Positions 1 to 64,000 of a stretch of DNA of 64,000 nt are shown piece by piece. The DNA comes from Paraburkholderia ginsengiterrae (GTDB taxonomy: Bacteria; Pseudomonadota; Gammaproteobacteria; Burkholderiales; Burkholderiaceae). Under the pieces are notes generated by a model. That model had not been told where the DNA came from, made no database searches, and worked only from the letters and a program-made list of their open reading frames with translations. A program made the position numbers and the translations under genes. The DNA lies in contig NZ_LXKA01000165.1 of NCBI RefSeq assembly GCF_001645125.1, forward strand, positions 1-64,000, in the 5' to 3' direction. Each line of letters begins with the position of its first letter. Positions within the stretch are counted from its first letter, which is position 1.

Positions 1-329
1 ATGCGCGGCGAGGACGGGGGGTGCGCGGCGGCTGGGACGGCGGGTCTGTATTCGGCGGTACATGGGCGGGGGTACGGCCAGGGCGGTGGGGGCCGCGGAG
101 GCGGATATCGGCCGGGAGGGGCTGTGGGGCGACGAGGCGGGGGGAGTACCGCGGGAGGTGCGCTGGGCATGTGGGGGGGGGGGGGCGCGCGAGGTGGAGG
201 GCGAGGCAGACGACCGGGGTGGGGTAGCACGCAGAGGGCGGGCTGAGGGGCGGCGCGCCGAGGGAGGGGGCGCCGGGGGGGTGGCGGAGGGGGGGGGTGG
301 GCCAGGCGCGAGGCGGGGCGGTAAGGGGC
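1..329. other. Probable corrupted contig-end sequence
   Basis: The stretch is extremely G-rich with little C or T and long G runs (around 174-184 and 290-298). This strand bias is not seen elsewhere in the window. Clean RND-permease coding sequence begins abruptly near 330, yet the bases just before it do not encode the rest of that conserved C-terminus. The simplest reading is base-calling or assembly error at a contig end. No real gene should be called here; the open frames crossing it are by-products of composition. Confidence 0.7.
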
Positions 330-473
330 GGGCTGGTCGTGAGCCAGGTTTTTACGTTGTACACCACGCCGGTGATCTACCTGTACCTCGACCGGCTGCG
401 CGCGCGACTCGCGAGATGGTCAGCGCGCCTGCCGTGGAATCGCCGCGGCGAAGCACCCGAAACGAGCGCATGA
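330..473 (+). CDS. RND efflux permease, C-terminal fragment (MdtB/MdtC-like)
   Basis: About 47 codons in the frame of base 333 encode [20 protein letters not shown] followed by a basic tail, ending at TGA 471-473. The match to the last transmembrane helix and C-terminus of MdtB/MdtC-type RND drug-efflux permeases is strong. The stop overlaps the ATG of the next gene (ATGA at 470-473), the usual coupling of an RND pump to its outer-membrane channel. The rest of the gene is lost in the corrupted sequence upstream and beyond the window edge. The inner-membrane pump would use the proton gradient to export drugs or other toxic compounds; its substrate cannot be inferred. Confidence 0.75.
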
Positions 474-1951
474 TGAAGACGACTTTCTCCGCCACACTGA
501 CCGGCGCGTTGCTGGCGTTGCCGGTGCTTTTTCTGGCCGGCTGCATGGTCGGCCCGGACTATCACCGGCCGCCCGTCGCCACGCCCGCCACATGGAAAGA
601 ACTGCCCGGCTGGACTGAGGCGCAACCCGCCGCCGAGAGCCCGAAAGGAAACTGGTGGACGGTATTCAACGACCCGCTGCTGGACGAACTCGAACCGCTC
701 GTGTCGGTGTCGAACCAGACCGTGCGCCAGGACTATGCGAACTACCAGCAGGCGCTCGCTGAAGTACGGCTCGCGCGCGCCGCGCTGTTTCCGACCATCG
801 GCGTGACCGGATCGGCGACCCGCGAACGGTCTTCAACAGGCAGCCTGAGCAGCAGCTCCAGCTTCGGCAATTTCCAGCGCGTGAACAACGCCGGCTCGCT
901 CGAGGCCAATGCGAGCTGGGCGCCCGACCTGTGGGGCCTCGTGCGCCGCAACATCGAGGAAAGCGCCGCGACCGCGCAGGCGAGCCAGGCGACGCTGGCG
1001 AACGCCACGCTCTCCGAGCAGATCGCGCTGGCCAACGCGGTCATCAATCTGCGCGTGACGGATGCGAATATCGATTTGCTCACGCGTACCGTCGACGAAT
1101 TCGGGCAATCGTTGCGCGTCGTTTCCGAGCAGGACAAGGCCGGCACTGTGCCGCCCTCCGATCTCGTCACCGCGCAGACGCAACTGGAGTCGGCCCAGTC
1201 GAGTCTGATTGCCTTGGGCGTGGCACGGGCCCAATACGTTCATGCGATGGCCGTGCTGGTCGGCAAGAATCCCGAAGAACTGGAGGTGCCGCACAACGTC
1301 AACCTGCCGACGCTGCCGTCCATTCCAGCCGGCGTCCCCTCCACGCTGCTCGAACGCCGGCCCGACATTACTACCGCCGAGCGCCAGATGGCGGCGCAAA
1401 ATGCCGCGATCGGCGTGGCTGTCGCGGCGTATTACCCGTCGGTTTCGCTCTCGGCGCTGGACGGTTTCACGCAGTCGCCGTTGTCCGGTTTGCTGCACGT
1501 CGCCAACTATGTCTGGTCATTGGGCGGCCAGGCGAGCGAGACGCTGTTCGACGGCGGTCAGCGCAGTGCGCAGGTCGATGCCGCAAAAGCCGCGTACGAC
1601 GCGGCGGTGGCCAACTACCGCGGCACGGTTCTGACAGCGTTCCAGGGCGTTGAGAACGACCTCGTGGGCTTGCGCGTCCTCGCGCAGCAAGCCGAGGTGC
1701 TGCAGCGCGCGGTCCGCGATGCGACGCGCGGAGCCGAGATCGCGCGCAATGAATATCAGGCGGGGACGGTCGACTATACGACGGTCGCAACAGCGCAGAC
1801 GAATCAGTTGAACCTTCAGCAGACAGCATTGAACGTGCAGCAAACACGCTTGCTCGATGCCGCGTCGCTGATCGGTGACCTGGGAGGCGGCTGGTCCAGC
1901 AGCGAGCTGGTCGATCCTCGTCAGCAGAAACAACTGAAGGTGTTGCCCTAG
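470..1951 (+). CDS. RND efflux outer-membrane lipoprotein, NodT/OprM family
   Basis: 493 residues, the normal length of the TolC-like outer-membrane channel of tripartite RND pumps. The signal peptide ends in a lipobox LFLAGC with Cys25, followed by MVGPDYHRP, the typical mature N-terminus of NodT-type lipoproteins. Two OEP repeat regions of long alpha-helices follow, with the family signature LLERRPDI near the middle. The start at ATG 470 (or the adjacent ATG 473) is chosen because it overlaps the stop of the permease and begins the signal peptide. A longer open frame running back to 62 passes through corrupted sequence and is rejected. It forms the periplasm-spanning exit duct for the upstream permease. 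Confidence 0.93.
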
Positions 1952-1997
1952 TCCGGCGTTGCCGTTGCAACCGTCGGGCGGCGCATCTGCGCCTGTT

Positions 1998-2705
1998 TCA
2001 TTCCGGCGTCGGCTCCGCTTCGAGCCCCGACCAGCTGACGCTCGACACCCCCTTCTCCATGCTCAGGCGACTAGCGATGCTCTCCAGCTTGGACTGGTCC
2101 TTCGGATGCAGTTTGAGCGTCGCGGTCACTTCGATACGTTGTGGGTCGCCCTCGTAGTCCTGGCTGGTCAGACTCTGGAATGACAGCGGCGCGGAAGACA
2201 TTGAATTGGATAGTGCCGCGCGAATATGGATTTCGTCCGCTTCGCGGCAGACTACCGTCAGCGTGTATTCGCGTATGAGGTCGGCGGCCGATACCGGCGC
2301 GGTATTGATCGCGTGGCTGACTTCCCGCAGGACGGTATTCGTCAGCAGCACGATAGCGGTCCCGGCCACGGCGGGGCCGAAGTGCCCTGCCCCGCATAAA
2401 ACGCCGACGGCGGCTGAACACCAGAGCGTAGCGGCCGTGTTGATGCCCTGAATCGCCCCCTTGTCGCGCATGATGACGCCGCCGCCAAGGAAGCCGACGC
2501 CCGATACGACGTAGGAGGCAATTTGCGTGACCCCGGTCGTGCCATTTCCCGTCAGCACCCCGAGGGTGACAAAGAGACAGGCGCCGCTGGCCACTAGGGT
2601 AATCGTGCGCAGCCCCGCGGTGCGCTGGCGCATCTGGCGCTCGAGCCCAATCGCCACCCCGCAGGCGAAGGCAGCGAGCAGCCGCAAAGCAAAGTCCAAC
2701 GTCAT
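1998..2705 (-). CDS. MgtC/SapB family membrane protein
   Basis: 235 residues. The N-terminal half is the MgtC domain of four to five membrane helices with the conserved GVAIGLERQMRQRTAGLRT stretch and a later GGGVIMRDKGAIQGINTAA block. The C-terminal half is a soluble ACT-like domain, the full-length MgtC layout. MgtC proteins are tied to growth in low magnesium and to control of F-type ATPase in other bacteria; they are not proven transporters. The start is the ATG at 2705 (MTLDFALR); an upstream in-frame start would overlap the hairpin after the NRAMP gene. It follows the NRAMP gene on the same strand, so the pair may serve divalent-cation homeostasis. Confidence 0.88.
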   Translation of the reverse strand: MTLDFALRLLAAFACGVAIGLERQMRQRTAGLRTITLVASGACLFVTLGVLTGNGTTGVTQIASYVVSGVGFLGGGVIMRDKGAIQGINTAATLWCSAAVGVLCGAGHFGPAVAGTAIVLLTNTVLREVSHAINTAPVSAADLIREYTLTVVCREADEIHIRAALSNSMSSAPLSFQSLTSQDYEGDPQRIEVTATLKLHPKDQSKLESIASRLSMEKGVSSVSWSGLEAEPTPE

Positions 2706-2735
2706 GGCGCCCCTGTTCGTTTCGTATGGCAGGTG

Positions 2736-2769
2736 ACCCGGTTTGCCGCTAACAGGAGGCAAACCGGGT
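2736..2769 (-). terminator. Perfect 12-bp inverted repeat after the NRAMP gene
   Basis: ACCCGGTTTGCC at 2736-2747 pairs perfectly with GGCAAACCGGGT at 2758-2769, leaving a 10-base loop. It lies 24 bases past the NRAMP stop and just upstream of the MgtC start. No T-tract follows on the minus strand, so it may be a partial terminator or processing stem that lowers MgtC expression relative to NRAMP. Confidence 0.5.
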
Positions 2770-2792
2770 ACGACACGCGTCCTGCGTCTATT

Positions 2793-4439
2793 TTATTTGA
2801 GCACCATCATCTGCACGACCTTCACGACCACGAGTCCAACCGCCAGCACGAGGTAGCCGCGCAGCACGCCCATCCAGACGCGCTTGGCCAGCGTCAGATT
2901 CGGCGGCGGCAGGTCTTCCAGCGGCGGCATGCGCCACGTATCGCGAGCATTCTTCGGATACGTTTGCACCTCTGCCTCCGCGGTTTGGCGACGGAGTCTG
3001 CGGATCCCGGCGGTGCCGGCGAAGCCAAAGATGGCCAGCAGTGTTCCGCCGGCGAGCGTTTCCAGAATCGTTTCGCCGGTGATGTCCGGGTAGACGACCG
3101 AAGCGGTCAGAATGATGGACAGCATCACCAGCACCCAGATCACGGCGCCGGTGAACAGGTTGAGCCGCTTCGAGTTGACCCACGGACCCAGCACGGCCTT
3201 GTCGTTGCACAGCAGCAGCAGAAACACCGTGGCGCTAGGCAGCAGGACACCCGCGAGCGTCTGCACGGCTTCCGTCAGCAAACCAAGCGGGCTGCCCGGA
3301 ATCAGCACCAGCGCTGCGGCGGCGGCCACAATGCCGAAGTAGACGATATAGAAACCCTTGGCGTCCGACACCGGACGATGCAGCGAGTGGCGAATCTTGA
3401 AGACGTCGCCAATGGCGTAGGCCGTGGACAACGACACCGCCGCCGCGCCGATGATGCAGGCATCGAGCAGTGCCACCGCGAAGAGCGTGGCCGAGGTGCG
3501 GCCCGCGTACTTTTCCAGCCCGCCGATCACGCCGCCTGCGTCCGTGAAATTGCCGAACTCGGGCTTGCCGGCATACAGCGCCGCGCAGAACGAAATCATC
3601 GCCACCGCGCCGATCAGCACGAACACAATGCCAATCCACAGGTCGGCCTTTTCGTACTTCATGAAGCGCGGCGTGATGCGCTTGTCCACCACGTAGCTCT
3701 GCTGGAAGAACAACTGCCACGGCGCGACCGTCGTGCCGACAATGCCGATGACGAGCAGCATCACGTCGCTCAGCTTCGAATGGGCGGGCCAGTTCGGGAT
3801 GAGGAAATCGCGCGTCATCTGGCTAACCGGCGGATGAATCGACACCAGCACGGGCACCAGCAGCAGACTCATCACGCACAGCACCACGGCGAAGCGCTCG
3901 AACCGTCTGAAGTTGCCCGTACTGACCGCGGCCATGGTCAGCGCGGCCGCAATGCAGACGCCGAAAATCTTTGAAATGCCGAAGAAGTCGAGCACGAAGG
4001 TGATGCCGATGAACTCGGTCACGATGGTCAGCGCGTTCAGAATGAACAGGTCGACGACGCTGAAGGCGCCCCAGAACTTGCCGAAGCGTTCGAAGATGAG
4101 ACGCGCGTGTCCGACACCGGTCACCGCGCCAAGGCGCAGCACCATTTCCTGATTGACGAACAGCACCGGCACGAGCAGCAGCATGGTCCACAGCAGCGTG
4201 GTGCCATAGTTCTGCCCAGCCTGCGTATAGGTGCCGAAAGCGCCCGCGTCGTTGTCGCCGACCATCACGATCAGCCCCGGACCGAGGATGGCGAGCAGCG
4301 TACGGAAACGCGCCCACCAGTTGGTGCGCGGCGCGGTGTCGTGGTGGGCGATGGTGCCCAAGGCCCCTTTGATGTCGCCAAGGTGCGCGGTGTCGAGCAC
4401 GGCGCTGCGTGGCGGCGAAACGTTAGCTGGAGTGGCCAT
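2793..4439 (-). CDS. Divergent NRAMP-family metal ion transporter
   Basis: 548 residues with about eleven hydrophobic helices, the NRAMP (SLC11) fold. The first helix carries GDNDAGAF (D62-N63-D64) where classical Mn/Fe transporters have DPGN. The sixth-helix position reads TTVAPWQ (A239-P240-W241) instead of the metal-binding MPH. The substrate is therefore probably not Mn2+ or Fe2+ by the classical site; magnesium-transporting NRAMP relatives also lack the canonical residues. The start at 4439 (MATPANV) is preceded by AGGGA; the frame stays open for 61 more codons upstream without helices. The hydrophilic C-terminal stretch before the last helix is longer than usual. The MgtC-like gene follows on the same strand, supporting a Mg2+ or general cation role by inference. 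Confidence 0.88.
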   Translation of the reverse strand: MATPANVSPPRSAVLDTAHLGDIKGALGTIAHHDTAPRTNWWARFRTLLAILGPGLIVMVGDNDAGAFGTYTQAGQNYGTTLLWTMLLLVPVLFVNQEMVLRLGAVTGVGHARLIFERFGKFWGAFSVVDLFILNALTIVTEFIGITFVLDFFGISKIFGVCIAAALTMAAVSTGNFRRFERFAVVLCVMSLLLVPVLVSIHPPVSQMTRDFLIPNWPAHSKLSDVMLLVIGIVGTTVAPWQLFFQQSYVVDKRITPRFMKYEKADLWIGIVFVLIGAVAMISFCAALYAGKPEFGNFTDAGGVIGGLEKYAGRTSATLFAVALLDACIIGAAAVSLSTAYAIGDVFKIRHSLHRPVSDAKGFYIVYFGIVAAAAALVLIPGSPLGLLTEAVQTLAGVLLPSATVFLLLLCNDKAVLGPWVNSKRLNLFTGAVIWVLVMLSIILTASVVYPDITGETILETLAGGTLLAIFGFAGTAGIRRLRRQTAEAEVQTYPKNARDTWRMPPLEDLPPPNLTLAKRVWMGVLRGYLVLAVGLVVVKVVQMMVLK

Positions 4440-4557
4440 TTTTATGGTTTCCCTGATTCTGTTTGTTGAAAGGAAATTGCGCGGCTCCGGCATACGTAAA
4501 GGCGTGTACCGTCGACAGACAGCGTCGCTTGCGTATGACGGATAAGAGCGCGCGAAA

Positions 4558-4707
4558 CTACGAAGCGTGCGAAACGAGCGATTTGAGGCGATGCCAGAAT
4601 GCGGCGAACCCGTGCGGTTCACTGGCGTGCAACGCCAGCATGGCGTTGTAGTGCGTACGCGATTCTTCGACGTGCGGCAGATTAGAAAGAAGGAGTCCGA
4701 AGTTCAT
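4558..4707 (-). CDS. Small 49-residue protein upstream of NRAMP
   Basis: The ATG at 4707 has a good Shine-Dalgarno (CGGAGA, about 8 bases upstream). The peptide starts MNFGLLLSNLPHVEESRTHY and is mildly amphipathic without a clear membrane helix or signal peptide. I do not recognise it. It ends 118 bases before the NRAMP start on the same strand, so it could be a translated leader or a small partner. The good ribosome site is the main reason to list it. Confidence 0.45.
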   Translation of the reverse strand: MNFGLLLSNLPHVEESRTHYNAMLALHASEPHGFAAFWHRLKSLVSHAS

Positions 4708-4761
4708 GTTATTTCTCCGAGCGTTTGGCTTGACGCGTTTTTGCGGAAAGCCAGCAGACAC

Positions 4762-5418
4762 GGAGGCCGGGCATGCTATGCGCGCGGCGACGAACGTCTA
4801 CTCGCTTTCCTTAGACAAAGGTAAAGGTGAGTGGCATAAGGGATAACTGTCACTGTCCGGCATGGCGGCTCCTTATCGGCGCTTGGCGCGCTTGGTGCGC
4901 GTGCTGCTGCCTGTTTGCAACGCACGTGCTGATCCACGCGTTGGCCCGCGCCTGTGATTCGAACAGGCGCGAACGAACGCTGCCGCGAGTGAACGCTCGC
5001 GACGCGATGCCATATGGACGAGCGTTATCGCTGCGGCCAGATGACGCTAATCAGGGTGCACGGAGAGAATGAACTGCGGCGCGCACCGTCTGCCTGCTGG
5101 CAAGACGGCGGCTGTGATGAGGGAGCGCGGACGTCCTGCCGGTCAGGCAGCGAAACTATTCGAAGGTCGACTACTGCAAGAGTCCAAGGCGTCAGCCCCA
5201 TTTGTGAAGATTTTTAAATTTTAGGTGGCGCTTTTAAACGAAGTCAACAGAATTCGCTAAGCAGAGCAAATATTATTTCCGGAGCGTCAAATCTTTCGAA
5301 ATGAAAGAATTAATGGCGGATGCCATCGCATCGATGCGGACAGCAACGTAGGGCGGGATTGTCGCTGCGACGAATGTGGCGGAAAAGTCGGCGTTCGGCA
5401 TTTTTGCGCTTTTTTTAC
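4762..5418. other. Long intergenic region with several perfect hairpins
   Basis: No convincing gene. Strong stems are present: CGCGCCTGT 4947-4955 with ACAGGCGCG 4963-4971 (7-base loop); CGCGAG 4984-4989 with CTCGCG 4996-5001; a nested hairpin 5086-5108 (CCGTCT/AGACGG with inner GCC/GGC); and CTGCC 5136-5140 with GGCAG 5146-5150. An AT-rich stretch at 5210-5280 would suit a promoter for either side. The density of stems suggests a structured RNA or the long leader of the leftward NRAMP transcript. I could not match it to yybP-ykoY, M-box, ykkC or cobalamin consensus by eye. Confidence 0.4.
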
Positions 5419-5448
5419 TTGCCGTTTGACACAAGTGCCGAATACAAT
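5419..5448 (+). promoter_or_regulatory. Sigma-70-type promoter for the leader peptide
   Basis: TTGCCG at 5419-5424 and TACAAT at 5443-5448 are 18 bp apart. Transcription would begin near 5455, just upstream of the leader peptide. A TTGACA at 5426-5431 also lies here but is only 11 bp from the same -10. Confidence 0.5.
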
Positions 5449-5477
5449 CCGCCCCGTCTTATCAAAAGGAGTCCCTC

Positions 5478-5543
5478 GTGGACACATGCTCTAGTAGTGG
5501 AAGTCCGATGCCGGTCCATGCCGGCGTAGTCACCGCGAGATAG
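5478..5543 (+). CDS. Candidate 21-residue leader peptide
   Basis: A GTG start at 5478 follows AGGAG (5467-5471) at 6 bases, an excellent ribosome site. The peptide begins MDTCSSSGSP and ends VVTAR before TAG 5541-5543. It is followed by hairpin-rich RNA and then a small membrane-protein gene, the usual layout of a regulatory upstream ORF. It lacks the single-amino-acid run of classical attenuators but has a PMP segment and a stop directly after TAR, so stalling control is possible. It is too short for ordinary gene finders. Confidence 0.6.
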   Translation: MDTCSSSGSPMPVHAGVVTAR

Positions 5544-5722
5544 CCGCAGCAGGGTCACTCCTTCGCCGCTAACTCGCTTTGTTCGGGTTAGCGCGCTTCA
5601 TCACCGACCGGCTTTCTGCCGGTCCGTCAGCAGCACGCTCCCTCTGTTTGACCGCTTTTCGCAACCGCGCTTGCGAGACGCCGTCACGTCTTCATACGTC
5701 GCCTGGCTTTGCCGGGCTGGAC
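5544..5722 (+). promoter_or_regulatory. Structured 5' leader RNA
   Basis: Between the leader peptide and the next gene, GCTAAC/GTTAGC (about 5569-5593) and GACCGG/CCGGTC (about 5607-5625) form clean stems, followed by further pairing around 5660-5720. The ribosome site of the downstream gene (GGGAG 5723-5727) lies at the end of this region. This suggests translation- or structure-based control; no known riboswitch class was recognised. Confidence 0.45.
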
Positions 5723-5734
5723 GGGAGTGAGCCT

Positions 5735-6160
5735 ATGTTCTTCGCTTCGTTTGTTACCTATTTCAAGGGCGGATTTGCTGCCCCGCGCGGCGACACCGCC
5801 GCTGCCCGGCTGCTGCCATTGGGCGCTCGTGAAAACCTGGCCGTGCGCTTGACCGGCTATGCCGCGAGAGCCCATTTTCTCGTCGCGCCGTCCATCACTT
5901 CGACGACTGCCGCCCATGCCGGCGGCGTCCCGCAGTCGGCCCGCGCCCGCCGTTTCGCCACCGATCCGCTGCGCCGCGCCGGTAAAACCGTAGCGCGCGC
6001 CGCACTGCGCGTGGCCTATGCCGGCAGCCCGCTGACACCAACCGGCTACGCCATTCTGGCGCTGACGGTCGCCGCGGTCGCGCTGGTCGCGATGTTGTCC
6101 AGCTCGTCGCTTGGCGACGAGCTGGGCCGTGCGATGCGATTGAGCTGGTGGTTCTCCTGA
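5735..6160 (+). CDS. Small single-pass membrane protein, unknown
   Basis: 141 residues. ATG 5735 follows GGGAG at 7 bases; an upstream in-frame ATG at 5579 would run through the leader stems and lacks a ribosome site. The N-terminus MFFASFVTYFKGG is amphipathic. The middle is Arg/Ala-rich. One clear membrane helix lies near residues 103-121, and the last residues are RLSWWFS. I do not recognise the family. The leader peptide and the following porin gene, 93 bases downstream, suggest one regulated transcript for envelope or transport functions. Confidence 0.6.
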   Translation: MFFASFVTYFKGGFAAPRGDTAAARLLPLGARENLAVRLTGYAARAHFLVAPSITSTTAAHAGGVPQSARARRFATDPLRRAGKTVARAALRVAYAGSPLTPTGYAILALTVAAVALVAMLSSSSLGDELGRAMRLSWWFS

Positions 6161-6253
6161 ATCGGGGCCGCATTCACGGTCCCGCCACACGTCTCGTGTC
6201 ATATCCCTCGATGAGCAGATTCTCTCTGCCCTATAACCTGGCTGCCACTTGTT

Positions 6254-7756
6254 ATGAAGAAAAACCTGAAGACCAAACTGCTGCTGTCCGGTGGCCCTCT
6301 CGGCCTGACCTGCGTGCTGTCCCTCGGCGTGGTGCCGCCCGCCTTCGCCCAGGCGGCCGGCGAGGGAACGCCCGCCGCCACGCCGGCTCAGAGCGAAGCG
6401 CCGGCATCCCCCGCCGGCACAGCTGACGCAGCCAAAGCGGACCAGGCGCCGCCGGCACCGACCGGCTTCTGGGACCGCTCCAACCTGTTCGGCGACATGG
6501 GCGGGCTGCGTCCGTGGCTTGGCAACTATGGGGTCACCTTCAACCTGTCGGAAACCAGCGAGTACCTGAACAACCTGTCAGGCGGGACGAAGCGCGGCGG
6601 CGCTTACGACGGCCTGACCCAGTTCGGCCTGGTGGTCGACACGGGTAAGGCCATCGGCCTGCCGGGCGGCACCTTCAACGTGTCGGGCCTGCAGATTCAC
6701 GGCACCAACCTGACCCAGCGCAACCTGCAGACCCTGCAAACGGCGACCGGCATCGAGGCGGATGCGACGACGAGACTGTGGGAACTCTGGTACCAGCAGA
6801 CCCTGTTCGGCGGCAAGGCCGACGTGAAGATCGGGCAGCAGAGTCTCGACCAGGAATTCATGACCAGCCAGTACGCCGCCACCTTCATGAACGCGACGTT
6901 CGGCTGGCCGGTGCTGCCATCCACCGACATGCCTGCGGGCGGTCCGGCTTATCCGTTGTCGTCGCTCGGGCTGCGCGTGCGGGCCACCCCCGCGGATGCG
7001 TGGACGGTGCTGGCCGGCGTGTTCGACGGCAATCCGGCGGGCAACGGGATTGGCGATCCGCAGAAGCTGAACGCGCACGGCACCAATTTCAACCTGCATG
7101 ACAGCGCCCTGTTCATCGGCGAGGTGCAGTACGCGATCAACCAGCCGCCGGCCAACCCGTCGGACGCGAAACCCACAGGTTTGCCGGGCACCTACAAGCT
7201 GGGCTTCTGGTACAACACCGGCAATTTCGCCGATCAGCAGTTCGACAACACAGGGCTATCGCTCGCGAATCCGGCGAGCACCGGCGTGCCCCGCAGTCAC
7301 CGCGGCGACTACAGCTTCTACGCGGTGGCCGACCAGATGGTCTGGCGTGCGGGCCCGGACAGTCCGCAATCGCTGGGCGTATTCGCCCGAATCATGGGCG
7401 CGCCTGGCGATCGCAACCTGGTCGACCTGGGGATGAACGTCGGCGTGACGCTGAAGGCGCCGTTCAAGGGACGCGACAACGACACCGTCGGGCTGGCTGT
7501 CGGCTACGCGAAGATTGGTTCACATGCGCAGAACCTGGCAAGCGACACGGCTGCGTTCACGCCGGGCTACCCATCGCGCAGCGCGGAAACCATCCTTGAA
7601 GCGACCTATCAGTATCAGGTCACGCCGTGGTGGCAGATGCAGGCAGACTTCCAGTACGCGTTCCGCCCGGCCGGCGGTATTCCGAACCCGGAGAACCCTT
7701 CGCAGCGCATCGGCAACGAAGCGGTTGTCGGGATTCGCACGGTCGTTACCTTCTAA
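6254..7756 (+). CDS. OprB-family carbohydrate-selective porin
   Basis: 500 residues with a Sec signal peptide ending near PPAFAQA, then an Ala/Pro-rich linker and an OprB barrel. Family features are FWDRSNLFGDMGGLRPWLGN at the domain start, the LWELWYQQ segment, and a C-terminus ending in GIRTVVTF with terminal aromatic residue. OprB porins let sugars and related small solutes cross the outer membrane. The start codon has no strong ribosome site, consistent with coupling to the gene upstream. The substrate is not evident because no sugar genes lie nearby. Confidence 0.9.
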   Translation: MKKNLKTKLLLSGGPLGLTCVLSLGVVPPAFAQAAGEGTPAATPAQSEAPASPAGTADAAKADQAPPAPTGFWDRSNLFGDMGGLRPWLGNYGVTFNLSETSEYLNNLSGGTKRGGAYDGLTQFGLVVDTGKAIGLPGGTFNVSGLQIHGTNLTQRNLQTLQTATGIEADATTRLWELWYQQTLFGGKADVKIGQQSLDQEFMTSQYAATFMNATFGWPVLPSTDMPAGGPAYPLSSLGLRVRATPADAWTVLAGVFDGNPAGNGIGDPQKLNAHGTNFNLHDSALFIGEVQYAINQPPANPSDAKPTGLPGTYKLGFWYNTGNFADQQFDNTGLSLANPASTGVPRSHRGDYSFYAVADQMVWRAGPDSPQSLGVFARIMGAPGDRNLVDLGMNVGVTLKAPFKGRDNDTVGLAVGYAKIGSHAQNLASDTAAFTPGYPSRSAETILEATYQYQVTPWWQMQADFQYAFRPAGGIPNPENPSQRIGNEAVVGIRTVVTF

Positions 7757-7773
7757 GCGGTCTTGTCGAATTC

Positions 7774-7830
7774 GCCCGGCATCAAGCGCAAGAATATGCA
7801 TAGGATTGCAAACTTGATTCGATGCCGGGC
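7774..7830. terminator. Inverted repeat between convergent genes
   Basis: GCCCGGCATC at 7774-7783 pairs perfectly with GATGCCGGGC at 7821-7830, with a 37-base loop. Its place between the porin stop (7756) and the convergent stop at 7841 suits a bidirectional terminator, although the loop is long and there is no T-tract. Confidence 0.35.
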
Positions 7831-7840
7831 CGAGGCTCGA

Positions 7841-8716
7841 CTACAGATGCAACCAGTACATCTCGGGAATGGCGCGGTCCTCTGCTGATAGATAGGGATT
7901 GTCGATCCAGATCAGCTTTCTGCCGCCCAGGTTAGAACGCTTCAGCCCGTTCTGGATATACGGGTGCGAGTTGAACAGCTTCAGATACGAGCCGTCGCGC
8001 CACGCGGCCGCGAAGCCGCGTGCGATCGTCGCAGCCAGCAGCGCGTGGTTCGGTGACACGTAGAAAAGAAAATCCGAACGATAGCCCAGCAGCAAACGGT
8101 TCTCGACGGCGAGGTGCGGCTCCGTCGACAGGTGCGAATCCAGTTCCGGATAGGCCTCGATCACGCCGCGCGGAAAATAGTCGACCCGCCGGCCTTCGAG
8201 CATGCGGAAGATCGTCTCGTAGGTGGAAGGCGTCTGCACGGGAAGCCCCGCGTTGCGCATGATGTCCGTGTCGATCCAGCCGAGGCCCTGCACGCCCGTC
8301 ATCGACCGGAGGTCCTCGAGGGTGTCGATCCGGTCGAAATCCGCCTGACGGTCCTGCCGGATCAGAAACACCCGATATCCGATCAGGCCCCGGTGAATCG
8401 GAATATGCACGACATTCAACCCACGCTCGGCCCGAGCCTCCATGCTCGTCCAGTGCAGGTTGATCGTGTTTCCCGACGCGAGTTCGGCAAGCGCCCTGGT
8501 GCGCTCCATGACGATTTCGACCTGGCGCGCGGTATAGGACGCGTTGGCGGCCTTCATGGCGATATCGAGCGTCGCCAGTGCGAACGCCGCGTGCACGTCC
8601 CGGCCTGGCCGGATCTGCGGGTAGACGATTTCGAAATGCCCAGCCGGTGCGGCCCGAGCGGCGAGCGCCGCTCCCGCGGCACCCGCAGCCGCGAAGATAA
8701 AACGCCTGCGATGCAT
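7841..8716 (-). CDS. Periplasmic solute-binding-like protein, Tat-type signal
   Basis: 291 residues. The N-terminus MHRRRFIFAAAGAAGAA has a basic region and Ala-rich core compatible with a Tat or Sec signal. The rest resembles a type-II periplasmic binding fold (transporter substrate-binding domain, family 3). No permease or ATPase lies nearby. It sits 155 bases downstream of a response regulator and two hybrid kinases on the same strand, so a role as ligand sensor for that system, rather than in uptake, is plausible. The ligand is unknown. Confidence 0.7.
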   Translation of the reverse strand: MHRRRFIFAAAGAAGAALAARAAPAGHFEIVYPQIRPGRDVHAAFALATLDIAMKAANASYTARQVEIVMERTRALAELASGNTINLHWTSMEARAERGLNVVHIPIHRGLIGYRVFLIRQDRQADFDRIDTLEDLRSMTGVQGLGWIDTDIMRNAGLPVQTPSTYETIFRMLEGRRVDYFPRGVIEAYPELDSHLSTEPHLAVENRLLLGYRSDFLFYVSPNHALLAATIARGFAAAWRDGSYLKLFNSHPYIQNGLKRSNLGGRKLIWIDNPYLSAEDRAIPEMYWLHL

Positions 8717-8871
8717 AGCAATACAGATGAAGAAAACCGGTCGTGCGGAGGGCTCGGGAGAAAGCGAGGCTAATCAGATCGTGGCACGGGCCGCGCCGCG
8801 AAAACAGCCCGGGCAAACCCGCTGACGGAAGGCTCACGACATGCCTACAGTATCATTTCCATTCCCGCCTG

Positions 8872-9504
8872 CTACTCCACGATCAGGCCGTGCCGGATCG
8901 CGTAACGGATCACCTCGGCGTTGTTCGAAAGGCCCAGTTTCTGCATCAGCCGCATCTTGTGCGTACTGATCGTTTTCGCGCTGAGCGAACAGGAGTCCGC
9001 GATGTCGTTGATGCTTTTTCCCGCCGCCAGCATTTGCAGCACCTGAAACTCGCGATCGGACAATACTTCGTGCGGCGCCATATCGCCGCGGTGCGTGTCG
9101 AACACCATCGCATCGACGAGTTTCGGGTCGATAAAACGCCCGCCGTCCGCGAGTTTGCGGATCGCCGCGAGCAGCACGTCCGGGTCGCTGTCTTTCGTCA
9201 GATACCCGGTTGCGCCGGCGCGCAGCGCGCGCGAGGCCACCTGTGCCTCATCGTGAATGCTCAGCACCAGGACCGGCAACGCCGGCTGCTCCGCGCGCAC
9301 ACGGCGGATCAGATCGACCCCGCTGATGCCGGGCATGGTCATGTCGAGCAGCAAGAGGTCGACGCTGCAGGTGCGCAGCTTGTCGACGACTTCCGCGCCT
9401 TGCGCCGCCTCCGCAGTGACGACGATATCGCTGGTGGTCGCGATGATCTGCCTGAGTCCGCCGCGGACAATGGCGTGATCGTCGGCAATGAGTATTCTGA
9501 TCAT
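8872..9504 (-). CDS. NarL/FixJ-family response regulator
   Basis: 210 residues. The receiver domain has the acidic pair D8/D9, phospho-acceptor Asp54 in LLLLDMTMPG and Lys in YLTKDSD. A LuxR-type helix-turn-helix fills residues 145-205, with LSDREFQVLQMLAAGKS and AKTISTHKMRLMQKL. It follows the kinase gene by 24 bases, so it is the likely output of that phosphorelay. The TCCTGA hexamers at 13849-13986 and the AATCCTA palindrome at 61996 are NarL-type-looking site candidates, which is inference only. Confidence 0.92.
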   Translation of the reverse strand: MIRILIADDHAIVRGGLRQIIATTSDIVVTAEAAQGAEVVDKLRTCSVDLLLLDMTMPGISGVDLIRRVRAEQPALPVLVLSIHDEAQVASRALRAGATGYLTKDSDPDVLLAAIRKLADGGRFIDPKLVDAMVFDTHRGDMAPHEVLSDREFQVLQMLAAGKSINDIADSCSLSAKTISTHKMRLMQKLGLSNNAEVIRYAIRHGLIVE

Positions 9505-9528
9505 GTTCTGCTGTCGCTCAGGTTACGC

Positions 9529-11148
9529 TCAGGTGTCGCCAACGAGCGGAATATGAATTGAAACCGTCGTGCCCGCGCCCGGCGCGCTGTCGATCGACAG
9601 CGAACCGCCAATCAGCCGCGCCCGCTCGTTCATGCCAAGCAGGCCATACGAATACGCCCGGCTCGCCGCCTGCTGGTCGAAACCGCAGCCGTCGTCGCGT
9701 ACCTGCAGTTCGAGCTTTGCAGCGGTCGAAACCAGCGTGACGTCGACACGTGTGGCGTGCGCGTGCCGGGCGACGTTCGTCAGCGAGGCCTGCACGATGC
9801 GGAAAACCGCCGTGGCATAGGTGTCCGATAGCGTGGGTTCGCCACCGGCAATGCGCAATTCAGCCGCAATGCCGTTGCGCCGGATGAAGTCCTCGACCAG
9901 CCACTCCAGCGCCGACACGATACCGAAGTTCAGCGCCGCAGGGCGCAAATGGCTGGCGACATTGCGCACCATCCAGATCGTACCCTCGACCAGTCCGCGC
10001 ATGTCGTCGGCTTTTTTGGCGGCTTCCGGGTCGTAGTCCAGACGCATCCTGAGCAATGACACATCCATCTTGAGCGCCGTCAGCAACTGGCCCAGTTCGT
10101 CGTGAATCTCCATCGCGATGCGTTTTCTTTCCTCTTCACGAATCGCCTCCATGTACGCGGACAGCTTTCGCTGCTGCTCGCGCGATTCGAGCAGTTCCTG
10201 CTCCATCTGCTTGCGCCCGGTGATGTCGTTCAGGCCGACGTAGATCGCCGGCGACTCGCCGTAAGTCGCGACCCGCGCGCTTGCCATTACCCAGAACCGT
10301 ACTCCGTCAGGACGCTTGAACTGCAATTCGGTATTGCTCAGGCTGCCTTCTGTTCGCAGATGATGAACCAGATGCTCGCGCTCCATCGGGTTCACATAGA
10401 AGTCCGCAATGTTGGCCGCCATGCCGTCGTCCATGCCGAAGAGTGCTCGCAGAGGCTCGTTGGTGTACAGGATCTGCCCGTCGGGCATCGACGTGATGCA
10501 CAGCGGCACGGGGCTTGTCTCGACAATCGCACGAAAGCGGGCCTCGCTCGCCTGCAGGCGAGCATCCGCACGCCGGCGCCCGTCGATCTGGGCCTGCAGT
10601 GTCGTGTTGGCGCGCGCGAGCTCTTCGGTGCGCAACGCCACGCGCCGCTCGAGATCGTCGCGCGCCTGCGACAGCGCGGCTTCCGTCTCCTTGCGCACCG
10701 ACACTTCGGCGAGCAATTGCCGGTTCTGTTCGACGAGCCGCTTGTGCATGGCGCGCAACTCGAGATGAACGCCGACTCGCGCAAGCATTTCATCCACGCG
10801 CAACGGCTTGGTCACATAGTCGACGCCACCCGCCGAAAAACCCGCGACCCTGTCCTCGTCGCCCGTCAGCGAGGTCATGAAGATGACCGCGATATCGCGT
10901 GTGCGTTCATCCAGTTTCAACCGGCGGCACGTCTCGAATCCGTCGATTCCAGGCATCTTTACGTCGAGCAGGATCAGATCGGGCTGCGAAAAAGCAGCGC
11001 GCTCGAGTGCCTCGCCGCCGTCGAGCGCAACCAGCACGCGCACGCCACGCGCCTCGAGGCTGTCGACCACCAGCCCGAGATTGGCGGGCGTATCGTCGAC
11101 GATCAGGATCGTGCCGGTCTGCACGACGGATGCGGCAAGATCGCTCAT
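9529..11148 (-). CDS. Hybrid sensor kinase: REC-coil-PAS-HisKA_3-HATPase
   Basis: 539 residues, no membrane helices. Order: receiver domain (Asp62 in LILLDVKMPG) to about residue 130; coiled coil 130-200; PAS 200-310; HisKA_3 dimerisation helix with His349 in AMEIHDELGQ; HATPase_c with RDDGCGF and GLLGMNERA. HisKA_3 kinases pair with NarL-type regulators, matching the next gene. Its ATG overlaps the stop of the upstream hybrid kinase by 4 bases, so the two are translationally coupled. The N-terminal receiver suggests it takes phosphate from the membrane kinase, giving a multistep relay. Confidence 0.92.
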   Translation of the reverse strand: MSDLAASVVQTGTILIVDDTPANLGLVVDSLEARGVRVLVALDGGEALERAAFSQPDLILLDVKMPGIDGFETCRRLKLDERTRDIAVIFMTSLTGDEDRVAGFSAGGVDYVTKPLRVDEMLARVGVHLELRAMHKRLVEQNRQLLAEVSVRKETEAALSQARDDLERRVALRTEELARANTTLQAQIDGRRRADARLQASEARFRAIVETSPVPLCITSMPDGQILYTNEPLRALFGMDDGMAANIADFYVNPMEREHLVHHLRTEGSLSNTELQFKRPDGVRFWVMASARVATYGESPAIYVGLNDITGRKQMEQELLESREQQRKLSAYMEAIREEERKRIAMEIHDELGQLLTALKMDVSLLRMRLDYDPEAAKKADDMRGLVEGTIWMVRNVASHLRPAALNFGIVSALEWLVEDFIRRNGIAAELRIAGGEPTLSDTYATAVFRIVQASLTNVARHAHATRVDVTLVSTAAKLELQVRDDGCGFDQQAASRAYSYGLLGMNERARLIGGSLSIDSAPGAGTTVSIHIPLVGDT

Positions 11149-13301
11149 GGTGAGGTATTCCCCTCAAGATACCGCTCGACCAGCTGCAAGATCGCTTTCG
11201 ACTGGTAAGCACGCGCCAGTTGATGGAGCCGCGCTGCGAACGCGGCATGCGACGGACTGCTCGCGGCGGTTCGCTCCGACCATTGCACGATGCCGCGCAT
11301 ATTGCCTTCGCGCGCAAGCTGATGCAGTTCGTCCATCATGTCGGCGGGCATTGCGGCGGGCAACGTCTCGAGCGCTCCGAGCGGTGCTTCCGGCTGCACC
11401 GCGGCGTAGATCCACGTCAGATCGAGCAGCGCCGCCATGCGCGCGAGCAGCACGTCGAAGTCGACCGGCTTGGCGATGAACGCGTTGGCGCCCGCGGCGA
11501 GGCTCTTCGCGCCATCCACGCCCAACGGCGTCGCCGATATCGCAATGATCGGCACGTCGGCGAATTCCGGCACCGCGCGCAAACGCCGCGTCACCTCCAT
11601 ACCGTCGATACCGGGCATCACGATGTCCGTCAGAACCAGATCGGGCGGGTCCGCCAGCGCGGCCGCGATGCCGTCGCCGCCGTTGTCCGCCTCGGCGGTG
11701 TCAAAACCGATGCGCGTCAGCAGTTCGACAACGACCGCCCGGTTGATCTGCACGTCGTCGATCACGAGCACCTTGAGGCGCGGCCCCTCGTAGCCGACGA
11801 CGAGCGACGCGGGCCCCGCCGCGCTCCGTGCCACCGGCTCGTCAAAGGCAGGCGGCAACTCGAACCAGAATACGCTGCCCTGCCCCGCCAGGCTCTCGAC
11901 GCGCAACTCGCCGCCCATCGCGCGCACGAACTGCCTGCTGATGGCAAGACCGAGCCCCGTGCCTCCCGTGCGGCGACCCGGGCCACCGGCCTGCTCGAAC
12001 GGCAGGAAGATGGTCTCGTGATCCTCCGGCCGAATGCCGATGCCTGTGTCGTGCACCTCGAAGCGCACCGCGCCGCTGGCACCTGGGCCAATGCCAAGGC
12101 GCACGCTGCCGTGGTCGGTAAACTTCACGGCGTTCGACAGCAGATTGAGCAACACCTGGCGCAAACGGTGTTCGTCGGCTCGCACGCTGCCCGGCGCATC
12201 GGCGGCAACCGTGCAGTCGAAATCCAGTCGGCGTTGCTCCGCCTTCACACCGATGATTTCGCGGATGGAGTCGACGAGTCCCGCGAGCGGGACGTCGCCA
12301 ATCTCAATGCGCAGCTTGCCCGCCTCGACCTTGGCGAAATCCAGCGTCTCGTCGATCAACGTCAGCAGGTGCTCCCCGCTTTGCTGGATCACGGCGACGC
12401 CGTTGCGCTGACGCGCGGACAACGTGTCGTCGCGCCGCAAGATCTGCGCGTAGCCGAGAATGCCGTTGAGCGGCGTGCGCAGTTCGTGGCTCAGATTGGC
12501 GAGGAACTCGCCCTTCGCGCGATTGGCCGCTTCCGCCGCGCGCCGGGCCTCGCGCTCCATCGCGGCCTCGCGTTCGTCGAGATACGCGCGGTGCAGCCGA
12601 TTGCCCATTGCGTTAAAAGCCGACACCACGCGGTCGAGTTCGTCAGGATCTTTCGACGGCTTGCGTTGCAGCACGAACGGCCGTGGCGGCTCATGAAAGT
12701 CATAGTCGCTCACGCTGCGCGCGATCGCGGCAAGATGCCGCGTGACCAGCCGCGACAGGATATAGAACGTGAACAGCGCAACCAGAAAGGTGTTCGCGGC
12801 CTGGCTCACGAGTATCACGAGCGCGGTACGCATCAGATCGTGATAGAGGTTGGCCAGGGTCGCCTCGACATAGAGCGTGCCGATCGGCTCGACCTTGTCC
12901 TTCACGCGGTACATGATCGGAAATTCGCGCGCGACTGTCATGGTCGGCATGCGCTCGCCAACCGTCACCACCAGCAGCGAACCAGAGGTTCGGGACTCGC
13001 GGACTTCCGCTGCGCGGATATCGGCGAGACGCAGCATGCCTTCCAGTTCCAGCTTCACTTGCGGTTGATCGAGACGCCACAGCGCTTCGCCCAGGCTGTC
13101 GCGATAGCTGCGATCGATATCGACGAGCCGGTCCTGGATTTGCTCGATGCCATGTTCGTAGTCGCGATACAGTTGTAGCGCCGTCAGAATGAGCGTGATC
13201 GCACAGCTAAAAGCGAGCACCGTGGCGAGCAGGCGCAGCACGATGCTGCGCCGCACATCGCGCAGTCCATCCCACCCTGCATCGAGGCTGTCGAGCGCCA
13301 T
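11145..13301 (-). CDS. Membrane hybrid sensor histidine kinase
   Basis: 718 residues. Two membrane helices (about 19-42 and 157-182) frame a short periplasmic sensor domain; then a HAMP-like linker, HisKA with His272 in [11 protein letters not shown], HATPase with NLLSNAVKF and GGTGLGLAI, and a receiver with Asp559 in [10 protein letters not shown]. The last 80 residues are helical and without an obvious HPt histidine motif. The start has a ribosome site (GGAGAG). It heads a three-gene signalling operon with the cytoplasmic hybrid kinase and the NarL-type regulator. The signal is unknown. Confidence 0.93.
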
Positions 13302-13426
13302 ATCTCTCCGCGAGCACTGCCATTCTGATTGTTTTATTCTGCACTCACACCACAGCCCGGTCTACCGTGCGCCCTCTCAGGGTTTCAAAAGTCTGATGAA
13401 ACCCGGCGCGCGTTTTCCGCTCGCCA

Positions 13427-13756
13427 CTATCCAAAGGTCTCGGGCACCTCGCCTTCGGCCCGCAGCCGGACCGTGCGCGCCGGCCGCTCGATCAGTTCGT
13501 CGATCAGATCGGCCATTTCGCAAAGTATCTGAAAGTCGTCGTCATCGAGATGATCCGCGTGATAGCGCCGCAGATCGTGCATGGTTTCCCCGAGCCGCCG
13601 CACCGCGTGGGGCGTGCTGTTGATCATCGGCCAGCAGTGCATCAGGTACGCCAGCGGCGTCACATTGCGTGATTCGCACCACGCGTCGAACAGGCGCAGA
13701 CAGATCGAGTTGATCTGCTCCACGACGTTCTCGCGTTCGGACAGATAGGTAATCAT
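13427..13756 (-). CDS. Small acidic protein of unknown function
   Basis: 109 residues, largely helical, with PLAYLMHCWPMINSTPHAVR and a run of four Asp before DFQILCEMADLIDEL. No signal peptide or membrane helix. I do not recognise a domain. The start at 13756 (MITYLSEREN) is uncertain; an in-frame ATG at 13774 and an upstream start at 13849 would add residues. It is divergent from the small genes at 14051 onward and shares with them the region holding the TCCTGA hexamers, so co-regulation is likely. Confidence 0.6.
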   Translation of the reverse strand: MITYLSERENVVEQINSICLRLFDAWCESRNVTPLAYLMHCWPMINSTPHAVRRLGETMHDLRRYHADHLDDDDFQILCEMADLIDELIERPARTVRLRAEGEVPETFG

Positions 13757-13848
13757 CACGTGTCGGCCTGGCATGCGTTGCGATGGTCCATCATCAGCGA
13801 GCTGTTTTTTTGACGCAGTCAGCGCACACTGGAAACCGGCGTGCGACA

Positions 13849-13986
13849 TCCTGATTTACGTGTCAGGAAATCCTGAATGCGGTTTGCCCAGCACCGGCAG
13901 TCCGGATCCGCGAAAATCCTTGCAGAACGCCGCGCGCGCCGCCTTGTTGTCGGGAAATCCTGACCGTGTAAATCAGCCGTTCCTGA
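13849..13986. promoter_or_regulatory. Array of TCCTGA hexamers in a divergent intergenic region
   Basis: TCCTGA occurs at 13849-13854, 13871-13876, 13958-13963 and 13981-13986, that is in two pairs spaced 22-23 bp (two helical turns). The second and third copies form near-palindromes with TCAGGA 13863-13868 and TCGGGA 13950-13955. A 27-bp arm beginning CTGATTTAC at 13851 is repeated inverted at 13952-13978. This looks like a two-part operator for a dimeric regulator; the NarL/FixJ-type protein at 8872 is the nearest candidate. Confidence 0.55.
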
Positions 13987-14050
13987 ACACACATTCCGCC
14001 GCAGCCGATTGGACCCGCGCCCGGGTGCCGCTAGCATCGGTCCATCGGGT

Positions 14051-14311
14051 ATGGGGGGTGCTACCGTGGCGGCCAATACATCACTGCGTTTTCAGATAGA
14101 GAAACTGGTGGGCTCCACGCGCGCACCGTCGGCACGAGTACGGTTGCTGGCCCGCTCGCGCAGCGGCGAGATCAGGCGCGTCTGCGTGCAGATCGAGCGG
14201 CCAACGGGATCATTCTCACTCTTTTTCTTTCGCCATGCCGACGGCACATGGCGCATTTTTCCGCCGAGCCAGCGCCGCCCCGAGATGGGAATTGGCCGCG
14301 AAGCCGCATAA
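14051..14311 (+). CDS. Small basic hypothetical protein
   Basis: 86 residues from ATG 14051; TTG 14009 and GTG 14066 are alternatives. The sequence is Arg-rich with an amphipathic core (RVCVQIERPTGSFSLFFFRH) and a C-terminus PEMGIGREAA. It looks like a small alpha/beta fold, with the beta-strand pattern of a DNA- or nucleotide-associated protein, but I cannot assign a family. It is the first of three small same-strand genes. Confidence 0.5.
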   Translation: MGGATVAANTSLRFQIEKLVGSTRAPSARVRLLARSRSGEIRRVCVQIERPTGSFSLFFFRHADGTWRIFPPSQRRPEMGIGREAA

Positions 14312-14337
14312 TCGACACACCATTCGAGGAGACGCGC

Positions 14338-14547
14338 ATGCATGACGATGCTTCGAACGCTCTGCCGCAATACGTGATCGATCTGCGTGCATGGATGAGC
14401 GACTGGTACGACCATGCTTTCAAGGCGGGCTTCGTTCACCCGCCGTTCCGGCTTGATGAATCGATCGCCGGCCGGCTGGAAGGCTACTTCAAGGCGGGGT
14501 TGACGCCCGCCGAGGGCGCCATCGCGTTTTTTGGCGTCGTGCATTGA
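14338..14547 (+). CDS. Small hypothetical protein
   Basis: 69 residues from ATG 14338, which has GAGGAG 7 bases upstream. It begins MHDDASNALPQYVIDLRAWM and is rich in Trp, Tyr and Phe with a Gly-rich C-terminus. The family is not recognised. It lies 26 bases after the preceding small gene and 10 before the next, so the three are probably one transcript. Confidence 0.6.
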   Translation: MHDDASNALPQYVIDLRAWMSDWYDHAFKAGFVHPPFRLDESIAGRLEGYFKAGLTPAEGAIAFFGVVH

Positions 14548-14557
14548 GGTTAGTGTG

Positions 14558-14800
14558 ATGCGATTCGAAGAGTTCGACCTGCGGTTGACCCGCATGCTGC
14601 AGTCGCTTCCAGCGGGGACGATCGCGGAGTTGGCCGATTGCTGGATCGCATGGTGGGACGGCGCGTGCACGATGTACGCCCGGATCGGCGCCGACGGCCG
14701 CCCTGCCGGGAGGCACGCGTCGGATCTGGTCGGCGAGTGGGAACAATGGCGCGACTGGCTCGCGGTATGGATCGACGAGCCGCGGTTTAGTACGCGATGA
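14558..14800 (+). CDS. Small Trp-rich hypothetical protein
   Basis: 80 residues from ATG 14558 (MRFEEFDLRL), preceded by GAGG. Trp-rich segments (CWIAWWDGACTMY, EWEQWRDWLAVW) are striking for a soluble protein. No signal peptide or membrane helix. The family is not recognised. It is the last of the three-gene group opposite the 13427 gene. Confidence 0.6.
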   Translation: MRFEEFDLRLTRMLQSLPAGTIAELADCWIAWWDGACTMYARIGADGRPAGRHASDLVGEWEQWRDWLAVWIDEPRFSTR

Positions 14801-14970
14801 GCGGCCGTCCTCTGGAGGCATCCTCGCCAGCAAAACTTTCCCTATGGCCGTGCCGTCACGCGGGTTTCGTCGCCCCACACGACATTGCATCATCATCCAT
14901 CCGCACCGCGATTCAACCAACCCTCTCGCCTGTCCAGCAGCCTTGTCGATCTGCATGATGTTCTCAAAGT

Positions 14971-15024
14971 GAGATCGGCTCATCTGCATTTGCTGTTGGA
15001 CATGGCAATGCAACAGGACAATTC
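14971..15024 (+). promoter_or_regulatory. Shared regulon promoter, site A
   Basis: GAGATC 14971-14976, 19 bp, TTGGAC 14996-15001, 17 bp, CAATTC 15019-15024. The 19-bp interval contains CATCTGCATTTGCTG, close to the other five copies. It lies about 90 bp upstream of the OYE gene starting at 15111, in the right orientation. The remaining intergenic sequence (14801-14970) shows nothing else. Confidence 0.8.
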
Positions 15025-15110
15025 TATGCGTCATAAAGACGTGTCGACTGAGTCGAGCGTCACCTGCATCGATATCACCTGATATCGCGATTTTTCAGGG
15101 AGCACGCTGG

Positions 15111-16211
15111 ATGTCTGCTTTATTTACCCCTTTCAACCTCAAGGACGTATCGCTGCGCAACCGCATTGCTATTCCGCCGATGTGCCAGTACAACGCCGTC
15201 GACGGATTGATCACAGATTGGCATCGCGTGCATCTTGCCGGACTCGCGCGCGGTGGCGCCGGCCTCGTCATCGTCGAGGCGACTGCGGTGTCGCCGGAGG
15301 GTCGAATTACGCCGGGCTGCACCGGCCTCTGGAACGACCAGCAGGCACAGGCTTTTGCGCCCATCGTCGCGTCAATCCGCGCGGCCGGCGCGGTGCCCGG
15401 CATCCAGCTCGCTCATGCAGGTCGCAAAGCCAGCTCGAACCGGCCGTGGGAAGGTGGCGACCACATCGCTGCAGGAGATCCTCGCGGCTGGCGGACCATC
15501 GCGCCGTCGTCCATCGCATTCGGCGACCATCTGCCGCGAGTGCCCGCGGCAATGACGCTTCAGGACATCGTCCGCGTACGCGAGGATTTCGTCGCGGCCG
15601 CGAAACGTGCGCAGGCCGCCGGCTTCGAATGGCTCGAACTGCACTTCGCACACGGCTATCTCGGCCAGAGCTTTTTTTCGGCGCACTCGAACCAACGGAA
15701 CGATGCCTATGGCGGCAGCCTCGATAACCGCAGCCGTTTTCTGCTGGAGACCCTGGCGGCGGTGCGCGATGTATGGCCTGAACACCTGCCGCTGACCGCC
15801 CGTTTCGGCGTCATCGAATACGACGGACGCGACGAGGAGACCCTCGCCGAATCCATCGAACTTGCAAAGAACTTCAAGCGTGCGGGTCTGGACATGCTGA
15901 GCGTCAGCGTAGGCTTCTCCACACCGGCAGCTCAAATTCCGTGGGCGCCCGCATTCCTCGTGCCCGTTGCCGAACGCATACGTCGCGAAGCGCAACTACC
16001 TGTTGCATCGGCGTGGGGCATCGATACGCCAGAACTCGCAAACCGGTGCGTCGAAAATGGACAGCTCGACCTCGTGATGGTGGGGCGTGCGCATCTTGCC
16101 GATCCTCATTGGGCGTATTCAGCCGCGCGCAAGCTCGGGATCGATCGGGCGTCGTGGACACTTCCCGCACCCTACGCTCATTGGCTCGAAAGCTATGCGG
16201 TTACTGAGTAA
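15111..16211 (+). CDS. Old-yellow-enzyme NADH:flavin oxidoreductase (XenA/YqjM-like)
   Basis: 366 residues, a complete FMN-binding TIM barrel. Features: FTPFNLKDVSLRNRI at the start; PPMCQY with the Cys typical of the XenA/YqjM subclass; IQLAHAGRKAS; the HFAHGYLGQSFFS segment following LEL with substrate-binding His; NDAYGGSLDNRSRF; and VMVGRAHLADPHW at the phosphate site. The family reduces alpha,beta-unsaturated carbonyls and nitro compounds with NAD(P)H. It carries shared promoter A, so it belongs to the same regulon as the catabolic region 15-20 kb away, likely reducing an intermediate of that pathway. Confidence 0.92.
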   Translation: MSALFTPFNLKDVSLRNRIAIPPMCQYNAVDGLITDWHRVHLAGLARGGAGLVIVEATAVSPEGRITPGCTGLWNDQQAQAFAPIVASIRAAGAVPGIQLAHAGRKASSNRPWEGGDHIAAGDPRGWRTIAPSSIAFGDHLPRVPAAMTLQDIVRVREDFVAAAKRAQAAGFEWLELHFAHGYLGQSFFSAHSNQRNDAYGGSLDNRSRFLLETLAAVRDVWPEHLPLTARFGVIEYDGRDEETLAESIELAKNFKRAGLDMLSVSVGFSTPAAQIPWAPAFLVPVAERIRREAQLPVASAWGIDTPELANRCVENGQLDLVMVGRAHLADPHWAYSAARKLGIDRASWTLPAPYAHWLESYAVTE

Positions 16212-16285
16212 GCCGCGGCGTCTCCGAGGCAGTTGACGTCCGCTGAGTTTAGGCAAGAAAGATGGCTGTCACGTCACCGCGTCAA

Positions 16286-17044
16286 TCATTGAATCGCTCG
16301 TCGAATGCGAAAGGGCACTGAGGTGTCGGCTGGCAACTCCGCCGTGGAAGTCGTGGAATGCTCGAATGACTCCCCCACCCGGTTCCCTGACGAATCCTCC
16401 AGTTCAGCATTAATCACGATTGCGTAGTCACCAGGGATCCATGGCTTGCTTGGCACCATAGACCACCGCGTTTCACCGCGTGACAGTGTGACCTTGCCAG
16501 GCACGCGTCGACCATCAGGTCCCGCGATGGCTACCATGTCACGGCCCATCGCGTCGATCGGCTTGCCCAGCATCACGGATAGTGGCGCGCGTGTGCCGGC
16601 CCGCGGCGGATTGATCATCCAGCGGCTGGGAGCAAGTGGCGTCGTATTGCTTGCTGTCACGTTCCACCTTGCGATCTGCTGCCCTTTGAGCGTAAGCCGG
16701 ATGTGCTCGCCGGCAACGAGCGCGCGACCCAAAGTGTCATGTGCGACAAGTCCCGTCTTGACCCGACCAGGTTGAAGCAGGACGGTCAGAGTAAGGTCGT
16801 CGGGCGACCACAACTCCTGCTGATCGAACGGGTTATCAACGATCGTTCCGTCGTCACGGAGGAGTTGCAGGCTCGGAATCACCGGCTGTGTTGGCCGTTC
16901 TGCGAAAACGATGGACAGCCGCAACAGGTTTTCCGGCAACGACGCGCACGACGGTCGTACTGCAATTACGGTCTGCGCCGTGGCTTGACTGCTAGCCACG
17001 GCGCAAGCAATTGCCAGCGATACGGCAAGGGGAAGCAACTTCAT
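16286..17044 (-). CDS. Secreted protein with C-terminal Ig-like domain, unknown
   Basis: 252 residues with a Sec signal peptide ending near ATAQ. The C-terminal half (LSRGETRWSMVPSKPWIPGD onward) resembles the Ig-like domains that end in LEDSSGNRVG before a final strand. It starts 2 bases after the stop of the upstream 407-residue secreted protein, so the pair form one operon. The function is unknown; a periplasmic binding or envelope-assembly role is possible. Base composition is less GC-rich than the kinases upstream, suggesting acquired DNA. Confidence 0.6.
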   Translation of the reverse strand: MKLLPLAVSLAIACAVASSQATAQTVIAVRPSCASLPENLLRLSIVFAERPTQPVIPSLQLLRDDGTIVDNPFDQQELWSPDDLTLTVLLQPGRVKTGLVAHDTLGRALVAGEHIRLTLKGQQIARWNVTASNTTPLAPSRWMINPPRAGTRAPLSVMLGKPIDAMGRDMVAIAGPDGRRVPGKVTLSRGETRWSMVPSKPWIPGDYAIVINAELEDSSGNRVGESFEHSTTSTAELPADTSVPFRIRRAIQ

Positions 17045-17046
17045 TG

Positions 17047-18270
17047 TCAGTAGATCTTGAATGGGCTCGTGTAGCCCTCTTCCTGCATGAGTTGCTTCTC
17101 TACCGGTTCAATGACGTTGGTCTCGAATCCCGGCGGATATTGGTATCCTGGGAACGCATACTCTGAAACGTAATCCGAGCTACGAAAGAAGTACGATTTG
17201 TCATACGTCACGAGTTGCGTTTTGTTCCACTCGACGTTGTCGCGCAGAGCGACAACGTATTGGTCGCTCAGGTTATCGATTCGCTTGACCCCTGATAAGG
17301 GCAAGGCCTCTGGTTGAATGCCCTGTATCTGCCCGAACGGAACCCACTGAGTCAGCCCCGATCCGGCATTCGCGTTCGCGATGGTACTGACCGGCATCAA
17401 GTCTGCGCTGCGCTCGTAGTTGGTCAGGAGAATATTCGTCGTTGTGCCGCTCTGTCCCGTACTGCTGAAAGAGATCATATCTGACGGTGTATTTCCGAAG
17501 CCAAGTTCAGCGATCGTTTTACCGCGTACGTGCGCGCCATCAACCAGCGCATCGAGTGGAATCGTCACGAGCGGCGTACACATGTATGCGGCAACGAGAT
17601 AGGACGTGCCATTGAGATTAGCAAATGTCATCGTGCGAATCGGGGCACGTGTTTCGACCTGATTGTGGGTAGTGTGATAAATCTCGATTGACGTCAGGCT
17701 TGGATTCCCGTCGAATGGGTAACGCATCCGCCACAATGATGATGCAAAGCTCTGGTTCGAGAGTCCGGCAACGAATAGTTCATTGCCGTTCCATCGCATG
17801 TCAGTGACCGTCATGCTGCGTTCGGGAATTTTCCCCCAGAATGCTACGTTAGCGGTCGTCGCATTCTTTAACGTAATGTCGGTCGCGCCGGCCGCATTCA
17901 AATCGATATTTCGCACCGAGCCTTGTGAAGTGACCTCAGCGATCGCCGGGATACCTGTTGGTCCAAATTCGTATGCGACGTAGACCAATCCCGTTCCTGG
18001 GCGCACCTTCATGTCGGCAACTCGAACCGCCGCCCCACCGACTGCCCTCGAGAGCAATAGGGCGAGGTCGTCGATGTTATATGGACTTGCAGTCACAGCC
18101 GGCGCGGCAGGCAACCGGATAGCCTCGATGCGCGATGCCCGCCAATCGGCGACAAACAAAACGCCATTGGGACCAAATTCTATTCGAGAAATTGAACTGA
18201 CGTTGGTCCCGTATGCATGGGTCATGATTACCGCGCTCACAATTGCGGTGGCTACTTTCTTAACACGCAT
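17047..18270 (-). CDS. Secreted propeller-like protein, unknown
   Basis: 407 residues. A Sec signal peptide ends near THAYGT. The body has repeated segments of the form FGPNGVLFVADWRAS and VRPGTGLVYVAYEFGP, typical of beta-propeller blades of the NHL or SMP-30 type. The C-terminal 60 residues are rich in Tyr and Phe. No family assigned. ATG 18270 is followed by a clear signal peptide. With its downstream neighbour it makes a two-gene secreted set next to a lyase and an amidohydrolase; an enzymatic or binding role for an uncommon substrate is inference. Confidence 0.6.
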   Translation of the reverse strand: MRVKKVATAIVSAVIMTHAYGTNVSSISRIEFGPNGVLFVADWRASRIEAIRLPAAPAVTASPYNIDDLALLLSRAVGGAAVRVADMKVRPGTGLVYVAYEFGPTGIPAIAEVTSQGSVRNIDLNAAGATDITLKNATTANVAFWGKIPERSMTVTDMRWNGNELFVAGLSNQSFASSLWRMRYPFDGNPSLTSIEIYHTTHNQVETRAPIRTMTFANLNGTSYLVAAYMCTPLVTIPLDALVDGAHVRGKTIAELGFGNTPSDMISFSSTGQSGTTTNILLTNYERSADLMPVSTIANANAGSGLTQWVPFGQIQGIQPEALPLSGVKRIDNLSDQYVVALRDNVEWNKTQLVTYDKSYFFRSSDYVSEYAFPGYQYPPGFETNVIEPVEKQLMQEEGYTSPFKIY

Positions 18271-18328
18271 GGTTTGTCTCCTTCCAAGGTACGACTCAAA
18301 TCGAGCCGACGGTGCACGCCGCGTGCAG

Positions 18329-19255
18329 CTATTGGGTTACGCCTCCATGTTGAGCAAAATGCGCGTAGCCACCTTCAACCAACGCCTCAATTAGATTTCT
18401 CTCACGTGTTTCGCCGAGCGGCATGAGCGGTACTCGTGTATTCCGCCATGTAGGCTCCGCGTAGCGGTGAGCGAGCACGGCCTTGATAGCGGGAATAAGG
18501 GGGAAAGACTCGACAATCTGCCGTCTGCGGGTAATCCCAGCTTGAAGTGAATCAGCTGCCGCCGAACGCCAACCCAGGTAGGCCCGTTTTATCTCGCGCG
18601 CATTGATGTTTCCCGTCGCCGAGATGCAGCCAACCGCACCAACTCGCAGGCCGTCCAACAGGAAAGATTCGGAGCCAGGAAAAACTCTCAAAGAGGGAAA
18701 CGCATCGATAACCGCTCGCGTATTCTTGAAATCTCCGGAACTATCCTTGAGACCCGCGATGACGGAGCCATACCTTTTCAGCAATCGCTCGATCAGGAAA
18801 AGGCTGAACCCAACCTGCGCTACCGGAGGGATGTGGTAGAGATATACCCGCAAACCCTTTTCGCCAACGCGCTCAATCAGTTCGCTGAAGTATGTGAACA
18901 GCGCTTCATCATCGACAGCCTTATAGTAAAAAGGAGGCAGCACCAGAACCCCCGCGCAGCCGGCCGTAACCGCGGCCTTGGTCAATTGCACCGCATCGGC
19001 GATGGAACACGAGCCTGTGCCGGGCATGAGTTGCTCTGGACTGGTGCCTTTATCGATCAGAAGATTTAGCAGATCGAGACGTTCAGAAACGCTCAGCGAA
19101 TTGGCTTCGCTGGTAGTACCCAGAATTGCCAGACCGTCGGCTCCTTCAACTATCAGGTGCCGGCAATGCTCCACAAACAATGAACGATTGATTTGCCCAT
19201 CGGCTAGAAACGGGGTCGTAGCGGGTACCCATACCCCTCCGCACAGCGTACTCAT
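18329..19255 (-). CDS. DapA-family aldolase/lyase
   Basis: 308 residues, the standard length of the dihydrodipicolinate synthase / N-acetylneuraminate lyase family. The Schiff-base lysine is in VIAGLKDSSGDF and the proton-relay Tyr in YLYHIPP; the N-terminus GVWVPATTPF and GTTSEANSLS are family signatures. These enzymes make or cleave 2-oxo acids via pyruvate. The adjacent LigI-like amidohydrolase and the DctA-type symporter nearby fit catabolism of an acidic substrate rather than lysine synthesis. The exact reaction is undetermined. Confidence 0.88.
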   Translation of the reverse strand: MSTLCGGVWVPATTPFLADGQINRSLFVEHCRHLIVEGADGLAILGTTSEANSLSVSERLDLLNLLIDKGTSPEQLMPGTGSCSIADAVQLTKAAVTAGCAGVLVLPPFYYKAVDDEALFTYFSELIERVGEKGLRVYLYHIPPVAQVGFSLFLIERLLKRYGSVIAGLKDSSGDFKNTRAVIDAFPSLRVFPGSESFLLDGLRVGAVGCISATGNINAREIKRAYLGWRSAAADSLQAGITRRRQIVESFPLIPAIKAVLAHRYAEPTWRNTRVPLMPLGETRERNLIEALVEGGYAHFAQHGGVTQ

Positions 19256-19330
19256 GATCTAACCTCCAGTAGTTTACTTCGCAAATACCCTGATTTCTCA
19301 CGCGGGGATGACGGATTAGATGGCGTTTCC

Positions 19331-20251
19331 TCAGACCCACTGATATAGCTTTGCTGGATTACTCGAGAACAAGGCTTGCTGTTGAGCCCGCTCAGGCATC
19401 CAATCAGTGACGGCATCCAACAGGTCAGCGTCGTGAGGCATTGGCCCCTTCACCATGACGTGCGGCCAATCGCTTCCCCAAACGAGCCGCTCCATGCAGT
19501 GCTTCGCCAGCCTGCGCGCAATTAGCGCGGCCGTATCGTAGGGCGGCTCTTCGAGACCGATGCGATAGGAACCTGTTACCTTGGCCCAGGCGCGACCGGA
19601 CTGAAGAAGCGCCAGCATGGCTGTCATTCCCGGATGATCGGGATCGACGCCCCGCGAGAGGTACCCCATGTGACCAAAGACGATGGGCACCTCAAGCGAA
19701 CCGAGTTCCTCATCAAGGTTTGGATATCTGTCCACGTGGACGAGCAGTTCCAGATGCCATCCCAAGGGCCAGATGCGTTCTTGCAGCCTAAGTAACGCCT
19801 GTATAGGTAGATTAGAGCTGGGGGACTTTACATCTACGAGGTTGACTCGAACCCCCTTAACTCCGACCGCATCCATATCTCGCAGTTCGCCAATCGACTC
19901 TTTACCACTCAGGACGACAACTCCACGTGCCGCATTACCGAGGCTTTGAAGAGCTTCCAGCAGCGCGCTGTTGTCAGAGCCATAGACGCTTGGTTGGACA
20001 AGCACGCAACGGGTCAAACCCAAGCTACTTTGAAGAGGCAAGTAGTCCGCCAGGAGGCAGTCCGGCGGCGTATAGATACGTTCAGTACTGTAGGGATAGC
20101 GGGCTGACGGTCCCAGGATATGGAGATGACTATCGCACGCATGGGCCGGTAGCGCGGCACGCGGCACTACCAGGTTAGTCAGAGGTCCAGCACATTGGGG
20201 CGCACTATCGCCAATTGAGTTCATATAAAGCGATTCGACAAAGGTTTGCAT
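19331..20251 (-). CDS. Amidohydrolase-2 family hydrolase/lactonase (LigI-like)
   Basis: 306 residues. The metal-site entry CDSHLHILGP, the YSTERIYTPPDCLLADYLPL segment and the late VWGSDWPHVMVKGPMPHDAD with active-site Asp place it among LigI-type lactonases and D-galactarolactone isomerases. They open lactones of dicarboxylic sugars or pyrones. It precedes a DapA-family lyase by 75 bases in the same direction; hydrolysis followed by aldol cleavage is a reasonable pathway inference. The start is uncertain: ATG 20251 or 20224, neither with a strong ribosome site. Confidence 0.82.
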   Translation of the reverse strand: MQTFVESLYMNSIGDSAPQCAGPLTNLVVPRAALPAHACDSHLHILGPSARYPYSTERIYTPPDCLLADYLPLQSSLGLTRCVLVQPSVYGSDNSALLEALQSLGNAARGVVVLSGKESIGELRDMDAVGVKGVRVNLVDVKSPSSNLPIQALLRLQERIWPLGWHLELLVHVDRYPNLDEELGSLEVPIVFGHMGYLSRGVDPDHPGMTAMLALLQSGRAWAKVTGSYRIGLEEPPYDTAALIARRLAKHCMERLVWGSDWPHVMVKGPMPHDADLLDAVTDWMPERAQQQALFSSNPAKLYQWV

Positions 20252-20531
20252 TATGATTTTCTTGGGCGTGGCGTGACCTTATGACCTATCGCCCTTGGTT
20301 CCGACTCGGCCGAAAAGACGTCACACAACATGCTCTAACGTGCGGCGCATCAAGAATGAAACTGAGCAACGTGTTCACTTAACGATATAAATGAACCAGA
20401 GATGGCCCTGCACTTTATGTAGTAATTCATATCAATATCAAACTTAGATTAGGTGCTTTTTGCCATACAGAGAGATCGCATCATCTATCTTCTCTTCATG
20501 TAGAAAATGATATAAGCTGAAACCAACCGCA
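20252..20531. promoter_or_regulatory. AT-rich divergent control region
   Basis: The region separates the leftward amidohydrolase operon from the rightward LysR gene. It is much more AT-rich than its flanks (for example 20380-20470) and holds no gene. The divergent promoters and LysR binding sites are expected here; only the repeated motif at 20532 is recognisable. Confidence 0.45.
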
Positions 20532-20561
20532 GGAAGCTGCAATTACCTCTAACCCTATTGG
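20532..20561 (+). repeat. 30-bp repeated motif, copy 1
   Basis: GGAAGCTGCAATTACC then TCTAACCCTATTGG. The same motif recurs at 25102, 25924 and, inverted, 26015. It ends 32 bases before the chosen start of the LysR gene, where a regulator site would autoregulate. Confidence 0.6.
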
Positions 20562-20593
20562 CAATTCCGATGATACGCACACCATCAGTCTGG

Positions 20594-21556
20594 ATGGATC
20601 GAATCGGCAAGCGGATGAAGCTCCGCGACCTTTACATCTTGTCGGCCGTGGTTCGGTGGGGGAGCATGGCGAAGGCCGCATCCCACTTGGGAATGTCCCA
20701 GCCCGCGGTATCGGAGGCCATAGCAAGCCTGGAGGCTGCGCTAGGTGTGCGGCTTCTGAATCGCCATGCGCAAGGCGTTGAATCTACAATCTACGCAGAT
20801 GCCCTTCTCAAGCGTGGTCAAGTGGTTTTTGACGAGTTGATGCAAGGCATCAATGACATTGAGTTCCTCACTAATCCAGAGGTTGGAGAAGTCCGCATTG
20901 CCTGTGCGGAATTCTTGTCCGCCGATCTACTGCCGCGCGCGATCAGCCTTTTCTCGCAGCAATATCCGCACGTCGTTTTCAGCGTTGTTCAACAAGACAC
21001 GACCACATTGGACCATCGCGAGCTGCATGAGCGCGTCGTCGATCTTGTACTTGCCCGCATGCCTGTGAATTTTGTAGACGATGATCTGAATGTCGAAGTG
21101 TTGTTCGAAGATCCGCACTGCATCGTCGCCGGAACGAGTAGCCCTTGGGCAAGTCGCCACAACATTGCGCTTACGGAAATCGCCGGCGAACCGTGGATCA
21201 TTCCGCCGTCGTCCATCATTGAAAAGTTCGTTCAAGCAGAATTTGAAAAAAGAGACATCAAGTTGAATGTTGTCGTGAATGCAGCTTCAATTCTGCTTCG
21301 CAACCAGCTGCTGTCAACGGGACGCTACATTTCGGTTCTGCCTTTTTCTTTGTTATCGGGAAATGCCAAGCAATGGTCAATCACCGCCCTGGAGGTGGAT
21401 GACGTGCATCTAACGCCGCCACCGATCTCGCTCATTACATTGAAGAGACGAGCATTGAGCCCGGTTGTTGAACGTTTCGTCGAGCATCTGAGAGCTATCA
21501 CGAAATCGATGGGCCCGCCCGCGACGCATTCAACGTCTGGCGCAAGCCGCCGCTGA
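20594..21556 (+). CDS. LysR-family transcriptional regulator
   Basis: 320 residues from ATG 20594 (MDRIGKRMKLRDL), chosen because this N-terminal extension is usual before KLRDL in related regulators; ATG 20570 and 20615 are alternatives. The winged helix has SMAKAASHLGMSQPAVSEAI. A standard LysR effector domain follows. It is divergent from the amidohydrolase/DapA operon and convergent with the porin gene, so it probably controls uptake and breakdown genes of this block. The effector is unknown. Confidence 0.9.
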   Translation: MDRIGKRMKLRDLYILSAVVRWGSMAKAASHLGMSQPAVSEAIASLEAALGVRLLNRHAQGVESTIYADALLKRGQVVFDELMQGINDIEFLTNPEVGEVRIACAEFLSADLLPRAISLFSQQYPHVVFSVVQQDTTTLDHRELHERVVDLVLARMPVNFVDDDLNVEVLFEDPHCIVAGTSSPWASRHNIALTEIAGEPWIIPPSSIIEKFVQAEFEKRDIKLNVVVNAASILLRNQLLSTGRYISVLPFSLLSGNAKQWSITALEVDDVHLTPPPISLITLKRRALSPVVERFVEHLRAITKSMGPPATHSTSGASRR

Positions 21557-21616
21557 TGAATATCTCTTGTGCGCCCGGGAACGCCTTCGTCAAATGCGCC
21601 TCTAGTTGCGGGCCGG

Positions 21617-22759
21617 TCAGAAACTATGTCGGATTCCAACCATTGCACCTACCTGGCTCATACCAGTACCGGGCGTGGTCCCGCCGAGACTGACCGAGTA
21701 TGCGGCTTTGCGGCTGTTCTGCAGGAAGGCAAGATTGGCATAGAGCGCCGTCCGCTTGGACAATGAATACGTAATGTTAGCCATCTCCATGTTGGCTCTC
21801 GTGTCCTGTTGCGAATTGACAATCCGTTGGACCAACCCTTCAACTGACAGCGCAGCCGTAATCTGGTACAGCGCTTCCAGCGCCACTTGATCCGAGGTAA
21901 TTCCCATCCCTGATAGCGTTTGCGGTTCAACGTGCCGATGCTCCCAGAGTGCCGAAATTTTTAACGCACCGAACTTCAAGTAGGTGTCGGCGAGCATGCG
22001 CGTATTTCGATTGGAACTCGACGTGAAAGGGAGTGGCGCTGCACCATTGAACAAATTCACGGCGGAACCCGGTCCACCATTTTGACTGTCATATGCAACT
22101 CCAACACCCCACGGATCCCCGGCGTAACTCAGCATGGCCGACCACTCCCGGCAGGCGGAAGCATTGCCGGGCAAGCTGCCGGCACAGGTCCCCTCTCCCG
22201 GCGTGTTGAAGCCTCCAGTGGGTGAATTGTCACGCCCGAACGAATAGGCAAAACCGGCACTCAGGTTGCCGATGTCCTTCCTGTAGGCGACGCTGTTATC
22301 AGACCGCGCGTTCGGAATCCATGGATCTATCGATCCAAATCCATAGATGTTTGGCCCGACCGAACTGAACAGGGAAAGCTCTTGCACCAGCATAGAGTAT
22401 TGCCGACCAAACGTCAGCGTGCCATAAGGCCCGTCGATTCCGACAAACGCCTGACGCCCGAACAACCGCCCTCCTTGCTTAGATAGTCCGGTCCCAACAT
22501 CGAATCCACTCTCAAGCGTAAATATCGCCTTCCACGCTCCGCCTAATGGCTCCTTGCCGGTCAACCCCCATCTCGACGGCACGGTACCTGTATTAGAAGG
22601 TTCTCTTACGACAGAAGCGCCAGTTGAATTCGCGTGATTGATATATTCGATGCCGGTATCCACGATTCCGTAGAGCGTAACGCTTTGTGCCTCAGCCTTC
22701 ATACAAACGGCACTTGACATGCATGCCCCTCCAAGCAAAACCAATGCAATTCTCTTCAT
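21617..22759 (-). CDS. Gram-negative porin (Burkholderia type)
   Basis: 380 residues. The signal peptide ends near AEAQS, then SVTLYGIVDTGIEYINHA, the classic start of betaproteobacterial trimeric porins, with a C-terminal GIRHSF. The ribosome site is GGAGGA. It belongs to the AT-richer accessory block with DctA and the lyase, so it probably admits the organic acid or aromatic substrate. The control region upstream (22760-23065) is AT-rich and has no gene. Confidence 0.9.
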   Translation of the reverse strand: MKRIALVLLGGACMSSAVCMKAEAQSVTLYGIVDTGIEYINHANSTGASVVREPSNTGTVPSRWGLTGKEPLGGAWKAIFTLESGFDVGTGLSKQGGRLFGRQAFVGIDGPYGTLTFGRQYSMLVQELSLFSSVGPNIYGFGSIDPWIPNARSDNSVAYRKDIGNLSAGFAYSFGRDNSPTGGFNTPGEGTCAGSLPGNASACREWSAMLSYAGDPWGVGVAYDSQNGGPGSAVNLFNGAAPLPFTSSSNRNTRMLADTYLKFGALKISALWEHRHVEPQTLSGMGITSDQVALEALYQITAALSVEGLVQRIVNSQQDTRANMEMANITYSLSKRTALYANLAFLQNSRKAAYSVSLGGTTPGTGMSQVGAMVGIRHSF

Positions 22760-23065
22760 GTCTTCCTCCTTCTGTATTTATTACGTTATGCAAACTATTA
22801 TTAAGTTAGTTATTCTTTCAAACTATTCTCTTTCTTACGGCAGACCGAACCCAACTCACTGACTCATGAACACGGCGGCCGGATGGTGTCTTGACGCCAA
22901 CATAGTTAATTCAGGTGAGAGCGATTTTTACTAATAACTCGCAGTATTTGATGACGTCGAATGTGAAACTGATGCTATGACCGTTGTGTCGGCGTCCTTC
23001 TTGCGCAACCTATTCTGGTCGCAAAGCAACCAGATGGCCGGTGAGTCCATTCGCCCTACGCTCAT
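22760..23065. promoter_or_regulatory. AT-rich upstream region of the porin
   Basis: Between the porin start and the stop of the membrane-protein gene. The first 60 bases are very AT-rich and suit a minus-strand porin promoter. No gene or copy of the repeated motifs was seen. Confidence 0.4.
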
Positions 23066-23488
23066 TCAATGGGCAGAAGAAGTCTGCAGTTGGTTCTTTG
23101 CGGCACTTTCATCTCGCGTCAGTACCGCGATTGTCGAGAAGATCACCGCTAGCACCCAGAACACCGGGCCTAGAATCCCAGGCCAGACAGGCATATGACC
23201 GGGAGCGATGACAAAGAGGATGAATCCGACATCTGCGATGCCAACAGTAGCGAAGTTGATCCAATAACCCCAGATGCTGTTCTTCCAGTTCAAGGTAATC
23301 GCTACGGCGATCGCACTGATTGAGAAAAACATAAGATTGAAGGCATCCTGGAAAACGCGCCCTTGGACCATTGACGAATCCATGGATCGGCCCAGCACAT
23401 AGACCGAATGTGCTGCCATGAAATGCAGACAAGCCCAGATGATGTAAAGAATTGCACCGATTTTTGAATGTGTGTTTGAGCTTCCCAT
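23066..23488 (-). CDS. Four-helix integral membrane protein, unknown
   Basis: 140 residues with four membrane helices and short hydrophilic ends. It begins MGSSNTHSKIGAILYIIWAC; the second helix region has DAFNLMFFSISAIAVAI. The start is followed at once by membrane sequence, and GGAGGT precedes it closely. I do not recognise the family. It lies 75 bases downstream of the DctA-type gene on the same strand, so it may act in the same uptake system. Confidence 0.65.
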   Translation of the reverse strand: MGSSNTHSKIGAILYIIWACLHFMAAHSVYVLGRSMDSSMVQGRVFQDAFNLMFFSISAIAVAITLNWKNSIWGYWINFATVGIADVGFILFVIAPGHMPVWPGILGPVFWVLAVIFSTIAVLTRDESAAKNQLQTSSAH

Positions 23489-23563
23489 AAAACCTCCGGT
23501 TCAATAACTAGTTGACAGTTCCAGCGCAATCGCATGCACCCAACTTTGCATAGCGCGTTGTAG

Positions 23564-24853
23564 TTAAATTCTGACCATTGACGGGTCTTCGAAATGTTTC
23601 TTGTAGCATTGCAGCGCGATCGATGAATCGAATTCTCCTGCCAGCTTGCCCACAACTACCGTCGCCACAAGATTACCGATCACCGTCAGCGTCGCTCTTC
23701 CGATCGACATAAACTGCTCAACTCCAAGGAGAAGTGCCACTCCCTCCACGGGCACAACATGCGTCGATGCCACAGTCGACGCGAGCACGACAAAAGCACT
23801 GCCGGTGACGCCGGCCGACCCTTTGGATGTCAGCATGAGTATCAACAGGATCCCGATTTGCTCCGACATGCCAAGATCGATACCGTAGACTTGCGCAATG
23901 AATAGAACCGACATCGAGAGATAGATGGCGGCACCGATCTGGTTGAATGAATAGCCCGTCGGCATGACGAGTCCGACAGCGCGCTTGGAGACGCCGAGTG
24001 CTTCCAGTTTCTCCATCAGCGTGGGTAGCACCGTCTCGCTTGGAACGGTTCCGAGGACAAGAATGATCTCTTCCTTGCAGTACTTCAAAAGCCTCCAAAG
24101 ACTCAACCCGTTCAGCTGAGCAATCAGACCCAGTACGGCAAAGACGAAGAAAGCCATCGTCAGGTACATGTACCCGACCAGCTTACCCAGGACAAGCAGC
24201 GAGCCGATGCCATACTTTCCAACGCTGAAAGCAATGGCGCTAAAAGCCGCAACTGGCGCGTATTTCATGACGATCTTGATAATGCCAAACAGCACAACCC
24301 CAATTCGCTCGAAGAATTCCTCAACGGGTTTGCCACGAGCGCCCATCAACGCAAGCGCGCAGCCAAAGAAAATCGAGAACGCGATGATCTGCACCAGGTC
24401 CCCATTCACAAAGGCCTTCACTGCATTATCTGGAAATATCGCGACTACAGTGTCGACCCATGTCGTCGCCGCTCCTTTCGAGGCATTTGGCAACGCAGAT
24501 CTTGTTATAGCGGCAACGGGAACCCCGCCGCCTGGCTTTGCAATGTTGGAAACCAACAAACCCAGCGCAAGCGCCACGGTGGTGATAATTTCAAAGTAGA
24601 CAAGCGCCATCAAGCCGATGCGGCCTGCCTTGCGGAGGTCACCAGCATTGGAAATACCTGTCACGATCATAATGAAGACGATAGGTCCAATCACCATCTT
24701 TATCAAACGCACAAAGATATCTGCAAGGGGCTTGATTTCTACTCCGACATTCGGAAAGAAATGACCTACCAGAATACCCATGAGCACCGCCACAAGAACG
24801 TGGAACGTACGTCCTCGATACCAACGGCGCTGATTTGCTCCACGCTTCGACAT
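23564..24853 (-). CDS. DctA-like dicarboxylate/proton or sodium symporter
   Basis: 429 residues from ATG 24853, which follows AAAGGAGGAGACAG; the frame is open further upstream but without support. SDF (glutamate/C4-dicarboxylate) family: PLADIFVRLIKMVIGPIVF, the ISNAGDLRKAGRIG block, TVPSETVLPTLMEKLE and MPTGYSFNQIGAAIY. DctA proteins take up succinate, malate, fumarate and some aromatic acids such as orotate. Its place in this block suggests import of the compound handled by the lyase and amidohydrolase. Repeated motif copy 2 lies about 250 bases upstream. Confidence 0.9.
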   Translation of the reverse strand: MSKRGANQRRWYRGRTFHVLVAVLMGILVGHFFPNVGVEIKPLADIFVRLIKMVIGPIVFIMIVTGISNAGDLRKAGRIGLMALVYFEIITTVALALGLLVSNIAKPGGGVPVAAITRSALPNASKGAATTWVDTVVAIFPDNAVKAFVNGDLVQIIAFSIFFGCALALMGARGKPVEEFFERIGVVLFGIIKIVMKYAPVAAFSAIAFSVGKYGIGSLLVLGKLVGYMYLTMAFFVFAVLGLIAQLNGLSLWRLLKYCKEEIILVLGTVPSETVLPTLMEKLEALGVSKRAVGLVMPTGYSFNQIGAAIYLSMSVLFIAQVYGIDLGMSEQIGILLILMLTSKGSAGVTGSAFVVLASTVASTHVVPVEGVALLLGVEQFMSIGRATLTVIGNLVATVVVGKLAGEFDSSIALQCYKKHFEDPSMVRI

Positions 24854-25101
24854 GTCTGTCTCCTCCTTTATGCTTTGATATTCCGCGCGCCGAACGTATG
24901 AGCGCAATCGCTCTCTCCAGTCTCGTAACAGGCTTCGCCTGCGGACCACGGCGAGGCGATTCGTATTACGATTCATAGAGCCAGTCAGACTCAAGACAAG
25001 ACGGAGTGCGCAAAGTACCGCCTCTACAACCCCTCAAACTTCAGAATTAATGTCTTTGCGGGCGTTTCCACACCAAATGCTAGGTCCATCCGAATTTGGC
25101 A

Positions 25102-25131
25102 AGAAGCTGGAATTTCCGCTAACCCTATCGG
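25102..25131 (+). repeat. 30-bp repeated motif, copy 2
   Basis: AGAAGCTGGAATTTCC then GCTAACCCTATCGG. It lies between the DctA start (24853) and the stop of the CDGSH gene (25216), upstream of DctA in its direction of transcription. Confidence 0.6.
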
Positions 25132-25215
25132 TTTTGCTTATGCCACTTGAGGCGAAGCTCAGGGACGCGCAGTGGCGGCGGCTGCGCATGTGAGCCGCCG
25201 CGTTTCGCTGTCACG

Positions 25216-25455
25216 CTAGAGGGAGTTATGCGAACCGTCGCATAGCGGGCTCGATCCGGTCTGCTTGCAACCGCAAAAGTAAACCGTTCCGTCTTCCTGG
25301 GCCGTGAACTTGACCGGTGTGAACTCGGTGGTTTTGTGGCTGCCATCACAGAACGGTTGCGACTGACTCAGACCACAGCGGCACCAGTAGTAATCCTTGC
25401 CGGCCTCAACGGAAACAGCGAACGGGCTCCTGGCCGCGATTTTGCCCTTTGACAT
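25216..25455 (-). CDS. Tandem CDGSH iron-sulfur protein
   Basis: 79 residues with two CDGSH-type [2Fe-2S] motifs: CRCGLSQSQPFCDGSH and CGCKQTGSSPLCDGSH, each with three Cys and one His. ATG 25455 has a strong ribosome site (AAAGGAG). The frame stays open upstream but that part looks like remnant sequence. MitoNEET-type proteins move electrons or clusters; in bacteria tandem forms often accompany oxygenases or oxidative stress genes. Its proximity to the FAD hydroxylase is suggestive only. Confidence 0.85.
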   Translation of the reverse strand: MSKGKIAARSPFAVSVEAGKDYYWCRCGLSQSQPFCDGSHKTTEFTPVKFTAQEDGTVYFCGCKQTGSSPLCDGSHNSL

Positions 25456-25900
25456 AATGATTCTCCTTTCAATGAAGGTGTTTGGAAGTCGGACCCGACC
25501 TCCGAGTCGAGCCCGATTTCTTCGCCGATTTGCCGAGATTTGGTGAAGCCACGGCAGCAATAGAACGACAACGCCGACTGCTCCCAGATAGCCAACGAGT
25601 ATCCGCCGTGTCAGGAGATTCCAGGCGCTCTGGCTCCAGTGCTCGGACGCAAGATTGGCGAGTGCACCGGCTACGCAGGTTAGGAAGCAGTTCAATAGTC
25701 CCGGAGCGATGACGCCGACTCCACGCAAATATCGTATCCTCAATTTGCCCATCAGGCTTGCATGGTGTCGCATGGAAGTTGTCTCTCAGCAAAGGGTTCG
25801 CGAAGCGCCAGCGTTTCTGAAGATCTGTTCGTTTCCGACGGACTTCTGAATTCATCCCCTTCAACTGTGTCAGGTGCAGCGCTCCAGGCAATCCAGTTAT
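25456..25900 (-). pseudogene. Possible remnant coding sequence upstream of CDGSH gene
   Basis: An open frame in phase with the CDGSH gene runs back to 25773 and encodes one hydrophobic segment (LLTRRILVGYLGAVGVVVLL) and a basic stretch, without a ribosome site or recognisable start. It looks like decayed membrane-protein coding sequence between two copies of the 30-bp motif. It could equally be non-coding. The family is not recognised. Confidence 0.3.
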
Positions 25901-25923
25901 TTTCAACGGGACCATTCCACCGC

Positions 25924-25953
25924 GGAAGCTGGATATTCCGTTGACCCTATCGG
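25924..25953 (+). repeat. 30-bp repeated motif, copy 3
   Basis: GGAAGCTGGATATTCC then GTTGACCCTATCGG, about 200 bp upstream of the FAD hydroxylase gene and in the same orientation as copies 1 and 2. Confidence 0.6.
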
Positions 25954-26014
25954 CAGACCTAATGACTCCCGCCCTCGCCACGCACACCAACGTCGACGAC
26001 ACCCATCGGTCTTC

Positions 26015-26044
26015 CTTATAGGGGTAGACGAAATTGCAGCTTCC
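26015..26044 (-). repeat. 30-bp repeated motif, copy 4 (inverted)
   Basis: On the minus strand it reads GGAAGCTGCAATTTCG then TCTACCCCTATAAG; I count about 24 of 30 matches to the consensus of copies 1-3. With copy 3 it forms a facing pair some 60-70 bp apart upstream of the hydroxylase operon. Confidence 0.5.
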
Positions 26045-26155
26045 ACGTAACGGAGTCGCTCCCTAAGATGCCCTGCAGGTTGGACCTTCAGGAGATCCCA
26101 CGCGATCGAACCGACACACGGTCCAGTACCCCATACAACTCAGAGCAAGCAAAAC

Positions 26156-27814
26156 ATGACTGAATCGAAAGTGATTGTGGTTGGCGCTGGTCCTGTGGGC
26201 CTGACGCTGGCAATGGACCTGGCATGGCGAGGCGTAGAGGTCGTGGTGGTCGAAGCGCGCGCGGACGGAGAACGCCCCGCGGTCAAATGCAACTCCGTTT
26301 CGTCGCGCTCGATGGAGGTGTACAGACGGCTCGGCATCGCCCAAAAAATCCGCGAAGTCGGTCTTCCTCCTGACCACAGCACCGATGTGCTCTCAACAAC
26401 GAGCGTCACGGGCATTGAGCTATCCCGGCTTGTCCTGCCGTCGCGCAATGGCAGGAAACAAGGTGTGGCCTCCCCTGACAGCTGGTTCCCCACTCCCGAG
26501 CCTTCGCACCGCGTGAACCAGTTGTTCTTTGAACCCGTCATCTTCGAGCACGCGGCACAACAACCGCGGATCAAAATCCTGAACCGGCACGAATTCGTTG
26601 AATACGTTCAGGAAAAGCATCGAGTGATTGCACGCGTACGCGACCTGGATTCAGGCGAGCTCAAGGAAATCGCCGGTGCCTATCTGGTGGGTTGCGACGG
26701 TGGCCGCTCCATCATCCGCACGATGATCGGTGCCACGTTCATCGGTACACCCCAAATCCAGAAGGTGCAGTCCAGCTTCATTCGCGCGCCCAAGCTGATG
26801 TCGCTCATCGGCTCGAATCCGGCGTGGATGTACTACGTTCTGAACCCGCGGCGCAGCGGTACCGTCATCGCGATTGACGGTAAGGAGCACTGGAATGTTC
26901 ACAACTTCCTCTACAACAACGAAGACTACGACGAGGTCGATCGGGACTGGGCAATCCGCCAGCTTCTCGGAGTCGGACCGGACTTCGAGTACGAGATCAT
27001 CTCGAAAGAAAACTGGGTGGGACGGCGGATGGTCGCTGACAAAATGCGGGATGGGAGAGTCTTTATTGCGGGTGACGCCTGCCACCTGTGGATTCCCGCC
27101 GCCGGCTACGGCATGAACGCAGGAATCGCTGATGCGGCCGATCTCGCGTGGATCCTCGCGGCAGCGTTGCAAGGCTGGGCCGGCGAAGGCGTGCTTGACG
27201 CATATGAAGCGGAGCGAAAGCCAATCACGGAACAGATCTCCCATATCATCACCGAAGTAGCCGTTGCCGTTATGCAGCAGCGTCGCAACGTCCCAGCGGA
27301 CATCGAGGACGACAGCCCTGCTGGCGAGGCATCGCGCAAACGCGTAGGCGAGCAGTCACACGATCTCGAGCTCAAACAACAATGCTCGGCCGGCCTCAAC
27401 TACGGCTACTACTACGGCGACTCGCCGATCATTTCCTACGACGGCGCGAAGCAGCCGGCGTATTCGATGCACGAGTATCAACCGTCCACGGTGCCCGGTT
27501 GCCGTGCACCGCACGTATGGCTGGACGGCCGGCGCTCTCTTTACGACGAGCTCGGCCCGTACTACACGCTGGTTCGCGTCGATCCGCTTATCAACATTGG
27601 CCCGCTTGTTCAGGCAGCCCACAAGCGCGGAGTTCCGATCAAAGTCCTTGACCTGAAACCGTCAGAAGCAGGTGGTCAGTATGAAATGGGCCTAACGCTG
27701 GTGCGCGCAGACCAGTATGTCGCCTGGCGTGGCAATGCCGTTCCGGCCGACCCCGTGAAGCTGGTTGACGTCATTCGCGGCGCAGCGCGTGTGCGAGAGG
27801 CGACGGAGATCTAA
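26156..27814 (+). CDS. FAD-dependent aromatic hydroxylase (MhpA-like)
   Basis: 552 residues. Rossmann dinucleotide motif GAGPVG at 10-15; the GCDGGRSIIR motif mid-protein; and RVFIAGDACHLWIPAAGYGM for FAD ribityl binding, all typical of PHBH-fold group A flavin monooxygenases. The length and C-terminal thioredoxin-like extension match MhpA-type phenylpropionate hydroxylases. It likely hydroxylates a phenolic ring using NAD(P)H and O2. The next gene starts within its stop codon. Motif copies 3 and 4 lie in its upstream region. The substrate is unknown. Confidence 0.88.
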   Translation: MTESKVIVVGAGPVGLTLAMDLAWRGVEVVVVEARADGERPAVKCNSVSSRSMEVYRRLGIAQKIREVGLPPDHSTDVLSTTSVTGIELSRLVLPSRNGRKQGVASPDSWFPTPEPSHRVNQLFFEPVIFEHAAQQPRIKILNRHEFVEYVQEKHRVIARVRDLDSGELKEIAGAYLVGCDGGRSIIRTMIGATFIGTPQIQKVQSSFIRAPKLMSLIGSNPAWMYYVLNPRRSGTVIAIDGKEHWNVHNFLYNNEDYDEVDRDWAIRQLLGVGPDFEYEIISKENWVGRRMVADKMRDGRVFIAGDACHLWIPAAGYGMNAGIADAADLAWILAAALQGWAGEGVLDAYEAERKPITEQISHIITEVAVAVMQQRRNVPADIEDDSPAGEASRKRVGEQSHDLELKQQCSAGLNYGYYYGDSPIISYDGAKQPAYSMHEYQPSTVPGCRAPHVWLDGRRSLYDELGPYYTLVRVDPLINIGPLVQAAHKRGVPIKVLDLKPSEAGGQYEMGLTLVRADQYVAWRGNAVPADPVKLVDVIRGAARVREATEI

Positions 27815-29067
27815 TGTCAGCGAGCGGCAGCAGTTCCATAGCAAGAGCGGACTCCGCGAAGAACATCTCCTTTGTCGCATACAGCGACCAGGGTGCGCGA
27901 CCCGATGGCGTACAAGTCATCGTGCACAAGGGCTTTGCCTATGTCGGCCATATGTTCAGTGACGGGTTCAGTGTGCTGGACGTCAGGGATCCACGAAGGC
28001 CGGAGGCTGTGGCGTTCGTGCCGATGCCCAAAAACACGCGTTCGCACCACCTTCAGGTCGCCGACAAGCTGCTATTGGCAATCAATGGTCCGAGCATCTG
28101 GACGCTCGCCCAGTTTCAGGACCAAAGCAAGTATTTCGCGAGTACGCTGACGACTTCATTCAAGGACAACGAGCTCGCCTTCGCAGCCGGCGTCAGGATC
28201 TACGACATCAGCGTGCCATCGACACCGCGAGAGATCGCCTTTCTTGAGATACCGGGTCTCGGCGTCAATCGCATCTGGTGGACCGGTGGGCGATATGCGT
28301 ACGTCGCCGTGCACGAACAAGGCTACACAGATCACGTCATGGCGGTAATCGATCTTTCAGTCCCGGAGCGGCCCGAGATCGTGAGCAGGTGGTGGCTGCC
28401 CGGTCAATGGATCGCAGGTGGCGAGCTATCCGCACTGCCGGCCGGAAAACGCCATGCGGCTCACCATGCGATCATTGCGGGTGATTTCGCGTACGGCGCA
28501 TGGCGCGACGGCGGCATCACGATCCACAGCATCCGTGACCTGTCCAAGCCGGTCATGATCAGCCACTCGAACTGGAGCCCGCCATTCACCGGCGGAACGC
28601 ACACCGCACTGCCGCTTCCCGAGCGAAACCTGCTGGTCGTTGCGGATGAGGCGACTACCGTGAACTGCGCAAATGGTATTCCGCGGATTTGGGTCGTCGA
28701 TATCCGACGTCCTGAATCTCCCGTGCCGATCTCAACGTTGCCGGTACCCAAAGAGTTCGACTACTGCCAGAAAGGAGGGAAATTCGGCCCCCACAACCTG
28801 CACGAAAACCGTCCTGGATCGTTTCAGAGTTCCGACATCGTTTTCGCCACGTACCTGAATGCAGGCGTTCGGGCCTATGATCTTCGCGATCCATTCCAGC
28901 CGGTGGAGTTGGCGCACTACGTGCCACCACCGCCTGCGCGCATGATTGATTCTCGACCGAACGCGCCCGCCGTGGTGCAGTCAGGTGATATCTTCGTCGA
29001 CCCGGAAGGGTTGATCTACCTGACTGACCCGAATGCTGGTCTGCACATTCTGCAGTTTGAGGGTTAG
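27814..29067 (+). CDS. LVIVD-repeat beta-propeller protein
   Basis: 417 residues, no signal peptide. Repeats of the type FSVLDVRDPRRPEAVAFVP, YDISVPSTPREIAFLEIPG, VIDLSVPERPEIVSRWWLPG and IHSIRDLSKPVMIS match LVIVD propeller blades. ATG 27814 overlaps the TAA of the hydroxylase (TAATG), so the two are translationally coupled. Similar proteins are seen beside aromatic-degradation enzymes but their role is not established; a scaffold or hydrolase function is possible. Confidence 0.8.
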   Translation: MSASGSSSIARADSAKNISFVAYSDQGARPDGVQVIVHKGFAYVGHMFSDGFSVLDVRDPRRPEAVAFVPMPKNTRSHHLQVADKLLLAINGPSIWTLAQFQDQSKYFASTLTTSFKDNELAFAAGVRIYDISVPSTPREIAFLEIPGLGVNRIWWTGGRYAYVAVHEQGYTDHVMAVIDLSVPERPEIVSRWWLPGQWIAGGELSALPAGKRHAAHHAIIAGDFAYGAWRDGGITIHSIRDLSKPVMISHSNWSPPFTGGTHTALPLPERNLLVVADEATTVNCANGIPRIWVVDIRRPESPVPISTLPVPKEFDYCQKGGKFGPHNLHENRPGSFQSSDIVFATYLNAGVRAYDLRDPFQPVELAHYVPPPPARMIDSRPNAPAVVQSGDIFVDPEGLIYLTDPNAGLHILQFEG

Positions 29068-29146
29068 CAAATAACCAGGTAACCCGTGTGTTGACCGGCT
29101 GTCCACCGCTAATCAATTGAATCCGCTTCAGCGAAAAGTCACGAAC

Positions 29147-30040
29147 ATGAACGATCTGTCTACAAAAATCTCATTGGGAACAGCAACGCCGGGGGGCGGC
29201 TTCCCCTTGTACGGAGATGCGGCCGCCGCCGCTATCAACGAGACTGATGCCTCGCTGCTGGTACAAACACGAAACACCGCCGGCAGCACAGAGAACATTC
29301 GTCTACTGGAAGCGGACGAGCTCGACCTGGCGCTGGTCGCAGGTGAGCCGGCCTATGAAGCTTTCGCAGGAATCGGCCGATCCGCCTCGAACCTGAAAAT
29401 CATCGCGGCTATCTATTCCAGCCCGGGAATGTTCGCAGTCAGGGGTGACAGCACTGCCAGGTGTGTGCGGGATCTGGTTGGCAAACCGATCGCGTGGGGC
29501 ACGCGTGCATCCGGCATCACCCTGCTCGGCAAGTACGTGATGGATGGGTTGGGTCTGGACAGAGAACAGGACTTTGAGCCGCACTTTCTCGACAAGGCAG
29601 CTGATGGTCCAGTCATGCTGGCCGAGGGCAAGGTTGCAGCGCAATGGGGTGCGGGAATTGGCTGGCCAGGGTTCACCGCGATCACAAATGGGGGCGGCCG
29701 ATTGATCGGACTAGCGGCCGACGAGATCGAACAGATCCGCGCCAGGCACAATTTTTTGAAACCCATTGTCGTCCCCGCCGGTTCCTACGCGGGGCAAGCA
29801 GAACCAATCCAGGCAGTTGGATCATGGAGCTACATCCTGGGCCGAATCAGCCTGGATGAAGAACTGGCCTACCGCTTTGCAAAAGCACTTGACTTCGCTC
29901 ATGCAAGACTGGTCCAGCGCGTTGCGCAGGGTGCCGAGACCCGGCCGGAAAATACCCTGGCCGCTTCCCCTAACTTGCAACGGATTCACCCCGGCGTCTT
30001 GCGCTACCTCGCGGACAAAGATGTAGACAATATCGTTTGA
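29147..30040 (+). CDS. TAXI/NMT1-like binding protein without signal peptide
   Basis: 297 residues from ATG 29147; an upstream TTG at 29117 adds ten residues but still no signal. The mature-type start ISLGTATPGGGFPLYGDAAA and the following NTAGSTENIRLLEADELDLA are hallmarks of TRAP-TAXI solute-binding proteins. Normally these are exported; here no hydrophobic N-terminus exists and no TRAP membrane subunits are present. It may be a cytoplasmic ligand sensor or enzyme-bound protein of the hydroxylase operon. It lies 79 bases after the propeller gene. Confidence 0.8.
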   Translation: MNDLSTKISLGTATPGGGFPLYGDAAAAAINETDASLLVQTRNTAGSTENIRLLEADELDLALVAGEPAYEAFAGIGRSASNLKIIAAIYSSPGMFAVRGDSTARCVRDLVGKPIAWGTRASGITLLGKYVMDGLGLDREQDFEPHFLDKAADGPVMLAEGKVAAQWGAGIGWPGFTAITNGGGRLIGLAADEIEQIRARHNFLKPIVVPAGSYAGQAEPIQAVGSWSYILGRISLDEELAYRFAKALDFAHARLVQRVAQGAETRPENTLAASPNLQRIHPGVLRYLADKDVDNIV

Positions 30041-30082
30041 CGCCGGGCACCTGCGCGACGGACTTCGCAAGCCTGACAGAGA

Positions 30083-30739
30083 TCAGGCACTATAGTCCGG
30101 CTGATACAACGGCTGCGCGGCCTCGAACGCCGCGTGTTTCGACGCGTGCTCATAAACGTCAAGAGCGCGTGGATACGCCCGCAGATCGCACTCCATGCGC
30201 AGTGCGTTGGCGATCTGCGGCACCAGACACACATCGGCGAGCGTAGGCTGCGCGCCGAAGCACCACGGACCTTCATCGCTGCGTTCGAGCAGTCGCTCAG
30301 CGCTGCCCATCCCCTCTGCAATCCAGTGCCGGTACCACGTGGTCTTCTGTTGCGGCGTGACCTTCAGTTCCGTTTCCAGATAGCGCAAGATGCGCAGATT
30401 GTTGACGGGATGGATTTCACAGGCGATCAGCAACGAGAATTCGAGCACGCGGGCGCGCAGGTTCGGTTCGAGCGGGATCAAACGCTGTTCAGGATACTGC
30501 CGGTCAAGGTAATCGATGATCGCCAGAGACTGACCGAGCCTGAAATCCCGGTCGATCAGCGTAGGCACCAAGGCAGACGGATTCACGCTCGCTACGTAAC
30601 CGACCGCACGATGCTCGCTTGTGCGAATGTTGACGGGCAGCGTTTCATAAGCGATGCCCTTGAGAGCGAGCGCGATGCGCACGCGATACGATGTTGAACT
30701 GTTGAAGAAGCTATGGAGTTGCACAATGAGTTCTTCCAT
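30083..30739 (-). CDS. nagL: Maleylpyruvate/maleylacetoacetate isomerase, zeta-class GST
   Basis: 218 residues. The zeta-class active-site motif SSTSYRVRIALALKGI is at residues 14-29, and the glutathione-site NPSALVPTL follows. It isomerises maleylpyruvate to fumarylpyruvate with glutathione in the gentisate route (maleylacetoacetate in the homogentisate route). Adjacent fumarylpyruvate hydrolase and gentisate dioxygenase favour the first. The start is ATG 30739, two codons after the preceding gene's end region. It is the last gene of the seven-gene minus-strand operon. Confidence 0.9.
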   Translation of the reverse strand: MEELIVQLHSFFNSSTSYRVRIALALKGIAYETLPVNIRTSEHRAVGYVASVNPSALVPTLIDRDFRLGQSLAIIDYLDRQYPEQRLIPLEPNLRARVLEFSLLIACEIHPVNNLRILRYLETELKVTPQQKTTWYRHWIAEGMGSAERLLERSDEGPWCFGAQPTLADVCLVPQIANALRMECDLRAYPRALDVYEHASKHAAFEAAQPLYQPDYSA

Positions 30740-30757
30740 CAATTGCCACGCCTGACG

Positions 30758-31456
30758 TCAAACGACGCTCACGGCGATTTCACCTAGACGATCGACCCCG
30801 ACCTTCATCGTGTCGCCCTTCTGCACCGCGCCAACGCCTTCAGGCGTGCCCGTGAAGATCAGATCACCAGGTTCGAGCCGGAAGAACTTCGAGAGATATG
30901 CCACTGTCTCCGCGACTGACCAGATGAGGTACGACACGTCGCTCTTCTGTTTGGTCTCGCCGTTGACCGTCAACCACAGGCCGGCGCTTTCGAAGTGACC
31001 GACTTCGCTGGCCGGATGAATTGGCCCGATCGGCGCAGAAAAGTCAAACGCCTTGCCAACCTCCCACGGTCGCCCCATCTCGCGCATTTTCATTTGCAGA
31101 TCGCGCCGCGTCATATCGAGGCCTACCGCGTAACCCCACACGTGCTCGAGTGCCTGCTCGACATCGATATCCGAACCGCTCTTGCCAATTACCGCGACGA
31201 GTTCAGCTTCGTAATGGTAGTTCCGCGTCTGCGACGGATAAGCCAGTTCGAGTGTTTCGGCATAAGCGACGGGCACGATGGCATCGGCCGGCTTGCAGAA
31301 GAAAAACGGCGGTGCGCGATCGGGATCAAAGCCCATTTCGCGCGCGTGCGCCGCATAATTTCTGCCTACACAATAGACGCGGCGCACCGCGAATTGAGCG
31401 TCGCCGCCGGCGACGGGGACAGCGATAGGCGCCTCGGGAGGGAAAACAAAAGCCAT
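30758..31456 (-). CDS. nagK: Fumarylpyruvate hydrolase, FAH family
   Basis: 232 residues, the short form of the fumarylacetoacetate hydrolase fold. Metal ligands are in YHYEAELVAVIG, and GLDMTRRDLQ, DFSAPIGP and LIFTGTPEGVG are the family motifs. It splits fumarylpyruvate to fumarate and pyruvate, the last step of the gentisate pathway. It lies 61 bases after the dioxygenase and 18 before the isomerase in one operon. Confidence 0.92.
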   Translation of the reverse strand: MAFVFPPEAPIAVPVAGGDAQFAVRRVYCVGRNYAAHAREMGFDPDRAPPFFFCKPADAIVPVAYAETLELAYPSQTRNYHYEAELVAVIGKSGSDIDVEQALEHVWGYAVGLDMTRRDLQMKMREMGRPWEVGKAFDFSAPIGPIHPASEVGHFESAGLWLTVNGETKQKSDVSYLIWSVAETVAYLSKFFRLEPGDLIFTGTPEGVGAVQKGDTMKVGVDRLGEIAVSVV

Positions 31457-31517
31457 AGTGTTTTAACTCGACAGGGTTAAGAAGGCAGCAGCGCGTACAG
31501 AAGCGAGCCGGTTGCGT

Positions 31518-32564
31518 CTAACTGCGTTCTTCGCGCAGCAAATTCAGTTCGGCAAGCACGGGGCGATCCGAGTAGCTGAACAACACGCTCTCCGTCGATG
31601 CCGAGAGCCGCACGGGCGCCCACGACGGTGCGATAAACACGTCATGCGGTTCGAACAGGAACTCATCGTCGCCGATCCGGACCGTGCCCCTGCCTTCCAC
31701 GACACAGTAAATCGTTGCGTCGGTGCTGCGATAGGCACGCCCCTCGAATCCCGCGGGGAGGTATTGCATAAACGTTGCGATGTCCGGCATGGGCCAGCCG
31801 CCCGTGGCCGGATTCACATAGCGCAGCTTTACGCCATCCCACTCGTCCAGTTCACCATTGCGGTACAACGTGTCGAGCGCTTCGCGGCTGCGCGCGTACG
31901 GGTAGCTGAAGATCGGCGAGGTGGGATCGGATACCCGGTGCCTGACAGGCCCCATGTTGTGGCCAAAACGCGCAAAGCTGTCGCCCTCGGGCCGCGAGAT
32001 CGGCTGCGTAGCCTCGGAGTAGTTTTCCGCAAAACCGGCGTCCATGTGCGCGACAAGCGGGATATCGAGGCCGTCAAGCCACACAACGGGTTCGCCGCCC
32101 TCTTCCAGAGAGGGATTGCCGTGGTCATGCCATGTCCACGATGGCGTAATGATGAAATCACCCGGGTGCATCGTTGTGCGCTCGCCGTTGACCGCCGTCC
32201 AGGCTCCCTTGCCTTCTACAATGAAGCGCAGTGCCGACTGCGTATGCCGGTGGCTGGGAGCAATCTCGCCGGGCAGAATAAGTTGCAGTCCTGCGTACAG
32301 GTTCGGCGTCATACTCGACTTGCCGGGGAGGCCCGGGTTTTCAAGTACTAACACTCGGCGCACAGCTTCTTCGGCGCTGATCAGAGAACCGGCCCGCATC
32401 ACGAGATGTCGCACCTGCGCGTACTTCCAGATCGCAGGCACTGCTTTCGGCCGAGGGGTTTTCGGAACGAGGCTGTGCAGCGATTCCCAAAGCGGCGTCA
32501 TACCCTGGCGGGCAATCTGCTCGTAGTAGGCGGTGCGCGATGCAACCGGATTATCGTTAGTCAT
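31518..32564 (-). CDS. nagI: Gentisate 1,2-dioxygenase
   Basis: 348 residues from ATG 32564, which has AAAGGAG upstream. Bicupin with the iron-binding [10 protein letters not shown] motif in the first cupin and [13 protein letters not shown] as its second half; the C-terminal cupin has [12 protein letters not shown]. It cleaves gentisate between C1 and C2 to maleylpyruvate using Fe2+ and O2. Complete by length and motifs. Given its unusual operon partners it might act on a substituted gentisate. Confidence 0.93.
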
Positions 32565-32600
32565 TGCGTCTCCTTTCGGTGCTGCGGGCAACGCGCGCGT

Positions 32601-33443
32601 TCAAAGGTGCCCTTGCTCTACGAGGCCACGACGGATGTGCTCGATCTCCGCTTCGCCAATCTGCAGAGCCTGCGCTGAAGTGTGGACAGAGTAATAGCCA
32701 AGCACCAGGTCATGGGGATGCGGGACCGCTGAGCCAATCACGTACTCCGCATCATCCAGGGCGAGGAAATCTACGGCTGTCTCGCCGGGTTCGAAGATAA
32801 TGATCTCGCCGTGCTCCAATACCTCAGGGATAGAGACTCGTCCTTTACCCATAGCGAGCCAGAGGACGGAGTGCCCCTTAGGCGGCTGATAACGCCACCG
32901 CTCGCCCGCCTTGAGAGTAACCGCGAGATAGTTAATCGACATGGCTATCGCAATCGCGCTTTTGGCACCCTCATGCTCCCCAAGCAGCACTCTGGCGGGC
33001 CCTACTTGCGCAATGTCGGCTGCGGACTGATAGACGCTTTCCGACGGACCTAGCTCCAACTCCGGCGGCAGCGCGACCCATAGCTGGAAACCACGAGTCA
33101 GACCCGGCTCGCCCGCTCCCCCGGCATGCCATACGCCCTTGCCTGCGCGCATCCATTCCACGCAGCCCGCATGCAGCATGCCGCTCGCGTTGTTGGTGTC
33201 TTCATAGCTGACACTACCTTCGGCCACGTAGGTCAGCGTCGCGAGCCCCGAATGGGGATGCAAGCCGAAGGTAGGAAAGACGTCCCCACGATTGTCAAAC
33301 AGATCGAGGAAAACGAACGGCTTCAGGACCCGGCCCAGATCACCAGGACTCATCAGGCGCGTGATGTAGCCGTGGCTCTGACCACAGGAACGATAAGCGA
33401 TGGCACGAGACTGATCGGACTCGATAGCTGCGGTATTGAGCAT
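32601..33443 (-). CDS. Pirin-family cupin protein
   Basis: 280 residues from ATG 33443 (MLNTAAIES). The N-terminal cupin contains FGLHPHSGLATLTYV with the HPH metal ligands and the pirin hallmark GCVEWMRAGKGVWHAG, with His ligand. Bacterial pirins include quercetinase-like dioxygenases and redox regulators. It lies 36 bases upstream of gentisate dioxygenase in the same operon, so it may act on a related ring substrate or protect from quinones. The substrate is undefined. Confidence 0.88.
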   Translation of the reverse strand: MLNTAAIESDQSRAIAYRSCGQSHGYITRLMSPGDLGRVLKPFVFLDLFDNRGDVFPTFGLHPHSGLATLTYVAEGSVSYEDTNNASGMLHAGCVEWMRAGKGVWHAGGAGEPGLTRGFQLWVALPPELELGPSESVYQSAADIAQVGPARVLLGEHEGAKSAIAIAMSINYLAVTLKAGERWRYQPPKGHSVLWLAMGKGRVSIPEVLEHGEIIIFEPGETAVDFLALDDAEYVIGSAVPHPHDLVLGYYSVHTSAQALQIGEAEIEHIRRGLVEQGHL

Positions 33444-33542
33444 GGGACCTCTTGTAAGGCCGGAGCGAAACGGAAACGAAGATGCGTGCGATATCAAACT
33501 GCCAGATCAAGTTGCCGGCCTCCAACGTGTCAGACAGAAAGT

Positions 33543-34424
33543 TCAGGTGTCTTCCGTCAGGAACTCGATGATTAGCTTTCCTACCTCATCCGCTCTTTCG
33601 ATGTTCGGGCAGTGGCCCGCGTTCGCGAGAACGGCCGCACGGGCGTCAGGAATGCGCGCAGCGAGTTCGTCGGCGAACCCCGGAAGCCGCAGCCTGTCCC
33701 GATCCCCTGCAACGATGAGCGTTCTGGCTGTTATGTTTCCATATGGCGTGCGATCGGCGCCGCCGAACTCGGTACGAACGGGCGCCTGCGGCGAGCGAAA
33801 GCGCGCCGCCGCGATCGCCTCCCATGCCCCGGGCGCGACGCTCAGTGCATGGCGGCGGCGGACGTACTCGCGATCCTGATACCAGACGGGATCTTCGAAT
33901 ATGGCAGCGAGCAGACCGGCCATTGCTTCCTCGCTGCCGTCATAGTCGAGCAGGCGGCGGCGCTCTTCGTTGTCGGGAATGAAACCGCCGCCGCTAATCG
34001 CGACCAGGCGATCTATCGGCAAGCGGCACGGCGTTTCGGCGGCCATCTGAAGCAGAAAGGTTGCCCCCATCGAATTGCCGACGAAATTCGCCTTGTCCAG
34101 CGCCATCAGTTGAATGAAGCGCACCATGTGCGACAGCATGCGCTCACGCTTGCTGTCGAAATCATGAATCTTTGCAGTCCTGCCGAAACCAAGCCAGTCT
34201 GGGGCAATCACCCGGAAATGGCGGGCGAGCGCGGGTATGAGATATTCCCAGCTCGTCTCGGCACCACCGCCAAACTCGCCGCTGTGAAACAGCACGACTG
34301 CGGGCCCTTCGCCAGCCTCGAGGTAATGAGTGCGCATCCCATCCACCTCGACATACCGGCTGCGATGCACTACCTCGACGGGCGGCACGCGCCATTTCTG
34401 CTCGCTTGTGACCACGGTGTTCAC
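33543..34424 (-). CDS. Alpha/beta hydrolase
   Basis: 293 residues from GTG 34424, chosen because it overlaps the stop of the upstream gene (GTGA). Oxyanion segment VVLFHSGEFGGG is unusual for the HGXG motif; the nucleophile elbow is FVGNSMGATF (Ser); late Asp and His lie in LIVAGDRDRL and ANAGHCPNIE. It resembles meta-cleavage-product hydrolases and carboxylesterases. In the seven-gene operon it could hydrolyse an ester, lactone or ring-fission product before gentisate formation. Confidence 0.88.
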   Translation of the reverse strand: MNTVVTSEQKWRVPPVEVVHRSRYVEVDGMRTHYLEAGEGPAVVLFHSGEFGGGAETSWEYLIPALARHFRVIAPDWLGFGRTAKIHDFDSKRERMLSHMVRFIQLMALDKANFVGNSMGATFLLQMAAETPCRLPIDRLVAISGGGFIPDNEERRRLLDYDGSEEAMAGLLAAIFEDPVWYQDREYVRRRHALSVAPGAWEAIAAARFRSPQAPVRTEFGGADRTPYGNITARTLIVAGDRDRLRLPGFADELAARIPDARAAVLANAGHCPNIERADEVGKLIIEFLTEDT

Positions 34425-34759
34425 GACAATGCTCCCATTGGCCGCAGGCGGCGCAGTTCGGCGCGAGGACCCGCCGCCATCATGTCCGGCGTCCATTCCG
34501 CAGCGGGATCGACTGTACAGATAACCTTGCTGACACCAGGCACGCGCGCCACCACCTGCTCCACCTGAGCGATGATATTGGCCGCCTGCCAGCAAACCGG
34601 ACTGGTCAGGCGCAACTCAAGGTACGCCGCACCGTCGTCGTTCAGCGTCATCTTCGTCACCATTCCCATGTCGATCAGGCTGATTGGAAGGCCTGTCGCA
34701 ATCGAGCAGGGATCGACCACCTGATTGAGCATGGCGCGAATTCCAGCGGTGTCACGCAT
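34421..34759 (-). CDS. MIP18/DUF59-family protein (PaaD-like)
   Basis: 112 residues. The domain begins around SLIDMGMVTKMTLND and includes LRLTSPVCWQAANIIAQVEQV, with the family's conserved Cys in the TSPVC position. DUF59 proteins assist iron-sulfur assembly or ring oxygenases (PaaD in phenylacetate epoxidation). It overlaps the amidohydrolase stop by 8 bases and the hydrolase start by 4, so it is tightly coupled. Its presence suggests an Fe-S or metalloenzyme partner in the pathway. Confidence 0.85.
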   Translation of the reverse strand: MRDTAGIRAMLNQVVDPCSIATGLPISLIDMGMVTKMTLNDDGAAYLELRLTSPVCWQAANIIAQVEQVVARVPGVSKVICTVDPAAEWTPDMMAAGPRAELRRLRPMGALS

Positions 34760-35828
34760 TGGAAACCTCCTGCACGGTTGAGAACGGTGCGAGCGGCCCG
34801 GCTGGCCGCCGGCGCGCGAACTCGTCGTCGCGCGTGGCCAGGAGGCGCACTTCGAGATCTAGTCCCGTCATGCGGCCATAGTTGTCAAACAGAATTGCGC
34901 GCTTGGCGGCAAGATCGAGTTGCGGAAGTCCAGCGCCTTCGATCAGCGCCTCCGGAAAAGCGAACTCGCGCACGAACGTTTCCAGCAGCGGCTGTGGATG
35001 GAAGGCCATCGCTCCCGTGCCCCACAGTATCCGTTCGATAGCATGCTGCCCTCCTGGGCCGATAAGCGCAGCCATCGCGTGAAGAAATGCCGCCGGGCGG
35101 CTGGCCGCCAGAGCGCTGGTGATCTCCAGATTGACATATACATTGTCGAACCGCGCGAGCTGCCAGGCCGTCTCCTCCAGGAATGCCATGCCTCCATGCA
35201 CAATCTCGAAGTTCAGCCCTGGGAAAGCCATGCATGCCCGGTCGATATCGTCGACCTTGTAATGCTCCATGGGCACTGGCCCAAGCGGAAGTGCCTTATG
35301 TACGGCAACGACCTTGATCCCAAGCTTCTCGGCCCGTTCGAACAATGGAAAAGCGATCTCCGGGTCGTCCATCTTCCATCCGCGTATCTCGCTGCCGACC
35401 CAGCTGTTCGGATAGAGCTTGAGTCCGACCGGATGCAGCAGTTCCACCTGCCGCTCCAGTTCATCCAGCGCCGCCTTGCCGGTCATCGGATCAACACCGC
35501 AGTATGTGATGAATCGATTTGGCCACCGAGCCTGCGCCTCAATTGCCTTGTCCAGGCTGCACAAGCCGTCCTTGAACGAGAATATGGGAAGGACGTGATA
35601 GACGGCGAGATCGGTGTCGCTTTCGAGGAACACCTGCTCGGCCGCCTCCTGGATGGACCAGTCCCGATAGAACTGCGCCCGCGTCGGCGCGTAGCCATGC
35701 CGCGCTGTCGCCACGACCGATCCATAAACAAGATCGCATAACGGCGCGGCAAAGCGATTGGCATAGTTAGCCGCATCCATGTTATAGGCATGCACGACAG
35801 CATCCAGAACGGGAAGACCATCAATCAT
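34752..35828 (-). CDS. Amidohydrolase-2 family, decarboxylase-like
   Basis: 358 residues. TIM-barrel amidohydrolase resembling the ACMSD and resorcylate-decarboxylase branch: an N-terminal DAVVHAY segment, GLKLYPNSWVG, VVAVHKALPLGP with ligand His, FEIVHGG with second His, and late RILWGTGAM in place of the usual GSD. It may decarboxylate or hydrate an aromatic acid. ATG 35828 has GAGGAGG upstream. It is the first gene of the seven-gene operon and starts 29 bp downstream of site F. Confidence 0.8.
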   Translation of the reverse strand: MIDGLPVLDAVVHAYNMDAANYANRFAAPLCDLVYGSVVATARHGYAPTRAQFYRDWSIQEAAEQVFLESDTDLAVYHVLPIFSFKDGLCSLDKAIEAQARWPNRFITYCGVDPMTGKAALDELERQVELLHPVGLKLYPNSWVGSEIRGWKMDDPEIAFPLFERAEKLGIKVVAVHKALPLGPVPMEHYKVDDIDRACMAFPGLNFEIVHGGMAFLEETAWQLARFDNVYVNLEITSALAASRPAAFLHAMAALIGPGGQHAIERILWGTGAMAFHPQPLLETFVREFAFPEALIEGAGLPQLDLAAKRAILFDNYGRMTGLDLEVRLLATRDDEFARRRPAGPLAPFSTVQEVSNA

Positions 35829-35856
35829 CGTTCGCCTCCTCAGTGATTTTTAGAGA

Positions 35857-35910
35857 GTATCTCTATCGATATCACCGACGTCCAGAACAGAAAACTCACT
35901 GCCTAATCTC
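35857..35910 (-). promoter_or_regulatory. Shared regulon promoter, site F
   Basis: On the minus strand: GAGATT 35910-35905, 19 bp, CTGGAC 35885-35880, 17 bp, AGATAC 35862-35857. The interval is less conserved than in sites A-E but the spacing is identical. It would drive the seven-gene gentisate operon and faces away from site B. Confidence 0.65.
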
Positions 35911-35977
35911 GTTTCAAGATCAGGTGACACGAGAAGTCAATTGAACATTTTGCCGCCCCGCCCCCTGTTCTCGAAGT

Positions 35978-36031
35978 GAGATTGCCCCATCAGCATTTGC
36001 CGTTGGACAGGGCGTGACAGCCAGATAATCT
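35978..36031 (+). promoter_or_regulatory. Shared regulon promoter, site B
   Basis: GAGATT 35978-35983, 19 bp containing CCATCAGCATTTGCC, TTGGAC 36003-36008, 17 bp, TAATCT 36026-36031. It lies upstream of a remnant monooxygenase gene and of the intact LLM gene at 36222. Confidence 0.85.
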
Positions 36032-36060
36032 ATGCAATATTGGGAGGGCGCGCAGACCCG

Positions 36061-36154
36061 ATGAAGATCGGCATCTTTGCCATGGTGGCCGATGATGGCG
36101 AATGAGATCGTGCGCATCACCCGGCACGTCTTTCCGCTTATGGAGGGAAACTGC
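36061..36154 (+). pseudogene. Internally deleted LLM monooxygenase relic
   Basis: ATG 36061 opens MKIGIFAMVADD and meets a stop at 36103; in another frame, from 36104, the sequence reads EIVRITRHVFPLMEGN. The first part matches the internal MKIGIFA of the LLM protein at 43293-44444 (the first 23 bases are identical) and the second resembles its C-terminus (ARFTRDVLPLMEQ). The body of about 1 kb is missing. Site B upstream corresponds to site C of the intact paralogue, so promoter and gene ends survived while the middle was deleted. Confidence 0.65.
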
Positions 36155-36221
36155 TCTTCGCGCTCCCTTCACCAACGCAATTCAATAACTTAATTAGCAT
36201 AACTCTATATTGGAGCGCCTC

Positions 36222-37607
36222 ATGACAGCCCAGCGCCACATCGCTATTAACGCTTTCTATATGCCTTCGCCAACGCAATCATGGGCAGGAATGTGGCCGC
36301 ACCCGCAGTCAGCCGGAGCTGACTACAACAAGCTCAAATTCTGGACCGACCTCGCCAAACAAGCAGAATCGGGATTGATCGACTGCGTTTTCCTTGCCGA
36401 TGCGCTTGGCGTGCCGGACACATATGGCGGCGCGCCCGACGCCGCAATCCAGAGCGGCGCGCACTTTCCCGCCAACGATCCAATGATGCTCATTTCGGCC
36501 ATGGCCTCCGTGACCCGGCATATCACCTTCGGCGTGACCGGCAACACCACTTACGAGCCACCCTATCTCCTCGCCCGCCGTCTGTCGACGCTTGATCAAC
36601 TCACGGAAGGCCGGCTGGCGTGGAACATCGTTACCGGCGTGATGCCATCAACCGCGAAAGCGATGGGGCAAAGCGAGATGGTTTCACATGACGCCCGCTA
36701 CGACGTCGCTGACGAGTACATGGATCTTGTTTACAAGCTTTGGGAAGCCAGCTGGGAGGACGGCGCGGCGATTCGCGACCGTGCGCGCGGCATCTTTACG
36801 GATCCCTCCAAGGTGCATGCGATTCATCATCGCTCTGAACATTTCGCTTGCGACGGCATTCACTTGTGTGAACCGTCGCCCCAGAGGACGCCATTGCTCT
36901 TTTCTGCTGGCGCCTCATCCCGCGGGATTGCCTTCGCCGGTCGACATGCGGAATGCAGCTTCATGTCCACCAACAGCATCGACTTCGCCCGCACAACCAC
37001 TCAGCGATATCGCCAGGCGGCGGTCGCCGCCGGACGTACACCAGACTCCATAAAAGTGTTCAATGCCGCCACCGTCATTGTTGGTGCAACTGAAGACGAG
37101 GCGCTCGATCGGGTCCGGGAATATCAGCGCTACACCAGCGAGGAAGGCAACCTTGCGATTTTTTCCACCTGGCTCGGCGTGGATCTGTCGCGTTACGATC
37201 CTGATGCACCGATTGACGTGGTGGAAAGCAACGCTGTCCAGTCCATCGCCGATTCCATGCGCGCTACCGGCGACATGGGCAAAGTGACGTTGCGCGACCT
37301 CGCGCGCTTCGCCAATGTCGGTGGCAGAGAGGCATTCATTGTGGGCTCGCCCGATCAGGTCTGCGATACGCTGTTGCAGTGGCGTGACGAAGCCGATGTG
37401 GATGGATTCAATCTCGTGCGTACCGTCGAACCAGGTAATCTCCAAAATTTCATCGACCTGGTCATCCCACGCCTTCAGGAACGGGGTGCCTTCAAGACTG
37501 GCTATAAGGAAGGCACGATGCGTGAACAGCTGTTCTCTGAAACCGGACCCGGGCTGCGAGCAGATCACTATGGAGCGCGTTTCCGCCCCTCCGTGAACCG
37601 CCCATGA
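36222..37607 (+). CDS. FMN-dependent monooxygenase, NtaA/SnaA/DszA family
   Basis: 461 residues from ATG 36222 (GGAG 8 bases upstream). Luciferase-like fold: HIAINAFYMPSPTQSWAGMW, the FLADALGVPDTYGG segment, TYEPPYLLARRLSTLDQLTE, RLAWNIVTGV, and the late FIVGSPDQVCDTLLQWRDEA. Members use FMNH2 from a separate reductase to attack aminopolycarboxylates, dibenzothiophene sulfone or heterocycles. Site B lies about 190 bp upstream, with the relic gene in between, so it is now driven by the relic's promoter. The substrate is unknown. Confidence 0.9.
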   Translation: MTAQRHIAINAFYMPSPTQSWAGMWPHPQSAGADYNKLKFWTDLAKQAESGLIDCVFLADALGVPDTYGGAPDAAIQSGAHFPANDPMMLISAMASVTRHITFGVTGNTTYEPPYLLARRLSTLDQLTEGRLAWNIVTGVMPSTAKAMGQSEMVSHDARYDVADEYMDLVYKLWEASWEDGAAIRDRARGIFTDPSKVHAIHHRSEHFACDGIHLCEPSPQRTPLLFSAGASSRGIAFAGRHAECSFMSTNSIDFARTTTQRYRQAAVAAGRTPDSIKVFNAATVIVGATEDEALDRVREYQRYTSEEGNLAIFSTWLGVDLSRYDPDAPIDVVESNAVQSIADSMRATGDMGKVTLRDLARFANVGGREAFIVGSPDQVCDTLLQWRDEADVDGFNLVRTVEPGNLQNFIDLVIPRLQERGAFKTGYKEGTMREQLFSETGPGLRADHYGARFRPSVNRP

Positions 37608-37730
37608 CCCCCCCCCTTCTGCGAGCACTAGCCGGCATCTGAGACACCCGCCGGCAGGGACAACGTTGCCCGCCACTCACTCGGTGAGCCGCGGACAACG
37701 CTTGTCCCGATTACCGAACCTCACCTCGCC
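37608..37730. other. Convergent intergenic region with weak hairpins
   Basis: It lies between the LLM stop and the convergent F420-reductase-like gene. A C run (37607-37616) and GCCGGC repeats at about 37631 and 37650 could pair as a weak terminator. No gene. Confidence 0.3.
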
Positions 37731-38375
37731 TCACACTTTGACGAAGCTGACTCCCGCCAGCGCGCCAAACGGTAACGACGCGAGCGGACCACCGACATCG
37801 AGTGCTCCAAGATCGACGGCGAAAAAACCAGCCTTCGCGATAAGCGAGCGGACGGTCGCTTTGGCATCCTGGTCGTCACCGGAATAAAACAGCACGCGAT
37901 TTCCGCCAGACACTTCCGGTTCGCGCAGAACGTTCACATCGAGGTGGTTAAATGCCTTGACGAGACGCGCACCAGGAACGAGATCGCTAACCACGCTGCT
38001 CGAGTGACGGCCGCCAAGATCGACTGCCTTGATACCGTAGGCAGCCAGCGGGTTGCCGGGGTCGTTGGCGTCCGGTGAGTCAGGATCGATCCATTCGACA
38101 GGATTGGTGCCGTCGACGACAATGCGCCCGTTCCATGTGGGCAGACCGCCAAGCACTCGTTTCAGATCCACCCAGCGAATGGCGACGAAGACGATGTCCG
38201 CCATGGCTGCCTCCTCCGTGGTACCGGCCTTGATCGCCGGACCGAGTTCCTCGACCAATCCCGCGAGGGATTCAGGGCCCCGGCTGTTCGAAATGATCGC
38301 CGAAATGCCCACCTTGGCGAACGCCCGGGCCAGGTTCGATCCCAACGCGCCCGCACCGATAATGCCAATGCTCAT
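37731..38375 (-). CDS. NADPH-dependent F420-reductase-like oxidoreductase
   Basis: 214 residues. Rossmann start MSIGIIGAGALGSNLARAF and the middle VVDGTNPVEW, KAFNHLDVNVL motifs match the NADP oxidoreductase, coenzyme F420-dependent family. Betaproteobacteria generally lack F420, so an NADP-linked reductase of another cofactor or pathway ketone is more likely. It is the last gene of the DoxX-Rrf2 transcript, 102 bases after Rrf2. Confidence 0.85.
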   Translation of the reverse strand: MSIGIIGAGALGSNLARAFAKVGISAIISNSRGPESLAGLVEELGPAIKAGTTEEAAMADIVFVAIRWVDLKRVLGGLPTWNGRIVVDGTNPVEWIDPDSPDANDPGNPLAAYGIKAVDLGGRHSSSVVSDLVPGARLVKAFNHLDVNVLREPEVSGGNRVLFYSGDDQDAKATVRSLIAKAGFFAVDLGALDVGGPLASLPFGALAGVSFVKV

Positions 38376-38477
38376 GCCTCAATCCTCCAACAGTTAATTC
38401 GGCTCAGGCCGCCGTGGCCACTACTGCACACCAGGTAGATATGTCGATGACACATCGACACATAGACGAAAGAAAAC

Positions 38478-38921
38478 TCAGGACTGCGGAAGTCGAGACG
38501 TCCCGAGCCGCGTGATCTCGGCAACAATATCGGCGATCGTGTAGCGGGAGAGTTCGGTCTCGAGCGCGTTTCTGGCTCGTTGCAGCGCCAGGTGCATGGC
38601 TTGCTGAATATTGGCGCCGACCGGACAGTCAAAGCATGGCGGCGTCCGAGGCAGGCTGAAGAGCTCCGTATCCTCGACCGCGTTATAAACGTCCAGCAGG
38701 CGGATGCTTTTCACCGGCTTTGCCAGCAATGCGCCGCCGCCGGCGCCTAATTGCGATCTCGTCAACCCTGCATCACTTAACCGCGAAAGCAGGCCGCGAA
38801 TGACCACCGCGCCCGTATTCACCGACCTGGCCAGATCCTCCGAACGCAGCGGCTTGCCGCCGTTGACGGCAAGCGCTGCGAGTGTGTGGACAGCGACGGC
38901 AAAGCGGGTGCTGGTGGGCAT
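38478..38921 (-). CDS. Rrf2-family transcriptional regulator
   Basis: 147 residues. The winged helix has the conserved RFAVAVHTLAALA start and LGAGGGALLAKP wing. Only two cysteines remain, in PPCFDCPVG, so a NsrR/IscR-type three-Cys cluster is not obvious; the CXXC could sense redox or thiols. It lies 21 bases after DoxX under site E. The shared promoter's GCATTTG core resembles an NsrR half-site, which makes this the best local candidate for the regulon's regulator. Confidence 0.9.
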   Translation of the reverse strand: MPTSTRFAVAVHTLAALAVNGGKPLRSEDLARSVNTGAVVIRGLLSRLSDAGLTRSQLGAGGGALLAKPVKSIRLLDVYNAVEDTELFSLPRTPPCFDCPVGANIQQAMHLALQRARNALETELSRYTIADIVAEITRLGTSRLPQS

Positions 38922-38942
38922 AGGGTGGATCGAGCGCCGCGA

Positions 38943-39377
38943 CTAGAGCGCGGACGGAGCCACAATCGAAGCACGACGATTGATCCGGCGGTCGATACTG
39001 AATGCACCCGGACCATGGGCTGAGAAGGCTAGAAGGCCGCCCGCCATTGCGACGTTCTTGAGGAAGTTGAACATTTGACCCTGGTCGCCAAATGCATGGT
39101 GAAAGATGATCGCGGTCACAACGCAATAGGTCGCCAGCACCCACGCCACGACACGTGTGCGGTACCCAAGAATCAGTGCCGCCGCGCATGCCAGTTCAAG
39201 CACCATTGAACCGATATACCCCAGCAGCGGCGCAGGCAAACCCAAGGATGCGATGTAGCCGATCGTAGGGCCCGGCGAAATGAGTTTCTCCACGCCACTG
39301 ATAACGAAAATTACCGCCATGAGAAGACGCCCAGCCAAAAGGCTTACGTCGTTGTTCGAGTAATCCGAAGTGTTCAT
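38943..39377 (-). CDS. DoxX-family membrane protein
   Basis: 144 residues from ATG 39377 (MNTSDYSNND). Four membrane helices with the DoxX signatures LLMAVIFVISGVEKL near the start and IIFHHAFGDQGQMFNFLKNV. DoxX-like proteins accompany oxidoreductases and thiol or sulfur metabolism. It is the first gene after site E and precedes the Rrf2 gene by 21 bases, suggesting a role in redox protection of the pathway. Confidence 0.9.
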   Translation of the reverse strand: MNTSDYSNNDVSLLAGRLLMAVIFVISGVEKLISPGPTIGYIASLGLPAPLLGYIGSMVLELACAAALILGYRTRVVAWVLATYCVVTAIIFHHAFGDQGQMFNFLKNVAMAGGLLAFSAHGPGAFSIDRRINRRASIVAPSAL

Positions 39378-39455
39378 TTCAATTCTCCACGAGGGATTTC
39401 CAGCTTGATAATGGGGGGACATAAATCTTCCATATGCGTGCTGTCCATATCGCAT

Positions 39456-39510
39456 AAGCTATTGGCGTCGTGACATCGTGTCCAACGGCGAATTCAGATG
39501 GTGCGATCGA
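39456..39510 (-). promoter_or_regulatory. Shared regulon promoter, site E
   Basis: On the minus strand: TCGATC 39510-39505, 19 bp containing CCATCTGAATTCGCC, TTGGAC 39485-39480, 18 bp, TAGCTT 39461-39456. It is 79 bp upstream of the DoxX start. Its -10 and 18-bp spacer match site D. Confidence 0.85.
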
Positions 39511-39526
39511 AAGGGGTGATCGTGGA

Positions 39527-40288
39527 TCACCAGGAAAGCATTCCACCATCCACGATCAAATCCGTGCCGGTGATGTAGGAACTCTCGTCCGAAGCGAGGA
39601 AGAGTGCCGCCTGCGCGATCTCTTCTGGTTTTGCAGCGCGGCCGAGCATAATCAGACCGAGGACATGATCCGCCCATTCCTTATTTTTGAGCTGCTCGCG
39701 GGTCTGGTTGGTCTCGGTCACTCCCGGGGAAATGGAATTGGCACGGATGCCAAACTCGCGGCCCTCCATCGCCATCTGACGCGTCATGGCGATCACGCCG
39801 GCCTTCGATGTGCAATGCGCCAGAGAGCCAAGCGTACGTACCGTCGTGTACGCGTTCGCCGAGGCCGTATTGACAATCGTGCCGCCGTTTTTCTTGAGGT
39901 AGGGCCAGGCAGTGCGCGTGAGGAAGAAAACGAGACTGACCTCCTCGTTCAAGCTGCGTGTCCATTCTTCATCTGAGATATCTTCAATCCAGTTGAAATA
40001 GGCCATCGCTGCATTGTTGTAGAGCACGTCGATCCGGCCAAAGCGCTCAATCGCGAGATCGACCAATGCGCGGCACTCATCCGAATGAGCGAGATTGCAG
40101 GGATGACGGGAGACCATTTCGCCGCCTGCAGCCAGCACCGCCTCTAACGTAGCGGCACCAGCTGCTTCGTTTAAATCGCACCCTACGATGCGCGCACCTT
40201 CTCGTGCGAATAGCAGCGCCGCGGCGCACCCCATGCTCCCACCCGTACCTGTGATAATGCAAACCTTATCCTGAAGCCTGCCTGCCAT
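39527..40288 (-). CDS. SDR-family protein with His at catalytic Tyr position
   Basis: 253 residues from ATG 40288. Cofactor site TGTGGSMG; NNAAMAYFNW; INTSAS-like VNTASANAYT; and the C-terminal ITGTDLIVDGG. The YxxxK motif reads HCTSK (LAHCTSKAG), so the usual proton-donor Tyr is His. That may alter or abolish classical dehydrogenase activity. It is the last gene of the transcript from site C, 41 bases after another SDR. Confidence 0.88.
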   Translation of the reverse strand: MAGRLQDKVCIITGTGGSMGCAAALLFAREGARIVGCDLNEAAGAATLEAVLAAGGEMVSRHPCNLAHSDECRALVDLAIERFGRIDVLYNNAAMAYFNWIEDISDEEWTRSLNEEVSLVFFLTRTAWPYLKKNGGTIVNTASANAYTTVRTLGSLAHCTSKAGVIAMTRQMAMEGREFGIRANSISPGVTETNQTREQLKNKEWADHVLGLIMLGRAAKPEEIAQAALFLASDESSYITGTDLIVDGGMLSW

Positions 40289-40329
40289 GGTTGTCCTCTC
40301 ATAGTATTGATGAGGTTGATCGGCTAACA

Positions 40330-41064
40330 CTAGCTGACCTTATAGAGCCCACCGTCAACGACCAACGCCTGCCCTGTGATAAACCCGGCCTCCTCACTCG
40401 CAAGGAAGGCAACCGGACCGACAAGATCCTGCGGCTCCGCCAATCGCTTGATTGCCTGTTGCTGCCAGACGGCGCGTTTCGCGTCCTCGGGCATGCCAGC
40501 CGTGGCGGGCGTATCGGTCAGCGACGGGAGTATCGCGTTGCAGGTGATCCCGTCGGCAGCGACGTCATTGGCGAGACCTCGCATAAACCCGATCGCGCCC
40601 ATTTTCGTCGCCATATAGGCACTGAGCGCCTGCTCCGCAATGCCGATCGAATTCGACGAGATGGCGATGAACCGGCCGTAGCCATTCTTGCGCATGCGTG
40701 GCACGAAATGCTTCGCGCTATAGAAGTGTGCGTCGAGATTGACTGCGAACCCTCTGCGCCATGTGTCGAAGTCCAATTCGTCAATCCGGCCCCGCGGAAA
40801 GGCAGCGGCATTGTTCACGACGATATCCAGACGGTTGAACCTTTCGTCTATGGCCTCCCCGAGTTTCGCCCATGTGGCTTCGATTGACACATCCCCAGCG
40901 AAAGCCATTGCCGAATCTCCGGCCAACTTCGCCGATTCAGCCGGCGCTTCCAGATCGACCAAAACAACTTCTGCACCGCATTGCGCAAGCTTGACCGCAA
41001 TAGCGCGGCCAATGCCTCGGCCCGCGCCAGTGACGACGGCCACCTTCCCTTTCAACGATGTCAT
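40330..41064 (-). CDS. SDR-family dehydrogenase
   Basis: 244 residues from ATG 41064 (ribosome site GGAGGGG). Complete classical SDR: TGAGRGIG cofactor loop, NNAAAFPRG, Ser in AISSNSIG, catalytic YMATK, and ITGQALVVDGG. It likely oxidises an alcohol or diol or reduces a ketone in the pathway. It follows the small transporter gene by 85 bases. Confidence 0.92.
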   Translation of the reverse strand: MTSLKGKVAVVTGAGRGIGRAIAVKLAQCGAEVVLVDLEAPAESAKLAGDSAMAFAGDVSIEATWAKLGEAIDERFNRLDIVVNNAAAFPRGRIDELDFDTWRRGFAVNLDAHFYSAKHFVPRMRKNGYGRFIAISSNSIGIAEQALSAYMATKMGAIGFMRGLANDVAADGITCNAILPSLTDTPATAGMPEDAKRAVWQQQAIKRLAEPQDLVGPVAFLASEEAGFITGQALVVDGGLYKVS

Positions 41065-41149
41065 GTGTCCCCTCCAGCAGAATTCGGTGCCTGGCACAAG
41101 CGTTCATCCCACTTGCCACCGGGCGGATAAAAGAGCACGACTCGCGCCC

Positions 41150-41467
41150 TTAAGCCAGGTTTCCAATCAGAACGCCGGCGATGGCGATCACCCCGCCAAC
41201 TCCCTGAAAAACCGAAATCCGTTCGCCGAACGAGAGACCTATGATGAACGAGCCGATCATCACGCCAACGGTCAATGCCGTCACTGCGGCACTAACGGGC
41301 GCTCCGGCCACCATCGCTCGCCCCAGAAACCAGAGCGTCAACATGTTGGCGAGAATCATTCCAAGGGTCGGCCATGGCAGTGTCATGCCGGCGCAGAGCT
41401 TCATGAAATAGACGGCAATAAGATTGGCGGCGATAGCAATCGCGACCATGACGTAGCTAACAGACAT
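41150..41467 (-). CDS. Small four-helix transporter, EamA/SMR-like
   Basis: 105 residues from ATG 41467, which follows TTGGAGGAG. Four membrane helices; VYFMKLCAGMTLPWPTLGMI and the Gly/Ala-rich C-terminal helix are like small multidrug resistance or half-EamA proteins. SMR proteins work as antiparallel dimers exchanging protons for cations or small polar compounds. It probably moves a pathway substrate or product. The 234 bases before it (41468-41701) include some decayed-looking coding sequence but no motif. Confidence 0.75.
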   Translation of the reverse strand: MSVSYVMVAIAIAANLIAVYFMKLCAGMTLPWPTLGMILANMLTLWFLGRAMVAGAPVSAAVTALTVGVMIGSFIIGLSFGERISVFQGVGGVIAIAGVLIGNLA

Positions 41468-41701
41468 TTTGTCTCCTCCAACAATAGGTATCAGCGGTGC
41501 CTTCCGCCAGAGGTCTACGAGCACATTGTTTTGATCAGCAACTTCGTCAACCTGGCTGGTTCAACGCGTCGAACTCATACCGCCTGGCACGGCGGCAGGC
41601 GAAAAATGATCCATCTATCTTTTCTTATATCATTTGCATTCCTTATCATCATGTTTGTAAACGGATTGCGAAATAATCGTCCCAACCAAGCATGTCTCTA
41701 T

Positions 41702-43264
41702 CTAACCGGCGACATAGCTCGCAGCGCGCCGCGCACCATAGTGCGCGTCCCAATAGTGGAGATGCTCGAGCCAGGGCACATCGGTCAAGCCGATGTCTTC
41801 GTTGAACGCCATGACACGCGGCGCGGCTGGATCGAACACCGGCCAATCTGGAAGACTCTTCGCCGCCGGACGGCCGGTACGCGCGAATTCCACCCAGGCA
41901 GCGCGGACTGTCTTGCCCAAAGCATAGTCCCCGGGTTGCCATGGCCAATCCCGCAGACTAAAGCGATCGAAACTATAGAAGATAGAGCTGCAGTGAAAAG
42001 CGCCCAGGGGCCTCGGGAATGCCTGTTCGTCGTAACTATCAGCCGGCACCGGAGGGGCTTTCTGAAACTGGTAGTAGTAGACGTCGTGCCCAGCTGCTGC
42101 ATGAAGATGGGCCCATGTCCAATTCTGCCAGGTGAATACACGATGACTATTGGCCTTCAGGCTGGCGGCTAGCGCTTGCGCGTCTGTCGCGGCCGGGTAA
42201 AGCGCAAGGAAGCGCTGCGCGTTATCGCCATACTCAGTTTGAACGTACTCGCGATACGCTGCGAGACTGGGGGAGAAACCGATCACGAGGTCCTCGTTCG
42301 CAACCGATCCCACGAGTAGCGGAACAGCAGCCTGCTGTCGGCTCTCGAAGATCTGATAGCTTCCCGCCGGCAGTACCGCCCCATCCACAATCGGCTGAGC
42401 CGCGTCAAAGATCCCTTGCATATTGGTGCCGTCGACACCACTCGCTGCGCGAATCGTATCGACATCGAGCGTTCGGATGTCGAGGTTGGCACCGCCTGTA
42501 ATACCGTCGGCCCAGGCTTTGCCCGACCGTGTTGCCGCCGCCAGAGATTGCCAGCGATCAGCCACACCGGTATTGTCAGCCACAATACCGAAGCTGCCGC
42601 CGCTTTCAGCAATCGCGCGATGGAACAGGCCGCGTGCGCGGGGCGATGCCATGAGCAAGCTCACGCTGGAGGCGCCCGCGGAAATGCCAAAGATAGTCAC
42701 GCATCCCGGGTCGCCGCCGAACGCAGCAATATTTTCGCGCACCCACTGAAGCGCCGCGATCTGGTCAAGCAGCCCGTAATTGCCGGAAATGCCCTCTTCA
42801 TCTTCCAGTGACAGCTGGGGATGGGCGAGAAAGCCGAGTTTCGCCAAACGGTAGTTGATGGTAACGAACACCACCCCGTCGCGCGCCCACGCATCCCCAT
42901 CGAAGAAGGGAGACGATCCTGATCCGAACTGGAAGCCACCAGGGTGAATCCACACTATCACCGGACGCTTCTCCGCGACATCCCTGGCCGCCGTCCATAC
43001 GTTGAGGTACAGACAATCCTCCGACTGGTTTTCAGCGCCAAAGGGGAGAAGCGAATTACCTAACATCGATTGTTGAATCGCAATCGACTTCGTGCGCGTG
43101 GCGTCTCTCACCCCACTCCAGGCAGCCGGAGGCTGTGGAGCACGCCAGCGCAGTTCACCAACAGGCGGCGACGCGAACGGAATGCCACGAAACGCAGTCA
43201 CCTCGTCGTCCACGGACGGCTCCCCCCTCAACTGCCCCTGGCTTACTGTTACGATCTCATTCAT
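41702..43264 (-). CDS. Type-B carboxylesterase
   Basis: 520 residues from ATG 43264 (GAGGAG upstream). Conserved FRGIPFASPPVGELRWRAPQ, EDCLYLNVWTA, WIHPGGFQFGSG oxyanion loop, and the nucleophile elbow IFGISAGASSV, where the usual GESAG Glu is Ile. The late GAFHCSSIFYSF holds the catalytic His. No signal peptide, so cytoplasmic. It lies 28 bases after the LLM monooxygenase, indicating an ester or carbamate substrate or an ester product of Baeyer-Villiger-type oxygenation. Confidence 0.9.
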   Translation of the reverse strand: MNEIVTVSQGQLRGEPSVDDEVTAFRGIPFASPPVGELRWRAPQPPAAWSGVRDATRTKSIAIQQSMLGNSLLPFGAENQSEDCLYLNVWTAARDVAEKRPVIVWIHPGGFQFGSGSSPFFDGDAWARDGVVFVTINYRLAKLGFLAHPQLSLEDEEGISGNYGLLDQIAALQWVRENIAAFGGDPGCVTIFGISAGASSVSLLMASPRARGLFHRAIAESGGSFGIVADNTGVADRWQSLAAATRSGKAWADGITGGANLDIRTLDVDTIRAASGVDGTNMQGIFDAAQPIVDGAVLPAGSYQIFESRQQAAVPLLVGSVANEDLVIGFSPSLAAYREYVQTEYGDNAQRFLALYPAATDAQALAASLKANSHRVFTWQNWTWAHLHAAAGHDVYYYQFQKAPPVPADSYDEQAFPRPLGAFHCSSIFYSFDRFSLRDWPWQPGDYALGKTVRAAWVEFARTGRPAAKSLPDWPVFDPAAPRVMAFNEDIGLTDVPWLEHLHYWDAHYGARRAASYVAG

Positions 43265-43292
43265 ATTTAGCTCCTCGCATACCGACAAGCGA

Positions 43293-44444
43293 TCAGGTTC
43301 GACTTATCTCGTTCTGACTCCGTGCGTTAAAAGGCGCACGCAGGCCAGTCTGCTCCATAAGGGGAAGCACGTCTCGGGTGAAGCGCGCGATCCCGTCCAG
43401 CGGATCGACCCAGGTCAGCAGAATGCCGTCGAGCCCGCAGTCCGCCAGCATCGCGAGGCGCTCCGCGATGCGCGTTGCGGGGCCGATCAGCGGAAAACCA
43501 CCACCGCTGCCGGCCATGCGCTGGCGGAAAGCCTTCAATGCCTCAGGCGACATGAGCTTTGCGTGCTCCAGCTGCATCTGCATCCACGCGTCGACGCAGG
43601 CCTTGTCTTCATAGTTGACAATGCAGCGGTGGTAATAGGCATCCGCCTCCGCCTGCGTATCACGCTGCATCACCATCGAATTGGTCCATACCTGGATCTC
43701 GCGGCCGAACTCCTCTCTCGCGAAGCGCTTGTACTCGTCCACTTGCCGCCGGATCGCCTCAGGCGACTCAGACTGGACGATGAGAAAGCACATATCGGCG
43801 TTCTCGCATGCAAATTGCCGGCCCCGGTCCGAACCACCTGCGTTCATGATCGGCGGGTTCGACTTCTGCACGGGCTTGGGCATCGACGATCCACGCGCGA
43901 CATCGAAGAAGTCCCCGTGAAAATCGAATTCCTCATGAGATTGCCAGAGCTGGCGAATCACGGCGAGCCATTCCGACAGATGGTCGTAGCGTCGATCATG
44001 TTCCTTGAAGGGCGCGCCGAACATCTCGAGTTCGGGCTTGTTCCAGCCGCCTACGACATTCAGCCCGAAGCGGCCACCGGAAATGATATCGATCGTCGCG
44101 CTCTGCTTGGCCGCGAGGATAGGATGGATCGTGGGGGCATGCGAGGTTGCAAAGACCGCGGAATAGCGTGTGGCCTGTGCAATGCCCGCGGCCCAGGTGA
44201 AAGGATCCATCGTGACGCCGGTGGAATCGTCATTGCCACCGGTCACCCAGCCTTTCCAGCGGGCGTAGGAGACAATTGCCTCGAAACCGGCTGCGTCTGC
44301 CATTTGTGAAGTCTTCACCGACAGGTCCCAGGTTGGCTCGTAGGCTTCCGGTACCGTCGTCATGATTCCACCCCTACCATTTATGGCAAAGATGCCGATC
44401 TTCATTCGGTTGGCGTTGAAGATCGGATTGGTCGAGCCAGGCAT
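43293..44444 (-). CDS. LLM-class FMN monooxygenase (SfnG/RutA/SsuD-like)
   Basis: 383 residues from ATG 44444, preceded by AGGAGGGACATTG. Luciferase-like features: MKIGIFAINGRGG, GRFGLNVVGGWNKPELEMFG, YDHLSEWLAVIRQLW, and NAGGSDRGRQFACENADMCF, typical of SfnG, RutA and related enzymes. They use FMNH2 and O2 to cleave C-S, C-N or ring bonds. It heads the operon with the esterase, transporter and SDRs under site C, and is the parent-type copy of the relic at 36061. The partner reductase could be the FMN reductase at 51267. Confidence 0.9.
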   Translation of the reverse strand: MPGSTNPIFNANRMKIGIFAINGRGGIMTTVPEAYEPTWDLSVKTSQMADAAGFEAIVSYARWKGWVTGGNDDSTGVTMDPFTWAAGIAQATRYSAVFATSHAPTIHPILAAKQSATIDIISGGRFGLNVVGGWNKPELEMFGAPFKEHDRRYDHLSEWLAVIRQLWQSHEEFDFHGDFFDVARGSSMPKPVQKSNPPIMNAGGSDRGRQFACENADMCFLIVQSESPEAIRRQVDEYKRFAREEFGREIQVWTNSMVMQRDTQAEADAYYHRCIVNYEDKACVDAWMQMQLEHAKLMSPEALKAFRQRMAGSGGGFPLIGPATRIAERLAMLADCGLDGILLTWVDPLDGIARFTRDVLPLMEQTGLRAPFNARSQNEISRT

Positions 44445-44524
44445 CAATGTCCCTCCTGCAGGTCTCTGCTTATATAAACATATGCGACGCTCGACACGGT
44501 CGGCGCGTCTTCCTTATGTCGCAT

Positions 44525-44578
44525 AGATTATCTGGCTGTGACGGCATGTCCAGCAGCAAATGCTGATAGGGCAATCTC
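44525..44578 (-). promoter_or_regulatory. Shared regulon promoter, site C
   Basis: On the minus strand: GAGATT 44578-44573, 19 bp containing CTATCAGCATTTGCTG, CTGGAC 44553-44548, 17 bp, TAATCT 44530-44525. It is nearly identical to site B over its whole length, including the sequence between -35 and -10. It drives the LLM/esterase operon. Confidence 0.88.
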
Positions 44579-44643
44579 ACTTTGAGATTTCATTTGGCAG
44601 TCTCGATGAAGAGGCGCGAAGGCCCGAAGGACGTTCACAAGAT

Positions 44644-44698
44644 TCGATCATGCCATCAGGATTTGCCGTTGGACACGCTACGAAGGCGCCATTAGCTT
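44644..44698 (+). promoter_or_regulatory. Shared regulon promoter, site D
   Basis: TCGATC 44644-44649, 19 bp containing CCATCAGGATTTGCC, TTGGAC 44669-44674, 18 bp, TAGCTT 44693-44698. It is divergent from site C and 83 bp upstream of the NTF2-like gene. Confidence 0.85.
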
Positions 44699-44781
44699 AT
44701 GGGGTATGGGCTGGCACGCATAGACGCGAAGACCGTGACGAGCCAGTCAGTTGAGCCCTATCTACAAGGAGAAGACAGAAT

Positions 44782-45288
44782 ATGGCAACCCCGCAGACCC
44801 GTACCAAAGCTCTGATGTGGCATGGCAAGCCCTTTTCGATCGAAAGCTACACCAACGGCCCCGTCTTTGTAGCGGACACTGACCTGAGCCGGGCAAACAA
44901 GGAAGTGTTTGAACGGCATCTCGTCGCGGAATGGTCGAGCGACATCGAAGAAACGATGGCGACGGTTCATCCCGTTGGCGCCTACCAAAGAATTCCTGCA
45001 CTAGGCGTTGACGTGGACAGCTTTAACGGCATCCGCGAGTTCTATCTCGACCGTTTCGAAAAATGGCCCGGTCCGGCGCTCAAGTCTTTTACGCGTGTGA
45101 CCGTTGTGGACACTTTCATCTACGTCGAGGGAGAGTTTGACGTCGAAGCCGCCGGGGACGACCTGCAAAGTCTCAACGTTTCCGGAAAGTCGGTCAAATC
45201 GCCCTGCATGATCGTACTCGAGTGCCGGGACGGTCTGCTGGTTGGCGAGATCGTCTACATGGACAGCGGCGCGCTCAAGGTTGCCTGA
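44782..45288 (+). CDS. NTF2/SnoaL-like protein
   Basis: 168 residues from ATG 44782, preceded by AAGGAGAAG. Alpha+beta cone-type sequence: VGAYQRIPALGVDVDSFNGI and a later TRVTVVDTFIYVEGEFDVEA. SnoaL-like proteins are isomerases, cyclases or small hydrolases acting on small aromatic or polyketide intermediates. It lies 81 bases upstream of the amidohydrolase in the same direction under site D. Confidence 0.78.
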   Translation: MATPQTRTKALMWHGKPFSIESYTNGPVFVADTDLSRANKEVFERHLVAEWSSDIEETMATVHPVGAYQRIPALGVDVDSFNGIREFYLDRFEKWPGPALKSFTRVTVVDTFIYVEGEFDVEAAGDDLQSLNVSGKSVKSPCMIVLECRDGLLVGEIVYMDSGALKVA

Positions 45289-45369
45289 CATCTGAAAGCG
45301 CAGTAATCCGGCCTCCGCGGTGAATCATTGGATCATCGCGACGAGCGGGTTATCTCAACAGGAGAGAAG

Positions 45370-46362
45370 ATGAGGATCGTAGCTCTTGAGGAGCATTTCC
45401 TTGTTCCCCCGCTGGTCCACGCCCATTTTGATGCCAGCAGCAATCCCGGCTATTCCCCGGAGAGCGACATCGTACTGGGGGATCTCGATGCCGGCCGTCT
45501 TGCTGCCATGGACCAGCACGGCATTACTCGGCAGGTGATTTCCGCGAGTATGCCCGGGGCCGATCTTCTGGACGGTAGCGCCGGAATCCGCTTCGCCCAT
45601 GAGACGAACAATCGCCTGGGCGAAGCCGTGCGCCGGCATCCGAACCGGTTCGGTGGATTTGCTCACCTGCCGATGCGAGAACCTGACGCAGCGGCGGACG
45701 AGCTGGAACGTGCCGTCTCCGATCTCGGCTTTCGAGGTGCAATGGTGAACGGACTCACTAATGGCCGCTTCCTCGATGACGAACGTTTCACACCGGTGCT
45801 GGCTCGGGCTGTCGCGCTCGATGTGCCGATCTATATTCATCCCAATCTGCCACCGAAGGCGGTATATGACTGTTACTACGACGGGCTGCCAGGTCGAGCC
45901 GGGCCATTGCTTGCGTCCGGAATATTCGGCTGGCATTCGGAGACCGCGATTCATGTCCTCAGGTTGGCACTAGCCGGGACGTTCGAGAAATTTCCCGGCT
46001 TGACCGTGATTGTCGGGCATATGGGAGAGATGTTGCCTTTCATGCTCGGACGTGCCGATGACGTGCTTTTGAGCCGTGGCGCCAACCCGATCAGCCAAAC
46101 GATCGTGGATAACCTCTACATAACGACATCGGGTGTATTTCACCTGTCGCCTTTCCTGAACGCACTGACTTCATTCGGTGCGGACAGGATCATGTTTAGC
46201 GTGGATTATCCGTACAGCGCCAACGCGCCGGCGCGAAAATTCCTTGATGCGCTGCCGGTGTCTCCCGCGGATCGAGTCAAGATCGCGCATGGCAACGCCG
46301 ATCGGATTCTCAAGTTGGATGTTTCCCCCAGCTTTGACACCCATGCTCAAGCAGCCATGTAA
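45370..46362 (+). CDS. Amidohydrolase-family aromatic decarboxylase
   Basis: 330 residues from ATG 45370, with CAGGAGAG upstream. The N-terminal VALEEHFLVP is typical of 2,3-dihydroxybenzoate and gamma-resorcylate decarboxylases, where EEH replaces the usual HXH. Further ligands: IYIHPNLP, VIVGHMGEMLPF, and MFSVDYPYSANA with active-site Asp. It likely removes CO2 from a hydroxybenzoate. Under site D together with the NTF2-like protein. Confidence 0.87.
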   Translation: MRIVALEEHFLVPPLVHAHFDASSNPGYSPESDIVLGDLDAGRLAAMDQHGITRQVISASMPGADLLDGSAGIRFAHETNNRLGEAVRRHPNRFGGFAHLPMREPDAAADELERAVSDLGFRGAMVNGLTNGRFLDDERFTPVLARAVALDVPIYIHPNLPPKAVYDCYYDGLPGRAGPLLASGIFGWHSETAIHVLRLALAGTFEKFPGLTVIVGHMGEMLPFMLGRADDVLLSRGANPISQTIVDNLYITTSGVFHLSPFLNALTSFGADRIMFSVDYPYSANAPARKFLDALPVSPADRVKIAHGNADRILKLDVSPSFDTHAQAAM

Positions 46363-46397
46363 CCCATCTCGCACAACGTCGCGTTAGGGGTCGCTGC

Positions 46398-46433
46398 GTG
46401 AGTTAATCCGGGTCCGCCCGTTCCGGGACTCAC
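46398..46433 (+). terminator. Possible terminator after the decarboxylase gene
   Basis: GTGAGT 46398-46403 pairs with ACTCAC 46428-46433, with inner CCGG/CCGG pairing. It lies 36 bases past the stop. No T-tract follows. The remaining region to the porin (46434-46622) is AT-rich and likely holds the porin promoter. Confidence 0.4.
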
Positions 46434-46622
46434 ACGCAATACTTGCGGCCAGATCCGACATATCAATTCGGAGTCCAATATAGATTTGATGTAGATACAT
46501 ACTCACGATTCTTATTATAAAAGCAATTTGTTCCCGCGCCGCCGATGTGTTTTTGCTTTATCTGAATGGCCGTTATGCAGCATTGAATCAAACATATTAA
46601 ATGACTACATTAGGAGACGGAG

Positions 46623-47687
46623 ATGAAAAAGAAGCTTGTTTGCGTGATGTTAACCTCGCTTGGTTTTTGTGCGGCACACGCCCAAAGCTCTCTGACGCTT
46701 TACGGACGTGTGGCTGCTGACCTCGATTTCGTGAATCACGTTGCGACTTCGGACGGCAGCAAAAACCTCTTTCGGTTTGGAAGCAATCAGTACGGGGCAA
46801 GCTTTCTTGGTCTTCTCGGCAAAGAGGATATTGGCGGCGGGACGAAAGTAGTCTTCAATCTGGAGAATATGTTCCTTGCTGGCACCGGCCAGACAATCGG
46901 GGATGCATACTGGAACCGCTATGCGTACGTCGGCCTCTCGAACGACACCTACGGCAGTTTGTGGGCCGGCCGTGCAATGGTGTTGTCGGACGCGACGGAG
47001 TGGTACCTCGATCCGTTTGTCGCACAGCAGACCAGCGTTCTCAACTTCTCCAGGTACCGCGGAACCGGGCAAGCGGTAAACGCTTTGACCTACAATTCGC
47101 CGGAGATGCACGGCCTTTCGTTTCGCGTGCAAAACGGCTTCGGGAATACCGCTGGTAACTTCAAGGCATCACGAACATTCAGCGCGAGCGTGCAATACTC
47201 CTTGGGCGGATTCACCGGCTACGGACTCTACGACGAACGTCGGGACGCGAACGGAAACTTCTCGGGCCTGTACAGCAATTCGAGAGAGTATATGGCCGGT
47301 GCGACCTACCAGTTGCAGGCGTGGAAGTTCTACGCGGGCTACCAGCAACTGGTTTCCTCTGGCTCGGATACCGTCGCCGATCCGACCAACACCGTTGGTG
47401 CAACACGAGCGACTCAGGAGTGGGTTGGCGTGTCATATCAGTTCGATCCGGCACTTCAGCTACAGGCAGCGTGGTACCACACCAATGTCAACCACGGCGG
47501 CGGAACTGCCAATCTCGCGGCTATCGGCGCAACGTACAACCTTTCCAAGCGCACATTTATCTACGTGGTGGTTGCCTCAATGTTCAACGGCGCGAATGCA
47601 GCGTTTCCTGTAGAGACGCAGGATTCGCCACCTGAGCAGGGACACAATCAGCAAGGCAGCTACATCGGCATCATGCACATGTTCTGA
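46623..47687 (+). CDS. Gram-negative porin
   Basis: 354 residues. The signal peptide ends near AHAQ, followed by SSLTLYGRVAADLDFVNHV, the betaproteobacterial porin start, and a C-terminal IGIMHMF. AGGAGA precedes ATG 46623. It is distinct from the 21617 porin. It follows the catabolic region and probably admits its substrate; none of the shared promoter elements was found upstream. Confidence 0.9.
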   Translation: MKKKLVCVMLTSLGFCAAHAQSSLTLYGRVAADLDFVNHVATSDGSKNLFRFGSNQYGASFLGLLGKEDIGGGTKVVFNLENMFLAGTGQTIGDAYWNRYAYVGLSNDTYGSLWAGRAMVLSDATEWYLDPFVAQQTSVLNFSRYRGTGQAVNALTYNSPEMHGLSFRVQNGFGNTAGNFKASRTFSASVQYSLGGFTGYGLYDERRDANGNFSGLYSNSREYMAGATYQLQAWKFYAGYQQLVSSGSDTVADPTNTVGATRATQEWVGVSYQFDPALQLQAAWYHTNVNHGGGTANLAAIGATYNLSKRTFIYVVVASMFNGANAAFPVETQDSPPEQGHNQQGSYIGIMHMF

Positions 47688-47781
47688 TGCCCTTAGGAAT
47701 GGCGTTAACACGCGACAATACTGTGAAAAATCTGCGAAGCGGTGAAGTCTAGGCTTCCGATATCTATTAGGAGATGTCCTG

Positions 47782-48120
47782 ATGAAATGTAAGCTTGCCT
47801 TTGTGTTGTTTTGCTTTCTCACGTCAGCGTCAATGGGTGCTTATGCCCAGACTAGTGAGGCTTCTGCCCCGACGTCTCAATCAGCCAGGTCGAGTAGAGC
47901 CGCTGATCGCGCGCTGTCGAAACAAGTGCGAGCGGCCCTGATCAAGGCGAAGATTGTCGACACACCGACGATCTTCGTGCGTGCGAAGAATGGATCGGTC
48001 ACGCTCGCAGGCTCGGTCAGCGACCAGTCTCAAATCGAGCGTGCCGGCGACGTCGCTCGAGGTGTGAGTGGAGTAAGCTCGGTCAACAACGCACTGACGG
48101 TCCGTCAGCCCGGTCAATAG
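47782..48120 (+). CDS. BON-domain periplasmic protein
   Basis: 112 residues with a Sec signal peptide ending near GAYAQ. The BON domain (residues 45-108) has ALSKQVRAALIKAKIVDT, VRAKNGSVTLAGSV and GVSGVSSVNNAL. BON proteins bind phospholipids or other partners at the outer membrane. Ribosome site TAGGAGAT. It lies 94 bases after the porin. Confidence 0.9.
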   Translation: MKCKLAFVLFCFLTSASMGAYAQTSEASAPTSQSARSSRAADRALSKQVRAALIKAKIVDTPTIFVRAKNGSVTLAGSVSDQSQIERAGDVARGVSGVSSVNNALTVRQPGQ

Positions 48121-48132
48121 AATCAGAATGCT

Positions 48133-48164
48133 CTGGGTGTCATTCAATGGTCCGTGCCACCCAG
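48133..48164. terminator. Weak inverted repeat between convergent genes
   Basis: CTGGGTG 48133-48139 pairs with CACCCAG 48158-48164. It lies between the BON gene and the convergent LysR gene; no T-tract. Confidence 0.3.
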
Positions 48165-48245
48165 GCAGTCGTTTGCCCGTTAAAACATACGATTCATCGC
48201 ACGTGCGGACGACCGCATCCAATCCAGTGACTTTGATGGCGTCTA

Positions 48246-49193
48246 TCAATCGACTTCACTCATCTCCAGAGCAGCAACCTCCTGCAACGGCCTGGCTTCA
48301 ACATCAGAAGACATGCGCTGAACGATTCGCCTAAATTGATTGATCGCGACATTGGTGCTGGTAGCCGCCTTTCGCCACGCGATCCGCAGCTCATAGTTGG
48401 GTAGCGGATCGGTCAGGTACGCGTAAGATGCGCCGGTAGAAAAATTTTCAGCAACCCATTTCGGTGCGAGTGTCACACCGATCCCGGCATTGACCAACGA
48501 CATCAGGGTATGAAGCTGCTCGGCCTCCTGTGTCACCCTGGGCATGTACCCCGCCCCCGAGCAGGCCGCGACAATCATCTCCAGCATCCGGGTCCGCTTA
48601 CGCGTGGGGAACAGGACGAAAGGCTCAGTCGCCAGTTCTCGCAACGCGATATCACGGCGACTGGCGAGACGGTGTTGCTTAGGCAGTACAGCCACGAAAG
48701 GGGTTGCAGCGAAAGGTTCGGTACAGATATCCGCATCCAGTGGCGCAGGTGACGGAAAGATGGCGATATCGATCGCCGAGGAATTCAGCGCTTCGATCTG
48801 CGCGATGCGGTCAAGCTGCCGCAATTGCAGATCAATCTCCGGAGCCTGATTGCGAAATTCACTCAAGATTGCCGGCAAGGTCGCCCAGAGCGCGACGTCG
48901 ACGAAGCCGATCGTCAAGCGGCCGACCGTGCCCCGAGCGCAAGCGCGCACCCGCTCCAGCCCCTCGTCCGCCCGTTGAAGGATTGCATAGGCTTCCGGCA
49001 AAAAAATTTCGCCCGGAATGGTAAGACCTACCTTCTGGCCGATACGTGTGAACAACGTGAAATCAAGCTCCTCCTCCAGAAGCTTGATTTGCCGGCTAAC
49101 CGCCGACTGCACGACATTGACCTTTTCGGCCGCACGACCGAAGTGCAGCTCTTCGGCAACAGCCACGAAATATCGAATCCTGCGCAGATCCAT
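48246..49193 (-). CDS. LysR-family transcriptional regulator
   Basis: 315 residues from ATG 49193 (MDLRRIRY), with GAGGTGATT upstream. The HTH is LHFGRAAEKVNVVQSAVSRQ and the effector domain is typical of CbnR/BenM-type aromatic-pathway regulators. It is transcribed leftward and ribBA reads toward it on the same strand, ending 98 bases upstream. It may regulate the flavin genes or the catabolic cluster. Confidence 0.9.
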   Translation of the reverse strand: MDLRRIRYFVAVAEELHFGRAAEKVNVVQSAVSRQIKLLEEELDFTLFTRIGQKVGLTIPGEIFLPEAYAILQRADEGLERVRACARGTVGRLTIGFVDVALWATLPAILSEFRNQAPEIDLQLRQLDRIAQIEALNSSAIDIAIFPSPAPLDADICTEPFAATPFVAVLPKQHRLASRRDIALRELATEPFVLFPTRKRTRMLEMIVAACSGAGYMPRVTQEAEQLHTLMSLVNAGIGVTLAPKWVAENFSTGASYAYLTDPLPNYELRIAWRKAATSTNVAINQFRRIVQRMSSDVEARPLQEVAALEMSEVD

Positions 49194-49290
49194 GGGAATC
49201 ACCTCAAGAGTCAAGTGCAACGTTTAGCAAGTCCAGCGTTCGGCAACTCACTGACCATGACGAACCCGGGCGCATCGCATTTTGCAAACG

Positions 49291-50490
49291 TCAGTCCAGC
49301 ATGTGCCCGAGCACGGCTTGTTTTGTTTTCAGATAGAAAGCGTTTTCGCTGTTTGGCGCCGTGACGAGGGGCACGCGTTCCTCGATGCTCAATCCGAACC
49401 CGGAGATGCCCTGATACTTGCGCGGGTTGTTCGTCATCAGCCGCATCTTTGTTACGCACTGGTCATGGAGAATCTGAGCGCCAACCGCGTAATCTCGCGC
49501 ATCCACCTGGAGACCCAACTGCAGATTTGCCTCAACGGTGTCGAGGCCCTCGTCCTGTAACGCATAGGCTCGCAGCTTCTCGGTCAGCCCGATGCCTCGC
49601 CCTTCGTGTCCCTTCAGATAGACAATCACTCCGCGGCCCTCTGCTGCAATCTGGCTCATCGCCAGATCAAGCTGTGCGCGGCAATCGCATCTGATTGATC
49701 CGAACACTTCTCCGGTCAGGCATTCCGAATGAACACGCACCAGAGGCGAGTCGTTTCCCGGCAATTCGCCCATTACCAGTGCCGCGTGCTCCTGCCCCGT
49801 GACAGTTTCCCTATACCCGTACACGGTAAACACACCATATCGGGTGGGCAGACGCGCAACCGACATGCGTTCTACGATGCATTCATGCTTGCGGCGATAT
49901 GCAATCAAATCCTTGATCGTGACAATGGGCAGCGAATGTGTGCGCGCGAACGCCATCAGTTGCGGCAACCTCGCCATGGTGCCATCGTCATTGACGACCT
50001 CGGCCAGCAAGCCACCAGGCGCCATTCCAGCGAGTCGCGCGAGGTCAACCCCTGCTTCGGTGTGCCCGGGACGGCGCAATACGCCGCCGCGCACCGCGCG
50101 CAACGGAAAGATGTGTCCCGGCCGGTTAAAGTCCGCGGCGTCGGCATTCTCGTCGACGAGCGCCCTGACAGTGATGGCACGGTCGGCCGCCGAAATTCCC
50201 GTCGTCGTACCAATGCGATAGTCCGTGCTCACCGTGAATGCGGTACCCATCGAATCGCTATTGTTCGCCACCATAAGCGGAAGTGATAGCGCGTCCAAAC
50301 GCTCCCCCGGCAGCGATACGCAAAGCACTCCGCTCGTGTAACGCACCATGAAGGCAACGTCGGCCTCAGTTGCGGCCTGCGCGGCCATAATCAGATCGCC
50401 TTCGTTCTCGCGGTCTTCGTCGTCCACTACGACAACCATCCGCCCGGCCGCGATCGCGTCAATTGCGGTTTCGATCGAATCTGTCTTCAC
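49291..50490 (-). CDS. ribBA: Bifunctional riboflavin enzyme RibBA
   Basis: 399 residues. The N-terminal DHBP synthase has DDEDRENEGDLI and YTSGVLCVSL; the C-terminal GTP cyclohydrolase II has VRVHSECLTGEVFG with the Cys zinc ligands in IRCDCRAQLD and GHEGRGIGL. It makes the two precursors of riboflavin. An extra ribBA outside a full rib operon, next to FMN monooxygenases and an FMN reductase, suggests raised flavin demand. No FMN riboswitch is visible upstream. Its start overlaps the preceding small gene by 32 bases. Confidence 0.93.
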   Translation of the reverse strand: MKTDSIETAIDAIAAGRMVVVVDDEDRENEGDLIMAAQAATEADVAFMVRYTSGVLCVSLPGERLDALSLPLMVANNSDSMGTAFTVSTDYRIGTTTGISAADRAITVRALVDENADAADFNRPGHIFPLRAVRGGVLRRPGHTEAGVDLARLAGMAPGGLLAEVVNDDGTMARLPQLMAFARTHSLPIVTIKDLIAYRRKHECIVERMSVARLPTRYGVFTVYGYRETVTGQEHAALVMGELPGNDSPLVRVHSECLTGEVFGSIRCDCRAQLDLAMSQIAAEGRGVIVYLKGHEGRGIGLTEKLRAYALQDEGLDTVEANLQLGLQVDARDYAVGAQILHDQCVTKMRLMTNNPRKYQGISGFGLSIEERVPLVTAPNSENAFYLKTKQAVLGHMLD

Positions 50491-50677
50491 CTTCTTTCTC
50501 CTTCATTCCAAAATCAACCTGCTGCCGGGCAACCAATGGGACTGCGACCACCACTGCCTCAGCAAAGCGTCGCAATGCCTGAACCGAGCCATGCACACTG
50601 CTGTATTCCTGCGTGCCAATGCGGCCATCCAGCGTGATGTGCATCCCTGAAGCGATGGCCAGTTCGATAATGTCCAT
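50459..50677 (-). CDS. Small protein overlapping the ribBA start
   Basis: 72 residues from ATG 50677, with a strong GAGGAGACG ribosome site. Begins MDIIELAIASGMHITLDGRI, and has a helical LRRFAEAVVVAV segment and a charged tail. It overlaps the ribBA start out of frame by 32 bases, so translation is coupled. I do not recognise the family. It may be a regulatory or flavin-related partner. Confidence 0.65.
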   Translation of the reverse strand: MDIIELAIASGMHITLDGRIGTQEYSSVHGSVQALRRFAEAVVVAVPLVARQQVDFGMKEKEGEDRFDRNRN

Positions 50678-51266
50678 CAGTCGTCTCCTCCTACACATGG
50701 GTTCCCTGCTAATCCCGGCAAGCATTCGACCTGTATTAATTGAGCGCGAACATTGGCTTCTTCGAGGCAGGAGGAAAAACACTCCATGACCCATCGTCGT
50801 GACGGAAAAAAAATATCTTTATTGCATGACCAGCCCCAATCGATTCGAAGCAAACTCAGCGGCCTAGTGACGAATGCACGCGTGATGATCGCGTAAGTCG
50901 ATAGGTGCCGTCAGATTGGATACCAAACCATTTCTCAATTAGCCACCGCAACGAATTTCCATCCGCATGCATTTTGGCCTCCTAATTTCATATACTTGAT
51001 CAATCACCCCGCTTTACCTTTTCCTCACTGACGACCGGATCCATTCGTGCGTCATGGGGCGCGTACTGCCGCTCGCTTCGCACGTGGTGCGCTTCCTGAA
51101 GTGCCTTGATGGACGACTTCGATGAGAACCATCGGTCTCGCTGCAATACCATTGAAGCGCCTGCGACATCCGTCTACGAGAACACGGCCGATTTTATAAT
51201 CACCCAATATTTATATTAATAATATTCAACAGCGTTTGTTAATTAAGAGTCAGCGAGTCTCTTCCG
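50678..51266. other. Intergenic region upstream of the flavin genes
   Basis: About 590 bases without an assigned gene. AT-rich stretches at 50800-50825 and 51190-51240 are likely promoter regions. An unassigned minus-strand frame of about 50 codons (51001-51160, ending near 51001) reads like protein (SSIKALQEAHHVRSERQY) and may be a relic or small gene. No RFN element or shared regulon motif was found. Confidence 0.4.
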
Positions 51267-51902
51267 CTAACCAACACGATATTCAACGGGATCTGTATTC
51301 CACGTGTTCAAACTCCTCAGCGTGGCCAACTTCTTCATCCGCGCGAACTCGACGACTTGCCGGCCAACCGTTTCCAGAGAATCGGCTACTTTGGAATCGA
51401 TACATTCATCGTTCACAAAGATTCCACCGGAGCTATTGATCGCGGCTCCAAACGGCGTAGGCCAGCCACGCAGCGCATGGGTAATTGTCCGCAATGTGAC
51501 CAGGGTACTGCCCGTCGCCTGCCAGCCATAAGCCGTTGCTATCAGGCCGACCGGAACACCCTCCAGATACGGTCGACCATCCTTGGCCGTTTCCTCAAGA
51601 TAGTCAATTGCATTCTTCAGGAGCCCGGAAATCGTTCCATGGTAGCCGGGGCTGGCAATGACCACTCCGTCGGCGGCCCTTATTGCTCTCAAAAGCAGGA
51701 CCGCGCATGGGTTGTCGGCGGCATTCGACACGAGATAGTGGGGCAACGATGCAAGTACTTCGCCGCCAAACATCTGTACATCGGCCCCTGCGCTCTCGGC
51801 CGCGGACATTGCGATCCTGAGCGATTTTTCAGTAGATGAACCCGGCGTAGAAGTACCACCGAGGCCAACAATGAAGGGACGAAAGTTATCTTCGGACGAC
51901 AT
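51267..51902 (-). CDS. NADPH-dependent FMN reductase
   Basis: 211 residues. Flavodoxin-like fold: FIVGLGGTSTPGSSTEKSL phosphate loop, ADGVVIASPGYHGTISGLLK and the GVPVGLIATAYGWQATGS segment match the SsuE/MsuE-type NAD(P)H:FMN reductases. These supply FMNH2 to LLM-type monooxygenases. Two such monooxygenases lie at 36222 and 43293 with no reductase of their own, which makes this the likely partner. A 14-bp palindrome lies upstream. Confidence 0.9.
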   Translation of the reverse strand: MSSEDNFRPFIVGLGGTSTPGSSTEKSLRIAMSAAESAGADVQMFGGEVLASLPHYLVSNAADNPCAVLLLRAIRAADGVVIASPGYHGTISGLLKNAIDYLEETAKDGRPYLEGVPVGLIATAYGWQATGSTLVTLRTITHALRGWPTPFGAAINSSGGIFVNDECIDSKVADSLETVGRQVVEFARMKKLATLRSLNTWNTDPVEYRVG

Positions 51903-52012
51903 CGTAAATCTCCAGAAATTGCCGAGGAAGCACGGAACGATAGCCTCCCGGACTCGCCATACTCGCTTTTATTACCAGGCATCATCGAGAAATGGGAGTG
52001 GCAAGCCCTTCA

Positions 52013-52026
52013 GATCAGATCTGATC
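52013..52026. promoter_or_regulatory. Perfect 14-bp palindrome upstream of the FMN reductase
   Basis: GATCAGATCTGATC, 110 bp upstream of the FMN reductase start. A candidate operator for a dimeric repressor; the TetR gene lies next to it. Confidence 0.5.
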
Positions 52027-52254
52027 AGATCACACTTCCATCGTGCCATGGATAAAACATAAGGAATCCATATCATTACATCATCACCAAACCCCTCATT
52101 GTTCACCGTGCGAGATCCCACGTGACCAACATCCTGGGCTACATCAACAACGTTTCCTATCTTGTCAGTTCAGACAGATCCAACCGTCATTCGAGTCACT
52201 GCGCAAGGTACTCACCAACGATCGGCTCCAACCGCTATTCAATGTCGACCGCGG

Positions 52255-52902
52255 TCAGTGGCCGGTATCTTCTCGCCATCGAATTGCCCCAACAACCATT
52301 TTCGTTAGCGTTTCAACCAGCTCGGAGTCGTCAATGTTTCGGTTCAACAACTCCAGATCGCCATTTGCGACAACCCAGTTGTAGCAACTGAATTCAACCA
52401 TCGAGCAAAGCACCGAGCTTGCGACTTCCGGATCAACGCCTTGGCAATAACCGCGACGCTGTGCGAGGCGGATGCGAAGGCTGGCAATGCGGATGCCCTG
52501 TGCGCGAATCTGTCGCCACATGTCCGCGAACGACTCGTTCACCATCGCGGCCTGAAAGACCGCTACAGCAACCGCCCCGTGTTCGCGGTAGGCCCGCCAG
52601 AACGCACGCACCACCGCGCGCAAATTGTCGAAAGGGTCCAGTTCGATCCCGCTGGGGGCGCCAATGTTGTCCTGCACCGCGATCCGGAATTCCTCAGCAA
52701 GTGCCAGAAGCAGTTCCTCCTTGTTTCGGAAGTACTGGTAAAAGGAGCCGATAGCTTTACCCGCTTCTTCCGCGATGTCACTTATCTTCGCGTTGTGATA
52801 GCCGTCTCGTGCCAACACACGGCGGGCCGCAGCCTTGATTGCCGCTTCCGTCTTGCCACGCTTCGTACTTTCGCGAGAACGCCCCGCCTGTTCGATTGCC
52901 AT
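52255..52902 (-). CDS. TetR/AcrR-family transcriptional regulator
   Basis: 215 residues from ATG 52902; a GTG at 52917 is the alternative. N-terminal HTH has RVLARDGYHNAKISDIAEEA and GSFYQYFRNKEELL. The C-terminal ligand domain is helical. It probably represses its own gene through the palindrome at 52960-52987 and perhaps the FMN reductase. The ligand is unknown. Confidence 0.92.
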   Translation of the reverse strand: MAIEQAGRSRESTKRGKTEAAIKAAARRVLARDGYHNAKISDIAEEAGKAIGSFYQYFRNKEELLLALAEEFRIAVQDNIGAPSGIELDPFDNLRAVVRAFWRAYREHGAVAVAVFQAAMVNESFADMWRQIRAQGIRIASLRIRLAQRRGYCQGVDPEVASSVLCSMVEFSCYNWVVANGDLELLNRNIDDSELVETLTKMVVGAIRWREDTGH

Positions 52903-52917
52903 GTCTACGCTACCCAC

Positions 52918-53263
52918 CTATCTGACTTCCATGCAGACAACTATAGCAGCCCGACATCTAAAATGAAAGTGAATTCATATTCATTTTTATATTGGGGCAC
53001 GACCCTCTGGCACATCGCACTATATGTTTCAGTTCGCGCGGCAGGCGTGTCCTCATCAAAGCCCGGAAAGTCTGCTCCTGACGTGAGACCGCGACCGGCT
53101 TGCGGTCACGGGTACACAGGCGTCAGCACTAGGCAAAGGGCAGCGGGAGATCTGGAGGGGTATTAAACGGGGATGGATTGAAGTCGTCAACGACGTTGGC
53201 CCGCCAAACCGGCCACCTCCCGATCAAAAAGGATGAGGTCGGCTTCAGCGGGTCAACTTTGGT
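52918..53263. other. Intergenic region, TetR upstream side
   Basis: Besides the palindrome at 52960 it contains AT-rich sequence and no gene. The DUF3237 gene ends at 53264 on the same strand, so transcripts could read through. Confidence 0.4.
52960..52987. promoter_or_regulatory. 28-bp near-perfect palindrome upstream of TetR
   Basis: AAAATGAA 52960-52967 and TTCATTTT 52980-52987 flank a symmetric core with GAATTC at its centre; I count 12 of 14 paired positions per arm. It is 57 bp upstream of the TetR start, where an autoregulatory operator would be expected. Confidence 0.7.
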
Positions 53264-53758
53264 TCACAGAACTTCGAACACGCTATACGTGGGTCCGTTT
53301 GCGAACCGATGCCCGGTACCGATAGCGAGAACACGGTTCAGCCACTCGTATCGACCAGGCGGCGCTTCGAAGATGGGGTTGATCCGGAAGTAGTAGCTCG
53401 ATGGATCGACAAGCTCACCTTTCTCGAGCCGCTGTATGACTTCGGGCGGCCCATGCCGAACGCCGCGGTACGACATCGCGATCGTTGCGCCGTCGTCGGT
53501 CTGCAGGATGAGGCGTACGTCGAGCGTGGTGCTGCCGTCGCTGCGCACGGCCTGCCAATCGCTGCCGCCATCGAGCACTTTTCCGGACAATCGGTCGCCT
53601 TCGAACACTCCCGACGGAACGATACCCACACGACGAAACGGTCCCGGCGTAGCGCCGACAACGACGATCGGCTTGACGTCGAGCCGCATGACGAACAATG
53701 GGCGCGTCTGCACGCTTTTAAGTGGTGCGGGAAGGCTGTCGAAGAGTGTTGTGGGCAT
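53264..53758 (-). CDS. DUF3237 family protein
   Basis: 164 residues, the normal size of the family. Segments FVMRLDVKPIVVVGATPGPF, GGSDWQAVRSDGSTTLDVRL and YFRINPIFEAPPGRYEWLNR are typical. The function of the family is not established, though it often sits near aromatic degradation genes. It is 63 bases upstream of the TetR-side intergenic region and downstream of the SDR gene on the same strand. Confidence 0.85.
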   Translation of the reverse strand: MPTTLFDSLPAPLKSVQTRPLFVMRLDVKPIVVVGATPGPFRRVGIVPSGVFEGDRLSGKVLDGGSDWQAVRSDGSTTLDVRLILQTDDGATIAMSYRGVRHGPPEVIQRLEKGELVDPSSYYFRINPIFEAPPGRYEWLNRVLAIGTGHRFANGPTYSVFEVL

Positions 53759-53821
53759 GTTTTATCTCAAGAATCAGCGCCTGGTTTATGGACAGCAAAG
53801 TTTAGTGGTGACTAACCAGTC

Positions 53822-54571
53822 TCACGAGGCCGTCTTTCCACCGTTGACCCTGATGATTTCGCCCGTGATGAAACCCGCCTTGTCGGACGCGACGAACACG
53901 ATTGCGTCGGCTATCTCTTCAGGGGTTCCCGCACGCCTGAGCGGCACGTTCGTGAGAAACGCGGCTTTTCGCTCGGCGGTGCCGGTCAGCCGATCGAGCA
54001 TCGCGGTCTCGACAGGGCCTGGAGCGATTGCGTTGACGCGCACCCCCGACGCGGCACCCTCGATCGCCGCCGATTTGGTCAGACCTTCCACGGCGTGCTT
54101 GCTCGCCACATAGAGCGATGCGTTCGCCGCGCCACGCGAGCCCATCGTCGATGAAATATTGACGATGCTGCCGCTACCCTGCGCCAGCATCACGCACATT
54201 TCGTGCTTCATGCTGAGCAGCGTGCCGAGCACATTAGTATCGAACACGGCGGCATAGCCCTCGGGAGTCCGGTCCGTTACGGGACCCGACTGACCTTCGG
54301 TGCCCGCCGAGTTGACCGCCACGTCGAGCCGGCCAAAGCGCGCCACCGTCATGTCGACGAGGTTGCGTACTTCGTCTTCGAATCGGACATCGGACTGAAT
54401 GAATTCGGCTTCAACACCGTGTGTGCGAAGCTCCTCAGCCAGCTTCTGGCCTTCGCCGGCGCGCCGACCGGAGACAACGACGTGAGCGCCCTCACGGGCG
54501 AAGGCCAGCGCAGTGGCGCGTCCGATGCCAGTCAACGCACCAGTGACCAGAACAACAGGATGTGTAGACAT
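53822..54571 (-). CDS. SDR-family oxidoreductase
   Basis: 249 residues from ATG 54571 (AAGGAAGG upstream). Complete SDR: TGALTGIG cofactor motif, NSAGTEG, NISSTMGS, YVASK catalytic pair, and ITGEIIRVNGG. It is 63 bases before the DUF3237 gene in the same direction. The substrate is unknown. Confidence 0.92.
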   Translation of the reverse strand: MSTHPVVLVTGALTGIGRATALAFAREGAHVVVSGRRAGEGQKLAEELRTHGVEAEFIQSDVRFEDEVRNLVDMTVARFGRLDVAVNSAGTEGQSGPVTDRTPEGYAAVFDTNVLGTLLSMKHEMCVMLAQGSGSIVNISSTMGSRGAANASLYVASKHAVEGLTKSAAIEGAASGVRVNAIAPGPVETAMLDRLTGTAERKAAFLTNVPLRRAGTPEEIADAIVFVASDKAGFITGEIIRVNGGKTAS

Positions 54572-54912
54572 TGCCCTTCCTTGGCGAAGTTTGCGAATGC
54601 TGCTGACGGAGCCGCACAACGATTGGAGCCAGCTGCTGCGCTTGAACCGGCGACCGTCAGCGCCCTGCGCAGCGAAAAGGCAATAGTAGAGTTCAGGAAG
54701 CCGGAAATAAACAGCCTGAGACTCCGATCATTTCGGACATCTCAGTCCGCCTTCGCGCCGATTATCCGAGTCCTCGCCCGTTGTCAGATCTGCAGATTCT
54801 GGTTGACATAGAAAGCCGCTTTCGAACGATATGTGCGTGCTCCAGCACGGACCCGGCGCCGGTTGTGCCCCGCTCATCGCGAGTCTGTCCGGCGCCGCGT
54901 TATGGGCTCACA
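54572..54912. other. Intergenic region between SDR and OmpA-like genes
   Basis: It contains the SDR upstream region (54572-54780) and the hairpin at 54854-54907. No gene supported. Confidence 0.4.
54854..54907 (-). terminator. Possible terminator after the OmpA-like gene
   Basis: CGGCGCCGG 54854-54862 pairs with CCGGCGCCG 54899-54907, a perfect 9-bp stem whose near arm begins 6 bases past the stop of the lipoprotein gene. The loop is long and no T-tract follows. Confidence 0.4.
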
Positions 54913-55641
54913 TCAGTTGCGCCCCTGAACCGTGATCGACACATACCGGTCCGGCTGCAGGCACGCGATCAGCGCGCGGGGATCGCCATCCAGACAGTGC
55001 GTCCGCGGCTCGCTCGATCCCACACCTTGCGCGTGAATGATGCTGCCGTCCAGTCCGCGAGCAACCAGATAGTCCCGCACGGAGTTAGCGCGGGCCAGCG
55101 ACAACGGTCCGTTGATGGATTCGGAACCGAGCCTGTCGGTATGACCGACCACCGTAATGGCGTTCACCTGCTCATGCTTGCGGATACGTTCGGCGATCTG
55201 ATCGAGTTCGACTTTCGCGGCGGGCAGCATCGACTCGGGCGCCGACTTGTCGAACGGAAACAACGCATCCGCTTGCACCGTGAAGTTTTCGATCGTGGTT
55301 GCGTCTGCTGCAACAGGAGCCGGTTTGGTCGGCGCGTCAGCACTGGCATCCTGGCCGCATCTGAACAGCAGAACACGCGGGTCGTTGCGGTTGTCGTCAG
55401 CGGCGCGAACCTGGTCGATCCTGTCGATCGGCTGCACTGCCTTGTCGCGGCAGATGCGTTGCGCCACCTTCATGCAGGTTGACGCGCTCTCGAACAGCCC
55501 GTGGCACTCGGCCCGGTATGTCCTGACGCCGTTGCTTGCATCGACGGAATAGGCGTTGAAGGTCGGGCCGCTCCCGGCCGTGCATCCTGTCACGGCAAGC
55601 GCGGCAGTGCAGAAAAAACTGGCGAAAAAAAGTCGGTTCAT
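54913..55641 (-). CDS. OmpA-family outer-membrane lipoprotein
   Basis: 242 residues from ATG 55641 (MNRLFFASFF). The signal peptide ends in lipobox AVTGC. A middle Cys-containing region is followed by an OmpA-type peptidoglycan-binding domain: VVGHTDRLGSESINGPLSLARANSVRDYL. It anchors the outer membrane to the cell wall. Directly downstream of the giant adhesin gene on the same strand, as is common in Burkholderia, it probably stabilises or helps display the adhesin. Confidence 0.9.
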   Translation of the reverse strand: MNRLFFASFFCTAALAVTGCTAGSGPTFNAYSVDASNGVRTYRAECHGLFESASTCMKVAQRICRDKAVQPIDRIDQVRAADDNRNDPRVLLFRCGQDASADAPTKPAPVAADATTIENFTVQADALFPFDKSAPESMLPAAKVELDQIAERIRKHEQVNAITVVGHTDRLGSESINGPLSLARANSVRDYLVARGLDGSIIHAQGVGSSEPRTHCLDGDPRALIACLQPDRYVSITVQGRN

Positions 55642-55674
55642 CAAGTACTCCATAGATTGTGGATGGCGGAGAAT

Positions 55675-55699
55675 GCGGGGCGCGCGGCGGCTGCCCCGC
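55675..55699 (-). terminator. Hairpin after the adhesin gene
   Basis: GCGGGGC 55675-55681 pairs with GCCCCGC 55693-55699, 10 bases past the stop codon at 55709. Probably limits read-through into the OmpA-like gene. Confidence 0.45.
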
Positions 55700-55708
55700 C
55701 CTCGCGAC

Positions 55709-58700
55709 TTACCATTGCATTGCCGCGTCGACGCCGACCGTCGTGCCTCCCGGGCTCATGCCCACGCCGGCTTTCATCTTCAGGTTCTCAGTGAGACGCG
55801 CCGTGCCGCCGAGCGCGACTGCCTGATAACCGCGAAAGCCCGCAGTGCCGATACCGAGCGACAGCGTCTTGTCCTTGTCCACTTCCGGAATCATCGTCAG
55901 CGCGGTCGCCGCAGCGATGCCTGAATACGCGTTGCGCGCGGTGGAACTAATGCCGTTCTGCAATTCATTTATCCGGGTATCGGTGTACGTGTTGGCCTGG
56001 GAAAGCGCATTGTTCAACTGTTCGACGTTGACCGCGTCGGTCGCCGCCGTGCCGGCAGCGACATTGATGACCTGCCGGGTCGACGCGGCGGAGCCGACCG
56101 CCACCACGTTCGCTCGGCCGCCGTCGTTACTGTTCGAACCGAGCGCCGTCGATCCGCTGCCGGTCGACGTTGCACCGGCTCCCACCGCAGTCGAACTGCT
56201 GCCCGACGCCGTCGAGCCGTTGCCCACCGCCGAGCTGTTGTTGCCGGAAGCCACCGCCCCTTGCCCGCCCGCGGACGAATTCGACCCGGAGGACGCCGGC
56301 GGAGTCGGCGTGCCGGGCGAGGACGTGAAGCTGCCGCCGTTGTTGACGGTGGTGGTCTGCTGGCTGATCAGCGTCGTCAACTTGCTTGCCACCGCATCGA
56401 GCTGCGAGACATTCACGGCGTCAGTGCCCGCCTTGCCGGCGGCGAGCCCCGTGATCTGCCGATTGCCGACGTTGACCTCACCCGCCGACGACTGCGGACT
56501 GCTCAAGCCGTATGCGATGTAATTGCTCAACGCGCCGACTGTCGTAACCGATCCGGCTCCCAACGCGACACTGTTCGCGAACGTCGCGCTCGCGCCGGCA
56601 CCCAATGCGAGCGCGTCGATGGCGCTACTGCGCGAACCCGAGCCGATTGCAATGGACCCGGCGTTGGCCGCACTTGCGTTTGCGCCCTGCGCGATCGACT
56701 GCGCGCCGCTCGCAACTGACCCGCTGCCCACCGCAATCGCATCCGCCTGCGCCGAATTCGCAGCCTGGCCGATTGCGACGCCGCCTGGCGCCGTCGCATC
56801 GACGATCGCGCCGTTGCCCACGCCCACGCCGTTATCGCCGTTGACCACCGTCGTCGGCCCGACCGCGATCGACTGCGCGCCCACCGCGAGCGAATCCGCC
56901 GCCGTCGAGTTCGCATGGAAGTACAGCTGGCCGGTCACCGCGAACGACGACAATGCGCCGGCCAGCTGCCGGATGGTCACCGCGTCGTGCTGCTGCGTAC
57001 CGTCGGCGACGTTCGTCAACTGGCGATACGTGTTGCCGCTTGCGCTGCCGAACGACACCGCGCCGAGCAGAGTTTGATCCGAAGTGTTGAACGGAATCGC
57101 GTGCGTGCCGTTGGAGATCGAGCCGACACCGGAGAGCACCGCGCGGTCCGACACAGAGCCCGCGCCAATCGCAACGCCCCCCGCCACCGATGCACTCGAC
57201 AGAGCGCCCAGCGCCACCGCGTTGTCCGCCAGCGCGGCAGCGCCATTGCCGCCGGCAAAGCTGCTCACGCCGCTCGCCGTCGCCGCCACGCCAGCCGCCA
57301 GCGCGTTGAGACCGGTGGCGCCGTTGTTGTTGTAGTTGCCGCCTTGTGTGCCGCCGTCGTTGACGCTGTAGTAATGCTTCGCATTGGCCGTCACCGTGCT
57401 GGCCAGGTTATCGACGGCCTGATCGGTGGCGTAGAGCTGCGAACCGTTCACGGCATCCGTGCTGCTCGCGCTGACACGGCCCGCGGCCACATTGGTCACG
57501 GTGCGCTCGTGACCCGCGCTGCCGACACTGACCGTGCTCGTGGGCGAAGTGCCTGCATACGTATAGGCCGTGCGGTTGATGGTGTCGCCCGGGGTCGCCA
57601 CGGCGGCGGCGGTCGTCGAGCCGCTGCCCAACGCCACGTCGTTCGCGTTGTTCGCCGTCGCGCCCTGGCCGAGCGCGGTGCTGCCCGCGCCGGCAGCGAC
57701 GGTCCCCACGCCCGCCGCCAACGCGTTCGTGCCGGTCGCGCCGTCGTTGTTGTAGTTGCCGCCCTGCGTGCCGCCGTCGTTGACACTGTAGTAATGCGTT
57801 TTGCCGGCGGCGACGGTGGTCGCGAGAGCGTCGATTGCCTGATTGCTCTGGTACAACTGCGAGCCGTTCACGGCGTCCGTGCTCGTCGCGCTCAGGCGGC
57901 CGGCCGCCACGTTCTGGATCTGCCGTTCGGCGCCCGCTGCGCCCACGCTCACCACGCTGGTCGGCGTGGTGCCGGCGAAGCCGTAGACCGTGCCATTGAT
58001 CGTCGTGCTCGGCGTCGGCGTTGCCGTGCCGGTTTGCGAGCCCGAGCCCAGCGCGACACTGTTCGCGGATGTCGCGCTCGCGCCGGCGCCCAATGCGAGC
58101 GCGTCGATCGCGCTGCTGTGTGAACCCGAGCCGATTGCAATGGACCCGGCGTTGGCCGCGCTGGCATTTGCGCCTTGCGCGATCGACTGCGCGCCGCTCG
58201 CAACCGACCCGCTGCCCACCGCGATCGCATCCGCCTGCGCCGAATTCGCAGCCTGGCCGATGGCGACGCCGCCCGGCGCCGTCGCATCGACGATCGCGCC
58301 GTTGCCGACGCCCACACCGTTATCGCCGTTGACCACCGTCGTCGGCCCGACCGCGATCGACTGGGCCCCGACCGCGAGCGAATCCGCCGCCGTCGAGTTC
58401 GCATGGAAGTACAACTGCCCCGTCACCGCGAACGACGACAGCGCACCAGCCAATTGCCGGATCGTCACCGCGTCGTGCTGCTGCGTGCCGTCGGCGACGT
58501 TCGTCAACTGGCGATACGTGTTGCCGCTCGCGCTGCCGAACGACACCGCGCCGAGCAGAGTTTGATCCGAAGTGTTGAACGGAATCGAATGTGTGCCGTT
58601 GGCAATCGAGCCGATGCCGGAGAGCACCGCGCGGTCCGACACAGAGCCCGCGCCAATCGCAACGCCACCCGCCACCGATGCGCTCGACAGAGCGCCCAGC

Positions 58701-61700
58701 GCCACCGCGTTGTCCGCCAGCGCGGCAGCGCCATTGCCGCCGGCGAAGCTGCTCACGCCGCTCGCCGTCGCCGCCACACCCGCCGCCAGCGCGTTGAGGC
58801 CGGTGGCGCCGTTGTTGTTGTAGTTGCCGCCTTGCGTGCCGCCGTCGTTGACGCTGTAGTAGTGCGTCTTGTCGGCGGCGACGGTCGTCGCCAGACTGTC
58901 GATCGACTGGTTGGTCTGGTAGAGCTGCGAACCATTCACGGCATCCGTGCTGCTCGCACTCAGGCTGCCCGCTGCCACATTCTGGATCTGGCGCTCGGCA
59001 CCTGCCGCGCCCACGCTCACGACGCTCGTCGGATTGGTGCCGGCAAAGCTGTAGACCGTTCCATTGATCGTCGCGCTCGCGGTGGGTGTGGCGGTGCCGG
59101 TCTGCGACCCCGAACCGAGCGCGACATCGCCCGTATTGCTGGCGACCGCGTTCGGGCCTATTGCGACGCTGTTGGTCCCGATCGCCTGGCTGTCCGGCGC
59201 CGTCGAGTTCGCATGGAAGTACTTGATGCCGGGCGCGCTACCGCCGCCGGTGATAGCGTTGACGAGATTCTGTACCGATGTATAGGTGTTGCCACCGTAA
59301 CTGAGGTTGGTGGTCAGCGCCCCGGTTGTGCTGTTGTACGTGGTGCTGCCGCCGAGACTCGACGCGATGGTGTTGCCCAGATTGGTTACCTGTGAACCCA
59401 CGGTCGTGATCGCGGTATCGGCGGCGAACAGTTGCGAGCCGTTGACCGCGTCCGTGCTCGACCCACTCACGCGTCCGGCCGCGACATTGGTGATCTGACG
59501 CGGCGCCGCCGACGTGCCGACACTGACCACGCCGGCAGGCGCGCCGCCCGCGTAGATAAAGCTCGTGCCGTCGACGGTGCCGCTCGCGGTAGGCACCGCG
59601 GCCGACGTCACCGACGATCCCTGGCCCAGCGCCACATTGGAACCGGTCATGCCGTTAGCGATGCTCGCGCCCTGGCCCAGCACGGTGGAATTCGCCACGC
59701 CGTTGTCGGTCGCCTGATTGCCGACCACGAGCGAGGCCCCGCCGCTCGCCGTTGCGCCGAAGCCGCCGGCCGCCGCATTCGCACCCGAGGATACCGGCTG
59801 CGTCGACGTGACCGAGCTGTTGGACACGAACGGGCCCACGGTGCCGCTCGTCAGGTTGTCGACTGCCTGGTTGGTCGCATACAGTTCGCTGCCGTTCACC
59901 GCGTCGGTGCTGGTCGCGCTCACGCGGCCCGCGGCGAGGTTCGTGATCGTCCGCTCATTGCCCACCGAACCGACGCTCACGGTACTGCCAGGCGTTGTAC
60001 CTTGCACCGGATGCGTGACGCCGCCAACCGCGACGCTCGCCGTATCGACAGGCGCGGCGGTGGTGCTGCCGGCGCCCAGCGCCACTGCGTTCGCATTGTT
60101 GGCCGACGCGCCGGCGCCCAGCGCGATTGCGTCGCCCAGGTTCGCCACTGCCGAGTCGCCGAGCGCGAGCGCGCTCGCGCCGGTCGCGTTGCTCGCGTTG
60201 CCGAGTGCGACGGCGCCCTGGCCGCTCGCCGTGTTGCCGTTGCCCTGCGCGAGCGCGCCGTTGCCAGTGGCCGTGTTGTCCGCGCCTACCGCGATTGCGC
60301 CGTTGCCCGTTGCGCTATTGGGGTCGCCGATAGCAACGGCACCGTTGCCGCTGACCGTCTGCGCCTGACCGAGCGCCACCGCACCCGTCCCGCTCAGCAC
60401 CTGGGAGCTGTGGCCACCGGCTATCGAACCGGCGCCTGCCGCCGCCGCAGCTTTGTTGCTATCGCCGATGGCCACGGTCGACGCGGCGAGAGCTTGCGAT
60501 GTAAAGCCAACCGCTGTCGCATTGCCATTGCTCGCGAGCGCCTGGTTGCCCAGCGCGACGGCGCTGTTGCCCGACGCCGTCGCATTCGTGCCCATCGCGA
60601 TGGCATTGGCGTTGGTGCCCGTGCCGGCCGAATCTCCTATCGCAATCGACGACGAACCCGCTGAGCTCGCGCCAGAGCCAATCGCTACGGCGCGAATGCC
60701 TGACGCTGCGGCGCCCGCCACGGCGGCCGGCGCAGACGAACCGCCTTCCGCGATGGAATCGGACGCACCCAACGCTATCGCATTCGCACCGGTGGCCCGC
60801 GAGCCGTTCATCATGCCGAGCGCGTTGAGTCCCGAGGCGAAGGATCCCGCACCCAATGCGACTGCATTCTGTGCCGAAGCTGTGGCCACGGTGCCGGCGG
60901 CGAGCGAAGATGGACCTGAAGCCGTGACGTCCGTGCCAACGCCAATGGCACCCGCCGCCGTTGCGCCCGTGCCCGCGACGTTACGCGCGCCCAGATAAAC
61001 GGCGTTCAGGCCGCTGGCGATGGACTGAAAGCCGACAGCGATAGCGTGCGTCCCTGAGCCGTCGGCGATATAACCCAGTGCGACAGCCGCAGGGCCGCTC
61101 GCCACCGACTGGAAGCCGAAGGCGGCGGCATAGTCGCCGGTAGAGGTAACGTCGGTGCCAATCGCGATGGACGATAGCCCCGTCGAACCGGTGCCCGCGG
61201 CGGTGCGCGCGCCCAGATAGACCGCGTTGACACCGGTGGCAGAGGCGCCCGAACCAACAGCGACGCCGTTGGTTTGCGAGCCGATGGCTCCGCTGCCCAA
61301 TGCAACCGCGCCTGACGCGGCAGCGCTGGAGCTTGCGCCCAGTGCAACGCCGTTGTCGCCGGTCGCCTTCGCGGAGGGGCCGACCGCAGTCGACAGGTTG
61401 CCACTCGAGACTGAGTCGACGCCAATACCGATGGCAGCCGAACCGCTAGCGGCGACATCAGTGCCGATCGCAATCGCCGACTGCGCGGTCGCGCCGGTAC
61501 CCGGAGCAGTGCGCGCCCCCAGATAAATGGCATTAATATTAGACGCTATGGCTTGAAAGCCGAAGGACAAGGCATTCAGTCCCGTACTGGTGGCGCCGTA
61601 ACCTACCGCGGTGGCTCCGCCTCCCGAGGCGGATGACGTGAAACCCACGCACGTGGTGCTGCCGCTGTAGAAGTTGTAGGGGGCCGCGGAGCAGCTCACC

Positions 61701-61936
61701 TGCGCCTGTGCCTGCGCGGTCCATCCGCCAACCCCCATAGCCAGCAACACTGTCAGCACGCGCGGATTGGCACCGCGCAGCGTCAAAGCACCGCATTCGC
61801 CCAGCTCCGCGTTGCGGCCCTCACATACGGCGGCAGCCGCCCCTGACTTCCCTTTGCCGCGCGACGTGTCCAGCTCCGATGCGGCGACGAAAACGCCCAG
61901 CGCCTTGTTCCAGATGGTCCGATATGCCTTGTTCAT
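55709..61936 (-). CDS. YadA-like trimeric autotransporter adhesin
   Basis: 2,075 residues from ATG 61936. The N-terminus MNKAYRTIWNKALGVFVAAS is an extended signal peptide region, followed by cleavage near AQAQ. Most of the protein is YadA-head beta-roll repeats of the AIGTDVAASGSAAIG kind with seven neck motifs (DAVNGSQLY and variants, the last two DAVNVSQL/DAVNVEQL), a Ser/Gly/Pro-rich stretch, and a C-terminal YadA anchor with LSLGIGTAGFRGYQAVALGG ending AMQW. Three chains form a surface fibre. An earlier in-frame start at 61993 lacks support. An internal duplication of about 272 residues (see repeats) is notable. Confidence 0.95.
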   Translation of the reverse strand: MNKAYRTIWNKALGVFVAASELDTSRGKGKSGAAAAVCEGRNAELGECGALTLRGANPRVLTVLLAMGVGGWTAQAQAQVSCSAAPYNFYSGSTTCVGFTSSASGGGATAVGYGATSTGLNALSFGFQAIASNINAIYLGARTAPGTGATAQSAIAIGTDVAASGSAAIGIGVDSVSSGNLSTAVGPSAKATGDNGVALGASSSAAASGAVALGSGAIGSQTNGVAVGSGASATGVNAVYLGARTAAGTGSTGLSSIAIGTDVTSTGDYAAAFGFQSVASGPAAVALGYIADGSGTHAIAVGFQSIASGLNAVYLGARNVAGTGATAAGAIGVGTDVTASGPSSLAAGTVATASAQNAVALGAGSFASGLNALGMMNGSRATGANAIALGASDSIAEGGSSAPAAVAGAAASGIRAVAIGSGASSAGSSSIAIGDSAGTGTNANAIAMGTNATASGNSAVALGNQALASNGNATAVGFTSQALAASTVAIGDSNKAAAAAGAGSIAGGHSSQVLSGTGAVALGQAQTVSGNGAVAIGDPNSATGNGAIAVGADNTATGNGALAQGNGNTASGQGAVALGNASNATGASALALGDSAVANLGDAIALGAGASANNANAVALGAGSTTAAPVDTASVAVGGVTHPVQGTTPGSTVSVGSVGNERTITNLAAGRVSATSTDAVNGSELYATNQAVDNLTSGTVGPFVSNSSVTSTQPVSSGANAAAGGFGATASGGASLVVGNQATDNGVANSTVLGQGASIANGMTGSNVALGQGSSVTSAAVPTASGTVDGTSFIYAGGAPAGVVSVGTSAAPRQITNVAAGRVSGSSTDAVNGSQLFAADTAITTVGSQVTNLGNTIASSLGGSTTYNSTTGALTTNLSYGGNTYTSVQNLVNAITGGGSAPGIKYFHANSTAPDSQAIGTNSVAIGPNAVASNTGDVALGSGSQTGTATPTASATINGTVYSFAGTNPTSVVSVGAAGAERQIQNVAAGSLSASSTDAVNGSQLYQTNQSIDSLATTVAADKTHYYSVNDGGTQGGNYNNNGATGLNALAAGVAATASGVSSFAGGNGAAALADNAVALGALSSASVAGGVAIGAGSVSDRAVLSGIGSIANGTHSIPFNTSDQTLLGAVSFGSASGNTYRQLTNVADGTQQHDAVTIRQLAGALSSFAVTGQLYFHANSTAADSLAVGAQSIAVGPTTVVNGDNGVGVGNGAIVDATAPGGVAIGQAANSAQADAIAVGSGSVASGAQSIAQGANASAANAGSIAIGSGSHSSAIDALALGAGASATSANSVALGSGSQTGTATPTPSTTINGTVYGFAGTTPTSVVSVGAAGAERQIQNVAAGRLSATSTDAVNGSQLYQSNQAIDALATTVAAGKTHYYSVNDGGTQGGNYNNDGATGTNALAAGVGTVAAGAGSTALGQGATANNANDVALGSGSTTAAAVATPGDTINRTAYTYAGTSPTSTVSVGSAGHERTVTNVAAGRVSASSTDAVNGSQLYATDQAVDNLASTVTANAKHYYSVNDGGTQGGNYNNNGATGLNALAAGVAATASGVSSFAGGNGAAALADNAVALGALSSASVAGGVAIGAGSVSDRAVLSGVGSISNGTHAIPFNTSDQTLLGAVSFGSASGNTYRQLTNVADGTQQHDAVTIRQLAGALSSFAVTGQLYFHANSTAADSLAVGAQSIAVGPTTVVNGDNGVGVGNGAIVDATAPGGVAIGQAANSAQADAIAVGSGSVASGAQSIAQGANASAANAGSIAIGSGSRSSAIDALALGAGASATFANSVALGAGSVTTVGALSNYIAYGLSSPQSSAGEVNVGNRQITGLAAGKAGTDAVNVSQLDAVASKLTTLISQQTTTVNNGGSFTSSPGTPTPPASSGSNSSAGGQGAVASGNNSSAVGNGSTASGSSSTAVGAGATSTGSGSTALGSNSNDGGRANVVAVGSAASTRQVINVAAGTAATDAVNVEQLNNALSQANTYTDTRINELQNGISSTARNAYSGIAAATALTMIPEVDKDKTLSLGIGTAGFRGYQAVALGGTARLTENLKMKAGVGMSPGGTTVGVDAAMQW
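56561..57376 (-). repeat. Adhesin internal duplication, C-proximal copy
   Basis: Near-identical to 58049-58864 with a constant offset of 1,488 bp (496 codons). I count five amino-acid differences over about 272 residues, such as His/Arg in GSGSHSS and Ser/Phe in SATSAN. Such long direct repeats can recombine to change fibre length. Confidence 0.85.
58049..58864 (-). repeat. Adhesin internal duplication, N-proximal copy
   Basis: Partner of 56561-57376. Both begin at the HYYSVNDGGTQGGNYN segment after a neck and end at NSVALG. Confidence 0.85.
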
Positions 61937-61995
61937 GTCGTTGCCTCGATAAGTAATTGGCCATGCGAATTTTGTAGTGATGGGCATGCTCACCC

Positions 61996-62014
61996 AATCC
62001 TACTAATTAGGATT
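61996..62014. promoter_or_regulatory. Perfect 19-bp palindrome upstream of the adhesin
   Basis: AATCCTA 61996-62002, CTAAT, TAGGATT 62008-62014, 60 bp upstream of the adhesin start. The heptads resemble sites of NarL-family regulators such as BvgA or RcsB, which is inference. Confidence 0.6.
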
Positions 62015-62989
62015 ACTAGTTTTATTCAATAAACGTCTGGCTGCGGCATGCGGTTTTTTAGTGTTTTCTACAGCACGCTGCCTCTGCCCTCGATGAATTT
62101 TTAGCGCGAGCGAGTACCTCTTCAAAAGAAGTATTTCGCATGTCTAATTTAAATAATGGCAGCCGACCGGACGGTCGATTCTTTTTAGCGAACTGACCGC
62201 CGCGGCGATCGACGCATTGCTGCGTTACGAGGGTCCAAAGGGCTGCGGCATAGGGGCGACGATGGCGCGGCAGAGCACTGATCGCTCGCCTGACTGGTAT
62301 GCCTGTTTCGCCGGGCCAGCGCCCGACTTTGCCCCAACTGGAATACTCATGGTTACCGGACCCCTCGATAGCGCGTCACATCCGTTTCGTCGGCACATGG
62401 GCTTGGCAAACAGCTTCATGCCATGCAGCAAGCGCCGCTTCTTTTGCAACATGAGCACTATGTGAGACAAGGGCCGCTCCATTTTGTATTAGATGTGCGC
62501 CCCTTACTCTGGCAATTCGTGTAACACAAAGAAACTTATGTGCTCGTGGGAACTTTCTCATACGCCTTTTCATTTGTCTACAGAAAAGACTTACTTTATT
62601 GCGGGCTTTGCAAGATTTAATAATTAGGGAATGGATGCTATTGAGGATTGCCTTGACGCTGCCTTATTTTTTTCGAGGAATTGCCATCCCGACGTGACTA
62701 GGAATCCCTGCACGGGCAATGCCCACGCGATGGATATGCCCCAAAACAGTTCAAACACCTCGTCAGATTTTCTATGACAAAATTAAGAACTCACGAGAAT
62801 TTTTTATGCATTTCGCCTTAAATCATTCTTGCCATCCAATTCTTTCTTCCTCTAATACAGCTTACAAAGAGGTTCGCTGTCTGGTCCGAATTTCATGAAA
62901 CCACGTGACACTCGTCCTCTGCAAAATTCCGCGGCGCTTCGCCCGCTGCCGCAACACAAATGCAACGGCAGCGGATACACACAACTTAC
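62015..62989. other. AT-rich intergenic region
   Basis: Nearly 1 kb, more AT-rich than the rest, without a supported gene. A plus-strand frame at 62217-62465 has no ribosome site or recognisable domain. The region looks like decayed DNA beside the autotransporter relic. Confidence 0.45.
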
Positions 62990-63072
62990 TTACCAGCGAT
63001 AGCCGACACCCGCGCCTGCACCTACGGAACCGTGGCCCGAAACAGAGGTCGTGATCGAGCCCTTGACCAACC
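62990..63072 (-). pseudogene. C-terminal relic of a second trimeric autotransporter
   Basis: Ending at TAA 62992-62990, the minus strand reads VKGSITTSVSGHGSVGAGAG followed by VGYRW. This is the ending typical of Burkholderia YadA-anchor domains (last strand, terminal aromatic). Nothing recognisable precedes it, so only the last strands of a lost autotransporter remain. Confidence 0.6.
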
Positions 63073-63098
63073 ATCCCACAAGCTCGACTGAAGACAGA

Positions 63099-64000
63099 TC
63101 AGGTGGACGAAGTACCGTAGAGAATGCCTCGACCGCTGTTGGGCGCCACGTAGACGGTCCCGAACGTCCTGGGGTCCCCGACCACCAGCGTGTAACCGCC
63201 CCATTGATGCAGGGCGTCGTTGATCTGCACCCAGGTCGCGCCCTGGTCGATGGAGCGGAACAGGCCGATCACGCCATTGACCGTGCCCGCCAGATAGAAG
63301 GTCTGACCGTTCGCTCCCGGCGCCGCCATGCCGAAACCGATCGAGATTGCCGACGTGATAATGCCCGGCTGGAACGCGTTCCAGGTCCAACCCGAGTTGC
63401 TGCTGCTGTAGAGGCCGGACGACGTCGCGAGCCAGATCTGCCCCTGAACGCCGGTCACCGTCGAAGCTTGGCCGCCAATGGGCAGGCCGCTGGCGGAAAT
63501 CTGCCACGTCACGCCCTGATCGCCGCTGCCGTAGAAGACGCCGTGGGTAGCATCCCATGCATAGAGCAGGTTGGCGTTGAGCCCGTCCGAAAGCACCTGG
63601 ACACCGACTGGCAGCGGCGTTTGCGTCCACGCGCCCAGGCACGGGAGCCAGCTCGCGCCATTGTTGGTGGAGTAGACCGGCGCCACATCGGACGGCGCCC
63701 ACACGATCGTGCGCCCGTCCGCGGACAAGGCCACTCCACCGGAACCCTTGGACGAGCCGGCCTGACTGGCGAAGGCCGTCCACGTCGCGCCGCCGTCCTG
63801 CGAGACTGCACCGTATGCACCCGTGCTGCCAACGCCGGTTCCGACCAGGACCATCTTCGCGGGGACGTTCCGCGCGAAATCGACGCCTGTGCCGTTTCCG
63901 TTGGTGATATTTGCGGCTGACTGCGTCGGCGCCGCGGTCAAGCTGGTGTGGACGAACCCGCCCACGTCGCCGAGGCCGCTGATGAGCGTGGCGCCCGCCG
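63099..64000 (-). CDS. BNR/GH74-like secreted protein, truncated by window edge
   Basis: The 3' 300 codons. Repeats such as VSQDGGATWTAFASQAG, YSTNNGASWLPC, GSGDQGVTWQIS and RSIDQGATWVQIN are BNR/Asp-box propeller blades. The incoming edge (GATLISGLGDVGGFVHTSL) matches the xyloglucanase/GH74 and related sialidase-like family. The start is beyond 64000. It may be a surface or secreted glycan-active or binding protein. Confidence 0.8.
   Translation of the reverse strand, partial: AGATLISGLGDVGGFVHTSLTAAPTQSAANITNGNGTGVDFARNVPAKMVLVGTGVGSTGAYGAVSQDGGATWTAFASQAGSSKGSGGVALSADGRTIVWAPSDVAPVYSTNNGASWLPCLGAWTQTPLPVGVQVLSDGLNANLLYAWDATHGVFYGSGDQGVTWQISASGLPIGGQASTVTGVQGQIWLATSSGLYSSSNSGWTWNAFQPGIITSAISIGFGMAAPGANGQTFYLAGTVNGVIGLFRSIDQGATWVQINDALHQWGGYTLVVGDPRTFGTVYVAPNSGRGILYGTSST

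Follow-up and report, generated by a model that had tools for sequence, protein, structure and literature searches.

Six promoters with a shared control signal suggest a LysR-type catabolic regulon in Paraburkholderia ginsengiterrae

Six promoters (A–F) in a 64,000-nucleotide stretch of Paraburkholderia ginsengiterrae DNA (contig NZ_LXKA01000165.1; hereafter the window) share a control signal. A LysR-type activator encoded nearby most likely recognises it, and together the six would delimit the genes of an uncharacterised pathway for breaking down aromatic compounds. We hold with good confidence that the six sites are the promoters of one LysR-type catabolic regulon under the regulator encoded at 48246 (LysR 48246). 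A catabolic regulon had been proposed in a first-pass annotation, and at the level of sequence the architecture of the sites, their conservation and their exclusivity within the genome support that interpretation.

Layout and specificity of the six sites

The sites, with their predicted elements, are as follows.

14962..15025, + strand: site A; box TCTCAAAGTGAGA 14962-14974, -35 TTGGAC 14996-15001, -10 AATTCT 15020-15025
35969..36031, + strand: site B; box TCTCGAAGTGAGA 35969-35981, -35 TTGGAC 36003-36008, -10 TAATCT 36026-36031
44525..44587, - strand: site C; box TCTCAAAGTGAGA 44587-44575, -35 CTGGAC 44553-44548, -10 TAATCT 44530-44525
44635..44698, + strand: site D; box TCACAAGATTCGA 44635-44647, -35 TTGGAC 44669-44674, -10 TAGCTT 44693-44698
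39456..39519, - strand: site E; box TCACCCCTTTCGA 39519-39507, -35 TTGGAC 39485-39480, -10 TAGCTT 39461-39456
35856..35919, - strand: site F; box TCTTGAAACGAGA 35919-35907, -35 CTGGAC 35885-35880, -10 GATACT 35861-35856

All six lie where the first-pass annotation had placed them and have the architecture it described: GAT[CT] precedes [TC]TGGAC by exactly 19 bp in 6/6, 17 or 18 bp further on comes a -10-like hexamer whose second base is A and sixth base T (6/6), and each site faces a gene that starts 27–190 bp past the -10 (with start codons of our choosing for the B, C and E genes). At site A the -10 holds as AATTCT at 18 bp, not as CAATTC at 17. The divergent pairs B/F and C/D are also present, with box centres 62 and 60 bp apart. 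The motif CATC-GCATTTGC, described as common to A–E, is exact in A and B only; C reads TATC, D GGATTTGC and E GAATTCGC.

The key element had been missed: a LysR box, T-N11-A, is centred 28 bp before the -35 in 6/6 window sites. It recurs, as TC-N9-GA, in 24/24 sites found solely by the model R1; this was built from A–E, which form one sequence family. Across 35 sites from the window, its relatives and paralogous clusters, the best dyad centre tested was again 28 bp before the -35, with T/A in 35/35 and C/G in 33/35. The 17 F-type and paralogue sites were gathered by GATY-N19-YTGGAC, a pattern that imposes the G and A of the box and leaves its T free; the T was still present in 17/17. Dyad symmetry is good in A–C, F and most paralogue sites and poor in D (TCACAAGATTCGA) and E (TCACCCCTTTCGA), the fullest form being TGATCT-N7-AGATC and the minimum TC-N9-GA. 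YTGGAC with an A2/T6 hexamer at 17–18 bp, a sigma-70 type -35/-10 arrangement, occurs in 35/35 sites, the hexamer being free of search constraint in all 35. Bases are conserved from the box through to the -35, including the interval from -55 to -30. If YTGGAC is the -35, the box would sit near -63, where LysR-type activators bind; the LysR promoters described in PMC5603801 carry T-N11-A at around -65 and a further site at around -35.

The strict pattern GAT[CT]-N19-[TC]TGGAC gave seven matches in the window (A–F and 21733+) versus a mean of 0.38 in 60 mononucleotide shuffles. In the genome of the same strain, R1 scored the five sites A–E at 58.6–65.3 bits and the next at 14.8 (150 of 2070 candidates scored). 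A second model (R3), built from the 35 sites with A–F included, returned exactly A–F from the 8.53 Mb (E 1.7e-10 to 4.1e-7; next 0.24; 150 of 2821 candidates scored). This was the matrix scan that the first-pass annotation had called for, and no random loci came up at comparable score. Left out of the 35-site set were A–E of the relative G087 (near duplicates of those of G055), D and F of G030 contig 161 (the latter reads CTGGAT in place of CTGGAC) and an additional site of G085 contig 9, at 64732, which R3 picked up afterwards.

Site F was suspected of being a chance match, scoring 7.8 bits and ranking 11 of 127,934 under the A–E matrix. That suspicion was overturned by its conservation in 6/6 upstream regions compared, by R3 and by its first rank under a matrix built from other clusters only. 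Further pattern matches at 21733+ in the window, 18548- in G055 and 10241- in G087 (L037) were taken as chance because they have no T at the box position. An Rfam search of the window gave no match.

Genes behind the promoters and their relatives

Judging from sequence, F probably drives gentisate cleavage and A–E an upper pathway. The units and genes concerned are listed below; the F and C operons are inferred, F from gene spacing and strand.

15111..16211, + strand: OYE-family reductase, closest solved relatives xenobiotic reductase A (XenA) (Pfam, PDB); predicted to be driven by A
36222..37607, + strand: LLM1, FMN-dependent monooxygenase of the NtaA/DmoA family (NCBIfam TIGR03860, 507 bits; PDB); predicted to be driven by B
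30758..35828, - strand: F operon (Pfam, PDB)
34752-35828, - strand: F operon, amidohydrolase
33543-34595, - strand: F operon, alpha/beta hydrolase
32601-33497, - strand: F operon, pirin
31518-32591, - strand: F operon, gentisate 1,2-dioxygenase
30758-31456, - strand: F operon, FAH-family hydrolase
37731..39377, - strand: E transcription unit (Pfam); DoxX (start 39377), Rrf2 regulator 38478-38921, NADP/F420-type oxidoreductase 37731-38375
39527..44444, - strand: C operon (Pfam, NCBIfam, PDB)
start 44444, - strand: C operon, LLM2, RutA-like monooxygenase
41702-43288, - strand: C operon, carboxylesterase
41150-41524, - strand: C operon, SMR-type transporter
40330-41097 and 39527-40330, - strand: C operon, two SDRs
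44782..48120, + strand: D transcription unit (predicted)
44782-45288, + strand: D unit, 168-aa protein, no Pfam match
45328-46362, + strand: D unit, gamma-resorcylate-decarboxylase-like amidohydrolase
46623-47687, + strand: D unit, porin
47782-48120, + strand: D unit, BON protein
48246..49193, - strand: LysR-type regulator, the proposed activator (Pfam HTH_1 and LysR_substrate); likely start near 49193
49291..50490, - strand: RibBA, flavin synthesis (Pfam); no site
51267..51902, - strand: NADPH-dependent FMN reductase (Pfam); no site

RibBA has orthologues in 4/4 relatives and is a conserved cluster member; the FMN reductase, with orthologues in G087 and G030, possibly supplies reduced FMN to LLM1 and LLM2. 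The OYE gene lies about 15 kb from the rest of the set in the window, and the first-pass annotation was right to tie it in, because in G055 and G087 it stands within 1 kb of the FAH gene. Its orthologues occur in the stretches of 3/4 relatives, with none in G030, and site A has orthologues in G055, G087 and G085.

Sites follow orthologous genes and not positions: despite the shuffled gene order of G085 (P. silviterrae), all six first-gene orthologues there have a site upstream, and two more lie 0.3–0.5 kb upstream of the porin and gentisate dioxygenase genes. The porin-side site is separate and 0.4 kb upstream, and the porin and BON genes may have a promoter of their own.

Six further clusters combine a 55–57% LysR homologue with the same promoters, giving 11 pattern matches versus a mean of 0.14 per 18 kb in shuffles. 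With a matrix from these 11 sites alone, A–F took the first six places among about 127,900 window positions (12.6–19.1 bits; seventh, 4.0). With GATY and YTGGAC masked, A–E fell to ranks 20–169 and F alone stayed first. Paralogue sites named FAH were so called by gene placement in L141, L143 and L146 and by sequence likeness elsewhere; those named MFS by placement in L144 and L146 (an MFS-size ORF before the dioxygenase, with a Pfam match in L146 only) and by likeness elsewhere. For the second LysR of the paralogous clusters, the nearest relative in the window or in the stretches of the relatives is no closer than 32%. G430, of another genus, encodes a 79% homologue of the paralogue LysR, with no site (best E 0.15) and no cluster genes in 30 kb, a case that speaks against the LysR assignment.

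The candidate regulator

The first-pass annotation had named two possible regulators, LysR 48246 and Rrf2 38478, of which the first fits and the second does not. LysR 48246 has both HTH_1 and LysR substrate-binding domains, and its orthologues (83–95%) occur in the four other genomes with R1 sites. Among the regulators traced (LysR 48246, LysR 20558 and Rrf2; ORFs up to 51902), it alone has an orthologue in all four relatives' stretches. Across a genus set of 145 genomes, a LysR at E<=1e-80 was found in nine and strong R3 sites in the same nine, a co-occurrence that could be plain co-inheritance, since the LysR gene is linked to its proposed targets; G057 gave one weak R3 match (E 0.006) without such a LysR. 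LysR-type regulators are usually transcribed divergently from a target, an arrangement that is typical and not defining. In the window, LysR 48246 is not transcribed divergently from any site and no site precedes it; it lies on the same strand as RibBA, and in G085 and G030 it stands ahead of the F-type unit on the same strand.

It is unlikely that another activator or repressor, Rrf2 38478 or an unlinked factor, reads the signal and that the T-N11-A box is incidental. Such a factor would account for a conserved stretch, from -55 to -30, longer than one LysR box needs, and the E unit of the window, of G055 and of G087 does contain the Rrf2 gene. Yet G030 (a draft genome with 10% contamination) has no Rrf2 relative above 50% and G085 has one of only 68%, on another contig. 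Both keep the sites without Rrf2 in the cluster, which argues against it, and LysR is the regulator common to the paralogous clusters that use the same promoters.

For LysR 48246 we infer binding, transcription start, activation, inducer and substrate along the following lines. A tetramer would bind the T-N11-A box near -63 and would also contact a second, weaker site between the box and the -35. With inducer, it would position RNA polymerase on the YTGGAC -35 and the -10 at 17–18 bp. F would then turn on gentisate ring cleavage, and A–E the presumed upper pathway (two flavin monooxygenases, esterase, dehydrogenases, decarboxylase-like amidohydrolase, XenA-type reductase, DoxX and porin). Going by the precedent of Cupriavidus GtdR, candidate inducers are a product of ring cleavage, for example maleylpyruvate, and gentisate itself.

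Promoter copying and comparison with known systems

Sequence comparison indicates that A–E have spread partly by copying of whole promoter modules. B and C are 84% identical over 90 nt in the window and 133/136 identical in G085; D and E are identical at 274 of 277 nt in G030. Downstream of site B lies a piece of LLM2:

36051..36083, + strand: LLM2 5' remnant, 33 nt, 88% identical to 44383-44415

The frame that begins at its ATG (36062) does not stay open as far as the LLM1 end, and we read the remnant as left by a copy that moved the promoter. Decayed starts of the promoter's donor gene persist behind B in the window and E in G055, and in G085 the last residues of the 168-aa protein stand behind the extra porin-side site. 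These cases form stages, from intact copies (D/E of G030) through a 98% promoter copy (B/C of G085) to gene remnants (B of the window, E of G055 and the porin-side site of G085). Tentatively, at somewhat less than even chances, an ancestral activator of gentisate cleavage, with F-type promoters of the sort that also occur in the paralogous clusters, gained its upper pathway through copied modules running from box to leader, with a decaying gene piece attached.

Recent duplication of one ancestral promoter segment, with no maintained code, would explain the near-identical pairs and the decayed gene starts, but as a full account of the likeness it is improbable. Apart from the box, the spacings and the two fixed blocks, F and the paralogue sites have little in common with A–E. 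The -10 A2/T6 holds in 35/35, and so does the 19-bp spacing, which the search pattern dictated for F-type and paralogue sites but which was unconstrained in the 24 R1 sites. It follows that copying occurred and the code was kept. Several short, nearly identical intergenic copies might also suggest a mobile or REP-like repeat without promoter role. This is scarcely credible: the 8.53 Mb contain only six copies, which all belong to a single cluster and each face a gene, and in relatives with shuffled order the same genes stand behind them.

A leader hairpin after class-1 promoters (at A in the window, GACGTGTCGACTGAGTCGAGCGTC) pairs in 94.4% of cells across 9 of the 13 class-1 leaders, the others (A in G085; B in the window, in G055 and in G087) being left out for their differing leaders. 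It is not claimed because its covariation is no higher than in shuffles (209/500 as high).

A LysR-type catabolic regulon is an already known kind of system, of which the window set would be a new member. In the parts available to us, PMC11603403 describes GtdR/PgtdA of Cupriavidus necator H16, where a LysR-type regulator governs gentisate catabolism and the genes include those for gentisate dioxygenase and an MFS transporter. Gene content is similar in our paralogous clusters; C. necator has one operon beside gtdR, whereas the set here comprises six units and takes in flavin monooxygenases along with other upper-pathway genes. In Pseudomonas sp. WBC-3, according to the portion of PMC5603801 consulted, a single LysR-type protein activates a number of separate catabolic operons by way of a common box, GTT-N11-AAC. 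Box, pathway and regulator (PnpR/PnpM) differ from ours, the operons number four, and the box-to--35 distance varies there but is the same in the six window sites. The predicted LysR box of the mhb gentisate genes of P. xenovorans LB400, ATTCACTTCGAGAAT, shares TCACTTCGAGA with paralogue site L142; in the sections seen of that work (PMC3572157) the LysR regulator is not identified, and a MarR-type MhbR adjoins the transporter gene. The OxyR inverted repeats of Gammaproteobacteria at -66, -44 and -35 resemble our -63 box and conserved stretch to the -35, and the reconstructed LysR-family consensus for that class is CTATA-N9-TATAG, compared with TGATCT-N7-AGATC here (PMC5002191, in extract). A coumarin pathway, suggested by XenA, was set aside: PMC13181038, as excerpted, has mhp genes downstream of xenA and not the window cluster. 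In searches of an open library, nothing listed on gentisate with LysR, luciferase-like monooxygenase, XenA or coumarin pointed to the cluster, which may nevertheless have been published.

What was an unannotated stretch can now be described as a defined regulon: it has a candidate regulator, a box and an exact list of genes, to which a distant XenA-type OYE gene belongs. In soil Paraburkholderia the set can serve as a marker for a pathway that ends in gentisate, and it gives a small example of a regulon whose growth through promoter copying can be traced from species to species.

Architecture and distribution of the six sites

Six predicted promoters in the window combine a LysR box (T-N11-A), a YTGGAC −35 element and a −10 element: A precedes the OYE gene, B LLM1, C the LLM2 operon, D a unit opening with a 168-aa protein, E the DoxX unit and F the gentisate operon. 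All six stretches lie where the first-pass annotation had placed them. When each of A–E was left out of the training matrix, the omitted site ranked just below the four trained ones (32.9–41.6 bits, 127,934 positions), and the top non-site in the window under the full A–E matrix had 11.2 bits. F scored 7.8 bits with that matrix (rank 11 of 127,934 positions); when the F class was kept out of training, the matrix gave it 20.0 bits and sixth place in the window, the next position having 0.6. Upstream of the F amidohydrolase gene, six regions from five genomes have in common one block that includes the box, [T/C]TGGA and GATACT, and G085 carries a second F-type site 0.4 kb upstream of gentisate dioxygenase.

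R1, the model built from A–E, found 24 sites in 5 of 145 genus genomes: five in the 8.53-Mb P. ginsengiterrae assembly (all others ≤14.8 bits, with 150 of 2070 candidates scored), three in G030, five in G055, six in G085 and five in G087, these four relatives being P. elongata 5N, P. madseniana RP11, P. silviterrae 4M-K11 and P. solitsugae 1N. All 24 have T-N11-A in the form TC-N9-GA. Seventeen further sites (11 plus six F-type) were gathered with GATY-N19-YTGGAC, a search that imposes the box G and A but leaves the T free; the T was found in 17/17. In a 35-site set that includes A–F and omits A–E of G087 (near duplicates of G055) and D of G030 contig 161, T-N11-A was the best dyad centre tested, with the next pair C-G in 33. 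The −10 A2 and T6 occur at 17 or 18 bp spacing in all 35 sites; no other spacing between 12 and 25 has them in more than 12 (at 15). The box centre is 28 bp upstream of the first base of the −35 in all six window sites. LysR recognition sites are described in PMC5603801 as T-N11-A near −65, with an activation site near −35. A–F almost certainly belong to a single control family.

A 20-base pattern scan of 84,980 species (one genome each, the window's own records possibly omitted) returned 74 stretches; the full module (≥64.7 bits, 18 matches) was confined to the four relative species, and the remaining 60 matches had ≤23.4 bits. In a sample of 399 genomes drawn from 25 genera of the family, sites were found in Paraburkholderia only (model R2 in 2 genomes, R3, trained on the 35 sites, in 3).

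A leader hairpin with conserved pairing lies right behind the class-1 promoters (15024-15060, 44480-44525 and orthologues); its covariation in these leaders was not above shuffles.

Genes of the cluster and its surroundings

The sites precede orthologous genes in the relatives, including G085 with its shuffled order, and protein identities are mostly 77–98%. The A–E units encode two flavin monooxygenases (one RutA-like, one DmoA/NtaA-like), a carboxylesterase, two SDRs, a gamma-resorcylate-decarboxylase-like amidohydrolase, OYE, an SMR-type transporter, a porin and DoxX; the F operon holds gentisate 1,2-dioxygenase and an FAH-family hydrolase. In G055 and G087 no more than 1 kb lies between the XenA-type OYE and FAH genes; in the window they are some 15 kb apart, with other DNA in between. 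The D protein had no match in Pfam, NCBIfam or PDB.

44782-45288: 168-aa protein, first gene of the D unit, 90–98% conserved in the four relatives
55709-61993 (−): trimeric autotransporter adhesin, 2094 aa, with YadA stalk and head repeats and ESPR signal

The adhesin gene contains long internal DNA repeats. RibBA and FMN reductase genes (49291-51902) adjoin the LysR gene and are kept in the relatives, without sites; they may supply flavin to the two luciferase-like monooxygenases. A second repeated element, core ATAGGGTTAGNGGNAATTNCAGCTTC, has four copies of varying fidelity (20529-20572, 25099-25131, 25921-25953 and 26004-26044) surrounding another LysR gene (20558) and an FAD-monooxygenase gene (26156), and perhaps marks a second LysR regulon. 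None of this block's genes was closely matched in the stretches of the four relatives.

The candidate regulator

LysR 48246 (48246..49193, −) has orthologues of 83–95% identity in all four relatives. Six further, paralogous clusters (G008, G030, G082, G085, G100 and G120) have a LysR of 55–57% identity, DoxX and pirin relatives (6/6 stretches), gentisate dioxygenase (5/6) and FAH (3/6). R2, built before these clusters were read, found three weak sites in them (12.7–15.6 bits), and the strict pattern GATY-N19-YTGGAC gave 11 matches, which precede the FAH gene or an MFS-dioxygenase unit where genes could be placed. A matrix from these 11 alone made A–F the window's top six. As a control, GATY and YTGGAC were masked: F was still first and A–E fell to ranks 20–169, so the cross-cluster signal in A–E is mainly these blocks with their spacing.

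LysR at E≤1e-80 occurs in 9/145 genus genomes, and strong R3 sites in the same nine; a further genome has a weak R3 match (E 0.006). Because the training sites come from the nine, what this co-occurrence shows independently is that the other 136 have no strong sites. In another genus, G430 has a 79% homologue of the paralogue LysR (contig 133, 13290-14165), with no cluster genes in the 30 kb read around it and no site in the genome. The first-pass annotation had also offered an Rrf2 protein (38478-38921), which is missing from the cluster in G030 and G085, where the sites persist. Nothing in the window cluster is closer than 32% to the second LysR that the paralogous clusters contain. We consider it likely that LysR 48246 reads A–F. 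Mechanism, inducer and substrate are proposed by analogy with LysR systems already described, above all GtdR and 3-maleylpyruvate (PMC11603403).

Proposed promoter copying

Paralogous promoters are alike beyond functional need. D and E in G030 are identical at 274/277 nt, 5' coding sequence included; in G055 their likeness reaches +146, and there the start codon that came with the copy is decayed. B retains 33 nt of the LLM2 gene in the window. Behind an extra G085 site ahead of the porin gene comes a short reading frame whose final 17 residues are those at the end of the 168-aa D protein, apart from one substitution. B and C match at 84–88% in the window, G055 and G087, and at 133/136 nt in G085, where gene conversion could instead have made the copies alike.

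Of the within-genome pairs compared, 10 have both members in one promoter class. In five of these homology begins at −8, the box T; in the others it starts at 0 (window D/E), −12 (G085 D/E), −13 (G085 D/P), −19 (G085 B/C) and −80 (G030 D/E, a recent copy). A/C homology begins at −8 (window) and −15 (G055). We read these patterns as suggesting that the regulon grew by the copying of promoters.
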